From positions 1-63,141 of the forward strand of contig BQUP01000014.1 of the NCBI GenBank assembly GCA_022835595.1: a DNA stretch of 63,141 bases. The letters run 5' to 3'. The notes below the pieces were generated by a model, which was not told the origin of the DNA, did no database searches, and saw nothing but the letters and a program-made list of their open reading frames with translations. The stretch is from Cystobasidium ongulense (Eukaryota > Basidiomycota > Cystobasidiomycetes > Cystobasidiales > Cystobasidiaceae). The position numbers and the translations under genes are program-made. Below are positions 1-63,141 of the stretch, in pieces (position 1 is the stretch's first letter; each line of letters begins with the position of its first letter).

Positions 1-296
1 TCTTTCCTCACTCTACCTGGTCTAACCGACTTCAACTCAAACTCAAGAAGGTCACTCACTTCTCTTTAACTCTCAAAACCTGTCAACTTACTTCTAAACC
101 CTAGTGCGCAAAACGAAAGTCAGGCCCTAGAAAAACCCTCGGACATGTTCTTGCGCTTTAAACACTCTCAGAACGGTTTTTCACCCCTAAAAAGTTAACT
201 TTACTCTTTCCTCACTCTACCTGGTCTAACCGACTTCAACTCAAACTCAAGAAGGTCACTCACTTCTCTTTAACTCTCAAAACCTGTCAACTTACT
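1..296. repeat. 204-bp-spaced direct repeat
   Basis: Bases 1-92 recur exactly at 205-296, so the repeat period is 204 bp and the window opens inside the array or at its edge. Only one full period plus 92 bp is visible. The unit is pyrimidine-rich on this strand and has no coding potential. It could be a subtelomeric or pericentromeric tandem repeat, or the end of a dispersed repeat. Short CCCTA-containing words occur inside the unit but do not form a telomere array. Confidence 0.85.
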
Positions 297-1480
297 CGCT
301 CACTTCGTGAGCTTAAGTCGCTGACCTGGTGAGCCAAGTACAATTCCTGGTAGCCCTTGTTCTTCCGAGCAGTAGTTTTCTTTCCGCTAAGCGAGAAAAG
401 TTATATTGACTTTGCAATTCACATTTTTGTCGCCACACCCTCCTTGTTGAACTAACCTTACACCGGGGAAGATTCGCTTCGACACGTAATCATTGCTACA
501 AACACCTACCGTGACGCTAACGTGAATCACCCTTAACTTTCCTGCATTCATCTGGACGTTATTCACGGCTCTACCACCTTACTTTGTACGCCCTTGTACC
601 TACTTCTGGGCTGGCCGGTCGACCCTGTGATGGCCGGTCCACCATCGTTGGATCCGCGTGTATACGGCAACGCGTCGTAATTGTGGTCCCTGACTCACGG
701 GGATGGTGCGACGGGTCGCTTCGCGTCCCTCGACATTACTCATTTCGGTGGTCTTGGTGTAGCGACGGTCACGCGGGTTCGGATCCTCATTGCTATCCAT
801 GTCTGCTCCGTGGTCTGTTCCGTTTTTGTTAATCCTCGAGCTCGGATGCGTCATCCCCTAATAGCGGCGAGTCAGCGCCTTGCATCGTTTGTCAGTGTCC
901 GAAAGCTCTTCTGATTGTTCTTGTTGTTCTTGTTCTTGTTTACATCTTGGTTGGACAATCCCCCTCGGACATGGTAGACAACGGGACATGAGCCCGTACG
1001 ACTTGTTGTAGCATTATACAGTATATTGGATGCAGCTCGCTTGACGAATAGTCTTTGGTATTGCTGCACTTCTTTGATGGTCCTTGGAAAATGGTTGGCC
1101 GCAAGCAAGCGGCATTGAGCTGGTCGACTTCATCCGACATCGACAAGAGCAATTAGTCCCGTGCAAGCTTTTGTTAGTATATTGCCAAGTCATGTAGCGT
1201 TATGTTTTTCATTGCTGTTTGCAGTATGTTTGAAGCACGCAACTGTCGAAATATTTGGAAGCCTGACCCATCGGCTTGACGATTGCTCGGTATCACAAGG
1301 ATTGCGTAGGATGTAGCAGGAAGGAAAGACGTGAAAGAGCCTCTGTGAGCGAGTGCAATGGTATATATACCACCCATCACGGAAGTATACTGCAGAGGGA
1401 GTGCAGGAAATCACGGTCAGCGAGAGGTCCGCGGACTGCATCTAGCTTCTACGAGTACGCACTATTATTGACCATACGTT
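297..1480. other. Gene-poor stretch beside the repeat
   Basis: About 1.2 kb with only short overlapping open frames on both strands, none with a recognisable domain, start context or splice pattern. A TTGTTCTTG-type microsatellite lies around 917-940. A hairpin with a 7-base loop near 990-1006 resembles an anticodon arm but has no other tRNA parts. The final part probably holds the 3' UTR of the leftward CWC25 gene. I see no gene here. Confidence 0.6.
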
Positions 1481-3089
1481 CTAATCATCTCTGTCTCTGA
1501 TCATCGTCCCACGACCTTTGCCCTTGATGGCGTCTCCAAGGGATGTATTACCGAGTTTGCGATATTCATTCAACATGAACTCTGGACCCTGTCCCTTTAT
1601 CCCCTTTGCAGATCTTTGTCTTTGCTCTTCTTCTCGTGCCAGTACTTCTGCGTCCGCAGCCTCATTTCTGGCAACTCTGTCCGCTCGCGTGACTTCCAGG
1701 TCAGCTGCGTCCTTCTGCATAGCAGCAAGTCTAGCTGCTGCTGCTTCTCTAGCTTTGAGCCGTTGTTCTTCACTCATGCCTGAAGCCTGAGTGCGGGTAC
1801 CCTGTCCGTTTCCTGGTATGCGTGAGTATCGATCCGGGTGTGCTCCTTGTCTTTCATCATTCTTCCTGCTGTGACCTTCACGACCTGCGGAATCGCTTCG
1901 AGGTTCATGCTGACGTCTATTGTCGTGGTCCCTGGAGCTGCCATAATGATCATCGTTACGCCTGTTGTAACGGTCGTCACTTGCAGTGGATGGTCTTCGT
2001 GGCTCGCGGTCCGATGAGCGTGGTCGTACGTCTTCCTGTCGAGGTGGAGAGCGTCGAGATTCTCTTCGATGCGGCGACCCATTGCTCCTCGGGTGCTTAG
2101 GAGACATAGTATCGTCATCACTGCGGTTTGGTCGATGTTTGCGTCTTCGGAGCTCGTCTTCACTATCCGAGTCATTTCGACCAGGTCCTCTGTCTTCTCC
2201 TCTGCTTTCACGTCTCTCCTCCCGATAGCGTCTCCGTTCCTCCTTCCGTCTGCGTTTCTCCTCTTTTTCCGATTCCTTCTCTCGCTTACGCTTCTGTGAG
2301 GGATCAACAGGGACGGCATTGGTACCGCTGCCAGATAGCGAACCTCCCTTCATCTTGCCTTCGCGAATGTACTTGCGCTTAGCAGCCTCGTAAGCAGCTT
2401 GTTCCTGTTGCTTGATAGCGAGAAGAGGATCTTCGCGGACCTTGGCAGCGAGATCACGGGCATTGTTTGCATTTTGTCCAGGTGCCGTCAAAGCAGCTGC
2501 GCCGCCTTGTCCAGTGGATGAGCCAGCTTGACCAGAAGCAGCAGCCATTTCAGCCATCTTGCGCTCATCTTGTTCCTTGAAAAGCTTGTCTACAGTCTTC
2601 TTTCCTAGCAGGTACTGCTCCAACTCCTCAGCCTGCGGCCCAGCACCAGCTGACGGAGCTGCATACAACCACTCGACCTTCTCTTGAACTTTCTTACCAC
2701 CTTGAGCAGCCTGAAGGCGTTGAAGCTCTTGGATTTGACGTTCTTCAGCTCGCTCTTTTTGAAGTTGAGCCAGCTTCTTGCGTTCGTCCAGTGCTTCTTT
2801 TTCCTTCTCCCACACCCGGGCTTGATTTCTGCAAAATGGAGATATTAGCGGGAACGGTCGAAAGAGGAGTAGGCTACAACGAACTTCATCAACACCTGAG
2901 AGACAGAAACATAGCGTAAAGGTAGTCAGCACCCCGACCTTGTACACATAGTCCCAGAGGTTCTAGTGGATTGAGTCACTCACCGGGTGCCAACTCTTCT
3001 TCAAATTCAGATCACCTGTGACGAAGCAGCGAGAGTCAGCGAATCTATAACGATGTACTATGGAACGGGTGTGACGCACCGCCTCCCAT
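1481..3089 (-). CDS. CWC25: Pre-mRNA splicing factor CWC25
   Basis: Spliceosome factor that acts at the first transesterification step. Exons (complement): 3080-3089, 2984-3015, 2885-2895, 1481-2828; 466 aa. The spliced N-terminus reads [14 protein letters not shown] followed by [13 protein letters not shown], the hallmark Cir_N/CWC25 start, which exists only if all four exons are joined. Exon 3 is an 11-nt microexon with good flanking AG and GT signals. The rest is a charged coiled coil, then a long Arg/Ser/Asp-rich region typical of splicing proteins, and a conserved-looking end at [13 protein letters not shown]. The single long open frame starting at 2947 is read-through of introns and not the real N-terminus. 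Identity is firm from the N-terminal block; the disordered half is not diagnostic. Confidence 0.93.
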
Positions 3090-3724
3090 CTTGCCCAGCT
3101 ATCGACTCTGAAAGCGTTTGTTCGACTGCGATTTTGAGCTTATGGCTGCGAGTAGTGAAACGCCTCGGGAACTTGTGAGATATTCAGGGGTAGAATCTAG
3201 CCCTAGTGATTTTCAGGAGGATGGTATCTCGTTGTTACTGCCTAATGCTGTTGGAGCGATACGTGTTTGGACAAGAGACTTGAGTCGACTTCGGCAAAAC
3301 AGCTAACCGAGCGATCGCGGAGCCTGATACACACATCGCTTTACTCGTAGACAGTAGATCCTGCGGCAGCGTACGTAGGAGGACTCTAACGTATAGTATG
3401 TGTGTACAACGCTAATCCTGGTCACAGCTAAGAGGAGATTCGGTCGTCCTTTCAGTGGCAAACAGAGAAATACAAATACGAGTGGAAAGCATGGCAAGGC
3501 CCGATAGTGCTTTCCAAGACGATGACACCCCTCGCAGGCGACGTGTGAGACATTTAGGCCAATGCGGGTGATCTGAAGCACTTGGCATGCAGTCCTTACT
3601 CTTATATTCCAACAACATACCCCGCTTCTGGTAAAATGCTGACGGGCTTAAACAAGTCGATATATGCTACACACACTGAGTTTGATGATGAGGAAGATGC
3701 CAATTCTTCTTTAAGTGCGTCCAA
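3090..3724. other. Intergenic region between CWC25 and nudE
   Basis: Contains the CWC25 promoter (leftward) and the 3' UTR of nudE. Short open frames occur on both strands but lack domains or splice logic. No RNA gene recognised. Confidence 0.5.
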
Positions 3725-5528
3725 TCATCTCCAAATAGGATAGATGACTGCTGTGGTAGGCCTCCTGGCGCTGCTGGCGAGACTGTTACGCTTTGAAGCC
3801 GACTCTGCATGATCGTTGGTAGGCGTGATAGGAAGAGGCGGGACAGAAGCTTCATCTGCCAGTCTAGATGTACGTTTGATACTGTTCGGCCCAAGACTAG
3901 TACGACGAAGAGCTCTGGCGGCTGTTGCACTCCCAGTGGGATGAGAAGGAGTTGAGGGTCGAGACGATGAAGCGGGTGTTTGGGGTCGGGCGGGATTCCC
4001 ATATGACAGTCGCGAGCCTGGGCGCGATGCTCGTAGAGAAGCTCTATCTTTTTCTAAGGAGGGCGTTATACGATTACTACCTCCAAGCCTAGAAGCAGGC
4101 CGTCCTATCGCTGGTGACTTGAAAGATTCGAACGACCCGCACGTTGAAGTAGTATTACTCTTTCCACCATTTATGCTGTGAGAAGAAGCACTCCTGGGAA
4201 TCGACGATATCTCTTTATCGCGCGTTGAAATAACGGCAGCGCTTTTTCGTGGAGTTGGACGTGGGATAGCCGACCCAGCCATAACACTTTCGCGTCTGGT
4301 ATTAAGGCTCTTGGACATGGTCTGCATACGCAATGTCAGGCCCCGCATGTCGCTAATGATGCCCTCAGACTTCTTTTCGCGGGTCGTTGCAGGACTATAG
4401 CTTTTGGAGAGATCCACGCCGGCCAGGTTGTGAATGGTATCAGACCGCGTCATGCCTTTACCTCGAGCAGAAGTTGTAGAGGCGAGCTGAGGAACGCATA
4501 GTGTGGGATCATTGTGCGCTGAAGATGTACGTAAGGCCGTTACTTGCGCGCCGCGGCCAGTTGGAGTCCCTTCTTCAAGCGAGTCGATGTCTGCTGAGTC
4601 GATGTCTGGGGGTGGCATCGTAAACATCCTTGACGTTGCACACTCGTGGCCACTAGAGCGCGTGGGGGTCGCAATAGGCTTCAAAGGACTTTTAGTCACA
4701 GATGAGTCTTCTCTCTTATCTAGTCTCGACACTAGCTCGCTTATACGCGCCCGCGTCGAAGCAGCATTTGCCACAGCCTCGTCTCGAGCCGAGTTCATGA
4801 CCGCAAGCTCTTCTATATTCTCTCGCAGTTCATCTTTAGTACGCTGGAGTTCTTCTTCCAGGCGAGCCTTATCTACAAGCTCTTGTTCGAGAAGTGCTGT
4901 TCGCTCTATGGCTTTGTTATATCTTGATTCAACGTCGGACAGGGTAGATGATATAGCGCGTTCGCTCTTCTCCAAGTCGTCGTTATCTAGCTCTATATCT
5001 CTCAGCTTGCCTCTCAAAGCTTTCTCAGAAGATCGAAGGCGTTCCAGTTCTTGTTGCATATGTTGCATGGTCTTTGAGTGTTCTTTCAAAGTATCTTGAT
5101 GGCGACCCTATGGAGAGCAACATGTACGGGGTTCAGTACGACAGGTAAAGCGCAGCAATAGGAATATCCACATTCTCACCTTCCATGTATCTACATCACT
5201 TCGCAAGCGCTCGGCCTCGTGTCTTAGCTCCGACTCCCGCCGTTCTGTATTTGCTAACTCCTTCTCCATCTCATCTTCGAGCTCCTTGCTGCTCGACTGA
5301 AAGTCGGACAGTGCGAGCTTGAGATCTTCCAATTCATCTTGAAGGTCTTTCGATAGTACGCGGTAGTATCGTGCTTCTTCCTCCGGTGTTGCAAACGATC
5401 TGTGTCCAAAGTGAAGAAACCACAGCAGGCAAGGTCAGTTTATCTACACGTGCATACACACTGCAACTAAGTGCCTCAGCTCGAAACAGGGCTTGCAAGT
5501 ATACTCACGGCGGATCGCTCTCAGGCAT
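3725..5528 (-). CDS. nudE: NudE/Nudel dynein regulator
   Basis: Adaptor that links LIS1 (NudF) to cytoplasmic dynein and supports nuclear migration and spindle positioning. Exons (complement): 5509-5528, 5180-5399, 3725-5107; 540 aa. The spliced start is MPESDPPSFATPEEEARYY, a typical NudE opening, and the first coding exon is only 20 nt. Residues about 10-205 form a long coiled coil, with the NudE signature around LDNDDLEKSERAISSTL and YNKAIERTALLEQEL. The C-terminal 300 residues are Ser/Thr/Arg-rich and disordered, as in fungal NudE. The family call rests on the coiled-coil heptads plus the conserved LIS1-binding segment; a generic coiled-coil protein is less likely. Confidence 0.9.
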
Positions 5529-5832
5529 CTCACGTGCAGTGCTAGTGCACAATCACAGCGCTTGCTGGTAGTATCTTGACTCACTACGAGCAGAGCGAAG
5601 GTGCGTGTAACACGGGCACGCACGGACGAAATCTTGATCTCCAGGCTTCGACTCGGAAATAACAGATCAGCGAAGCGAGAACGTGAAGAATTTCCTTGGA
5701 TAATACGATTAGAAAGGGATAGGCACTGTGAGACCTCCATTTCCAGTACGGGTTCGGTGATGAGGGCTTAACTATAGCTACAAGGTATCTTGCATTCGCA
5801 GTCCGGCAAGTTCACATCGCTTCTATGTTTAT
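5529..5832. other. nudE upstream / TBL1 downstream spacer
   Basis: About 300 bp holding the nudE promoter and 5' UTR and the 3' end of the leftward WD40 gene. No coding signal. Confidence 0.5.
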
Positions 5833-8404
5833 CTAGGCTACTGAAATAGCAGGTAAATCGAGATTGACTACATTAACGCTCTCGTACTTCCCGCATACCG
5901 CAATTTGATTTCGCGTCGGATGCCAGCATATTTCATAAATTGGACCAGGATGCTCGTACTCCAAAGCTAGTTCATATTTAGCAGTATCACTCCTTTGTTC
6001 TTCTTCTGTCGTGTTGACCGCCTTGGTGCGGGGCACTCTTAGAACGCACATCTTCTTATCGTTACTGCCTGTTGCGAGATAATTGCCTTCAGACTGCCAC
6101 GCTAGAGAATAGACCATATCGGTATGTCGGGTGAAAATGTAAAGGCAGGTTCCAGTAAGCGCATTCCAGATCCTAGCAGTGCCATCGAAAGAGGCGCTCG
6201 CTAAAAGCTTAGGAGAATCCGCGGCGACCCGGGGACACCAAGCAACGGCGTGCACCTCTTTGTCGTGCCCTCGAAGAACAACAAACGGTCGATCGCGCTC
6301 GTCTCCAGCCGGCTTACTTTCAGAGCTTTCGTCTGATCCCTCCTTCTGTACGTCTTGTTCTGAAAGTTCTAGCAAGGTCTTCACCGGCAGCAAAGACCAA
6401 ACTCTAACAGTATTATCATCGGAACACGAAGCGAGATGCCGATTGTTTGGACAGAAGCGGATACAATTTACTTCATCCGAGTGGCCCTTGAAGCGGTATA
6501 CAGGTGTGTTGCGCCCAACCTGATGAACTGCAAAGCGAAACAAAGCCGGTCAGATTCGCGGCAAACGCTTAGGGTGACCAGCTGTTACTTACTATTGATC
6601 ATCTTGTCCATCGAACAGGAAGCGAAGATCTCATCGGTCATCCAGTCGAGGTCAAGAATAGAGTCGGCATGAGTTGACCACTGTTGCTTAACTTTGCCAT
6701 ACCCCGTATCCCACAGACAGATAGAATGATCTAAAGAGCCAGTGAGCAGCATACTTCCGGTATTATTCCATTTGACGCAGAAAATTGTGCGCTGGTGCAT
6801 AGACAAAACTAAATGTAGATCTCCTGAAGGAGTCCAGATTCGAGCTATTCCATCTTCGGAACCTGATGCCAGCAAGCTTCCGTCCTTGTTCCACTCCACC
6901 GCGGTAACATCTGATCTGCGCTGTCCTGAAGAGTGCTTGCACACTACCGTGGAGCTGATTGGAGTATCTGTATGTTCTGCAGGCACGTCCCATATACGCA
7001 TTGTCGAATCGCCGGATCCTGTAGCTAGTAGGGTCTCCACCTTCGGGTTCCAGTGGCACGGTTGAACTGGCATAGTGTGTCCTTTTAGAGCAATCACTTC
7101 GCTCTTTTGTATGATATGCAAAGGTTCTAATTTCGGAGCAGGTACGCTCGTGGATGCGACTGCAGGCGCCTTCGTAGAGGTGCTGGCAGAGGAGGAAGAA
7201 GCTGATTTCGACGAATCGATCGTAGGGGTTTGGTTAGCGAGAGAAGAGCGATTGGAGTTGAGATTGGAAGATGTCGACACAGAACGCAGGCTTGTATTGG
7301 GTGACGCTGAACGTGGACGATTCTTGTCTTTACTGAGATTAGACAAGCCATTTGGTCTCCGTGTCGTCGTAGTTGGCGAAGCAGATCTTCGATTATTTGG
7401 GGGGTTGCTTCCGTTTTCGGTTTTGCCAGCATTGACAGAGACGTTCGTCGTTGGAACAATTCTAGATAATGCTTCTTTTGCGGAGCTGGCTTGGTCGCCT
7501 CCGTGGGCAGTACTTGCCGTCAAAGCAGGCTTCGACGCATCGGCTAGCTGTTCCTCCCCCGCATCCATGTCGATGTCACCACCTTCCGGATCTGTAGCTT
7601 TACCCTTGCCTTTCTTGCTCTTGGATGCCAGTGCGGATGAACTCTCTGCTGCAGACTTGTCCTCTCCGGACGAATGCTTCGCGCCGTTCAACGAGTCTGC
7701 GGCGGGGGCATTGCTTTCCTCTCGCACCCCTGCTTCTGATGTCGAAGCGGTAGGTGATCTAGCTGCCATGCGTTGTTTCTTGGATTGTGCCTGACCTTGC
7801 TGATCTTCCCTTGCACCGGCTACACTACTGGCCGCGTCACCGTTTTTACTGCTCTCCTTACGCTTGAGGTTAAGTGATTGGCTACTAGCGGAAGCGGCCG
7901 CAGATGCAGCGAAGCTCGAATTGTTTACTGATTGTTGTCGCTTTTTCGAAGACAATGCAGGACCTGCGGTCGAAGATAAGGGTGGGGAGGGAGAAGGAGG
8001 GGGTAGCGATTTAGGCAGAGGCGGAAGTGGGAGTGTATCTGGGATTGCATAGCCTATAAGTCGAGGGGGATCTGATGAGACGTCTTCCTACAAAGATAGG
8101 TCAACACGTAAAATGACATTGTTAGTTCGGAACTGGCGTGTATCAGGACAGGCAGCGGACGTACCCCTCGATACTTGGCTTCAGCTTGTAGGTAGAGCAG
8201 TCCTTTCTGGAGAATGCGTATGAGGTGGCCAGTGGGCGGTATAGAGGGTGCATTGTCCTCGCCCGAATTGAGGAAGTCGCCTAGCCGGCTCTCTGAATAG
8301 AGCGTGAATGCGGAGTGGTCGAGACATGACTCCGCCAGGTAGGAGTATACGAGCAGGTTGACCTCGTCACTCGACATGAGCGGGGGTACTGCAGCAGGAC
8401 CCAT
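5833..8404 (-). CDS. TBL1: LisH/WD40 corepressor, TBL1/SIF2 family
   Basis: Likely WD40 subunit of a Set3C/NCoR-type histone deacetylase corepressor complex in the nucleus. Exons (complement): 8165-8404, 6593-8087, 5833-6527; 809 aa. A LisH dimerisation motif sits at about residues 11-45 (VNLLVYSYLAES). Seven or eight WD repeats run from about residue 411 to the end, each closing with IWD, LWD or VWS type dipeptides. Between them lie roughly 330 low-complexity residues rich in Ser, Ala and Asn, much longer than the linker of animal TBL1. The last exons match TBL1/Ebi through GHSDEVNCIRFCPNNRHLAS. It is transcribed divergently from SPB1. Confidence is high for family, moderate for the exact complex. 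Confidence 0.9.
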
Positions 8405-8723
8405 TGTTGCTGATTCTGTTGCTGCTCGGCCTGTATGCCAGAAGAGACTCGGTGGTCAGATGCTCGCTGGAGGAACGACCGTGCCCTCGAGCTTGCACTC
8501 CTGCCGACTCTCTAGCTGTGCCTATACTGTGAGAGTATCGATCTTGTAGATGTGATGCTGTCGTTGCTTGTTTGGGATGCAAAAGAGCGGGTCTTGCAAG
8601 CGGCGACCACTGCTTGCAGCTCGCACAGGTGATCGAGTTTCGCCAGAGGCAGAACTTTCGAACCAAGTAGGCCAAACTGCTTCTGGAGGACAACCCATTC
8701 TCCAACCCAGGTAAGCTACAGCC
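8405..8723. promoter_or_regulatory. Bidirectional promoter TBL1 / SPB1
   Basis: Only 319 bp separate the start codons of two divergent genes, so both promoters and 5' UTRs must share this interval. No clear TATA box is seen. Confidence 0.6.
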
Positions 8724-11700
8724 ATGGGTAAACGCGACAAGAAGACCGGAAAGGGGCGTCTTGATAAGGTGCGTGATGGCTTGACAAGTCCTGCTTCCCA
8801 GCTACTGCAGGCTGACTTCAATCGCCTGTGGCTGAAAACCTCTGCAGTACTACAAACTTGCGAAGGAGCAGGGCTACAGAGCTAGATCTGCTTTCAAGCT
8901 TATCCAGCTCGACAAGAAGTATGAAATCCTCAAAGAGTAAGTGCTTGTCTCATTTCCGGTGCTCTTTGCAAGGTTTCACCTCGATCATTGCTGCAAAGAG
9001 CCTTGCTAACGAAAATCCTTACACCATCTCCCTGTCACATCTTCCAATCACAATTGGGACTGTTACACTCTCGTCATTCTGGTATTATATAACACCTGCA
9101 GCTGCCGCTGTCTTATCGATCTCTGTGCCGCACCTGGAGGATGGCTTCAAGTGGCAACAAAATATATGCCTCCAAATTCCATCATATTAGGAGTGGATCT
9201 CACACCCATCAAGCCCATTCCACGATGCATCACCTTTGCAGATGATATCACCTCTGATAGTTGTCGCAGGCGTATTCGCGAAGAGATCAAAGATTGGAAA
9301 GCCGATGTCGTGCTCCACGATGGTGCTCCCAACGTCGGTACCGCTTGGGCTCAGGATGCCTTCGCTCAGTCCGAGCTCGTACTGGCCTCACTCAAACTCG
9401 CAACAGGTTTCCTAGGACAAGGCGGCACCTTTGTCACCAAGGTTTTCAGATCGAAAGATTACAACTCCCTCATGTGGGTATTCAACCAGCTCTTCGCCAA
9501 GGTCGAAGCTACCAAACCACCTTCCTCGCGTAATGTCTCCGCCGAAATTTTTGTCGTATGTCAAGGTTTCCTTGCCCCCAAGCACCTCGATCCCCGTTTC
9601 TTGAATCCTCAGCATGTATTCAAGGACCTGGACTTAGTGATTGCAACGGGCGCAGACGGGACAGATCAAGCCGCACTCAACAACGCTGCCGGTCACACCT
9701 CAATGGACAAGCTCACACCAGCAGCCATGAAGGTATTCCATCCTGAAAAGAAGCGCAGAATGAGAGAAGGTTATGAAGATGGAAATCTCACTCTTTTCAA
9801 AACCGTCGGAGTTATGACATTCATCGCATCTCATGATCCCATCACAGTTCTTGGAGACACGAATCAGCTTGCGTTCCAAACAACAGAGGAAAAGGCACTT
9901 CTAAAGAACGAAGCCACTAGTGAGGAGATCAAGAGCAGTTGCGACGATTTGAAGGTTCTGGGTAAAAAGGACTTCAAGAATCTTCTGAAATGGCGTATGA
10001 CCATGCGAGAGGAATTGGGACTCGACTCCAAAACAAAGGAGACAGAAGAGGATACCGATGCAGTGGAAGTGTCTGAACTGCCCGAAATGGATGAGGAAGA
10101 GCAGATGGATGTCGACATCGCCCGTATGAAAGAAGAGGAAGCAAGCAAGAAGCGACGTGACAAGCGCAGATCTCGTGAAAAGAAGATGAAGGATATTCAG
10201 CGCCTACAACTGCATATGACTACGCCTATGGACATGGGACTGGAACGTCAGGATCAGATCGGTATTGATGATGACGCAGACTTTATGTTTGACCTCAACG
10301 AAGTGGAACACCCTCGTCGTAAAGGCAAGCGCGTCGCTCTTCCCGATAATGCTGGCGACCTTTCAGAAGACGAAGAAGAGATTTCGGAAGATGGGTACTC
10401 AGACGACGAGATATCCCAAGCCGATTCCGAAGAAGGCGACGCTCGGTACCGTGACCTCGAAGCCAACCTCGATCATCTTTACGATGAGTATCAGAATCAA
10501 AAGCTTGAAAAGGACGCCAAGCATCGCGTCCGTGAAGCACGGAAGAAGCGCGATCAAGAGACTGGCAATGATAAGGAATGGGGTGGCATCAAGAACCAGG
10601 ATGACGCTGGCGATGAGGATGATGAGGAAGAAGAGGAAGAAGAGGAAGCTGAGCAGGGTAGCAGCGAAGTGGATGATGCTCTAGCCTATGAAAGGCGAGA
10701 CGATTTCGTTGACCATTCTGATGACGAGGATGAAGACGAGGAGAACGAAGAAAACGTACCACCGGCTGGATTGAAGCGGAAACGGGATAGTGGACAGTTG
10801 CTGCAGTCTTTGCAAGCACCTAAACAGCCTTTGCAAACCGCTCAGAAAAGTCGTGCTGTAGCAATGTGGTACGACCAGCCAGTATTCAAGGGCATCGAAG
10901 GTTTGGAAAGTCTTATGAGCGGCACGTTCGAATCCGAAGACCCCGCTAGCTCCGCTCAACAGGGCAAAAAGGGATCTTCACGAGGGAAGGAAGATGTTGG
11001 CAAACCTAAAGTCAGATTTGAAGACGTGAGTGTGCTTTGACTCGACCGCCATGAGGCAGCTAAACTTTGTTTGACATCCAGGAGCCCACTATGCCTGCAA
11101 GTAAGAAGCGGAAAGGCAAGCAGTCTGATCCTCGCACTTGGGAAGACGACGATGCCGAAGAGGCCAACCTCGTCAATCAGGAGGAAGACGGCGCTGAGAG
11201 GATTGCTCGTGAGTCTGATGGTTGTACTGCGCTGCGTGAATGACTACTCTCTAATGCGTTTCTGCTGTAGAATATGGCCTTACAACACCCGAGGCCATGA
11301 CTATCGCTCAGCAATTAGTGAATAGGCAAACAACAGCAACACTACTTATGGACGACGGCTTCAACAAGCATGCGTTCAATGACAAGGACGGCCTGCCGTC
11401 TTGGTTCTTGGACGATGAAATGAAACATTTCCGCACGAATGTTCCGGTCACTAAAGAAGCTGTGGAAGCTATTCGAGAGAAGCTGCGTGCTTTGAATGCT
11501 AGACCTATCAAGAAGGTGGCTGAAGCAAAGGCGCGAAAGAAGATGCGTGCATTCAAGAGGATTGCCAACGCGCAAAAGAAGGCTGAGTCTGTCCTCGAGA
11601 CGGATGATCTCTCGGAGAAAGAGAAGGCGGCACAGATCTCCCGCCTCGTGAGCAGAGCAACCAAGGCACCCAAGAAGCAGAAGAAGGATGAAGTGAAGGT

Positions 11701-11848
11701 TATTGTCGCTCGTGGAGCGACTAAGGGTGTGGCCGGCAGGCCCAAGGGCATCAAGGGCAAGTACAAAATGGTTGACTCCAGAGGCAAGAAAGAGATGCGC
11801 GCTCTTAAGCGTATTCAAAAGAGGGACGGTCCTAAGCGAAAGAAGTGA
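8724..11848 (+). CDS. SPB1: rRNA 2'-O-methyltransferase SPB1
   Basis: Nucleolar AdoMet-dependent methyltransferase of pre-60S particles, which methylates 25S rRNA in the A-loop region. Exons: 8724-8768, 8848-8936, 9102-11025, 11082-11208, 11271-11848; 920 aa. The spliced N-terminus [15 protein letters not shown] plus [18 protein letters not shown] is diagnostic. The FtsJ/RrmJ domain (about 24-210) shows the SAM-binding [10 protein letters not shown] loop and the catalytic K-D-K-E type positions, including [12 protein letters not shown] and [11 protein letters not shown]. The middle has long acidic runs. The C-terminal Spb1_C domain has [10 protein letters not shown] and a Lys-rich tail. The ATG upstream of residue 1 is in a short first exon, so the long open frame from 9151 is truncated. 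Length fits the family (yeast Spb1 is about 840 aa). Confidence 0.96.
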
Positions 11849-12159
11849 ATCAGATCCTAGTCTGTGCTCTTTGATGTACAATTCTCCCAGTCTAAGACAG
11901 TCTTCGGGTCGTGTTTGTTGTCAACTTTATTTCACATTCGTTCAGAGAGTATGCTCTCGCTCGCTAGCATTGTCCGTCAATTTATGATATACCAGGGCTG
12001 CCGATTGTTATTTCAGTCGAGTACACCATCACAGCACCGACAAAGGTGGATAGAAAATGAGTGGATCATGACCAGGAAGGGCAGTGCAATATCTAGACTC
12101 AGCACGACACTACGGTCTAGACCTACTAAAGTGCTTTCCCTCTTGAAGTCTACCGCGAA
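11849..12159. other. Convergent 3' spacer
   Basis: About 310 bp between the 3' ends of SPB1 and the jacalin-like gene. It should contain both polyadenylation regions. No gene seen. Confidence 0.5.
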
Positions 12160-13987
12160 TTAAGCACGATTCTCAGAGAGTCTTCGCTGTTGGCGCTGCA
12201 GCTCATCACCATGTTTCAAAGCGAATTGGCCCGAGAGTCTTTTCCTCTTATTCTCCAGTGCTGACAGAGGAAGTCGCGGACTGCGGTCCCCAAAAGGCGA
12301 GGAGTCACCTGTTGAGCTACTGCAAGCTGACAACTTACCTAACGAAACAGGAAGACTAGGAGAGGATGGAATACTGGAAGCAAGTAAAGATTGTGGCGAG
12401 GAACCGAGTACATCTCGTCCGTTATGAAGTACTAGGCCGTGTATCGCATTGAGGCTATTGCTGATTGGATACCCATCCGCTGTAGAATAGCTACGACGAT
12501 GTTCTTCCATGCGAGACAGGGCTGGTAGGGAAGAAAGAAGGTCATCTTTTGGAGGAGTCAGAGCCAACATTGTCGTGTGTGCAGTAGTATGAGAGGGTTC
12601 GATCTTAGCTTCGCTGCCGTTCGAGGTCTCGCGAACCCAGCACGCTAATTCTTCTATATAGCTACCAACTTTGCCAGCAAATGCGAATATGTAGCTCCCT
12701 TTGGAGACCCTGATCCATAAATTCTCTCCGTAGTCGTACTCGTAGCCATAAGCTGGACTCGATTTGTCCGGGATCGTTCTCCGATGGACTACTTTACCCT
12801 CTTCGTCATATGTCGTAAGGTAGAATCGTATCGCATCACAGAAAGGGAATGGACCACTGTTACATACGCTGACTGCTTCGATGTATTCATTGTCTGATAG
12901 CAACGGCCTTAGTGCGAGCTACGAAAGAACTCTGAGTGGCTCTCGTACCTTTCAGAGGTGTGGTTGCAGACACTCCCGATGTCGTTCCATGAGTACAAGT
13001 CGCAGTCTTGCCAGAAGACAGCTCGTATGTTATCTCGAATCCTTCAATCCATGCACCAGAGTAAATCGAGATGCGTGCAATCCGCTTGATGCTGTCGCCT
13101 CGCACAGATTTACCTATACAGAATTGCTTTCGTCAGATACAGTGCTCCAACCAGCTGATATACTGGTCTTACGGTCGTCGAATGCGACGCCAGGCTGTGG
13201 CAAGCCGAAGTCTACATTGTCTTTCTCCCGGGACAAATACGGTTGGATTTGGCTAACATATCTTGCCAGACGGCCTGCAAATGCGATGATTGGCCCTTGC
13301 ACGAAAAAGTCTGCGCCCTGACTGCTACCATAGCTTTCTGGATCTTCTGGGACAACCCGCACATTGCCGGTATCGACATCTTTGATGTGAAACTGCAGAT
13401 AGTCTATCATGAGATCGCCTACTAAAAGATCGGTGTTCTGCTTGAGACAACTGTTAGCTCAAGGATGAAATGGTACAGCTGGGTTCATACTTTGATAAAC
13501 CCGAGGAGCCCACCCAGAGCGAGCAAGATTTCGTTATCTTGGAGGTCGTATTGCATGACTTTACCGCCTAAAATTGATTGTCAATTAAGAGAAGATCATA
13601 CGGCTTGATTAAGCCAGCTGATGGAGCTCACCCTGTGGCCCATTCTTGCATTCATATATCGATCCGTCCGAAAGAACGTAGGTTGTATTTAAGGAGTCTA
13701 TCCACGCACCATAGTGGACAGTGATACGCTTGATTCGGCTGATGCTGAGGCCTTTCGGTATAGCAGTGACTACCGATATCGATTAGGTCAGCGCCTGCCA
13801 TGCCATACTTGTGAAGAGCGTAGTTGTCAGACATACCATCGTCAAATCTTTCGCCAACGGCGACACCAAAACCGGCGGGAAAAAGGGTTGCACCTGCCGT
13901 CGTATTGAACAGGCTTGTAGCACCATCTCTACTGCCTGACCTGGATTTGTCTTGAACTTGGAGTGCATTAGAAATCTTAGCAGACAT
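12160..13987 (-). CDS. Tandem jacalin-like lectin protein
   Basis: Exons (complement): 13837-13987, 13632-13769, 13491-13567, 13173-13437, 12949-13113, 12160-12893; 509 aa. After splicing, two beta-prism (jacalin-type) domains appear. The first runs from about 40 to 205, with GERFDD, ISRIKRITVHYGAWIDS and LQDNE blocks. The second runs from about 215 to 375, with GVAFDD, SIKRIARISIYSGAWIEG and LKDNEYIEAV. Each ends in a matching IIAFAGR or YIFAFAGK strand. Jacalin domains bind glycans; the ligand here is unknown. There is no signal peptide or membrane segment, so a cytoplasmic or nuclear role is inferred. The last 130 residues are Ser-rich. Parallel motifs in both halves support the exon choices, including a 59-nt intron after GVAFDD. 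Confidence 0.75.
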
Positions 13988-14350
13988 GTTGCCTAGTTAG
14001 CCTGTTTGATGGCAGGAGCGACAGATCCTGAAAATACGGGATGAAGAGAGTCCCTGTCGGCGTCCTTGCATATGTTTCACTTTTAGGGAGAGAGATAGTC
14101 GAGTGGCCTGGTTATGCTAGTCAGGCGTGCAACCTTTTGAAATGGTTGACATCCGTTCACAAGTCTGACCTTTCAAGCAGTCAACACCTGAACGCATCCT
14201 GTCCGGCCTGGCGCGAAAGTCCTTTGTTTGCTATCCTTTATTCGCATTGCTTCAGTGACTGCAAACAACCATGCAGATCGCATGCTGTATCATAGCAATC
14301 GGTCGCATAATCAAGGTGTGCGATCACCACACCTGACCTGTCAAACGATA
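13988..14350. other. Spacer upstream of the lectin gene
   Basis: About 360 bp that should carry the lectin promoter. A leaderless open frame on the plus strand (14041-14295) has no recognisable domain and is treated as chance. Confidence 0.45.
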
Positions 14351-14806
14351 TTACTTCTGCTGGGAGTTCTGGGTGTTAGGCGTTCGAGAGAGTAGCTCTG
14401 ATGAAGTTATCGATGACTCTTGCAATTTGGGTGCCGCTTTCTGTGTCGGGTCAACCTCTGGAGGAGCTAAATCTGATGACAGCCTCGATTGACTCTCCAT
14501 CTCTTCGGGTTTGAATGTGCCATGCGTATCACTGAGCGTACCTGTGCTCAGCTTGTAACGATAGCTGTGTCGACACTGACGCTCACAACTTGTACTGTTC
14601 GAGAACTGGAACTGGCAATGTTAGTTGTTTTGCAGATCGCGACGTGAGATGCACAACATACGAGGCTTGAAGATACTGTGATTCAATCACGAGAATAATC
14701 AGACAGGTCGAAAGGCGGTAGCAAATGTACTAGCATAGGCTTACTATATACCGCTCACAACGCCAACGCCAGTGGCGAGGAAAAGAGAGGCAAATCTGCC
14801 AGACAT
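14351..14806 (-). CDS. Small single-pass membrane protein (tentative)
   Basis: Tentative gene. Exon 1 (complement 14745-14806) gives MSGRFASLFLATGVGVVSG, an amphipathic start leading into one membrane span. A 14-nt exon (14662-14675) with good AG and GT borders adds YIFKPL in frame. A third piece (14596-14605) continues with LLE. Downstream, two endings are possible: an early stop at 14583-14585, or a further 31-nt intron leading to an open frame of about 70 residues that stops at 14351-14353. The pattern suits a short mitochondrial inner-membrane or assembly factor, but I recognise no family. The 3' structure is unresolved and the 31-nt intron is doubtful. Confidence 0.35.
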
Positions 14807-15040
14807 GTTGTACTGGTGGGAACCCTATGATTGCCTCAAGCAGTCTAACCTGGAGACCTGAAAGGCCCGATCACTTCTCAAAACCCTAAAAAACGTATAG
14901 GTAACGACTTTCAATATGAACCATATGGTCGACTCAACAGCCACCTTCAGGAGTGCTACTATTCTAACCTTGATCTTATTCATGTATCTACTCTTCATAC
15001 AACAGCCTACGGCCTAAGCCGCTATCGCAACAATATCTAT

Positions 15041-18000
15041 TTACATGAGCTCGCCTTCCAGGGCCTTTGCAAAATCATCTAGATCTTCATCCTCACCCTC
15101 GTCCGCTGTACTATCAGCAGCGTCTTCCACGGCAAGAGCACTTTCGGATAGCTTCAATTTGGATTGACCTGCGCGGGCCGCTGCAACCCTACGGCGTTTG
15201 GCCAGCGGGCTGCTAGCCCCCACCTCCGTACCCGAACGCGATGCTGTCGGGGACGACAGTGGCCGCTTCTTGCCTTCTGTAGCTACGGAATACGACTCAT
15301 CCTCCGATGGCTGCCCATCAGTGCCGTCTTCGTGCGAGCTGTCTAACCGCGAGTCTTCGTCGTCTGTCTCATCTAAAAAGGCTTGGATCTCCGCCTCTGC
15401 ATCTCCCCAATTGATATCCTGGAGATCAGCTTCCTCATCATCTTCACCTTCGTCTAGATTGCCTGATATGTTTTGACATGACGGTCCGTCGTCGTTCCTA
15501 GAGCTGACCACATCGCTGCCTTGAGGCGAGCCGGGATCGAGAGTATAAGCCGACTCGGGTTGCCGTCTCCACAAATTCACGGACGTGAGGAGCCACGACA
15601 AGGATACAATTGAAATCTCACGCCGACGTTGGGCGCTATTGACCTTTGATGTGCCTTTGCGAGCAGCGATTACGTGTGTAGTCCGCCTTGAGAGATCGTG
15701 CGAGCAAGTTGCGCCAAATTGTTCAGCTAATTGCCAAACTTCGGATCTGATGTAGAAAAGTGATAAGCAACATGCTGATATAAGGTAGTAGAACACGCAC
15801 GTCTCTGGAGCCTTGTCCAACGGTATCACGCCCGAGAAGACAATGTTGCAGCCTTGAAGAACTTCAGATTTCATACGAGGGATGATTGCCTGCAGAAAAG
15901 CGTGAGAAGAGCTCGGTAAAAGTGCTTGAGAGTGCGACAAATGGCGCACCGGAACACCCCCCAGCGAAGGGTTTGAGGACGCATAAAAGCGCTGGTGTAT
16001 CTCGCCCAGTATCTGTTGTGTACCGTCAGCCTCGTCGTTGCTAGGCCTGTCCCCAAAGATCTAGTGTTGACTCACATCTAGGACCCGCTCGAGTTCAGAA
16101 TCATCGTCGTGCAGAACCGCCTCTTCCTCTGCAGGTATAGACAATGCATCGCTTACGACGGACGCCGGCGCACTTGGGGATAGCAGCTGAGGGGCGACAG
16201 CAGCGACTGTTCCGGTGGCTGGATGCTCTTCGGCGGCAGAGGGGGTGACCATGTTTTCGGACTTTTGCGCGGGTCGATCTTCATCGCTGTCTCCGTCACT
16301 GTCGCTTCCGCTATCACTGCTATCACTGACAATATCTTCATCCCGCCCTATACTTGGAATATTGGGAAGCGCTTCAGAATGCAGATTGCTACCATTGCTC
16401 TGGGATATCACCGGTGTCGAAGTTGGCAATTGCAAATCACCTGTTCTGTTGCTGGGCACAGGTAGACTTTGGGGAGTGCTTGCAGTTGAAACATCTGATT
16501 TAGCGTGATCCAGGGCCTCGTGCAAAGCTGCTGTCTTTTCCTCCTGCATCCTCGCCAGAGGCTTGTCAAGGATCTGGTGATCCAAGGTTTCGTTTTGCTC
16601 CGAAATAGCAGCATTTTCATCCGTCGCCGCTGGAGCCAAGAGTTCTTGCTTGGATCGATCTGCCACGGGTACAGAAGCCGCTAAAATTTCGGTCGTCTCC
16701 TTCGGACTTGTGACCAGCGCCGATCTCTGCTTGGGCAGAAAGGCACCGTTGATGTCACCTATGCCAACGAAGAAATCATCTGTCGAGAGAAAAGAAACTC
16801 CTGCGTCAGAGACGACGGTTGGAGCTATACGAGGCTATATAAATGGAGAGTCTTTGAGAATCTTACAAGGTACCACCTTTACTAGATGCGGACTCCATTC
16901 CCAAATGTCGGCCCGGTCGTCGATAATGACAACCATGCTTTGATCTACCGGAAACAAGCGTTCTAGCGATTTGCGGACAAGGCCTGACACAGAGACACAG
17001 AGGCATCAGCCCAGGACACAAGCATTCGAGAATTTGTAGACGCACTGCCACTTTCATCTCGACTGAGGATGCGGTTGGCAAACATCCGCCCGTCAGGGTC
17101 AATGATTCGACACACATTTTCGGCATATTGTCGCGTTCCCATGGTGTAGACGTGAAGTTCGTATATCTTGCTTGCCTCTTCCAAAAAATGTTTCAAGGTG
17201 GGTCTGCAATTAAAGCGTCGGTCGGCAGGAGTTCGCCCACCATAAGCTCAGCAGCGAATATCGTACCTTGGTTTCACATAGTACCAGCATCCTTCCTCTT
17301 GGCCATCTTCGTTCAATAACTTGAAGCGCTGCACATCCCGAAGCACCGGATAATTGGGATTCGTCTCGTCGAACATCCATTCGCCCACCGTCGGATCAAC
17401 TGTTGCGTGGATTATTGTCTGATCCAGATCTACTATCAACGAGAGTTTGTGCTCTTTGCGAAGCCGAGACGTGGTTTGCTGCTCTAGTCTGGCTGCTTCT
17501 TCTAATGATACAGTCAGATTGGCGGTATCATGCGCCATCGAGATAGATGCTCGCGAGGTTTCCCGGAAGCCAGTATAGTCGACACTAAATCCAGGTGCAA
17601 ACGTGAGTCCTGTACCTAGCACATACTCGTATGTTACAAAGCTCGGGCGCTCCTCACCTTGTTAGATCTTTGCCACAGACAGCACATAACCCGCCCAACT
17701 GAACAGGGTGCTTGCATGGCTCCAGTATCCTCAGTATTGGTTGACTGGATGATAAGTGTGTGGATTTAGTGCCGGAACAGCGATAATGCACTACCAGACT
17801 AAGGAGCGGTGTCGTACTCACTATGGATCTCGAAGAAGCTGACCTTCAGGAAAACACCATTGTGTAACAAGTCCCTCGATGGGACTCTCGAATGTGAGGA
17901 TTTCACTTGTGTGACTGCTGTCGCTATCTAGGGTCTTGTCCCAGCGGTTCTCCTCATCGCGCCCATTGCCTGTTGCTCTCGCGGTCGCTTGTGCCGACTG

Positions 18001-18249
18001 CCTGCCCTTGCCCTTCTCGCTCGCTCTTGATGCAGTAGCGCGATCAACTTGCCGACTCGACGACTGCTCAGATGAAGACGTGCCTTCATCGTTCGTGCTG
18101 TCTTTAGCATTGGCTTCGTAACGAAACAGAGGGTCGAGACGCTGCACTTGACTCCCCACGCCTGCTGGCCCAGCCTTCACAAGGTGTTTGAGGATCCGCA
18201 AAGGAAACCGACTCTCGTGGACATAGACAGCCGTGTTCTCGCTGCTCAT
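15041..18249 (-). CDS. FCP1: RNA polymerase II CTD phosphatase FCP1
   Basis: Nuclear phosphatase that removes phosphates from the RNA polymerase II CTD and recycles the enzyme. Exons (complement): 17822-18249, 17658-17744, 17267-17584, 17046-17203, 16867-16983, 16076-16779, 15801-16012, 15041-15746; 909 aa. A biotinyl/lipoyl-like N-terminal region with ESPIEGLV comes first, then CAVCGKDLTSVDYTG. The FCPH catalytic core (about 215-400) carries the DxDxT nucleophile motif as DLDQTIIHA and the distal acidic pair in MVVIIDDRADIWEW. A BRCT domain (about 649-760) has EVWQLAEQFGATC. The acidic C-terminus ends DEDLDDFAKALEGELM, like the TFIIF-binding tail of known Fcp1. All eight exons join in phase and all key residues are intact. 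Confidence 0.96.
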
Positions 18250-18589
18250 TGAAGCTTCTTGCTGCTTTGTGCGCTGGATGGTTGTTAGATATTAGCTTGC
18301 TTGCCATGCATGGGTGATTAGGGGGAGACAACTCTCGATTGCCTTTTTCGCGACAAGCGGTACAACTGGACAGACGGTACCAACCGGATGAACGGGACCA
18401 CAACCATGTCTTCTCCAGCCAAGCTAAGCAGTAGGCACGTCTTGCTTGCGATTGAATTCGATAGAGCAGTTACTGCTTACCAGAGATGCGTGTCTAGGCG
18501 TTATTTCATGCATACAGGCTCTACGCGGCCGAAAGGAATTGAAATCAATATGCTACATTGCTGTACTAATGCCTCTGACCATAATAATA
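18250..18589. other. FCP1 upstream / glycosyltransferase downstream spacer
   Basis: About 340 bp with the FCP1 promoter and the 3' UTR of the next leftward gene. No coding feature recognised. Confidence 0.5.
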
Positions 18590-20358
18590 CTATTGGTATC
18601 TAGATGTAGGAAACCATCTAACATCCACGCTACGAAACAGCTTATCGGGGTTTCGACTCTGCACGTTCAGGAGTGCTAGTAAGCGACCTACGTTGCTCGA
18701 GCCCGTCAGTACCAAGCCGTCTGCTAAGCGAGCAGCGGTAGTGAGATCCCTCAGAAACAGCTTTGTACTGGCCACGCGTTGGGATATCGGTAATGCGTTG
18801 AAACTGCCTTCGTAAAACCCTTGTAAGCTCGGAGTTCTAGATGAGGAAGTGGAGTCGAGCTTCGGAAGATTGTGGTGGCCGTCTGGTTTCGCTTCGTTCC
18901 CTGAGACTAGCGCATCTATTCCAAGGAATAGACGAAATGCGGTGATTGCGTTGTGATGAATGATGCCCCCAAGGCCAAGCCCAGAGGCATCATCACTAAT
19001 AACCAGGAGTAGCGGCTTGCGTATAGAAGTGCCATGGTATGCTTTCTTGCCGTCTGTTGCATTCGCGAGATTCTGAGCTGCGATGACATACGCGTCCTGG
19101 TTCGGAATAGGAGATACCTTGGTCGGCAGATCTTGCGACCGGGCAAGACGATGATGTCTTGAGCCAGAAGGAGACTTAACCAATGATATTGCACCTGACG
19201 GCTCCTCGAGAAGAGCTCGCTTGTATTGACTGTTTGTGCCCACGCGCTTATTCCAGATATCGTATAGCTGTTGTAAAGTTTTCCGTGGTTTTGGCAAAGC
19301 GTTCGCACCAAACTTGTGCAGCTCTAAGGCCTTATCTCCTAGTCTATATGTAAGGTCAACTCCTTGGTCAGATATCTATTGCAGTGAAGATGAAGTGGTA
19401 GAGGTGACTTACCTGACGTGCGCAGCAATAATGGGTCCCCGCTTCGCTGACCCTAATACAGACGCCGACAAGGCCGAGTCGACAAGTTGCCGCATCTCGC
19501 TATTTAATGACCAGAGCTGCGATACCGCTTGGCTCATAATATCAAAGACAGTTGCATATGCCACAGGCAAAGTCTCTTGAATGTCCAACGGTACATGTGT
19601 TACATTCGATTTGCGGTCTCGCAGATGGAGTTCCATGACTTCGCTTGTATTCGTGTAAAGATCAAGTATCATTTGATCAAGGTAATCCAGTTTGCGTGTA
19701 GACCAGACGACGTGCGGAGCTTGCGTCCATGATGGCGACATGTCCTTCAGGCCAATGAAAGCTAGGGGTGGGTCCCCAGCTGCCGGTGCAAGCGGTGTAC
19801 GATCCACATTCTTGTAGCCGTACGGCATATGACACGAGACATAGGTCGGCGTGAAGTAGCTGTTAATCGATAGGAAGATCAGCAAAGTGTAATGCTGATT
19901 GGCGCGCGGTCCACTTACTCTGTCCACCTTCCATAGTTCCATTGACTGTCATCGATAACCACCTCATAATCAAAGTGCTTTGCCAGAAGAACGACGCGAA
20001 GGAAGATGAGATATTCTGAAGCAAAGCCATGCGCACCAGCAAAGCGATAGAGTAGAGTTCTCGGGCATTCTGGTCCTTGAGAGTTGAATTGGGTAGCTGG
20101 AGCGTTCTTTTCAGTCCGTGACCAGGGAGGATGCCAAAGTCGGAAGAAGTTGGTAGTAGACACTCCATCTGAGCCATTTCTAACCCATGCTGTATTGAAG
20201 TCGTAGCCTTGGTTGAGCAGAAGAAGTTGGTGAAAGACGATCACGACTCCAAGAAGAGCGAGCGCGAGGATTGATTTGATGGTGTAGCGATTTGACGAGA
20301 GGGACAGCAGTCCCGCAACTGACCTATGCACTTCATGGCGTATCATTGGCCATGACAA
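18590..20358 (-). CDS. Type II membrane glycosyltransferase-like protein
   Basis: Exons (complement): 19919-20358, 19413-19859, 18590-19343; 546 aa. One membrane anchor near residues 28-48 (SILALALLGVVIVFHQLLL) follows a short cytosolic tail, so the bulk should face the Golgi or ER lumen. The luminal part has YRFAGAHGFASEYL and DYEVVIDDSQWNYGRW near its start, and IIAAHVRLGDKALELHKF in the middle. An HVR-G-DK element and an early G-x-G/S-E region resemble GT-B fold fucosyltransferase-like (GT23/GT65-type) proteins of fungi. Several N-x-S/T sites are present. Donor and acceptor are unknown, and I infer function only from topology and these motifs. The 3' exon runs to a stop without a further recognisable domain. 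Confidence 0.6.
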
Positions 20359-20394
20359 GGTTTCCTAGCTATGTACCGGCCTTGTGTAACTACT

Positions 20395-20685
20395 TCAATG
20401 CTTCTTGATCGTGTATGCAGCTTGTTCGGCGGCTTCTTGGCTCAAAAAGGGAATGCTTTCGCAGAGGAGGGGCTTCTGTCTACCTGCATGCGCTTGAGAA
20501 GCAGGTTTGGATGGATAGACTTGTACAAACGGTAAGGCGTTGATTTGATAAAGCAAAGGAAGGAAGAACAAGGATGTAAATCTTGTCGCGCTCCAAGCCG
20601 ATCGCGTGGCGTGCGTGAGGCTCAAAGCATTAAGCAAGAGTAAGCCAGCACACGCTTGCCAGATGGTGTAGTCCATCACACTCAT
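20395..20685 (-). CDS. Small hydrophobic protein, unknown
   Basis: A 96-residue frame immediately preceded by an in-frame stop. It has two hydrophobic stretches (IWQACAGLLLLNALSL and FTSLFFLPLLYQINALPF) that could be membrane spans. No family recognised. It lies between the glycosyltransferase start and the ECO1 end, in a gap otherwise too short for a typical gene. It may be a real small gene, one exon of a spliced gene, or chance. The first span vaguely recalls YOS1/IER3IP1, but the C-terminal half does not fit. Confidence 0.3.
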   Translation of the reverse strand: MSVMDYTIWQACAGLLLLNALSLTHATRSAWSATRFTSLFFLPLLYQINALPFVQVYPSKPASQAHAGRQKPLLCESIPFLSQEAAEQAAYTIKKH

Positions 20686-20833
20686 TCAAGGAATTGATGG
20701 TTTGTTTGGCCGTAAAAGAGGTCTCCATAAGCCTTCGAGTCAGAAGACAATATCAAGTCTACAAGCTATGCTACATGCTCATCTCAACAGAGAGCTCATT
20801 CGGTTGCGACAAGTGTTTCATTACAGTCCTGTT

Positions 20834-21896
20834 TCATGCTCTTGGGTTCTGAGAGTCGGTAAAGACTAAAAACGCGCCTGTCCCAGTCCAGCGGGCGAAT
20901 AACCTTGCTCCCGCTCGAGAGGGTTGACTGAAAGCTATACTGTCTCGCCTCTTGAGCTTCGTTATTGGAGTTCCGTAGATTGCTCGATCCGCAAACTCAT
21001 CTAGTATGGTCGCGCCGACGCCATACCCACGATAGGAATCGACGGTCCATATTCTGTCTACTCCGACAATGGCTGGTACGGCCGCTGGACTGCAGAAGCA
21101 GACGTTCAGTCAACATCTGGTATTAGAGTGTAGATTACGATGAAGCTCACGAGCAGAATATAGCGGAGTCGTCTTCACCGAAGCGCAGTAGATCTTCGGA
21201 CACTGGACTAGCTGATGATCTGTCGCACCCACCAACGCAGACAGCGCGGTATGCCTTCCTTATGGGCCTCGTTATAGCGCAGCCGACCACCTCCTGCTTC
21301 TTTGTAGCCTTGATATCGCTAGAAGATTTGATGAACGCATAAAAGGTCGAAGCTTGAATATCTTCGTCGGAAACAGGGGAAGCGTTCAAGGCTTCATCTA
21401 TTCTTGCAGCGATTTCGCGGAGCTGAAGCAATGTAGACGTTAGTGACAGTGTGCTGACAACTCTGACTAGATAACCTGACCCTACTCGTGCTTGTACCTG
21501 CTTCTCTGCTTCGCAATACCGAATGGAAGTAACATATCCTTGCAGAGTGGAGGTGGAGTTGCGCTTTTTCAAGGTGAGCGAGGGGAGCATTGCTAGACTT
21601 TCAGATTGTAAAGAAGGCCAGAGGATAGGTCCAGCGCGAGTCTTGCAATACTGTGCGTGTAGATTACCATCTTCAGACGATAGCTTTGTGTACTGCATTC
21701 CGCATTTTTCGCACGTGATGTGTAAAGGCTTATTGCTGAAGGTCAGGAAGGCCTGTCCTAGCTTTGGAGGTGTCTGCAGAGCGCGCTTCTTGGGTTGGGG
21801 GCAGCTGATCTTACCCAGCGGCAGTTTCGAAGTGGTATGGGCATCTTCAGCTTCTCGCTTGCGCTTTCGCCCAGGCAGCGTCTGTTTTCCTGGCAT
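20834..21896 (-). CDS. ECO1: Cohesin acetyltransferase ECO1
   Basis: Acetylates the Smc3 head during S phase to establish sister chromatid cohesion; nuclear. Exons (complement): 21151-21896, 20834-21089; 333 aa. A C2HC zinc finger at Cys62, Cys65, His80, Cys84 sits in the family position. The second exon carries the acetyl-CoA-binding and catalytic end of the GNAT fold: VPAIVGVDRIWT, SYRGYGVGATILDEF and the IAFSQPS block. The intron falls inside the conserved segment before PAAVPAIVG and joins in phase 2. A PIP-like stretch (KLGQAFLTF) precedes the zinc finger, as in other Eco1 proteins. Length and order match the family. Confidence 0.93.
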
Positions 21897-22568
21897 TTGT
21901 TTTGAAGCAGGTCGTGATCGTACGCAGCTCGAGCAGGCGGAGGACTGCTATCGTGAGCGTAACATCGTTGGGGCGTGCTGTAGCACTTGTATGTGCCCTG
22001 AGGCTGCTCTAGCGTAAGGACTTGTGTCGAGTCGGTGTATGGATGAAAGCTGTGTTCAAAGATCCAGACCGGCACACGCTTCTACGATCAGCTTCAGAGG
22101 CGACCGGTCATCTGAAGCACGAACAGTCTTCACCGCTCCTGTCCTACTGCATCACTCTCATTGAACCCTGACACTGAAACACTGCACTGCACAGACTACT
22201 GGTGGGAGAAACAAAAGTTGATTCTGCTGCAGGACCTCGAAGCACCGCCCACGCCCGCCACTCGAGTCGACGAGTTGGACTTGACCCACGGCAACAGCGA
22301 GAGCGGGCAAGCTTGGTTCCAGACAAGTCACGCTAGACAGAGCAGGTAGAGCGGGAAGCCGTGGCATGCAGGCAGTCGGATAGACGCACACCTCCACACA
22401 CACCCGCTCCTGCTTCAAAGGCCGATTGCGATTTAGGGTGGCACGAGAGGCAGAGGCACGCAATTGCTTGGAGGTTAGATATCTGTTCAAGGGGACTCCA
22501 CTATTCAGCCCAGACAGGCCATACGAGCGTCACGCACGGCCTCACTTGAATCCATCAACGCATAAAAT
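21897..22568. promoter_or_regulatory. Divergent promoter ECO1 / RIM9
   Basis: About 670 bp between two divergent start codons. No distinct TATA box or operator recognised. Overlapping short frames on both strands have no domains. Confidence 0.5.
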
Positions 22569-24541
22569 ATGGTCAGACCGGCCACCCCTGGAACGATTGT
22601 CGTCCTCGCTGCAACCATCGTCTTGTGAGTGGGCGACCTTGTCTTTCTGAGCGCTGCAACACAGCCGCGCGCGTACTTGTGGCTGGTCGACATCGTACAT
22701 CGACGGACATCAAGAACAGCGACAAGCTTCAGTCCTATATGTACACATACTGACTTGAATACTTTCGTCTGTCCTCCTCCAGGGTCATTGTATCGGTCTC
22801 AACCCCAATCATCAAGTCGGTCACTTTTCTGACAGCCGACCTCTCAGTCGCGGTAGCAAGCGTATCCATCGATGGCACCGTCAACTTGGGCACTTTCGGA
22901 TGGTGTCTCAATGGATTAGGCACAAAACCAGTCTGTCAAGGTCCTCAGCTTGGCTACGAGCTCGATTCAGATCAAGTCTTTGGCAACAACACCTCTTTTT
23001 CTCTCCCAAACTCCCTCATCAAGTGGCTCACCTATGCCCTCGTCGTGCACCCCATTGCAGCTGGATTGGCAGCTGCCTCTTTCCTTTCGGGATGCATCTC
23101 TCACTGCCGCGAATTCTCAACCTCTCGTATCACGACCTGGCTCACTTCATTTGCAACAACAATCGCTTTGTTCGCCTTTGTCTTTGACATTGTGCTATTC
23201 TCAATCGCTAGATCACGTATCAACAGCGCATCAAACAATGACGTCGGATTGAAAGCAAGCTTGGGAAATGCCATCTGGCTCACTCTGGCCGGATTCATCC
23301 TCCTCTTTGTTGCTGGCTGTCTGTTCGGTTTCGGACATCGCTGCATCAAGCGACGGCCGACACAGGCAGAAAAGGACAAAGTACGCCCACAGATGGATAC
23401 TGTATACGCTTCTGCGGCAAGGAAAGAGGCGGAGGACTTAGAGAAGGCAGAAAAGAACCGACGTGGGGGATCGAGTGGACTACCAGCCTTCCCCGAAGAG
23501 GAAGTTCCGCTGACGGCAGTACCCAAGACAGAAGAGCTGTATGCCGAGGAGTTTGACAATTCACAAGATATCGCTGGGGTGGGTACAGGTTATGGTGCTC
23601 GAACGAACAACAACCAGAGTGCCTATAGCAGTCCAGCTCGCGGACGAACGCCACTACCGCCGGCAGCAGCTCAGCCCAACGATACCCACTATGGCCATGC
23701 AGAGGCCTTCACCTCCATGTACGATAGTCCTTCACGACAGAACAGTCCTGCGTATGGACGCCCAGCAAGAAGTAGACAAGGCTCGGATCCAGCACAAGGG
23801 GTTTACCCTTCCCCCCACGGTGCACGCCGACAAGGTTCGTCTAGCACCAACGGATATGGCAATACGGCTTATACAGATACCGGGCCGGTCCCCGCAATGC
23901 CCGAACCTACTCAATATGGCGGGTACAATCCTCCAGACCATGCACATGGCGGCGCGGCGCAGCTTGCTTCTGGTTATGGGCAATACGAATCTCAGTATGA
24001 TCAGCAGCAGTCAGATCCGCAATATGGACAAGGTCAGTATCAACAGGCGTACGAACAGTACCCGCCTACAGCGCCCTACACGCAGACAACGCTACCTCCT
24101 GCCTCGAACCAAGAAGGATTCCATGCTCTGGCCGCCAGCTCCCGACATCGCCAGTCTCGGAGCATGGGCGCTGCTTTCAACAGCCAGCCGATATATGGAG
24201 GACACCATCAAACGCTGAGCGACCCGGCGTGGCCGCACCCAGTACAACGGACGGAAGACTCAACAGCGTACTTGCACCCACAAGCTGCCGGGCAACGCGA
24301 CAACACGACATCGGGCTACGGAGAATATAGAGCTTCAAGTCGTCGTCCAACAGATAACTCAGCAGGCCAAGCAACAATATCACCTACAAGTGACATCTAC
24401 AACTCATACTACACCCCTTCGCCCTTGGCTCCAGGCCCTCCGGCAGCCATACCTTATGTGGCGGATCCTGAAGCTACGCCTTCGCCTAGCTATCATTCAG
24501 CGGAGCCTTACCAAAGTTATGGAGGTAACGTGTATCGGTAG
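22569..24541 (+). CDS. RIM9: pH-response sensor PalI/RIM9
   Basis: Plasma-membrane component of the Rim101/PacC ambient-pH pathway, working with the PalH/Rim21 sensor. Exons: 22569-22624, 22783-24541; 604 aa. The first exon encodes MVRPATPGTIVVLAATIVL, the start of TM1, completed by VIVSVSTPIIKSV after the intron. Three more spans follow at about 95-115, 125-150 and 165-190 (SUR7/PalI four-span topology), and the extracellular loop has the expected G-x-W-C-like GTFGWC element. The C-terminal 400 residues are a Gln/Tyr/Pro-rich cytosolic tail, the usual PalI layout. The first ATG of the long open frame (22886) is internal and would lose TM1. Confidence 0.9.
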
Positions 24542-25105
24542 ATTGCAAGATAGATAATCAAAAGGACACTAAATGCAAGAACTCATGTACATTGTGTAAC
24601 GAATAGATCATTCGCGGTAATTGCCAGGTCCTCGAAGACCATTTCTGTAGCAGTGATACCTAATCTCACATGCTGGAAAACGTTTGTATGCTAGCCGACA
24701 AGATAAATGAAAGAAATTTGTAGCGACTGCACATCCCTTTCTATTGCCGTCTCGCCTTATCCCATATCGCTTCGCCCTCACCTTGATCGGCCTATCGACA
24801 CTCTTCAAAGCGGTCCTTGTTTGGCTGCTCCCGGCACATAGCCGGGGCAGACGGTGGTCGGACTCGTTACCCGCTTGAGAAGATGCCGTAAAGTACTTTG
24901 TAGAGCGGTCTATTCGCTGGAATTTGACTGACTTGGGCTCCTCGCTCATCAGCGTGTGCGGCGTGCCGACACGGCCATTACAAACCCTCGCCTAAACCCC
25001 CGCCGAACTCCTCCGCCGGTTCTTATATGATCATGATACAGCAGCAGTCAAGGTCACATCGCTTCCTGCCTACCACATCTACCACCTTATCACTTGATTG
25101 AAGCA
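24542..25105. other. Spacer with a doubtful minus-strand frame
   Basis: Region between RIM9 and the AtuA-like gene. A minus-strand frame of 113 residues (24608-24949, starting MSEEPKSVKFQRIDRS) could be a small spliced gene, with a possible GT donor after RPIK and an AG acceptor before CEIRYHCYRNG. No family is recognised, and the frame may be chance. The right part should be the promoter of the gene at 25106. Confidence 0.3.
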
Positions 25106-27496
25106 ATGGTGTCCACAAAAACACTGACCACCATCCTTACGCCCAAGTAAGCTTCTTCTCGGATGCCGCTCACGTGCGCCGGCAAAAGCTAAATCGCGGC
25201 ACGTCCTTGTTTTCAGTGGCATTCTAGGCTACGGCTATGAGCTTTCTCACTTCTACCATGCTATCAACAACCACGATGTCAAGGCAATCATTTTCGACGC
25301 CGGTAGTACCGACCCTGGTCCATCCATGCTCGGAAGTGGAGAGACTCTTTGCAGCAGATCATCTATCGCCCGCGACCTGGTTCCTGTACTGAAGGCCGCC
25401 TACAACCGCAAGATCAAGGTGCTTATCGGCTCAGCTGGAGGTGCTGGACTTAACAGCCAAGTCGATGACTTGATTGATATCATGACCGAAATCTGCCAAA
25501 AGGAGAATCTGCCTTTGAAACTTGCTGCTATCTACTCCGACATCAAGAGAGATCTCGTAACTCAAAAGTTCAAGGCTAATCTCGTCGAACCATGTGGAAA
25601 AGGACCCCTGCCTCTCACTCAAGTCGACATAGACGATTCAATAAACATTGTCGCTCAGATTGGTGCAGAGCCCTTCCGTAAACTGCTCAGTATGTACCTG
25701 CTTCGCTTTCATATCTTGCTGTCAATTTGCTTACTTCTCCATTAACTGCAGACGATGACTCCATCGATGTGAGCACTTGATGATGTGGTCAAACAGAGTT
25801 TCATACCAAACACAGCACTGATGCATGGTCAAATTATAGGTGTTTGTTTCGGGTCGAGCATATGATCCAGCGCCCTTCGCGGCTTACGCTATGCATCACG
25901 GGATGGACGAAGGTGAGTGTTGTATTTCTCGCCCCATGTTGCTAGCTGCACGCATTATAGCCCGCGTTGGCGGTAGAAGACGCTTTGTCTCTAGGAAAGA
26001 GGCTGATTGATCTGTTCGTGAAGGTCCGGCTTGGCATATGGGCAAGATCCTCGAGTGTGGCGCCCTCTGTGCTTTACCAAAGGGCAAGACCATCGTTGCG
26101 ACAGTTCAAAAAGACAACTTCATCTTGACCCCAATCAGCCCTCTTGAACGCTGCACTCCCCTGTCTGTTTGCGCGCATACGACATACGAAAAGACCCGCC
26201 CCGATCTTCTAGCTGGACCTGGTGGCATCCTTGACCTAGTGAGCTTTCCATTCTTGCAAGTCTTAAACTGCGTCTGGGCTGAAAACTTTTGTTAACAGAA
26301 TCATGCCAAGTACGAGCAAATGGACGATGAGCGAAGCGTCCGTGTCAGCAACGCTATCTTCACACCCAGCCCTCGCTATCAGGTCAGTCCCGATAATCGT
26401 AATGAGCAGATTTGCCAACACTTACATTATTTCTCACAGGTCAAGCTTGAAGGTGCATCGCAAGCTGGCTTCCGAACCATCTTCATCGGCGGCATTCGCG
26501 ACCCAACATTGATCGCTGGCATCGACGACTTCCTCCTGAAGGTTCAACAGCAGACCACCGAGGGTTGCGCGCCAGAACTCCGTTCCGATCCAGATAGCTA
26601 CAAGCTTATCTTCCACGTTTACGGCAAGAATGCTGTCATGGGCCACCTTGACCCAGTCAAAGGCGCTGCTCACGAGATCGGAGTAATGGGCGAGGTTGTC
26701 GCTCCCAATCAGGACAAGGCCAACAGTATCGCAGGTTTTGCTCGAGTATGCGTGCTTCATGCAGCATACCCTGGACAACTTGCTACTGGAGGAAATCTCG
26801 CTTTACCCCTGACACCCCTGCAATCACCCATTGGAGCAGTCTACAAATTCAGCATCTACCACCTCATGGATGTTGATGGGGAACAAGCGTCACTCTTCCC
26901 TACCAAAATTATTCAGATTGGAGAGAACCGACAGATCAATGGCCATGCAAACGGCAGCCAGGACGATCCTTCCTTGAATGCCCCGAAATTGGAGGCCGTA
27001 CAGCTGCCGCCCCTGTCTCTCAAGACAGATGTCCCACTTGGTCCTTGCAAGCTCAAGGATGTTGCCAAAATCATCCGCTCCAAGAATTCTGGACCCTTCC
27101 AGATTACCCTCGATGTGCTCTTTGACGACGCGGCACTCTTCGACCGGGTGCAGAACGCCAACATTCTTACGGATGAAGTGCTGAGTGGACTGTATCAGCT
27201 GAAAGACAAAGACCTCATCTGTACGAACATGTTCTTCCGTCCGGCCCTAGCGTGGAAATTCACCTTTGTGCGACCCTGGGCCCAGGGAAGGTGAGTTTTT
27301 CTACGTCGTGTATTCAGGAAAGGCGCTGATAGTGTGTTCATGTGCTTATCGATATAGCATTGGCGAAAGGGTGGGTGTAGAAACCCTTCTGTCCTGCTGT
27401 TAACCTCTCTAACTCTTTTCCTTTTTGCCTTAGGATACCTTCGGAACTCAGCAACATGCGCCCCTGTTGGACATTGACGTTCCAGCTGCTCAGTAG
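25106..27496 (+). CDS. AtuA-like DUF1446-DUF4387 protein
   Basis: Exons: 25106-25146, 25217-25689, 25752-25768, 25840-25912, 26024-26238, 26299-26382, 26440-27290, 27358-27370, 27434-27496; 609 aa. Exons of 17 and 13 nt are needed to keep frame. Residues about 10-450 match the acyclic terpene utilisation AtuA family (DUF1446): GYGYELSHFYHAIN, FDAGSTDPGPSMLGSGE, GSAGGAGLN, VSGRAYDPAPFAA. The last 110 residues are a DUF4387 module (LKDVAKIIRSKNSGP, FDDAALFDRV, FVRPWAQGSIGERDTFG). The biochemical role of the fusion is not established; bacterial AtuA belongs to citronellol/geraniol degradation. The gene opens the metabolic block and points away from the housekeeping genes on its left. No targeting signal is evident. 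Confidence 0.88.
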
Positions 27497-27619
27497 ATCA
27501 ATTGTAACATAGTGAAATGGTCAAGTCATCTTGGTCGCGATGCAACAACGCCATAGGCGGCGGAAAAGTGAATTGCTACAGATACTTCTCTTGACAATGC
27601 GACCGGTAGTCCCTCTATC

Positions 27620-30315
27620 TTATAAAGCCCAATCTTGTCCACCTTGAAGGTTGCGCAAACCATCGTCGGCTGCGAATGTGTTCATGTTACCCCAGCTCAT
27701 GAAATCTTCAAGCGAGAAATCGGTTGTCCCTGTATTTGTACTGAAGTCGAGTTCAGTACCAAATTGGAAGGCATGACTGCTTGAACTCGAGCCATTGGAA
27801 GGGAAATTGAAGAGGTTTGCAAGAGAATCGTTGGGCGGGGGATATGGTGGATTTGAAGGCAGATTACTTGGGGTGGAAGCTACATTGAAGTCAAAGCCTT
27901 GCACGACGTTGGTTTCAGTAGGATTGAGACTCTGTATGTTTTGCATGTTTTTCGTGTTTTGCTGAGGTGGTGCAGTCCCTTTGGCTTCTGTCGCTAGCCG
28001 AGCTAGATCCCACATGGCATTGCTCGAAGACGCCCCTGCTAAATTGGTATGATTGGGAGAACTGACACGGGTGTTGCCGCCGGCAGGTGTGGGCAGTCTA
28101 TGCGACTGCCAAATTGCTTCCATCCGATCACCATCCTTGAAGAGTTCGTCAATGCGCTGGAGAGCAGAGCGGACCAGTGTGGGGAAGAGTTGGAGGTACA
28201 TACGTAGCTGCCATCGCCAGCTTTGCAGGATCTTCTGCAGCATGCGGAACTCATCTTCTCTAGGCGACGTGAAAACCAGTCCAAGAAAGAAGTTGGTTAC
28301 TGCCACGAATTGAAAGCTGGCAGCACTCCACCAGACTGAGAGAACGTCCTGACTAGTCAGACCTTTGACCCACATTCCGATTCTCTGCATTGTCTGCACC
28401 GCGTCATGACGCACTTTGGCATCAGCGGCTGGGCCGCATCTCATCAGAGCTCTATGTAATGCCACCTGTACCGAGAAGTATGCCAGCTGCAGCATAGCAG
28501 GAGTTTGAAGATCATCTGCTGAATCTGAGGAGCTCTCTTGAGAAGATGGGAACAGCGTATCGTGCCTTGAACGCCACTGTTCTAGCTTGCTGAAGAGAGG
28601 CTTGCAGATTGCCTTCGTTGTGGGAAAATCGGTGGTGAGTTGCGCTGTAGTCTTGGGGGCGAACAATTGGATATGAATCTCGGAGAGGATGCAAGTCAGC
28701 TCCGTCATTGCGACAAAGCGAGCAGTTGGCGTGGTATAGGTTTCAAAGTCGGCGGAATTTAGTGGCTTGACGGTCCATTCATTGTCGTGAATTAAGCTGG
28801 AACGACCGATAGAGTAGGCTAGCCACTTCTCTGTCATGAAGATGGCCCACCACAAGCGTTTGCTACGGCACGTTTTTGGTCATCAGCATGCTCGGTTGTA
28901 CGATGACTCTGTACTCACCGCAGTTGCATTTCCCACTTATTGATATTCCAGGTTTCAGGCGACCGGTGCAGACCGAGATTTTGAGCTGTAGTGACTAACA
29001 CGCCCATGCTATTCCAGACGCGGAACATGTTGTTGCTCTCGATAGTACTTGCAAGGATGCTGTTGCGTAAAAGCAGACTTTGCACTGTTACGAGTCTTGG
29101 TCGTTCAAGTTCTCTATCGACTGCCTGGTTGAGGTAGGTTCGCAGAACTGAGAGGTCAATTTCCGGCAGTGTGGTTGCTGTAAAATTGCGCCAGTGGTAG
29201 GCGACCAGCATTTGGCTTGTGACGAGCGGAAAGACTGCAAAATCTCGATGATTGAACTCGTGATTGGGTTGAAGTGCGGGTCCAAGCCATTGAACCACAC
29301 GAAGAGGGTTGATGATGGGGAAAGAAGGATGTATGACCCGAATGTACAGGTCGACGAGCTGGATTGCGTTCTGACGTATGGTGCGAAGAACTGCATGAAG
29401 GTCGACGTGCGCGTCGTAATCGGGATAAGTCAGCCTCGTGTGCAAAGAGGTTGGCCTTGATTCATCTGTGGAGATGACCTTGAAATGTACGGCGTCGGGT
29501 CCCACGTCATGCGTGATTGTTGTCCGCCTCGCCTTTTCAGCTCTTCCAATTTGTAAGGTCGATGAATCATGCCTGAGAGACGCTGACCCCTCCGGCGATG
29601 CGGTCGCCTCTACCCGTGAAAGATAATCTGGACCAGGGTCGGCGCTTGGTCCAACATGTTCCACTGTCGCATCGTGGTACAAATTGAGCGTAGGTCCAAC
29701 ATCAAGGTGTGAGGCATCGTCGGGGAGCTTTATTGAGTGAACGGATGTAGGTGTGTAGGTAGGCAGATTGTGATAACTTGTTGTGCGGACTGGAGCGGAA
29801 CCACCACCGTGTGGTCCCCCACTACTGTCGCTTATACTGCCAAGCCCTGGTGGAGCGCTCGGTGAGTGTCTCTGTTGGTCTTGATGTGATATTGCATTCG
29901 TATTTGAGGGATCTTGTGCAGTCAAAGAGAACGTTCGCCTTGGTCGCTTCTGCGGCTGTTCTTCAAACGTGCACGGTTGGCCTGAACGTAGACAAGGAGG
30001 TTAGGAAGCTGGTAAAGGTACTAGTCACGCCAGCAAGCTGTCTGCAAGCATTCGCAGATGGCCTCGCTGGTGGCTACGATTAAGCAACATACCGCTTGTA
30101 CGGCATCGGGCACATGAGGAATCGCCAACGTCAAGGAAGCATTTGACCTTCCGCCGCCGACACAGGTCACACCTTTTGATTGTAACATCACAACGAAGGC
30201 TCAGCCGTGCTTTCGGGAATTAGGCAAAAGAAAGCGGTACACACGGGCGGTCAGGCTTTGTGACGAGCGAAAGTCCAGGCAGCCTGGAAGGCTGATCTTG
30301 GGTTGTACTGCCCAT
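27620..30315 (-). CDS. Zn2Cys6 fungal transcription factor
   Basis: Probable pathway regulator. Exons (complement): 30245-30315, 30093-30172, 28919-29981, 27620-28862; 818 aa. The DNA-binding cluster is only visible after joining three exons: Cys25, 28, 35, 44, 47 and 54, in the spacing C-x2-C-x6-C-x8-C-x2-C-x6-C (CDLCRRRKVKC ... CARCRTSGQPC). A basic patch (QKRPRR) follows. A fungal_trans domain spans about residues 180-560, with LHTRLTYPDYDAH, LGLHRSPETWNI and RKRLWWAIFMTEKW. The C-terminus is Asn/Ser/Pro-rich, typical of an activation region. It is flanked by the AtuA-like gene and the SDR gene, so it may control them; this is inference from position. Confidence 0.9.
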
Positions 30316-31196
30316 CTCTGTTTGTATTTGTTCCAGCTAACTCTTGCTTGCAGTTAGATCTTGATGTTTCTTCCTTGAAAGCCTTCAGATGCCGTGATAG
30401 ATTACTTGCAGCCGGCGCTTTTCACTTGCCTCAAGCTTGATCTGAGTCCTTGGGCCTGTTCAGACTCGCTCGACAAAGATAGGTCATGCACGGGACGAGC
30501 CACATGCTTACGGGAACACTTTGGCGCGCATTGGGCTGCTGACCCATTTCGACATCATGAAGTGTTGTAGTGTATTGGGATGTAAACAAGCTCCAATTAC
30601 CTCGAGAGAGATTGGCGGCTTGCACAGTGATCGAGCCGAGCGGTTCCCTCGTCCGTCCTTCTATGCTGCTCGGTCGTCCACCCAGCGAGTGCTGACGCTA
30701 TCCAGACTCACGATTGCACGATCTACGCAGCTGGATGTAAGATGCCGCTGCCTCCTGCTCTTCAATTATTCCTTGAACCCGAGGTCTCGCGCCATACTGT
30801 TACCCGGTGCCCCAGTGGGCGCAGTGCAGGGAAGACCTCGATTAACCTTACTTGGATTCTAACCGCTCACTTATACGCTTCACTTTAGAAGTTACTGCGA
30901 CAGTGCACTGTAGCGGCACAGAGACAGGCCGAAGGATTGACCAAGCGAATCACGTACTGCAAAGTTGTTACACTTCTTCGCCTTCAAACCTCCAAGTCAA
31001 GTAAAACGCCGGGAACATCCTCTGGAACCCTATACCTATACATCAAATACCGGGGCATTACCGTTGTTGTACCAACCAGGAAATAAAGCGAGTCGTAAGC
31101 TACTAAGTTTTCGCATACGCTCATGCCATTGCATCAATATACCTGGAACCTTGCCCCCATAGATTCCGATTCACGACCGACTAAGCAGATTTAAGC
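30316..31196. promoter_or_regulatory. Divergent promoter of the regulator and SDR
   Basis: About 880 bp between the start codons of the Zn2Cys6 factor and the SDR. A plus-strand frame (30521-30862) has no domain. No operator can be assigned with confidence. Confidence 0.45.
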
Positions 31197-32325
<1,129 letters not shown>

Positions 32326-32469
32326 TACTCGCCGTATAGCATAGTTACAGTAAAAAAATATTCGAGGGATTATACAATATCTTGTGCACGTATTTGGCCA
32401 ATTTACTGCAGTGTACAGCCCGTTCCTCGCTTCATTGTACATATACAAAGACAGGAGGCAGACAAACCC

Positions 32470-34180
32470 CTAATAAGCTAGCTGGGCTTTCTGAATGTCT
32501 CCACTTGCGGCCAGAACTCTAGAGGGATGTACAGTATAACCGATTTCATTGTCTGGGAAGGGTCCGTAGAAGCGAGATCTGTCCCATTTGTACAGCGCTT
32601 CTTTCCGCTGCAGTTTTTCCACAAGATCAGGATTGGCACTGAATGACCGAAAAGAAAGGGGTAAGTTCGTTGTAGAAGTGCGAGACTTGTTAGGCGGAGC
32701 TTACACGAAAAATCTGCCGAAAGCTATCAGATCGTGCGCGCCACTTTGCAAGCCGTCTTCGAAGTTTTCGGGGCTAAAACCACCGGCAGCCATCACTGGG
32801 GTTGATCCAAGAACTTTACGGAAGTGGTTGAGCGTAAGTTCACTCTGGTTGTAGTCAGAAAAGGCGGCCATCTTCTCGCTAGCGGACTTGAACTCGTCAA
32901 ATCGAGGTTCGATGAGATGGCTTTGTTGCAGATACGAACCTTAGCCAGCATAAGAATGGTGCGAGTGAAGATACATACACATAGGCGAGACCCATTTTGG
33001 CTAGCTGCGAACATAGGTATTGCCATTGGGGTATCCTATCTTGTCCATAAGTCTCGTTGAATAGACCGAAAGGCGATAGACGGACAGCCACTCGTCCAGA
33101 GCCTATGGCATCGCATAATTTTTGTACCGTCTCTAGAGTGAACTTACACCGGCCCTCGATGTCCCCTCCGTAGCTATCTTTGCGCAAATTGACTGAGAGA
33201 GCAAGGTGTTAGCGAGAGAATTTGAGTTTCTGCGTATTCAAAGCCAATTACTGTTACTGTGATGGAACTGATCAAACAGATACCCGTTACCAGCGTGAAC
33301 CTCTACGCCATCAAAGCCACAGCCTCGTGCATTGACAGCGGCTTGAACGAAATCGTCTTGAGTCTGCTTAATGTCGTCAACAGTCATTTGGGTGGGCTTA
33401 TCGAATGGCCGTGCTGGGATATCGTTCCAGAAAAATCTGTGCTACAAGGTAAGTCTTTTGCTTAGGACGAGAATAATAGAAAACCAAATTCCACTCACTC
33501 TCCCTGAAGCGCAACATCAGAGCTGGACTGTGGGTTTTCGTCTATCAAGCATGAGTGAGTGGTTCTGCCTTGGTGCCAGATTTGACAGAAGAAGATTCCG
33601 CCTTGCGCATGAACTGCGTCCACTATACGACTCCATCCTTGGCGCTGTTCTTCGTTGAACAGACCTGGTATGCCGGGTACGCCAGATGCACGAACAGACA
33701 CTGGCCTGGCGAATTCCACCTATCAGTACTGATGTCTCGTCTACCTTGGAGCAGGAGACTGAACATACGTAGCTTCGGAGATGAGCAATCCACCTTTTGT
33801 AGCTCTTTCTCTGAAACGTTCCCACAGCCATGTTGTCAGTTTAGGACTTGCATTGTGGAGTAGGTATAGATCGAAACCAACCTATAGTATTCTAGCATTA
33901 GATCGTTTGGAACCCATGTATGCTTATTTACAGTGCTGGGTGTTCCACGGTTGCGTGTTCTGTGGATTTGCGCTGTTATCAGTCACACGAGAGGGTGAAG
34001 TATGGAGGCAATTGGCGGAACAAACAATGGAGCCAAAACGATGCGATGCTCCAGATGACTGCATTGTAGGAATACGCGTCAGCTGACCGCTGCAAGTAAT
34101 GTCTGCGTGGACAAGCAGGCTCTGGCATTAGGCACTCACCTCTCTCCCACTTGCAGTGGTGACCAAGCTGAAATCGTCAT
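32470..34180 (-). CDS. Old Yellow Enzyme family ene-reductase
   Basis: FMN-dependent NADPH oxidoreductase that reduces activated C=C bonds. Exons (complement): 34140-34180, 34026-34058, 33932-33959, 33769-33881, 33499-33705, 33258-33436, 32979-33192, 32705-32920, 32470-32638; 399 aa. Spliced start MTISAWSPLQVGES then HLEHRIVLAPLTRNR, which includes the FMN-contact Thr. CQIWHQGR, the substrate-binding H-x-x-N in VEVHAGNGYLFDQF (with the following active-site Tyr), RKDSYGG and GRFFVANPDL are all conserved. Exon 3 is 28 nt. The stretch after LTRNR departs from the usual EYYxQRA consensus, so part of the capping region is divergent. It is convergent with the SDR (about 145 bp between stops). Confidence 0.9.
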
Positions 34181-34412
34181 GGTGCTCTATGGTTGGAGGT
34201 CCAATCAAGCTGTCTTTTCGCTGCCTTTTAACAATATATAGCTGAAGATGTGGGCTGGCTACAGAAGAATGCTCTCGTGACATCTATTCACGCATTCGCC
34301 AGGTGCACCCCTGCCTGCCTTGAAGTCCTTCCCCGGGATCTCTTTATCAAAGAAGGCGATATCGCCGTCGCCGCGGCGGGCCGGTGCGAGAACTGGAAGC
34401 GCCTTGGGATTT

Positions 34413-34450
34413 GGGGGGGGGGGGGGGGGGGGGAAANNNNNNNNNNNNNN
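34413..34450. other. Assembly gap next to a G homopolymer
   Basis: A run of 21 G (34413-34433) and AAA precede 14 N (34437-34450). The homopolymer most likely broke the assembly, so the real gap length is uncertain and sequence may be missing upstream of the OYE gene. Confidence 0.97.
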
Positions 34451-34751
34451 TACCGATACTGCTCTGAGGGATGTGGTATGCCTCTGTCTGCTGTTCAGTC
34501 ATACATCAGAATGCAAGAAGCTCTTCGTCTGATGCGGTCTGAGGAAAAAGGAACTTGAAGTCGATCGGGTTTTGGTCAAAATGACAGTGCAGGTGCGACC
34601 CACGCATGTATGGTAGAAGTAGTTGTTCAAAAGCCAGACTGTCGAGTCCACTTCGTTAGTCTCTCTTGCCGAGAGTTGATACTTGCTATGATCCACTGGA
34701 ACGGCAGGCTGGGCGTACTGTAGTAGCCTCAATTCAGGGCGCGCACTGCAG

Positions 34752-35086
34752 AGCGCTGGAGCTGGATATGTTTGCGCGAAGTTAGCGGTGAGCTCTACAT
34801 GGGCATCTATCCGAGTATAGTATGGAGACGGACTATGCTAGGTACCAAACGTTCTCTTAAGTGGTTTCATCTCGAATGTATTTCGAAAGCAGAGATGTGG
34901 CAATTATATGGCAGCTCGAGCGGCAAGAGTCATAAGGAAGACGAGTGGAGCGAATCGGAGCGGCAGTGTTGTATCTGTAGACTGAGTCTTGTTTCGTTCT
35001 TCTGGATCACAAAGCCCACTTCCACGCTCTTGAAACTTGTTCCATATGTGCTAATATTGGTAGGTGTATATTGGAAAGTCGCTTGA
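34752..35086 (+). pseudogene. Possible PARP-type zinc-finger remnant
   Basis: A plus-strand frame reads GELYMGIYP, then about 15 residues, then KWFHLECISK, and later QCCICR. The order GEL-x-x-G ... W-x-H-x-x-C is that of the second half of a PARP-type zinc finger. The first Cys pair is not convincingly present: only one Cys precedes GEL in this frame. No start codon context, upstream exon or downstream domain could be linked, and the frame ends in a hydrophobic tail. Because the assembly gap lies about 300 bp upstream, this could be a fragment of a broken or incompletely assembled gene. Chance is a real alternative. Confidence 0.25.
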
Positions 35087-35733
35087 TGACTTAGCCATGA
35101 GCTCCAATTACGAACGGTCCTCACATATTGATATCGCTCGTCGGTATGCTGTGAAAGTCGCTAGTGCATGGGTGATCACAAAGAAATGCCGGTCAACCAC
35201 AAAGAACGATTGATCTGCGAAGGCGTTGGCCACATTCTAGAACCGCTCGAAAACTGGAAATGCAATAATGATGTACAGTGTCGGATCTCCCTCACCTCGA
35301 GGTTCCTATCTACTCTACAGCATATATGAATACTACCGGCCCCAGCAGACGTAAAGGCAGGCAGGTCTTGAGTGTGCAGACGACCCGCCCAATGCCCGTG
35401 CTAAACCTCTTACTACCGAGTCAGTAGGAAAAGAAGGCCCATTTGTTGTGCGGTAGGTGCACTCATGCCAAAGCTCATCTTAGGCAGTAATGATGCTCTA
35501 TTGTGACAGGACTTCAGCTTCTTTTGATCTATACTTGTCAACTTGCCAGCGTGCTTTCATCATTTGTCGCCACTTTTTCGGCGTTAGCATCTCTCTTACT
35601 TCAACTCAGCTCGTGCGAGTCGGCGGATCTTACAGTACAATCAGAGCGCTGCACGGGTCGACAAAGCGATCTAGAGTTCATTACTCAGACTCATCGCCTG
35701 TCGACTGCCTGCTCCGCCAGACGAGCCGGCACC

Positions 35734-38435
35734 ATGGCATCAATGCCCGGTGCTTATCGGACACACGATGCGGACGAGATCGATCTCCCTGTAACGGAAG
35801 ACGAGGCTTACAGCCCATCAGCAGAAGGTTCGTGACTTTACCTACATCTCTGACCATGCGTTATCATCTTCTAAGTCACTTTCGATGCTGTTTCTCCAGA
35901 ATTGGAGTTGAGGATCGGCAATGCGCTCGAGTCTACCGACGAGTCCGACGAGGAAGAAGACGAAGACTACCTCGACAATGAATTTGGAGGAGAGTACGGG
36001 GATATGTCAGAAGAGGATCTCGATATCGACGACGATTTCGACGAGGATGGCAATTATATAGGTGATGATCCGGAACTCGCTGAAGCGGAGCGCTTAGCTA
36101 TGGCAGCTGCTGCTGATATTCCAACGGATGAGGAAGGTGGTGACGAGGATGCAGCGGACAGCGCAAGACCGTCAAGCGGCTACACGTTAGCAATTGATCG
36201 TGAGAATGAATCATCACCTGTGTCAAGCGAATGCATCTGACAGAGTAAATGCCGTCTACAACCCAGCCACCACCAGCCGGGTGTATCTCGTTGACAGCGA
36301 AGGCAATCATCAAGAACTCAACACTGGCGAAGACGCAGATGGAACTCGCGCATCGCAAAACTCAGACACGCTATCAATCCTTGGTAGACTCCTCGGTCGA
36401 AGATCCCTGCGGGCTTCTCGCGCCACCAACAGGATAGCAGAAGATGAGGAGGAGGAAGACGATGACGAAGGCGGGCTAGGCATGTTCCAATACGGCTTTC
36501 GCGGTGGTAGGAGAACTGCCGAAGGTCTCTTCCCACCTGCTTCGACACCGGCGGCAGCAGGCGTAGAGCTGGAGAGGCAAGGTCTCTTTGGGAGAGTGAA
36601 TACTTTGCCATTATTTGAGCTGCTGAAATATTCACTGATTCACCAACTTCAGCCCAGTTTGCGATACGATGCCTTCCCGAGGAAGCGATTTGGTTCCTCT
36701 AGTATGAACATCAACGATAGCTTGCGAGCTCGAGAATATAGACAACCATACCGTAATCTCCAGCGCTTCGATCTTGGGGATGCAAGTGTACCCAACAGTC
36801 CAGGTACTGAAGTTGCCAAGTACGATGCTAACATCTACTGCGGCCAATACTCTCAAGATGGCTCATTCTTCTATACATGCGCTCAGGGTATGGTGAATAT
36901 GGTAGTGTACTAGTCAGTGCCAAACTCTTACATTACCTTTCCTACCAGACTACAAGATCCGGATATATGACATGCTTACGCCCAACGTCGACAAGTCTGT
37001 TAATGATTCCCAGGAGAGGCCAGCAGGCAGACGTTATCGACAGTACCGCATGTACTATGACGAGGATAAAAGTTCGCTCTCGTTGACCAAGACCATTCAA
37101 GCTAGGGAGCATCTTTCTTCGTGGACCATAACCGATGCAAACCTCTCGCCTGACAATACTAAAATGATTTGGTCGACAATTGGACCGGTGGTTGGTATGA
37201 CTCGCGTCCGAGACTCCCCTGATGATATGGAAACCTACGATGACGGAGACGGTCAGGTGGCTCTAGACTTTGGAGCTGGTCGCAATGGTGGAGGGCGGCA
37301 TTTTGGGGTGAGTGCACAAGGGCAGTCTTCTCTCCTTTCGCGTCTGACGTGCCTTGCGATAAGATTTGGGCAGTTCGATTTTCCGCAGATGGCCGAGAAA
37401 TTGTGGCCGGTGCAGGGTCTGGATCGATATATGTGTACGATCTTGAGAGCCGTCAAACAGTATTGAGCATATCTGCTCATGAAGACGACGTAAATGCAGT
37501 ATGCTTCGCCGATAGTGAGCGCACATCACAGAGCCGATAACTTTACGGCCCGGACGCCACTGACTCGCGATTCCGCCTTAGCTGCATCATCCAACGTCCT
37601 GGTGTCAGGTTCCGATGATAACTACCTGAAAGTATGGGATAGGCGTTCTCTTGGAGATGCGGGAAGGCACACGAAACCATCGGGAATTCTTGTCGGTCAC
37701 ACGGAAGGCATAACGTACGTTGATCCTAAAGGAGACGGCCGCTTCGTTCTCAGCAATGGAAAAGATCAAGTAAGCAGCGATTTCTCTTGAAAGGCTGCTT
37801 CAAACTGCTTACAACTAAATATAGGCATGCAAATTGTGGGATCTACGAATGATGTACTCGGACGATCAATTCTCAAAATTGGACCAACTCGATGTTTGTG
37901 AGTGGAACGATAAATGATGACTCTTCTTTCTATCTCATGAAGTATGTGCCCATTCGTAGCTGTCCGTAACTACGACTATCGACATGGACTATACAGAAAG
38001 CCTCGCTTTGCAAAGCATCCGCACGACCGGTCACTCATGACCTACACTGGTCATACCGTTTTGCGGACATTGATTCGCTGTCACTTCTCGCCTGAAGCCA
38101 CCACTGGCCAACACTACGTCTACTCGGGTTCGTACGATGGAAGGATTCACATCTGGAATCTCGACGGCACCGTTAAACAGGTTTTGGATCGTAGTCACAC
38201 TATGCCTCTCCTTACCAAAGGGTCTGCTACGAACGCAGTAAAAATGAATGACCCAAGTCAGCCAGATCGTCCTCTGGGAACCTACCCAACAGCGTCATCT
38301 TCACCCGTCGTTCGCGATGTGTCATGGGCTCCATACGCAGCAAACATCATGTCAAGCGCCTGGACTGAAAGCGGTGGTTCTCTTGCCATGCATGAGTGGA
38401 AAGGATACGGCAAGCGGCAGGAGCAATCTCTATAA
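35734..38435 (+). CDS. WD40 protein, DCAF11/WDR23 family
   Basis: Probable substrate receptor of a CUL4-DDB1 ubiquitin ligase. Exons: 35734-35827, 35900-36199, 36228-36887, 36949-37307, 37364-37514, 37582-37769, 37825-37897, 37960-38435; 766 aa. A long acidic N-terminus (DEEEDEDYLDNEFGGEYGD) is followed by RVYLVD and a beta-propeller of about seven repeats (FGIWAVRFSADGREIVAG, VYDLESRQ, GSDDNYLKVWDRR, ACKLWDLR, VRNYDYRHGLYRKP, YSGSYDGRIHIWNLDG). The VRNYDYR element is a WDR23 hallmark. The second intron is unsettled: a 28-nt intron (36200-36227) or a 91-nt intron from 36137 both keep frame. It is a housekeeping gene sitting inside the metabolic block. Confidence 0.88.
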
Positions 38436-38718
38436 ACGATCAATATCTCTTCGATCTTCATCAACCTCAAGAACACTCGTCAGCATTACCATCGTCAAAC
38501 ACCATGAACATCGCCGTTCCGCATAATACTACTTCCAATGTGCCGTGAACGACGCCTCAAACTGTAGCTATAGGCCACATCATAGCCCTGGCTTGGAAGC
38601 CAGATGTATTGTTAGACGCAAGAAGATGTATTCATAGACGTAAGATATGTGTATCCGTCTATCAAGAAATTTCTATCCGCGTGCCATCGCGTGTGATGTC
38701 GACCGCTACACCGGCTCT

Positions 38719-39970
38719 TCACGGGAGCGTGGCGCTTACCTGCGATTTCTTGCTGTTGTATACGCCATACTGCTTCAGGTAATCCTCCCAGCTGGGACGC
38801 TGGCACTCTTCGTCAATAGGGCGATGTCAGTATAAAATCGCAATTATCAATTGATCGCTACTCACCGTATGCGTCGGTCGTCCTGCCGTAACCTATACCT
38901 CCGATACGTGATACAGGCAACATTTTCCCTGTGTCGATGGCGCCAGTGGGGCCAAACAGATCTTTCCGAGCATGGAACTTTCTAATGCGGCCAACCACAA
39001 AAGTACTGGTGAGTATCCGTTGTTCATCATCGCTATATATCTGCAATACTTGGGTGAGCTAAGACTAATGACAATTCCATTAGTACAAGCTTACGTCGTG
39101 GAAAAATTCCATGGTACATTCCATAGCGAAAGCGCTCTCTCCTACACGAGGCGCTTTGACCACATCGCTTGGGACAGGAGTCAAGCCTGTCAAATCCCAT
39201 TCGCTGATACCTTCGGGGCAGTCAATTGCAGAAAAGCTAGGGATTGCTTAGGAGATCAGATCTTCTGTCAGATCAATGCAGTAAAGGATCAAAAGACAAC
39301 CAACTTTGAAGCTTCTGCAAAAGGCTCTGAGATCATGTTTACCACAAACTCCTTGGTAGCTTTGATGTTGGTCAAGGAGTCCTTATGTTTGCCATTCCCA
39401 TCTACAATGGGCTCGGCGCATGAAAAGTGCACCATAAGCTAATTTGCAATGCGCATCAGCTGCTAACATTCATAGTAATAGTCTCTCTGCAGCTGTAGCA
39501 CATGATGCGAATAAGTGCAGAACTCACCATGGGCGGTCTAAAACCCAAAGGTGCAAAGTAGGAGAATGGTGCTAGATTCTTTACGCCACCTGGAGATATT
39601 GTTGAACAGAATGCTATTGGTCTGGGTGTGATACCTCCGATCATAAGTTTGTAGATTTGAGGCTTATCTTCCACCTCCTCAGGGTCTATATGATGAAAAT
39701 TCCTTTGAGAGCCTTCCAGTGTCGCGCCATCAATGAAAGCCTGGTATCCCGGCAAATCAGTTCGACCATCTAGGCGTATTATTTTAGCTTTGCTTGCAAA
39801 AGGATAGAAGAGAAGAAAAGCGCACTCAATCCTTGACCTGGCTTCCAGTCTGGATTAGGTTGCTGGGAATACTGGAATCTACCGACTGGGAATCGTAGAC
39901 GGCGAGCCTCTACAACCTCAAACGGTTCGTGTTTAGAATGCCCGCGATTTGGAAGTTGGCCATTTGGCAT
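38719..39970 (-). CDS. Flavin reductase-fold (FMN-binding split barrel) protein
   Basis: Exons (complement): 39838-39970, 39528-39769, 39305-39438, 39095-39236, 38866-39040, 38719-38807; 304 aa. The flavin-reductase-like core runs from about residue 75 to 250: MIGGITPRPIAFCSTIS, GGVKNLAPFSYFAP, then NGKHKDSLTNIKATKEFVVN and FHARKDLFGP. Such proteins bind FMN and either reduce flavins for partner monooxygenases or act as oxidoreductases themselves. The N-terminal 60 residues are an extension rich in charged residues. Two donors are weak (GTCAAG after exon 1, GTTGGT after exon 3), but only these joins keep the family motifs in frame. It is divergent from the amidase across an 845-bp promoter rich in GATA sites. 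Confidence 0.82.
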
Positions 39971-40815
39971 CGTGATCTTGTGATAAGCGTGAGGTGCTCT
40001 GAAATAAGCGGTGAGACGATACCTGCATGCTGCGATGTGCTCTGTCTTTAGACATGACTGATAAGTATCAAAAGGCCGATCAAGGCAAGGCTAGCCGGCT
40101 GCCAAGAACGCGTAGACGATAAAGCGAAGACTAAGTTGACGTGTAGGCTCTGCCCTGCAAGGGTTGTACGCTACTGTAGTCAATTCGTGAAGACACTCCA
40201 TCAGCTGTTGGCTGGTTCTGATGCAGTGATATTGTAGGGTTCCCGCATGCCGCCTTGGGATTTCTTTTCTGCTTGGTGCGGCTCGCGGAGGAGCACTCCA
40301 GAACTGTAGCCTCTTGTGCACGGCGAACGATGTTGACGACAGCATTCACACTCCAACCTGACGAGCTCAACTACCTAACGATAGTGTCAGTCATCCTGAG
40401 ATCCAGGTAAGCGAGAACATTCGACAGTCTGCACAAGGTGAGCGTGATCGAGCTTTTATTCGCAGACACCAGCTCGGAGAGGTTGGTCGACATGAAGAGA
40501 GGAAAGGCCATTCCGATGCGGGAGTAAAGAGTAGGTCTCTTATATTCTTATTAATGTACTATTTAGCTTGATGGGCTATTCACCACCGTTATCGAGCTGT
40601 GGTACGGTTATCTTAGATATCAGTTGTTGCGCAATGGCCGCGGCGCCTCTGCAGCTGCTCGTCGGCCCACAGGTAGACGGCGGAAGCTGTTTAGAAAGCC
40701 TGTTCAGCTAGGGAAAGCCGCAGAGAGAAGGTGTCTCAACTCCATCCGTCTCCCTCATCACTTTCAGTAGTCGAACAACGAACAACCACCACGCATTCCT
40801 TTCCCACACCTGACA
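39971..40815. promoter_or_regulatory. Divergent promoter with GATA sites
   Basis: Sequence between the flavin reductase and amidase start codons. GATA-factor core words occur at 39981-39987 (TGATAAG), 40059-40065 (TGATAAG), 40118-40122 (GATAA), and as TTATC at 40589-40593 and 40608-40612. Five or more cores, two of them the preferred TGATAAG, exceed the one to two GATAA words expected by chance in this length. This suits AreA/Gat1-type nitrogen control. Binding is inferred. Confidence 0.55.
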
Positions 40816-42709
40816 ATGTCGTCCCTGGACTTGTGCCGACTGACCGCGACAGCGGTCGCAGCGGCTACTCGGAGTGGCTCGCTTCTGGTGGAAGATTAGT
40901 AGGTGGAAAGCGCGTCAGAGCGAACAGAAAGTGACAGCAGCTGACTGCCGCCTCACAGTGCAAAGGCTCTCATTCAGCGCGTCCAGGAGCGCGACCCTGT
41001 CGTGCACGGTTGGTGAGCAGCTCTCTATCGACTGTCAAGCCAATTGCAGGTACTTGAGTGGCAAACTTACTTCTCTGTTGTGATATAGGGCCTTCTTCGA
41101 CCCAGAGCTCGTGCTCCGCTCTGCGAGAGAGCTCGACTCTATTCCTAAAGACAAGCGTAAGTGGCATCTGATATCCTGCTTGTCCTAACCGGCAAGTGGC
41201 TGACCTTCTTTTCCTTTCTTATTGGAAACCATTAACTCGGATCGCAGGAGGACCGCTTCATGGTGTAGCTATCGGCGTCAAAGATGTCATTCTCACCAAG
41301 GACATGCCTACGCAGCATTTCTCATCAATCTACAAAGATGACTGTCCAGCAATTGATGCGAATCCAGTCATGACACTTCGTGCTGCAGGAGCACTCATCT
41401 TCGGCAAAACCCACACCACGGAATTCGCTACGTAAGTCTATTGGTCATGAAGCTTTTGATATCACTAGATAGTCAACATTCCTTCGTGCTAACACTCGTC
41501 TGTCCTTGTTCATCTCTCAGCTGCCAGAAGGGCCCTCCAACATGCAATCCACATGATCCCACACGCACTCCAGGCGGAAGTTCATCTGGGTCTGGTGCTG
41601 TAGTAGCAGACTTGCAGGTCCCGCTCGCCCTAGGCAGTGTGTCAAATCATGATAATCTAGTTTTTCCTCATCATTCTAAGTGCTCCTTCCACATTTCCCA
41701 GCTCAAACAGGCGGCAGTACCATCAGACCGGCTGGCTACAACGGGATATACGCAATCAAGCCAACATGGGGTGGCATATCTCGGGAAGGCCTGAAACAAT
41801 GTATGTTGGATCCTGTCAGCACTTGCCCATGACATGGCTAACGAGTCCATCGTCTAGATTCCATCATGTGTGACACCCTCGGCTTGTACGCCAGAAGTGC
41901 GGAAGATTTGCAGCTTCTCATGAAAGTATTTGCTATCGAAGACGACGTTAAGCCTGGAGATATCACAATGAAAGGAAGCAAATTTGGATTCGCAAGAACA
42001 CATGTCTGGTCAAAGGCATCTCCAGCCTTGCTACAAATTTGGGAGGATGCGAAACGGTATCTCACTGAGGCTGGCGCAGAGGTGGAAGAGGTCGAGTTCC
42101 CAGCCGTATTTGATAACATGGGCGAGTGGCACAGGTACGCTTACCGAAACACACACCTTACTATGCAAGTTGTCTAATATCCTCTTTTGTATCCATGCAG
42201 ACGCATCTTGCAAACCGAAGGAAGAGCATCCTTCCAAGGCGACTACGTGACCAACAAGTCGCAATTAGATCCATGGATCCTTTCTCATGTGCACAACGAC
42301 ACGAAGATTACCCGTAAAGAACAGCTCGAGGCGTACGACGAGATTGCCAAGCTGAGACCAGTGGTCGACGAGATCGCTAGCAAATACACTGCCATCATTA
42401 CCCCCAGCATCACAGATGAAGCGCCACTTCTTGAAGAACCTCTCCGTTTTACTGGGGATGCTGTAGGTGTTTTTGGGACCTAGCAATCATGTGGTTCTAG
42501 CTGACCTTCACTCCCTCGTACAGTCATTCAATCTCATGTGGACCATTCTACATCAGCCTGTCGTGAATGTTCCAGGCTTCAAAGGCCAAACAGGTCTGCC
42601 AATTGGCTTATCCATAGTTGGACCTAGATTTCACGACAATGAGCTCCTCAAGGTTGCGGAAGCTATAGCTCCCGTCTTCGCTCAGGGGGGTTGGAAGAGT
42701 AAAGTGTAA
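40816..42709 (+). CDS. Amidase signature family hydrolase
   Basis: Hydrolyses an amide to acid plus ammonia. Exons: 40816-40898, 40959-41012, 41089-41156, 41248-41431, 41521-41636, 41702-41800, 41858-42134, 42201-42462, 42524-42709; 442 aa. All members of the Ser-cisSer-Lys triad are present: Lys in GVAIGVKDV, the cis-Ser in TPGGSSSGSGAVVA, and the nucleophile in TQTGGSTIRPAGYNG. WGGISREGLKQYSIMCDTLG and NVPGFKGQTGLPIGLSIVG complete the fold. There is no signal peptide. Length is short for fungal amidases but complete. Its 3' end faces that of the PuuE-like gene about 200 bp away, so the two may supply consecutive hydrolytic steps, as HxnM and HxnN do in nicotinate catabolism. The substrate is not determinable here. 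Confidence 0.93.
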
Positions 42710-42911
42710 CCGCTCCGTCTTTGCAATCATAACTCAACACAAGAAGGAAAACGAGAAAGTGAAGTGAGCACTGAGACAAGTGTGCAGCAGTTGATCGTTC
42801 GTACTATTTCGTGTTACTCAATGTGCAACTATCTACCCTAAACTGTTTATGGTCCAAAAAGTGACTGTTTCGACTCGCATATTGCCTGGTTTACCAAAGA
42901 CTCTCAACTTC

Positions 42912-44302
42912 TCACTTAGCTACACTGACGTCTTTCTTTGCCTCGTAAGGGTACTGTTTGACCCACTCTCGAGCAAGCTGTTCACGTGTAGCGAACCATA
43001 CATCATCGAAAGAAGTAAAGTACTCTACCAGTCTCTTCAGGGTTTGTGCGCGTCCAGGTCGGCCAATCCATCGAGAGTGAAGCGCGACAGTTAGGTAGGC
43101 AGGCTTGCCTTCGAGTCCTTCCTCTCGGAGTGTGGTGAAAGCGTCAACAATGTGTTTGTAGAAGGCTTCATCACTGGTGTAATGACTGATCCACAGCTTA
43201 AAATCGTTGCAGTCGAGAGTGTAGGGCATCATGAGCAGACCTTCGGACGCATCGCCACCCGGCCTGGAAGTCCAGTATGGCAAGTCATCGGCGTATGTAT
43301 CCGCCCAGTACAAGAACTCAAGACCCATGTCCTTGTAGACCTTGGAGACGAGGTGAGCTGACCTGGCAGAAGGTCGACCGTAGAACCACTTAAATATCGT
43401 GTTAGTGTTCGCCCTTGCCTCTATGCAGCGAAGAACTCACCCCGGTGGGGACTTTGCCGGTAGGAGAGGTAGCTCTGTATGCCTCGATGGCCTTACGGAT
43501 GTAGGCTTCCTCTTCGTCATCGCTCATGCCTGTGTAGGCACGCCACTACATGTGTCGGACCAAATACAAGGACGTGTCAGGGTAGATCGCCATAACACAA
43601 ACATAACAAGAGGACACACCTTGTAGCAATGAGCGGCTACCTCGTGACCGTTCTCTTCTGCATACTGGGCGATCAGTGGATTCCTTTCGAATGCTCGTCC
43701 AACAGCATAGAAGGTGATGGGAATGTCGTGCTTCTTGAAAATCTTCATGATACGCCAGATAGCGGCACGCGAGCCGTAGTCAAATTGCGACTCTGTCGCA
43801 GGATCCCTTAAACCCGGTTCTGCGGCCAGCTGGCTCAAGCAAGCATAGCATCGATAAGCATTCTCAACATGATTTGACCAGACAAGTCCAGCTTACGTTT
43901 CCCTGGAGAACGGCAGATACAAAATGTCAATTAGCATACTTGCAGCGTTGTGTAGACGTTTGAATTGAGTAACCTCTTACATTTCCGAACTCGTGTCCAA
44001 CAGTCTCAGCCTGACGATATAGTCTCAGAGTCAGTGCCAGCCAACGACTTGATCAAGCCAAAAGATACACAAATGCACATGTTCATCACCATCTTCTACG
44101 GAACGCTCTCCTCCTTCTTCGTGATTGAGCACAACTGAGACAGAAAGTCAGCCTTTAGCCTTTGAGTGGCTCATCTCGATGTGCTTGCTCGACACATACA
44201 ATTCACAGCAATCTTGGCACCACTGGGAAAGTTGAAAGCCGGGCGGTCGGGCCCATAGCCGATTAGGTCGCGCTTCATCCATGCATCATCGTAGGTGGCC
44301 AT
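42912..44302 (-). CDS. PuuE/allantoinase-type deacetylase-fold hydrolase
   Basis: Polysaccharide-deacetylase (NodB) fold enzyme of the PuuE subgroup, whose members act on cyclic amides such as allantoin or cyclic imides rather than chitin. Exons (complement): 44200-44302, 44079-44134, 43981-44010, 43897-43902, 43620-43829, 43441-43545, 42912-43388; 328 aa. Subgroup marks: MKRDLIGYGPDRPAF, GAKIAVNFVLNHEEGGERS, ESQFDYGSRAAIWR, GHEVAAHCYKW, PTGWFYGRPS, YWADTYADDLPYW. There is no signal peptide or chitin-binding module, which argues against a wall deacetylase. The exon list includes a 6-nt microexon; skipping it also keeps frame. A start further upstream has no ATG support. Its neighbours are the amidase and the transporter. 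Confidence 0.88.
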
Positions 44303-44998
44303 ATTTTTGGTGTGGTAGATGATTCGACTGCCTGCAGAGATTGTTTCGCAAGATTGTCTGGTGCGTAAGGTATCCAATCCAAAGCGAGAGGAAAACAGAA
44401 AGCGGGGAGCGGAGGATAGCGGTTCGCGGCGCGGCCGACCAGTAGCTTGGCCGACAGGTGTGACGGCCCGAGATGGACAAATAACAAAGTTACTGCGATA
44501 ACGACACAGCTGGGGAAATTATTATCCAGCCCAATCACAACTGCAGGACACATGTCTGGCATTGTCTGCTTCCCTCTGTCTCAACATCGCCTTCCTGAAG
44601 CTCATGTGGTGCCCGGGATTCTGGCTCGGCCGAAACTCCGTGGCTTGCCAGATTTCGACGCAGGCGTGTTACCAAGTCGCCTGATCCAGTCATCAAGGGC
44701 GTTTTCTTTGCATAAGCATCATACTAACCCCTATGGGAATCGCATAATGTTGCACTATCATATACACTGATTTCCTATGCTGGCAGCCCGGGCTGACAGG
44801 CCCTTTGCTCTCTGATTCTGTTACATGTTTTCGTTAACCACTGGGTCCCATGTTTCTTTTCGCGTTATCAGACTCCTCCACCTCCGTTTCTGAGCCTGGC
44901 TTCCAAAGGCAAGGGTGCCTTTGAAACTCGTACTTGATGCATCGCTTAAGAGCTACAAAGCCATTTAGCAATACCCTCAAAAAAGCAACGGGTGAAAC
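44303..44998. other. Spacer upstream of the PuuE-like gene
   Basis: About 700 bp with the PuuE-like promoter (leftward) and the 3' UTR of the transporter. GATA cores lie at 44497-44501 (GATAA) and 44522-44526 (TTATC). No coding gene recognised. Confidence 0.45.
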
Positions 44999-47092
44999 CT
45001 ACTTGTCTGCGCAACTGAAAGCCTTGTCGACCGTACCAGCAGCGTACTGATCCAAGATGGATTGAATAGAAGAGTAACTGCCTGCAATAGTTTGGCTTTC
45101 AAACAGATTGTATGTCAGTACAGAGATAGGGCAGCGTGAGCCCTTGCAACTAACAAGATGCCGTATGCGAACATGAACACGTGGAAGAACCATGCAAGCT
45201 TCTGCTTGAAGGATCCCTTGCGCCAGTGGTTGAAGTCATAAAGCCAGTAGGACATGGGGAAGACGACCTGTAAGACAAACTCGCTCAGTTTTGTATTTGC
45301 TAGGTAGGCATTGTTCAACTTACGGCAAGCGGTGTGTATGCAATGGCGCCAAGCAATCCTGCAAACGAATGAGAGTCAGCCAATGAGAATGAACAAGGTA
45401 AAGAGGTTCCTCACCCAGCAGGGTGCCGAAGAAAGGAACGGCTTCCGCAACGACGAACCCAACTGCACCTGTACCCAGACAGCAAGAACTAGCGTAGATG
45501 GAGCGATCAGTTGGGGCACAGAGTGGCGAAGTCAAATGGGCTTCTTACATCCATGTGATCCAGTGTCGGGCAGTCTTCTTTTGCAGATGCTCGGTATCTC
45601 GTAGTAGTCGTACGAAGAGGTATTTTGCGGCAATCTGGAATGGTCCGATAATCAGCACTGGTCTAAACTTGCTGCGCAAGGCCTCAATAAACCCTCCGCC
45701 TCACGTGCTGTGTCACAATGGTGCTGAAAAGAATTCCTGGAAGGCCGATACCAAAGGCAATCTTCTTGATGAGGGGACCAGCTGATCCTAAGGCGACGGG
45801 AGCGATGTAGACTTGATGATAGTGATCAGTCAGCGTGTGTGCGCGTTAATACATTTGAGTCGCTTGCACTTACTTCCGCAATAACGGTAAACTACGAGAG
45901 AGATGACAAGGTAGCTGGTATTCAGAAGACCCATGCAAGCAAAGATAGGCTTCTTGTAGTCCTGTGGATTCTTCATCTCTGCGATCCTACAAAATGAAGT
46001 AAGTGGTCAGCCAGTATCAATATAGTTGCTTGATTGTGATGTAACAAACATGGGAACAAAAGCAGCGGTGCCCGAGGAAGAGACAAAGATGACCAGGCAG
46101 GCAGTCATACCACCGAGGAAGCCACTATTGGCGACGACCTGGAATCCAAGGTCGACAGGGCCTTCCGCTGGAGCCAGTGCTGGCCTGTCCGCTATAGCAA
46201 CGGCAATCACGACGACCATAACTGCGATAAAGAGGGAGATGCATCCGACGGCAGCTATGGGGTGTTGTGTCAGCATAAAAGAAATTATAATTAACGAAAG
46301 GAGGGATCAATCACCTCCCCAACTGATCTGCGAGAATCTTGGTGGCATAGTCGCGAAAGTGCAGAAGATGAAGCACACGAATGCAAACCTGTGAAAAGGA
46401 GGGTGGCCATTAGTTAGCATCTAGGGGAACAGTATGAATACGTACCAAACTGTGCAAGCGCCATGGTCGGAAAGGGCATTAAGTGCTGAAGACCCGGCGA
46501 TAACACCGGAACCAACAACTAGAACGTATCCCAGTAAGAAGAGGCCACCAACAAGCCTGAAAATTGCAGAAGGGGAATCAATAAAGAGTGCAGATCAGAT
46601 GCAGTTATGCTTGACTAAAAGACTCACTCTCGATACCACTTTCCACCAATGAGAAAGGCGAAGTCTTGGACACCGTGCATACCAGGATGACGATTACGGA
46701 ATGCAACCTGAACAAAAGCAGAGTATGTGTTGAATGCTCCCCAGAAGATAATCAAGAGAGCTCCAGGTAGTGCTCCGACGAAGATGAACATGGCAGGGAT
46801 GGAGAGAACACCGGTACTGAAGAGGGCCTTGAACATAAGGAAGAAGGTCTGGATCCTACGTTGTAAAAGAATATATATGTCGACATAAGCAACTTCACAA
46901 GTGATATTGTGCTTTATAACTATCTTACCAATGGCCAGTACGGTAGTCCTCGCCTTTGACGTTCTTCTTGAATACTTCGAACTCATCGTCACCGGCGCGT
47001 GCCTCCCTGACGCTGCCTCGCTCATCGCCAACCTGGGTTAGTTGCTGGACTTCGGGCTTGGTGATGGTGAGGTCTTCCTTGCTGGAGGACAT
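44999..47092 (-). CDS. AAAP amino-acid transporter, Mtr type
   Basis: Multi-span plasma-membrane permease of the amino acid/auxin permease family, close to fungal N-type neutral/aromatic amino acid transport proteins (Mtr). Exons (complement): 46929-47092, 46628-46855, 46446-46556, 46315-46388, 46050-46254, 45874-45986, 45705-45811, 45549-45634, 45415-45488, 45324-45358, 45122-45267, 44999-45077; 473 aa, about 11 spans. The cytosolic N-terminus leads to [20 protein letters not shown], then [11 protein letters not shown] and [15 protein letters not shown]. Later blocks are [29 protein letters not shown], and [18 protein letters not shown] near the end. Exons of 35 nt and an intron of 44 nt occur. 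In this setting it may import the pathway's nitrogenous substrate; true specificity is unknown. Confidence 0.92.
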
Positions 47093-47586
47093 GGCTAGCA
47101 ATCTGTCACAGCGGGATGTAATCGGGATGGGAAGAGGTGATAAAGAAGAAAGGACGAAGAGGGAAGGAGCGATAGAGATGCTGAAGAGAAAGAAAGGAAA
47201 CCCAGAAGGGAGGGGATGCTCCTATCACCTGGGGAATGCTTGGATTGATCATGGCCATGGAGCAAAGCAGATTTATGGGTCTGGAGTCTCTTATCCCCCG
47301 CCTTCATGCGCGCCCAAATGCCGAGCTGCGCCGACCAAAAACCTAGATAAGGAAAAACAGCTCAGCCAGCCAATCGGCCTGCTGGAATTGAAAGGAGAGT
47401 AGGACCGCGCTCAAAGTCGGTCGCCTCGTCGGTAGGAAAGGCCCGAGGGTCTGTAGAAGCCGTCCTGCATGCGGAGCGCCTCATGGATCCACTATAAAAG
47501 CCCTGGAGGGAATCTCACGTCTATGTCTTCTTCCAACGACTAGTTTGGTAACACCCATCCAAGTATTATCCATACCTTCAATCACT
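47093..47586. promoter_or_regulatory. Bidirectional promoter, transporter / dioxygenase
   Basis: The 494 bp between two divergent start codons hold GATA cores at 47138-47143 (TGATAA), 47291-47295 (TTATC) and 47345-47351 (AGATAAG). Shared regulation of permease and dioxygenase by a nitrogen GATA factor is inferred. Confidence 0.5.
47493..47500 (+). promoter_or_regulatory. TATA box of the 2OG dioxygenase gene
   Basis: TATAAAAG lies 87 bp before the ATG at 47587, a usual distance for a fungal gene with a short 5' UTR. It is one of the few clean TATA elements in the window and suggests an inducible gene. Confidence 0.6.
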
Positions 47587-48950
47587 ATGCCTACCCTCGC
47601 AACATCTACTCGAGCCGAGCCATTGGTGTTCTCACCAGCTCCCGCCACCAAGGAAGATGTAGATTGGTGCAAGCTCAACACTGTCGACATGTCGAGTAAG
47701 TTACTATCTTGCTAAGACATGGAACCTGTAGAGGACTAGTGGCTCACCTGCTTGACCCTAACTTTAGCTTTCAACGACGGTCCTGAGGCCCGCAAGGCAC
47801 TTGCCGAGATCTTGAGCAAGTCCATGCAAGAGCAGGGCTTCTTCTACCTAATCAACTATGGCGTTGATGAGGCCGAAATCACAAGACAGGTCAATATCGG
47901 CCACACCGTCCTTTCCACTACCCCCCAAGAAGAGAAGGCCAAGCTCCGCAGTCAAATGCAGGAAGAAGGCAACTACAAGGGCTTCAAGCTCAAGGGGTAT
48001 TACATGGGCGCTGGAGGCACCCCTGACCGTATCGAGCAATTCAACTGGTAATCAACACACTAGATCAAGTTTTAGATGGCATCTGACAATTTACTCGCAG
48101 GTACCGAGACATGAAGTCCCAAGAGTTCCCATCTACCATCCAACCCTACATGGACGAGGTTGCTGACTTCTCCGAGAGAGTCCACAACCAGGTTCTCCAC
48201 AACATCCTCCGACGTGAGTTTTGATAACAGCCATGGCTTGGTGCACGGTACTAAAGTTTCCCTTTGCATTCCAGTATTCGCTATTGCCCTTGAACTTCCA
48301 GAGGAGCATTTCGTCGACATGCACAAGTTCGATGTTCACGATGAGAGTTGGTTCCGATACATGAAGTACTACGACGAATTCAATGAGGAGGAGAAGAAGG
48401 TCACTAAGGACGTCTGGCTTGGAGGTCACGCCGATTTCGGTTCCCTTACCCTACTTTTCTCCCAGCCTATGGCTTCCCTCCAGGTCCGACGCGAGTCCGA
48501 CCAGAAGTGGCAGTTCGTCAAGCACGTCCCCGGTGCTATGATTGTCAACGCTGGCCAGTTCATGTCATGGTTCACTGGTGACTTCTTCAAGGCTGCTATT
48601 CACCGTGTCAGCGCACCTCCCAGAGACCAGCGCAACTACGAGCGATGTGGTGTGTTCTACTTTGTCGTCCCCAACGATGACGTTGTGTGCGGAACACAAA
48701 TGCAGTCTCCAGTTCTCCAGCGAAATGGCATCAAGCCACGTCCTGAAAATGAGGTCACGACATCTAAGATCTATTCTCAAGCCCGTATCTCCAAGGTCGG
48801 CAAAACAACAGTCAGTCAGGGAGGCCACAAGGAGGGTGAATTCCAGGTCGAGCTTGTCGGAGGTGTAAGCATGCTTTCTTGCAGAGCCTCACTATCGTGA
48901 GACTGACATTTTACTCGCCTGAACAGGTCCCAACCAAGTGGTACGGTTAA
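47587..48950 (+). CDS. 2-oxoglutarate/Fe(II) dioxygenase, IPNS-like
   Basis: Non-haem iron oxygenase of the isopenicillin N synthase-like group. Exons: 47587-47695, 47768-48047, 48101-48213, 48275-48864, 48927-48950; 371 aa, the last coding exon being 24 nt. The N-terminal DIOX_N region has SMQEQGFFYLINYGV. The iron ligands are the HxD pair in GGHADFGSLTLLF and the distal His in AAIHRVSAPP, where the following R-x-S is the usual 2OG-binding signature. The enzyme should be soluble and cytosolic. Substrate unknown: family members oxidise pyrimidines, alkaloids and others. Shared promoter with the transporter and the nearby amidase/PuuE pair suggest an HxnY-like role in N-heterocycle breakdown; that is inference. 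Confidence 0.92.
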
Positions 48951-50608
48951 GTCAAAGCCAGTCGGGGAGTATTCCTGCGACGCCATGATTTGTGCAGCTT
49001 GCCGCGGTAGTAGAAGGGGTACAGCTTGTAGCACTACCAATTCAGAAAGAGCTTGCTCGGCGCAAGCTGACGAGACTCGTCTTGTATCGCATGTATATTG
49101 AAAAGTGCTTAATTTCGGAAAAACCCTTTGCCAGGCGCATGTCTGATATCATACTAGAAGCTTTGTCAGCGGCTGAACACTTCTTGTTGCGATGCTGTCC
49201 AAGCTGGACGCTCTGATAAGCCCATCGTTGCTTTCCGATTTGTGTTTGTGCTCTTCTGACGGTGGCTAATGGACCAATATTGCCGCAGTGATGATTGAAA
49301 TCGGTTCAGGCTGACTGGGGTGAGCGCGAACGGAGGAAAAGTCAGACAATTTTGTCTGAGTCACTGCTCTATCACAATAGGAGGCTTTAACAAGCTACAA
49401 TAATCCCTGCTTGCACACGGTTCCGTACCTAAGCAAAGATCACGCATTTACGCCACGCACCATTCACCCAGAATCTGAGATGATCCGTGGCATGGTCCCC
49501 AAGCATGGATCGCGTACCAGTATTCCGTAGTCTTGAGTAACTCACAGCGCAAGCAATTTTCTCCATGCTTCAAGTGATGAAGAGGAAGATTCACACATTA
49601 CCTAGCATTCGTTCTTCGAGTTCCATCTTGACGTTGTAAGCCGAACAATGATCCAGATTGAATTAGCTGATGAAAAAGGTTTGATTCATCACTCGGTTGA
49701 GGGACGAAGATGCGCTGGTCAGGAATGAGGCACTCCTTGCTCTAATTTCCGCTTCGCAGAATTGCTTCTTTCAATTGCAAGCTGAACAATCCGTTCGATC
49801 CATTGCGACTTTCTTCCTGCTTTGCATATTGATGCAACAATTAGACTGGAGCTCTGCTTAGCTACTATCGCATGCCAATCGCCATATAAACTGCCTTGCA
49901 GAACGGCGTGGAAGTGAATGGCATCAAATCATTCGACCGGAGCAGATGCTCACCTTGCGGGGAACAGCGATTTGATTCTTTGGAACGGGAGTGGTGCCTT
50001 CAAAGGCATGAACTTGAAGACCACCAAAATCTTCCATTGTCGAAACCAGAAATTGCAATATCGTCATAGGGTGCGGTATTCGTTGCAGAGTAGTGGTAGT
50101 ACATGAAGCATTGTTGCGAGTATTGCAATTCATGCATGTTCGTGAAACCCAACGGCAAAGACTTCTCGTGTTGTTAGTGAAGATGGTGACAGGTCAGACT
50201 GAGCAAAATGCCCTTGTGATATCAGTCAGAGAACTCATTCTGTCGTACAAACCTGCAGGATTTTCCAACGCTTGCTGTCCTTCTCCCATGTTCGAGGGTT
50301 TGGGGGGAGACGCTTGGACGAGCCTTCCCTCTCCGCCAAACTCGAGAATCTTCCGTTTTTCTGCCGGCGATCGAACTTTCCTTGAGCGCGATCTCCTCCA
50401 AAAATTGGTGGCGACAGTAGGCGCAGGGCGGACAGGGCGAAAAGGCTCACAGGCAATTCTCGCCCAGCGCAGAGCACAAGGGCGCAGGCGAAAACCGCAA
50501 AGGCGCACAGGCTGAAGGCAATCGACCAAGCAGGCTCAGCGATTTCTATCCTTCGACGAACTTCAAGCATCCACCCTTCAGCACACTTCAAACCTCAATA
50601 CATCAATC
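48951..50608. other. 1.66-kb region without a recognisable gene
   Basis: The longest gene-free gap in the right half. Frames on both strands around 50093-50591 overlap each other in GC-rich sequence and have no domains; they are probably shadows. The right end must contain the RPS19 promoter and 5' UTR. No tRNA or repeat recognised. Confidence 0.5.
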
Positions 50609-51484
50609 ATGCCTGGTGTTAGAGACGTCCGCGCGGAGGACTTTATCGTCGCCTACTCTTCGCACTTGAAGAGATCCGGTGCGTTGGATGGAGCAGCAGA
50701 GGCAGACTGGAGGCAGGCCATCCATGAAGCAGGTGCAGCAGCGGGGAGAGAGAACAGGGCAAAGATACCATCAACATAGAAGGAGAATGCATCGTCAGCA
50801 GCAACATCGATATACATCTACTGCAGGACACGAGAATTGCGCTGCTGCACGCTGTGGATCGGATGGGGCTGGTCTGGCCGGCGACAGACAATGCAGGTAG
50901 AGCAAGGTCATGCTGACAATTTATGCTATATGGCTACAGGCAAGCTTGAGATCCCAGTCTGGGTCGACATTGTCAAGACTGCCACCTTCAAGGAGCAGGC
51001 CCCTTACGACCCTGATTGGTTCTACGTTCGAGTGAGTTGCAATTGGAGTGAACGTTAACGAAGAAGAGCGCACTGACGCTATGGTTATTCTCTCTCTACT
51101 CGTTTCTGCAGGCTGCTGCCGTCGCTCGTCACGTCTACCTACGCAAGCACGTCGGTGTAGGCCGCATGCAAAAAGTCCACGGTGGTGCCGCCAACCGAGG
51201 ACAGAGACCATCAAGACACACTGATGCCTCTGGTAGGTTACTCTCACTCTTCATTCATGTCAACAAATTACTTACGTATGTACTGTCGCTCACTCACAGG
51301 CTCCGTCGAGCGCAAAGTCATGCAAGGACTAGAGAAGATCGGAGTACTCGAGAAGGATTCCCGAGGAGGACGAAGAATCAGCCAGGATGGACAGAGAGAC
51401 TTGGACCGAATTGCTACTGCAGTCCTAGAATCGCAGAGAGAGGAGGATGAAGGTTCCGAAGAGGCCGAGGAGGATGACGAGTAA
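50609..51484 (+). CDS. RPS19: 40S ribosomal protein S19 (eS19)
   Basis: Component of the 40S head, needed for 18S rRNA maturation. Exons: 50609-50678, 50940-51031, 51112-51232, 51300-51484; 155 aa. [20 protein letters not shown], then [43 protein letters not shown] and [10 protein letters not shown] are near-invariant eS19 motifs. The C-terminus has an acidic extension (EEAEEDDE) that most eS19 proteins lack. The 261-nt first intron, just after the start, is long for this window and typical of ribosomal protein genes. Identity is certain. Confidence 0.98.
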
Positions 51485-52514
51485 ATGCGTCGCATCAACA
51501 AACAACGACTCAACTATGACCAGGTTGTTCTTATGCTCTATCGCTTTACATCAAAACCACGCGTCACATTCATACGCGCATCTCCATTTCCCTACCTACT
51601 ACTACCTTTTGCGTTGATGTTGGAGGGAGCATAGTCGTTTGCAGTAACATCGACATACTCGTTTCTTTCGCTACAACGGGCCGTGAAGTGGGCTCCCCAT
51701 TGACGAGAAAGGGTGCTGGCGGTCTGCACGTCCATATGCGCGCATTGCAGCATCCTCATGAAGCATATCTCGCGTTGCCTGTTCTCTTCTGCTGACGCGC
51801 CTGAATACTTTGGTTGTATTTCGGCACATCCTGTAAGGTCTAGAGAGCGAGCCCGGCAGAGAGACGGCCGACTCGAAGAGCGTTCTGCTTGACCGACGAG
51901 CAGAACATAGGCTTGAGGAGAGCCGTGAAAGGACGACAGTACAGATGTCTCTATCCATGTTTGTCCTTCTCGACTGTCAACAAAGTCGTGTGTTTTCAAT
52001 CTTCTCTCGACCACACAACGCGGACACGTGAAACTGAACGATAGGCCTGGTCGTGAAGGCACTGCTCTTTGCCTCCCCACTCTGTCAATCAATCTACGCG
52101 CCGGCTGCCATGCATCTGAGTGCACTTCATCAACCTTTGCACCACTCGACACTGTCCTCGTCGCCATCACGATAGAGACGAGAGACGTGCAGACTCTTCT
52201 TCGTTGTTGCTGTCCTTGAAAAGAGGGGGAGCGACAGGCAAGGCAAGAGACAGGTCACTAGAATTTGCTGCAGAGACGAGGGAAGCGTGAAGAGAAGAGA
52301 GAAGAAGACTAGACCACACTCGACTGCTACTGCTTGATAGTCACTGCTTGAAGACTTGACCGTCAAGACCCAGCCTCCGCGTGGCTCCATCTGCCACGCT
52401 GCAATCAAATCAATTACCGTACTACTAGCAGCAGCAAGCAGTCGCCGCGTCGCTGCAGGCCGGCAGGCGAGAGAGAGGACGAGAGAGCGACAAGACAGGA
52501 GCAAGTAGGAGAGC
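51485..52514. other. RPS19 3' region and RhoGEF promoter
   Basis: About 1 kb. A 192-residue minus-strand frame (51592-52170) has no domains and no splice partners. The right part is purine-rich with GAGA runs (52450-52500) and probably belongs to the promoter or 5' UTR of the RhoGEF gene. Confidence 0.5.
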
Positions 52515-55500
52515 ATGATGGAGGCCTCGTCATTTACACCGTCGTCGTCGTCGGCATATCCTGCACGCCCTTTGCCCGTCACGGTCTCGAGAAGCAACAG
52601 CAGCAGTGTCGTAACGACGAGCACCGTCAACAACTCGAGCATGAGGATTCCAAAGCTCAGGAAAGCACAGTCTGCCCTCGCTCTCAAGGCAGACAGCAGG
52701 CAGCAATACAACAACGCTCAGTATACAGCCCCTGCACCTCAAGCTGCGGCTCTCGCGAGTCCAACATCCATCCTAGACGCACACGGCCGACCTTCAATCG
52801 ATTCTATCGCGCTCGCTGCTGTAAAAGACGACTACAAGGAGAGAAGTTCGTTCGAAGATGAGGATGACACTGCTTTCAGTCAGGTCCAGGCTTCAGGTTA
52901 GTTGATTCGCGCTTTCCAGTCTCCTCGTCCACCCTGGCTCCATTCAGGCACGTGCTGATGCTGGCTATACTCGTCCTTTCCCTCCTCTCTGCATATGTCC
53001 ATCAATTCGCCTCAACCTTCTGTGCTGCAAACTCTCACTCCATGTATTGATCTATCGTTCAGCAGAGATCGTATACGACGAAGACGCAACTATAAGATTC
53101 CCAATGGCATCAACCTCGAATCTAACAAGTCAACAACCTCCGAATACATCCAAGAGACTGCCAAAACCTCCACGCCCCGTTCGGATACGCCCTCTATCAG
53201 ACGCTGTATCGAATGCTTCATCTGCGTCTCTGCACCATCCGCGTCAATCGTATGACAGCGGTAACAATGTCAATCAAAATATCGAACATATGCATATGCC
53301 TCCTTCATCGATGGAAACAGTGATGCCCAGTCGTTCTGAGCATCCTTCTGCAATCGAAGTTCAACGAGCTACAACATCAAATTCCCAACTCTTTCCTTCG
53401 TCTTTCTCCTCTTCGTCTCACTGGCCCTCACGGCCTGACTCACTCGTTGTCAACGATCATTCGTGTAGTGCTTCTAGTACACACTCACCCATCATCGACA
53501 TCTCATCAGCATCGTCAGCTGCAAGCTCGTATTTCGTCCCTACGCCGGGCTTACATGATGGTCGACCTTCGCCTGAAAACACATACAATTCGATTCACGC
53601 AAACCCGAGTAAATCAGGACAAGATGAAGATCAGCTACTCGGTCGTTCACTTTCGCAACGAGCAAATGTACAAAGGTCAAGATCATTATTGAGAACAGGC
53701 AGTAACGAAGATGTGTCACACAACGCACGTGCAAGCGTTTATACGACGCATACCTCAGCAAGCGATTGGGCGAGAGAAAGAGAAACGGAAATGAGAAATT
53801 CGAAAAGTGGGGTATTTGATCTAGAATATGAGTTGCATGATCAGAGAAGTGGTTCGTCGCATGATGGGCACGATCCTTCGAATGCTAGACCAATGTCAAT
53901 CCATTCGGCGGTCATGCTTGACGGACAAACGCGGAACCGGAAGGACCTCCCCAACAGACAGCGGGAAGATGAAGAGCCCGAATTGGCCAATCAATCTGCT
54001 ATATCTTTGGCTTCTACGTCAGGCTTCACGGCTGTTTCTGTACCCGCATCACCGTCTTCTCCAGTGAAGATACAGACTCATTTGCGCAACATTCATCAAG
54101 GGCAACAGCCAGGAAAGGACAGCTTAGTACTCCCCGAAGAATCTCCTATCTCACCCACTTCTCCTAATTCAGCTGGTTTTGGGCTGGGCATAACCTCTGA
54201 TGATGCTATACATCCTGTTGGAGCCTCTCTCCCTCCTTCCACGACTGGCTCCCCGGATTCACTCAACTTCAACGACTCACAACTCTCCAATCGACCTAAC
54301 GAGAGCTTGTCCACTTCCGCTACTAGCGCACCTAAAAGTCGATGGAGCACAACTCGAGCTTACATTCGCCGAAATACAGCTTCTTCAGCTCGAAGCTTGC
54401 ATCATCAACAGAGTAAAAGCTCGTTATTGGAAGCAAGGTCCCCTTCGTTTCCATCCCTGCAACATTCTTCTAGCTGTACGAGCTTGTCGGAACAGTACAT
54501 GCAACAGGCTAAATACGATGATAGTACTTCTACGGGATATACGAGCGACTCGGATAAAGCGGTGAATGCTTCTCCATTATCGCAATTCACACATCCTCAG
54601 CAGGCTGCTCATCCGTTCCCGAATCCGGTTGGAAACTTATCGAATCTGTCTTATAGCGATTTTGGAGCGTCCCGTCGGAACGATTCTCGCTCTATCTATA
54701 CTTCAAATGCAAATAGCTACCTTTCTACGGAAAGTGCAACGGGCGACGATATGGAAGAGGTCATTTCCTATGGCGATAACCCTAAAGCAACGTATGAAGC
54801 CATACGGCGTAGCAAGCTGGAAGGCAACACGCTTAATCCTGCTGGCAAATGTACTAGACCTACGAGTCAAGCTGTAGCTATGGCAGAAAGCGGAAAAGGA
54901 AGACTTACAAAGGTTGAACCGTGGCAGAATATCGAAGATCTCTCTATCTCGCCAGAAACTACGCACCTCATGTTCAGTGGTGTTTCTCAACCTGTCTCGC
55001 TTTCGAATATACTTTCAACCTCTCTTCCTGGACTATCGGATAAGCTTCTCGTCCTTGACATTTCAAATTGTTCACTTTCTACTATTCCTCAAGCTATTTT
55101 CCTCTGTTGCAATCTGGAAGAACTTAATATGTCTGGCAATCTTCAGATATTGGGTACTCTACCACCTTTCATTTCTTCTTTGGTCTCTCTTCGTGTCCTA
55201 ATGGCCGATTCTTGTGGCCTCAATTCTGTTTCTCACTCTTTCGCGAATTTGAAACACATTCACACATTAGCGTTGAGGAACAATAACCTTAAATACCTAC
55301 CGGCATGGCTATCTCGACTTTCTGATTCATTGGAGTTACTCTTGTTGGAGGATAATCCTTTCCATGGTGACTATGCGGATCTCGTCAAGTCCTGCTCGCA
55401 AGTCCCTGCCACGGAAGCGGCCTCCCCCCAACGGTCGTCAAATCCAATCACAGAAACATCTGAAGATGCAGACGCTTCATTCGCTTCGAATGCTTCGGCG

Positions 55501-58500
55501 CGTAGCGACAGCTTGGAAACGCAGGAACAGAGTGATACCATGGGACCCGCAAAGATACCTCCTACCGTGAAATCGCCTCGAGCGTCTCTGCTTTCTCGAA
55601 CGTCAAGTATGAGACTTGCGCTTAGCCGATCCATCAGTGCAGTCGAAGGTCAGACGCCATCTCAATCCTCAAGTCCGGTACATTCCCTTCTTTTAGCAGA
55701 CAGCTCTTCTAAAGCTTCAACTGCCAGACGTCGCGGTAGCATACTTAAGCCTATGAAGAGCATGGGAGATCTCAGCGCTGCGCAATTGTCAATACACGAG
55801 CTTGTCTCGTGTTACGAACAGCCTGCACCTCCTAAATTCTCCATACCCTCCGCCTTCCCGATATCGCCTTCATTCTCGGATACGTCGACTATGGATTCGG
55901 ACCCTTCTTCTACCAGACCTTCTCCAAACCTTGTGCAAGGCCAACCTTCTTTTAGGAAAAGCATAGCTGGAAGTTTCGCTGCCAGGAGAAGTAGGAAGAG
56001 CTCGCGTGGCATGACAGCTTTGGAGTTCATTGCTTCGGAAATTGGAGAATCGGGAAACTCGAAATTACCCTCTAACTTCCCGGAAGCTGTTTCGTCTGGA
56101 CCTCTTAGCCCTAATCCGACCAATTCAGATGACAAGACTAAAGATAACAAGCCTGGCTTTTTCAAGAAGCTATCTATGGGAGTTACCCGGAGAAAAAAAT
56201 CTAACGCTAACCTCAATAGCGAATTACACACTCCTCCAATGCCCTCTTCGCCTCCACCGCCGCTACCCTCATCTACAGAGCAAGGCGGACTCGGGTTAGG
56301 AAGACCTCCCTTCCTTCTCAGCGGTTCACTCAGGAGCAATTCCGCTCCAGACACGGCAGGTAATAGACGGCCTTATAGCGCTCGCGATACAATTCCAGAA
56401 GGTCTGCCCCCTATGCCAAGAAGTGTCACGGGACTGCCTGAAAGCCCAAGCGGAACTTGGAAGTCCAGCATTCAGTCAAACTTCCTTGAGGGTAGCAGAC
56501 GGTATCGCAAGAAATCACGTCCGCCTATTCCTGACCCTCTACTTGAGCTAGTGAAACAGGAAGGAGAATCGAAACCTGCTCGAAGACGTAGCTATCTCAT
56601 GCTCAACACTGTGCTTCCTCCTGTTATCTCGCCTGGGCCGCTAGCAATGACTTTCGATCCTATACACGAAGATCACACTATCCATGCAAAACCTCAGCTG
56701 CAAACATTGACGGAAGAAAGATCACCTACTACAGAGCAGAGCTTGAGTCAGCAAGCTACTGCGGTACCTTCTGCTGCAACTTCATCTGTTTGTAATGATT
56801 GGTCCATCGAGGCAAGAAGAGCCGCGCTAGCGCCGTTGCTAGCTTATCTTCGAGATCTGGATGATCTCTCTCGTGTCTCGGACACCAAGCACGCAGAACA
56901 TACTCCATACATGACCAGACGGACAGATTCTTCCCGCCTACCCCACAAGAAGGCTTCTTCCGCTGCCGTATCAGTCGTGTCTAGTCTGCAACCAGATCGT
57001 AGCTCAGGTTATGAAAGCAGTAAAGCCGACAGCACCGGCTTTTCCAGTCCTTCGAACGTACAAGGTCCAACTAGCAAGCTTAAGGATGATCCGCTGAAGC
57101 GAAAAGTAAGTTGTCAAATTTGCTTCGCGGCATTTTCTGGGCTCACGCGTACTTTTCTCCCTCCCTTTGCAGCGCATCATCACGGAGATCATAAGTACAG
57201 AGAAGTCGTACATCGCAAGCTTACAGGAACTTGTCACTCTCTACATTGCGCCTGCATCGGCGCCCATTCGTGAAGGCAGTAGAGAGACAGTAGTCCCTCA
57301 ACCAGAGCGAGTTTTGATTTTCAGTGTAATTGAGTCAATCACTCAGTTTCATTTTACCGTCTTTTTGCCTGCTCTCGAGAAGGTCGCTGCGATGCTTGAT
57401 CTTACAGAACCAGATGCGGTGTCTGAAAACGAGCTCGCCAGCTTGAGGCAGACTGCCATTGATGTCGCAAGAGTTTTCACGGAGCATGCAGCCTTCATGA
57501 AGTGAGTCGTCCAGTTCATCGATCTCTGCCTTTTTGCTGAGCGTCTCTGTCTATTCTATCTTCCTAGGCTTTATCACTCATATACTGTGAATTTCGACAC
57601 TTCCTTAGACAGGGTCGCCTTATGGGAGAGCTTCAAATCTGCTTCCAACACAGTCTCCACACCGCCCCTGTCATCTGGATCTGGCCAAAGAACCGGTATC
57701 TTACTTACTCCGAACCAGCGCAAGAGAATCCGGCATCTCATGAAGACCGCGAGAAAGGATCCTCGACACAGTCAGCTTGCCTTAGGCGGGTATCTCCTCA
57801 TGCCTATCCAGCGGATTCCTCGATACAAGATGATGTTAGAAAATTTGCTGGAGTGTACTCCAGTGGTAGACTCGCCAGATCACGCAGAACCTTTCATCGC
57901 TGAAGCTCTTGCGAGCATGTCTAATTTGGCGACAGAGATGAACGAGCGCAAGCGAGACAATGAAGGAAGGCAGCGTTTGGTGCGTTACTTGGTCGTCGAG
58001 GTTGACCTGGAATATAGACTGACACCTCTCTTTCAGCTTTACTGGCAAGCCCAGCTCTCACGCTTCAGATCGCCTCTCGTACAACCCCATCGCACTGTTC
58101 TACGAGAAGGCCACATGGTAAGCCTCTTCTTCCAAACGGCTCGTGTGAAACTTGCTAAGCCTAATCTTTGTAGCTCTTGGAGCGGGTCGTGAAGCGAGAC
58201 AATGCAGTCATCGCCAACTTGACTGCTTCCACAAATACAGAGGAAGGCGAACCGTCATCCCTTATCCAGATACCAGTGCTTAAAGTCGACAGGACTCAAA
58301 GGAAGCTTGTGAGTACTCTCTAGTAAATTGTGATGACAGTTACTCAATTGCTCCTCTATTTAGATCTACGTACTCTGCAACGACATCCTGATACTCATAC
58401 TTGACACAGAGGGGAACCCTTCGTCAAATGTCAAGTACGAGACTTTTACCGTTTTGCGCCTTGGAAGGTCGCTAGGTGGGCGAGATCAGCCCGCTTCCAC

Positions 58501-58714
58501 ATTTGGTCGACCAGACCGTGAGCCGCTCAGGCCTACCTTACTTCTGTATCACTGCTAACACGGCTTATATCTAGGCCTTCGCATCGTCGAAGATCGTGCT
58601 GTTTTGTATCTGTTCTGTCCGGACGGAGAGTCCGCACAAACCTGCCGAGACCTCATTAATCGCCAAAGCCTGCAAACAGGTCTCAACTATCAGTTCCTAG
58701 GTGACCATAATTGA
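52515..58714 (+). CDS. LRR-DH-PH Rho guanine nucleotide exchange factor
   Basis: Likely activates a Rho-type GTPase (Rho1, Cdc42 or Rac), so a role in polarity or wall integrity is expected. Exons: 52515-52896, 53063-57105, 57173-57501, 57568-58117, 58174-58308, 58364-58517, 58575-58714; 1910 aa. The first 750 residues are disordered and Ser-rich. Leucine-rich repeats lie at about 760-890 (LLVLDISNCSLSTIP, HTLALRNNNLKYLP). Another disordered span with proline-rich and basic patches follows. The DH domain starts near 1475 (RIITEIISTEKSYIASL) and includes GGYLLMPIQRIPRYKMML, the conserved CR3-type helix. A PH domain (ILIL, RLRIVEDRAVLYLFC) ends the protein. An LRR array in front of DH-PH is unusual. 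The second exon has two tandem acceptors three bases apart. Confidence 0.9.
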
Positions 58715-59039
58715 AATAGTAGAAGTTGTAGGCAGCGGGAAAATAAGTATCAGTATTTCGTCATTCTCACAAAGTTACGCTCATTAAGTGTAGTTCAGTT
58801 CAGTTCAAATTACTTACGTAATTCAATGTCGCTTGTAATCTTCTTTCGCAGCCTTGAAATTCCAAGAGAGAGTTTTAGTCTTGTTGTTGTACATAGGATT
58901 CAATACACGCAAACACGCAAGCAATGGCAAGTAATAGCCCGGGTCAGGGCAGTTGAACTCAAAGACATTCCGTTGTAGGCTCGCTGAAACATGAATTACC
59001 AAGCTAATATCGCGACACAGGCTAAGAGGAAGATACAGT
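58715..59039. other. Convergent 3' spacer
   Basis: About 325 bp between the RhoGEF stop and the eIF3b stop on the other strand; should contain both poly(A) regions. No gene seen. Confidence 0.5.
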
Positions 59040-61808
59040 TCAGACAACGACGACTTCTTCTGTCTCTTCCACGATCTCCTCGACCCATTCTTCCATGACC
59101 TGCGTAACCTTGTCGGCCTCTGGCTTCTGCTCTGCCATTGACTTCCAGCCAAGATGTTGCTTGTCCTCCTCGAGCTGACTCTTGACTCGCTGGCGCCATG
59201 CGTTCCATTCGTCGACGAGACGACGACGCTGTTGCTGCAATTCGCTGGAAACGTTCATCTCCTCGAGCTGATCTTGCTCGTCGAATTCGCGGCCGTACTT
59301 CCTCAAGTTCTTGACAATAGCCTTTTGTTGAGCGGTGCTCAGCAGTGTGCGTGGACGAGGGCGCCATAAGAATTGCTTGAACTTCTCAGCGTGCTGCATC
59401 TTATACAGCTCGGAGCCCTTTAGGTCATATATCGAGAAGCCAGGTTCAATCTGCAAGGGGTGGTTAGAGGTGCTGCTGACTATGCGATATAACCTAACCG
59501 ACTCACCGAACCAAGCCAGATAGAGCCGACAGCCGCAACGTAACGACCGCTTGGGTCCCAGTAGACCTCAGTCGCGCCGTAATGTTCAATGGTAGTGATC
59601 TGAGCAACGCCGGCACCGGTTGGCGCTTCTTTGTTGGCAGCTGCATCAACGTTGTGCTTTGTGTCCTTATCCGAGTCGACATCCCAGAACTCAAGGTCAA
59701 ATTTGCTAGTGGAGCCAAGAGTCGCAAAGACAACATGGCGGCCTCGAGGCGACCAGAATATCCGGTTAACGGTCTTCTGGTCAAAGGACGCGATCTGGAT
59801 GAAGTCGCCTTTTCGTGGATCAAGCTGGTAGAAGCTGATGGCTGTTCGTACTGTGGCTCCAATCATGTCTTGGCCTAGAGCAGGGTCATTGCTCGTGATA
59901 AGAGCGAATCGGTCGCCCTTGGGCTCCCAGGCGAATGCAGTGACGGTGTCCTTGATCTCGATGACCTGAATGGGGATAGCCTTTTCTCTCACACGGAAGA
60001 CTTCAAGATTGCAGTAAGTCTGCTTCTTGGTTTTGGTGAGACGATCGACCTTGACGCAGAGGTAATCTCCGCTGCTCTGCCAGTGGAGCTTGCACTATAG
60101 GGGAAAATCAGTCAAAAGCGGACAGGAAACAGAGGAGATTTGGTGCTGACCTCGGCAACATTGAAGAGATTTTTTGTTCGGATAGTCTCTCGGCTAGGAA
60201 CTGTGACCAAAGCCACTCGAGCAGGCTGGTTTTGTTGCTCGGGTAGCCAGTATGCAAGCATGTTCTCGCGAGGCTTCTTGTTCGCTTTCTTCGTCTTGCC
60301 GTTGGTCTGCTGCGCGCTATCACCTTCTTCAATCAGAGGTCCACCTCTCATCTCGTCCTCGACTTCCGCTAGCTCGGCATCGTTCAAAGGCGCCCACTCA
60401 AAGTCAACGACACCATCAATTTTCATGGACTTGTTGTCTAAAAGACGCATGCTCGGCGTTTCGTAGACAGAGATAGCTTGACCCGACACCAGTCTTGCGA
60501 AGTACTTCTCGTCAGCAGACCATTTGAGGATAGGCCAGCTGAGAGCCTTTTTGGGTGCATCCTTGTCCTTATTGCTGTCCTGGTCTAGAGGCAGTGTGCG
60601 GAGGAAGCGGCCGGTGGCGATGTCCCACACTGCAACGTGTCGTCCAGCATCATCTTGAGTGAAGGGATTGGTTGGGGTAGGTCGCGGCGCAGGCTCGATG
60701 GGTATAGGCGAGAGTGTGACAAGGTAGTTTTCGAATGGTGAGAAGTCAATCATGGTTGCGCCAGGGTGAGGGAAGCGGTGAATGCGGTTGAAAGATGAGC
60801 CGCCCCATAGACCAACACCAGGACCGTGCAGTGTTGCGACGATCTGGCCAGATGGCGACCAGAGGCAGTACTTCTCGGTCCATTTCTGTAGTATGCGCAT
60901 GCTCGTTAGTTACGTGACTTCGCTTGCCAAAAGAAAGGAAGAGCGAGCGCGAAAAGCTTACATTACGTTCGTGGTTTGTTTCAAGTTGCGAACCCTTGTA
61001 GACCCAGTCAATCTTAACGTCGTCTCCTTGAATCATGAGGATCTGGTCTCGGCCCTGAGGGTCGGTCTGCCAGCCCTTGAGGTGCTCCTTCGATTCGTAG
61101 GAGGCATCCTCATTCTCAATCCCGGGGAACTCTTCGGGGGTTTCGAGAACCTCGGATGCACCGACAAGAGGAATAGCAGTCAGAGCATGGCTCTTGTCAA
61201 ACTGTCCAGGCAGAGTCTTGGCTGCCATGTCGGCCAATGCAGGCGAAGGGAGGGTGACGAAGGCGACACTGCAGGGACAAGTGCACCGGGTCAGATGCCA
61301 AGACTAGCAGCATGCAAGAGAAAGCCTTTAAACCTACCCGCTAGACTTTCCACTCTCGCCGTATGGGATTTCAAGCATTTCTGGCTTGAGCTCGACGCCC
61401 TTTTTCGCAGCATACTTGCAGATGACTGTAAGAAGCTTCTCTTGTCGCTCCTGGGTAATGACGGGGAGTCCTTCGATGATGATGGTGCTCGCGAGTCTAC
61501 AGTACAAATAAATGGCCGCAAACAGGTGTAGAGTGAATGTATCGGTTTTTTTGTTGAAGGTCGTAGCAGCATGCAAAGGGCAAAATTTCAGATCAGCGTG
61601 ATGCGGGCAAGCACATGGCAGACGCAGACAGCTCACGGGTCTTCTTCATAGACAGCGTATCTGTAGGAACGGTGTAATGGGTCAGCTGCCTGCCTCTGTT
61701 TCACTTCCAGCCATGCTCTTTTGCAACCTACTTTTGTTCAATGTCGCTGTAATCGATCTCGCCGTCGAGGTCGCGCTCTTCGGTGTAGCCGTTGGGAGGC
61801 AGCGCCAT
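59040..61808 (-). CDS. PRT1: Translation initiation factor eIF3 subunit b
   Basis: Core scaffold of eIF3 on the 40S subunit. Exons (complement): 61732-61808, 61637-61660, 61338-61496, 60962-61268, 60151-60885, 59507-60094, 59040-59450; 766 aa. An acidic start (DLDGEIDYSDIEQKY) leads into the RRM at about 36-120 (STIIIEGLPVI, AFVTLP). The beta-propeller follows with KWTEKYCLWSPSGQ, ATLHGPGVGLWGG, CKLHWQSSGDYLCVKVDR and RIFWSPRGRHVVFATL, then IEPGFSIYDLKGSEL and a charged C-terminal helix region. Exon 2 is only 24 nt and supplies YAVYEEDP. All motifs are in order and phase. Confidence 0.97.
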
Positions 61809-62453
61809 GGTTGCAGAAGCGTGGGTGCTGTTCTGACTCGCTTGGTGAAGCGGATTCTCTCTTGTTGGGCGGCTGGCGATGTGGTCGGAACTCAAGAGCT
61901 GCGTCGTCTGGCGAGCCAGCTGCAAGCAGCACAGCGGCGCACCTCTTCAACACGACCCCAACACACTCTGCCGCTGAAAGGACAGGAACACTGCAAAGTA
62001 GTACTACAAAGTCAAGCTGTCCACTCGTGACAGCTGTCCTTGCACTTTGTCGCCCTCATAGGACTGGGGCATTAGTGGCACGCTCAGCCTTGGGTTCCTT
62101 GCTCAAACATGGTCCTTCTCGACCTTGCGGCCCACACACGTTTGCATGAATAATTCTGGTTTCTGACAGTCGGCACAATACCCTCGTCAGTGGAATGGCT
62201 TCCAAATACAGTCTCAAAGCAAGTCTCTAAAGCTGGTAATAACGACCTGAGCAAGTTTACGAAAGTCCGACTATCTGAATCTAGCTGGGCCGAAAGAGCA
62301 GAGCATGGTTACGTGCTCAACCATTGGCTGCAAGTCTGACAATAGGGTTGCAATGATTTCGTATCAATGGCACGCGCAACACGAGGAAGCCGAATTACTT
62401 TACACCAGCTACAATCACTACTTTTCTATAAGATATCTCGGAGCAAGGACCGC
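61809..62453. other. eIF3b upstream / GPI-protein downstream spacer
   Basis: About 640 bp with the eIF3b promoter. Plus-strand frames here (61677-62149) run antisense to or out of the eIF3b first exons and have no domains. Confidence 0.5.
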
Positions 62454-63141
62454 CTACAGAGGAGTGAGCATGACCAGCATGGCTCCAAGCCCTAAGAGCG
62501 TAACGAACGGCGCAACATGGGTAGCCTTGTAAGCTCCCGAGGTGTTGCTCTTTAAGATTGTAGAGGTGCTGTTCATGGTGCGCCCACTTGCGACTCCCGG
62601 CGCAGAAGATGAGGTCGAATTGGCAGATGCGACAACAGGTCCTTTTGCAAGTTCCGCTTGCATTGTCGCGTTGAAAGCGCCAGTCAGGCCAGTGATGGAG
62701 AACCTGCGAAATGGCGTATGTTTAGCTTCTAGCAGGTATACATATATGCGTTTGAATAACATGAGAATACTCACTTTCCAGATGTGTATGTCTTGTTTCT
62801 CGAGCTGGAATGCATACGAATGAAGTAATAGTCGCCTGCCGGTCCCAAGTTGGCAGCGATAGCAGGTACTGGTAGTCGACGGGTGGTCGCGTCTACTGTT
62901 CCGATCTGAGTGCGAAGAGAGGGTACATCAGCACAGCTCGATACAACAGTTTGGCTTCAGGCTGCTCACATCCATCAAAGATGTTTTCATCTCAGTAGAC
63001 CCTCCCCATAGCGAGACTTGGAGGGTTCCGAGGTCGGTAAGACTTGCACCTTTCGTTGGTCGCCACTGAACCGCAGGTGGTTTTGCGAAGTTCCACGACG
63101 AGTCGCCGAGAGGCTCAGTCAGGCGGATTTGTGCGCTGACG
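62454..63141 (-). CDS. GPI-anchored Ser/Thr-rich protein (5' end cut off)
   Basis: Partial gene cut by the right window edge. Exons (complement): 62970-63141 (incomplete), 62775-62905, 62454-62703. The N-terminal part has IRLTEPLGDSSW and PPAVQWRPTKGASLTDLGTL; the middle has PAGDYYFIRMHSSS and KTYTSGKFSITGLTG. That is the Kre9/Knh1-like, Ser-Thr-rich GPI-anchored membrane protein domain of fungi. A Ser/Thr/Asn-rich stalk then leads to a hydrophobic tail (VTLLGLGAMLVMLTPL) preceded by small residues, a good GPI-attachment signal. A residue run VSAQ at the very edge could be a signal peptidase site. Probable location is plasma membrane or wall. Confidence 0.8.

Follow-up and report, generated by a model that had tools for sequence, protein, structure and literature searches.

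Does the block of enzyme, permease and regulator genes on this contig of Cystobasidium ongulense encode one catabolic pathway of the kind found in the hxn nicotinate cluster, or does a smaller unit within it do the metabolic work? The window analyzed here comprises the whole of contig C14 (63,141 bases) in an assembly of 19.77 Mb. We consider it on balance probable that the working unit is an amidase and a PuuE-type hydrolase, which would form a two-step cyclic ureide or imide module distinct from hxn. The pair probably frees nitrogen from a small ring compound.

The eight gene families that the preliminary description claimed within 24 kb are all present in spliced gene models compared with Pfam (Table 1, in left-to-right order). 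Our models add a ninth gene type absent from that text, an AtuA-DUF4387 fusion whose ATG is the very position at which the block had been said to start. A WD40-like gene, at approximately 35.7-38.4 kb, interrupts the block. Both flanks had been described as housekeeping in character, and a scan of 18 of the 82 flanking reading frames of at least 110 aa agrees: the left flank gave matches to SUR7, an ESCO-type zinc finger, an SPB1-type methyltransferase, CWC25, NUDE, WD40 and BRCT, and the right flank to LRR (marginal), RhoGEF and eIF2A.

Table 1. Genes of the block, with positions in the window
Feature	Position	Strand	Basis
AtuA-DUF4387 fusion, 609 aa	25106..27496	+	Pfam DUF4387 122.1 bits, AtuA 59.4 bits
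Zn2Cys6 transcription factor, first exon incomplete, start codon not located	27620..30213	-	Fungal_trans 68.2 bits, Zn_clus 24.7 bits
SDR, 255 aa, first intron GC-AG	31197..32325	+	Pfam adh_short_C2 197.5 bits
Old yellow enzyme (OYE, ene-reductase), modelled at 399 aa with uncertain exons at the N terminus	32470..34180	-	Pfam Oxidored_FMN 216.9 bits
WD40-repeat-like gene	35731..38435, limits approximate (unspliced)	+	Reading frames; weak WD40 match, 26.8 bits (cut-off 27)
Flavin-reductase-like protein (FMN-binding split barrel)	38719..39970	-	Pfam Flavin_Reduct 78.2 bits
Amidase-signature hydrolase, 442 aa, 9 exons	40816..42709	+	Pfam Amidase 238.7 bits
PuuE-type hydrolase, polysaccharide-deacetylase (CE4/NodB) fold, 326 aa, 6 exons	42912..44302	-	Refined gene model
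AAAP (Aa_trans) permease	44999..47092	-	Pfam Aa_trans 87.9 bits
2OG-Fe(II) dioxygenase, isopenicillin-N-synthase type	47587..48950	+	Pfam 2OG-FeII_Oxy, DIOX_N

The attraction of hxn lies in its enzyme classes. The accessible part of one account lists HxnT (OYE), HxnW (SDR), HxnY (dioxygenase), HxnM and HxnN (PMC9304392), classes that recur in the window, and by Pfam the OYE, SDR and dioxygenase fall into the families of HxnT, HxnW and the T7H-like HxnY. Among PDB chains, the dioxygenase scores best with an ethylene/succinate-forming enzyme (63.7 bits), followed by thymine dioxygenase (54.9 bits). Despite these parallels a partial or diverged hxn nicotinate cluster is extremely improbable. First, the hydrolase belongs to the wrong subfamily. 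We had considered it as an HxnM cyclic imide hydrolase (HpPgdA-like) and rejected this assignment: with a model seven residues longer than the final 326 aa, which also served for its Pfam and curated-family scores and its homologue list, it scores 245.6 bits with PDB chain 1z7a and 231.4 bits with 3cl6 (PuuE), the three PuuE-type chains spanning 220.7-245.6 bits, but only 45.7 bits with HpPgdA (3qbu), a lead of 200 bits for the PuuE type. Second, no molybdenum hydroxylase domain was found, with zero matches to MoCoBD PF02738 or PF20256 in the assembly, by an exon-wise method that also missed the window's own AtuA with PF07287. Third, FAD_binding_3 is absent among the nine modelled block genes, and by Pfam a Zn2Cys6 regulator and an AAAP permease stand in place of the C2H2 and MFS proteins. 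On these points (no HxnS-type hydroxylase, no HxnX/HxnV monooxygenase, the different regulator and permease) our results bear out the preliminary description. As far as the available portion of their paper goes, the hxn authors report no hxn clusters in Basidiomycota and an HxnN of 543 aa, against 442 aa for the amidase here (PMC8478523). Our literature search on the hxn phrase found nothing. What stands of the proposal of a related or convergent hxn-like pathway is a ring-opening C-N hydrolase encoded beside an amidase, conserved and following HxnM-HxnN logic; membership in, or close relation to, hxn does not.

Could the PuuE-type gene instead be a second allantoinase, with the amidase acting on a downstream ureide in a duplicate purine branch? 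PuuE is the nearest characterized relative of the hydrolase, homology to the Pseudomonas enzyme (1z7a, 3cl6) covers nearly the whole length, and allantoinase is the annotated name of the Tremellales sp. Uapishka_1 homologue. The accessible parts of two papers describe PuuE allantoinase as metal-independent and active on a small ring substrate (PMC3084791, PMC10967932). We nevertheless regard a second allantoinase as unlikely. The hydrolase scores 280 bits against the curated PuuE family TIGR03212, below a cut-off of 424.6 that was set for bacterial proteins. The genome already has a canonical allantoinase gene at another locus (C5:1801332, 421.1 bits, cut-off 357.85), so the PuuE-type gene need not serve as the sole allantoinase; uricase was looked for and not found. 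Unlike PuuE, the window hydrolase has an amidase partner, extra residues near positions 185-188, and substitutions at positions conserved in the bacterial enzymes. Identity reaches 79% with Kwoniella homologues and is 43-46% with the four bacterial proteins compared.

The residue after the motif histidine is cysteine in the window hydrolase and in 13 of the 14 rows in which hydrolase and amidase are linked, and glycine in 9 of 10 bacterial rows. Tryptophan 275 and tyrosine 171 (leucine and threonine in bacteria) separate all 12 aligned rows (the window protein and 11 of the 14 linked ones) from all 10 bacterial rows. The cysteine does not distinguish linked copies, as it also occurs in unlinked Sporidiobolales copies and in two mushroom proteins, and the linked Aspergillus unguis hydrolase has alanine there; W275 and Y171 are likewise found in some unlinked rows. 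Two Kwoniella paralogues in the alignment read SHGYRW (P0139) and CHGYRW (P0145). The genome contains eight other places that match PF01522. Six were read, the other two being C10:616255 and C10:617573, and by eye five are ordinary chitin deacetylase-like sequences and one, on C5, is PuuE-like; an HxnM-type gene may therefore still lie elsewhere in the genome.

The lysine and serine motifs of the amidase signature family have a catalytic role. The window amidase carries this signature: K80, S150-S152 and S174 are invariant in all nine aligned sequences, its own included. Its nearest solved structure is malonamidase E2 (PDB 1ock, 199.1 bits), followed by GatA (137.9 bits). Residues 66-422 align with malonamidase E2, whereas the first 65 residues of the fungal protein have no counterpart in the alignment, and a malonamidase-like function in the fungus is a prediction from sequence.

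The amidase and hydrolase genes are convergent, separated by 202 bases, and it is their association in other fungi that carries our argument. Drawing on the best 120 homologues of each protein, we compared 55 of the hydrolase rows (bacterial entries omitted) with 48 of the amidase rows, and inferred a common contig from equal contig size and species name. Among the matches listed, the two genes share a contig in 13 of the 17 species named in both lists; the other four are Rhodotorula graminis, R. araucariae, Rhodosporidiobolus azoricus and Kwoniella heveanensis (two different strains). Where both genes are tagged in one annotation, the locus tags lie 1-4 apart in 8 of 12 species: one apart in Sporobolomyces johnsonii, Rhodosporidiobolus poonsookiae, Rb. 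microsporus, Rb. ruineniae and Rhodotorula kratochvilovae, two apart in Kwoniella dejecticola and Kwoniella sp. DSM 27419, and four apart in K. shandongensis. These species belong to Kwoniella (Tremellomycetes) and to the Sporidiobolales yeasts (Pucciniomycotina), and the pair is thus adjacent in two basidiomycete subphyla. Literature on this amidase/hydrolase pair was not found, as judged from titles and the opening parts of abstracts.

Are the genes, the pair included, simply neighbors without a common pathway? The genes were selected post hoc, amidase-family and OYE-family fragments are common in the genome (26 and 15, the window's own included), and tags lie far apart, by 1,066 to 3,419, in 4 of the 12 species. 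Against this stand the close tags in the other eight species across two subphyla, and the nature of the exceptions. In a midpoint-rooted tree of 61 listed hydrolases plus the window's, after a length filter and with R. araucariae P0153 excluded, the entries from R. graminis, Rb. azoricus and Rb. nylandii fall in a second, paralogous set (support 100/100), which accounts fully or partly for three of the four species with distant tags. Two hydrolase entries of Rb. nylandii are on the 2.75 Mb contig of its amidase, so at least one is not the amidase's neighbor. Three species also carry a second hydrolase copy, 3,657 to 5,231 tags away from the amidase. The window protein falls in a seven-row set with Kwoniella and Uapishka_1 (100/99), which joins an 18-row Sporidiobolales set (98/95). 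Mere neighborhood is very unlikely for the pair. Its clustering exceeds chance, a claim we limit to these two genes, and adjacency kept in Tremellomycetes as well as Microbotryomycetes suggests a common function.

A wider reading treats the whole 24-kb block as one convergent N-heterocycle pathway, in which the OYE would reduce, the SDR oxidize, the hydrolase open the ring and the amidase free ammonia under Zn2Cys6 control. Every enzyme type lies within 24 kb between housekeeping-type genes, and the nearest NCBIfam model to the OYE is N-ethylmaleimide reductase, though at 227.8 bits against a cut-off of 403; the OYE also scores 244.6 bits with 12-oxophytodienoate reductase 1. We judge this reading quite unlikely. 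The block is divided by the WD40-like gene, OYE and SDR both come from large families (five other contigs carry OYE fragments as well), and the density of GATA-type promoter sites differs between the halves, AtuA excepted. The AtuA gene also lies apart: in six of six comparisons in other fungi (five with the amidase, the sixth with the hydrolase) it is on a contig of different size. Conservation in relatives, which the preliminary description had put forward as a check, is thus seen as a shared contig for the amidase/hydrolase pair in 13 of 17 species, and for AtuA in 0 of 6 comparisons. By eye, the AtuA and amidase contigs also differ in size in Colletotrichum chlorophyti and Clonostachys rosea. 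We found no tie from OYE, SDR, Zn2Cys6 or AtuA to the pair, and these four genes left of the WD40-like gene are probably neighbors rather than pathway members.

The AtuA-DUF4387 protein matches both subunits of citramalate lyase CmlA/CmlB (PDB 9erq, 9evf), with 329.8 bits for 9erq chain A and 72.4 bits for chain B, both parts being present. By sequence it appears to be a one-chain relative of that two-chain enzyme, and citramalate cleavage in the fungus is only putative. A two-gene AtuA/DUF4387 form stands beside methylaspartate-pathway genes in one of six plasmid regions read. Literature searches found nothing on DUF4387, on citramalate lyase with AtuA, or on cyclic imide hydrolase with half-amidase or succinimide. 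A maleimide or citraconimide route joining the OYE, hydrolase, amidase and citramalate-lyase-like protein would be chemically neat; we set it aside as unproven, given the separation of AtuA.

To the right of the WD40-like gene, the AAAP permease is a possible importer for the pathway. The dioxygenase gene, divergent from it, is one of four places in the genome that match PF03171. The flavin reductase gene is divergent from that of the amidase, and its product matches nitrilotriacetate monooxygenase component B (99.5 bits) and 2-nitrobenzoate nitroreductase (87.5 bits). The flavin reductase/amidase and permease/dioxygenase promoters are somewhat rich in GATA-type sites (their counts are reached in 4.5% and 5.2% of stretches of equal length), and the SDR/Zn2Cys6 and OYE promoters are not; these figures are weak and uncorrected. 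The region upstream of the hydrolase itself is not enriched (32.5%), and the densest promoter is that of AtuA (2.6%), though AtuA is left out of the module. By eye, the promoters share no CGG/CCG palindrome.

How might the pair work? From their relatives we infer both reactions, the class of substrate and the use of its nitrogen. The PuuE-type enzyme would hydrolyze a ring C-N bond of a small cyclic ureide or imide, as suggested by the same-fold enzymes PuuE and HxnM. The amidase, by analogy with malonamidase E2, would then hydrolyze the open-chain half-amide or ureido acid, yielding ammonia or urea as a nitrogen source. The permease and the dioxygenase may, more tentatively, import and pre-oxidize the substrate. 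In A. nidulans, the adjacent genes for HxnM and HxnN likewise encode a ring-opening hydrolase of the CE4 fold and an amidase, which the accessible parts of two papers show or propose to form first a half-amide and then ammonia (PMC9304392, PMC8478523). They differ from the window pair in that their hydrolase is of the HpPgdA/HxnM subfamily and not the PuuE subfamily, and the upstream hxn hallmarks tested are missing here. Our best reading is that the module may follow the logic of hxnM-hxnN with a hydrolase drawn from a different subfamily. A bolder version, which we hold to be distinctly improbable, is an old undescribed basidiomycete-yeast route, for example from barbiturate through ureidomalonate to malonate and urea, in which the dioxygenase would make the ring, the Cys-for-Gly PuuE-type enzyme open it and the malonamidase-like amidase finish.

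The hxn label, tempting but wrong, gives way to a smaller and testable unit. If the two-step reading of the amidase/hydrolase pair is true, fungi have on more than one occasion combined a CE4-fold ring-opening hydrolase with an amidase, drawing on different subfamilies. Annotation would benefit as well, for homologues now named chitin deacetylase, allantoinase or glutamyl-tRNA amidotransferase subunit A.

The PuuE-type hydrolase and amidase genes, which are neighbours in the window, are also linked in other fungi. We compared homologue lists for the two proteins (best 120 rows each, giving the longest contig per entry and in many cases a locus tag), taking equal size of the entries' contigs as a shared contig (55 hydrolase rows against 48 amidase rows). 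Of the 17 species that appear in both lists, 13 have the two genes on a common contig, among the matches listed. Same-annotation locus tags are available for both genes in 12 species, and in 8 of these they differ by 1 to 4: Sporobolomyces johnsonii (6396/6395), Rhodosporidiobolus poonsookiae (2347/2348), Rb. microsporus (1443/1444), Rb. ruineniae (765/764), Rhodotorula kratochvilovae (635/634), Kwoniella sp. DSM 27419 (5467/5469), K. dejecticola (104850/104852) and K. shandongensis (104416/104420). In Tremellales sp. Uapishka_1 a single 69.6 kb contig carries both; for Meredithblackwellia, Rb. nylandii, R. paludigena and Aspergillus unguis the evidence is a common larger contig only. The nearest matches of hydrolase and amidase, among those listed, are from Kwoniella (Tremellomycetes; 79% and 70%, respectively), which puts the window close to that genus. 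As a control, the same contig comparison of AtuA with amidase or hydrolase gave 0/6, and we found no tie between the AtuA-DUF4387 gene and the pair.

Four species lack a shared contig: R. graminis, Rb. azoricus, R. araucariae and K. heveanensis, whose entries come from different strains. The first three, and Rb. nylandii, have widely separated tags. In our tree, the R. graminis, Rb. azoricus and tag-comparable Rb. nylandii entries belong to a second Sporidiobolales set of paralogues (100/100), as fits a duplicated hydrolase copy distant from the amidase. Second hydrolase copies of three further species are likewise far from the amidase by tag. The linked A. unguis hydrolase groups with ascomycetes, separate from the basidiomycete set.

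The window is a complete contig of 63,141 bases in an assembly of 19.77 Mb and 19 contigs. Gene models spliced by hand and checked against Pfam, NCBIfam and PDB sequences confirm all eight gene types named in the preliminary description, and housekeeping-type genes do flank the block on both sides (judged from 18 of the 82 reading frames in the flanks). Position 25106, where that description began the block, coincides with the start codon (ATG) of a ninth gene that it did not name, the AtuA-DUF4387 fusion; a WD40-like gene sits mid-block.

Features of the window and related loci elsewhere in the assembly
Feature	Position	Strand	Remark
Direct repeat	1-300		contig's left end; 31-base word starting at 3 and 207
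AtuA-DUF4387 fusion	25106-27496	+	one-chain relative of citramalate lyase CmlA/CmlB
SDR gene, first intron	31230-31297		appears GC-AG
Poly-G run	34415-34450		upstream of OYE gene, near 14-base N gap (34437-34450); probably an assembly break
Amidase	40816-42709	+	
PuuE-type hydrolase	42912-44302	-	
Second PuuE-like gene (L041)	contig C5, 2030998-2031897		40-47% identity by exon; motif SHGYR like bacterial proteins
Second AtuA-family gene (L042)	contig C7, 318738-320289		

The block had been proposed to be related to the hxn nicotinate cluster of Aspergillus nidulans. According to PMC9304392 and PMC8478523, that pathway comprises HxnS, HxnX, HxnV, HxnT, HxnW, HxnM and HxnN, plus HxnY, transporters and HxnR, the regulator. 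HxnM is placed in the HpPgdA-like subfamily (PMC8478523), and PuuE, unlike HpPgdA, binds no metal (PMC3084791, PMC10967932). Against a PuuE-type protein the window hydrolase reaches 245.6 bits, against HpPgdA 45.7. The two families of HxnS molybdenum-binding domains had no match in the assembly by an exon-wise search, a method that with PF07287 also failed to find the AtuA gene of the window itself, and that recovered it with PF14330. The regulator is Zn2Cys6, the permease is AAAP, and no FAD_binding_3 protein occurs among the block's nine modelled genes (Pfam). OYE, SDR and dioxygenase match the families of HxnT, HxnW and HxnY, which are large, and the likeness is at family level. Given also that the hxn authors report Basidiomycota to be without the cluster (PMC8478523), we reject hxn membership: the observation was right but the label wrong.

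PuuE opens the allantoin ring, and the window hydrolase, at 280 bits, stays below the cut-off of 424.6 for the PuuE family (NCBIfam). The residue after the motif histidine is cysteine in this protein and in 13 of 14 homologues on an amidase contig, and glycine in 9 of 10 bacterial rows. The cysteine also occurs in unlinked Sporidiobolales copies, and thus marks a subfamily rather than linkage. Sequence comparison shows residues 171 and 275 to be changed as well. Since a canonical allantoinase is encoded elsewhere in the genome and uricase had no match in the whole assembly, the hydrolase is unlikely to be the sole allantoinase. Xanthine dehydrogenase molybdenum domains likewise had no match in the whole assembly; the purine route looks incomplete, or its genes were missed. 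In a 6 kb stretch with the second PuuE-like gene, the window amidase had no tblastn match.

The single AtuA-DUF4387 chain matches both CmlA and CmlB and is the only DUF4387 match genome-wide. Unlike those of hydrolase and amidase, its best named matches are ascomycete (53%; Kwoniella 47-48%); many of the named matches are ascomycete, some of these also fused to a CaiB/BaiF domain. We read six plasmid regions with bacterial two-gene forms. In one, from E. coli, glutamate mutase, methylaspartate ammonia-lyase and fumarase adjoin the genes, the same neighbours as in PMC4682846, whose authors describe the function of the DUF1446 protein as unknown; two more have fumarase, and three have neither. 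The window protein had no tblastn match (E 1e-3) at the AtuA-family gene on C7, which is thus probably of a distinct subfamily.

GATA-type sites are relatively dense in three promoters: their counts are reached by 2.6% of same-length windows for AtuA, 4.5% for flavin reductase/amidase and 5.2% for permease/dioxygenase, percentages that are uncorrected for several looks and lend weak support to nitrogen control. The densest promoter, that of AtuA, belongs to a gene outside the proposed module, and no enrichment was found upstream of the hydrolase, OYE, SDR and Zn2Cys6 genes.

The amidase is closest to malonamidase E2, which acts on a small half-amide (199.1 bits, against 137.9 for GatA; PDB sequences), and its motifs are invariant in 9/9 aligned sequences. 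Among the open-licence papers listed by our searches, none is on the amidase/hydrolase pair, judged by titles and abstract starts. On sequence grounds, the simplest joint reading is that the hydrolase would open a ring and the amidase would then hydrolyse an amide or ureide. The pair would be a variant of a known module type, ring-opening hydrolase plus amidase, a smaller unit that is better supported than an hxn cluster.
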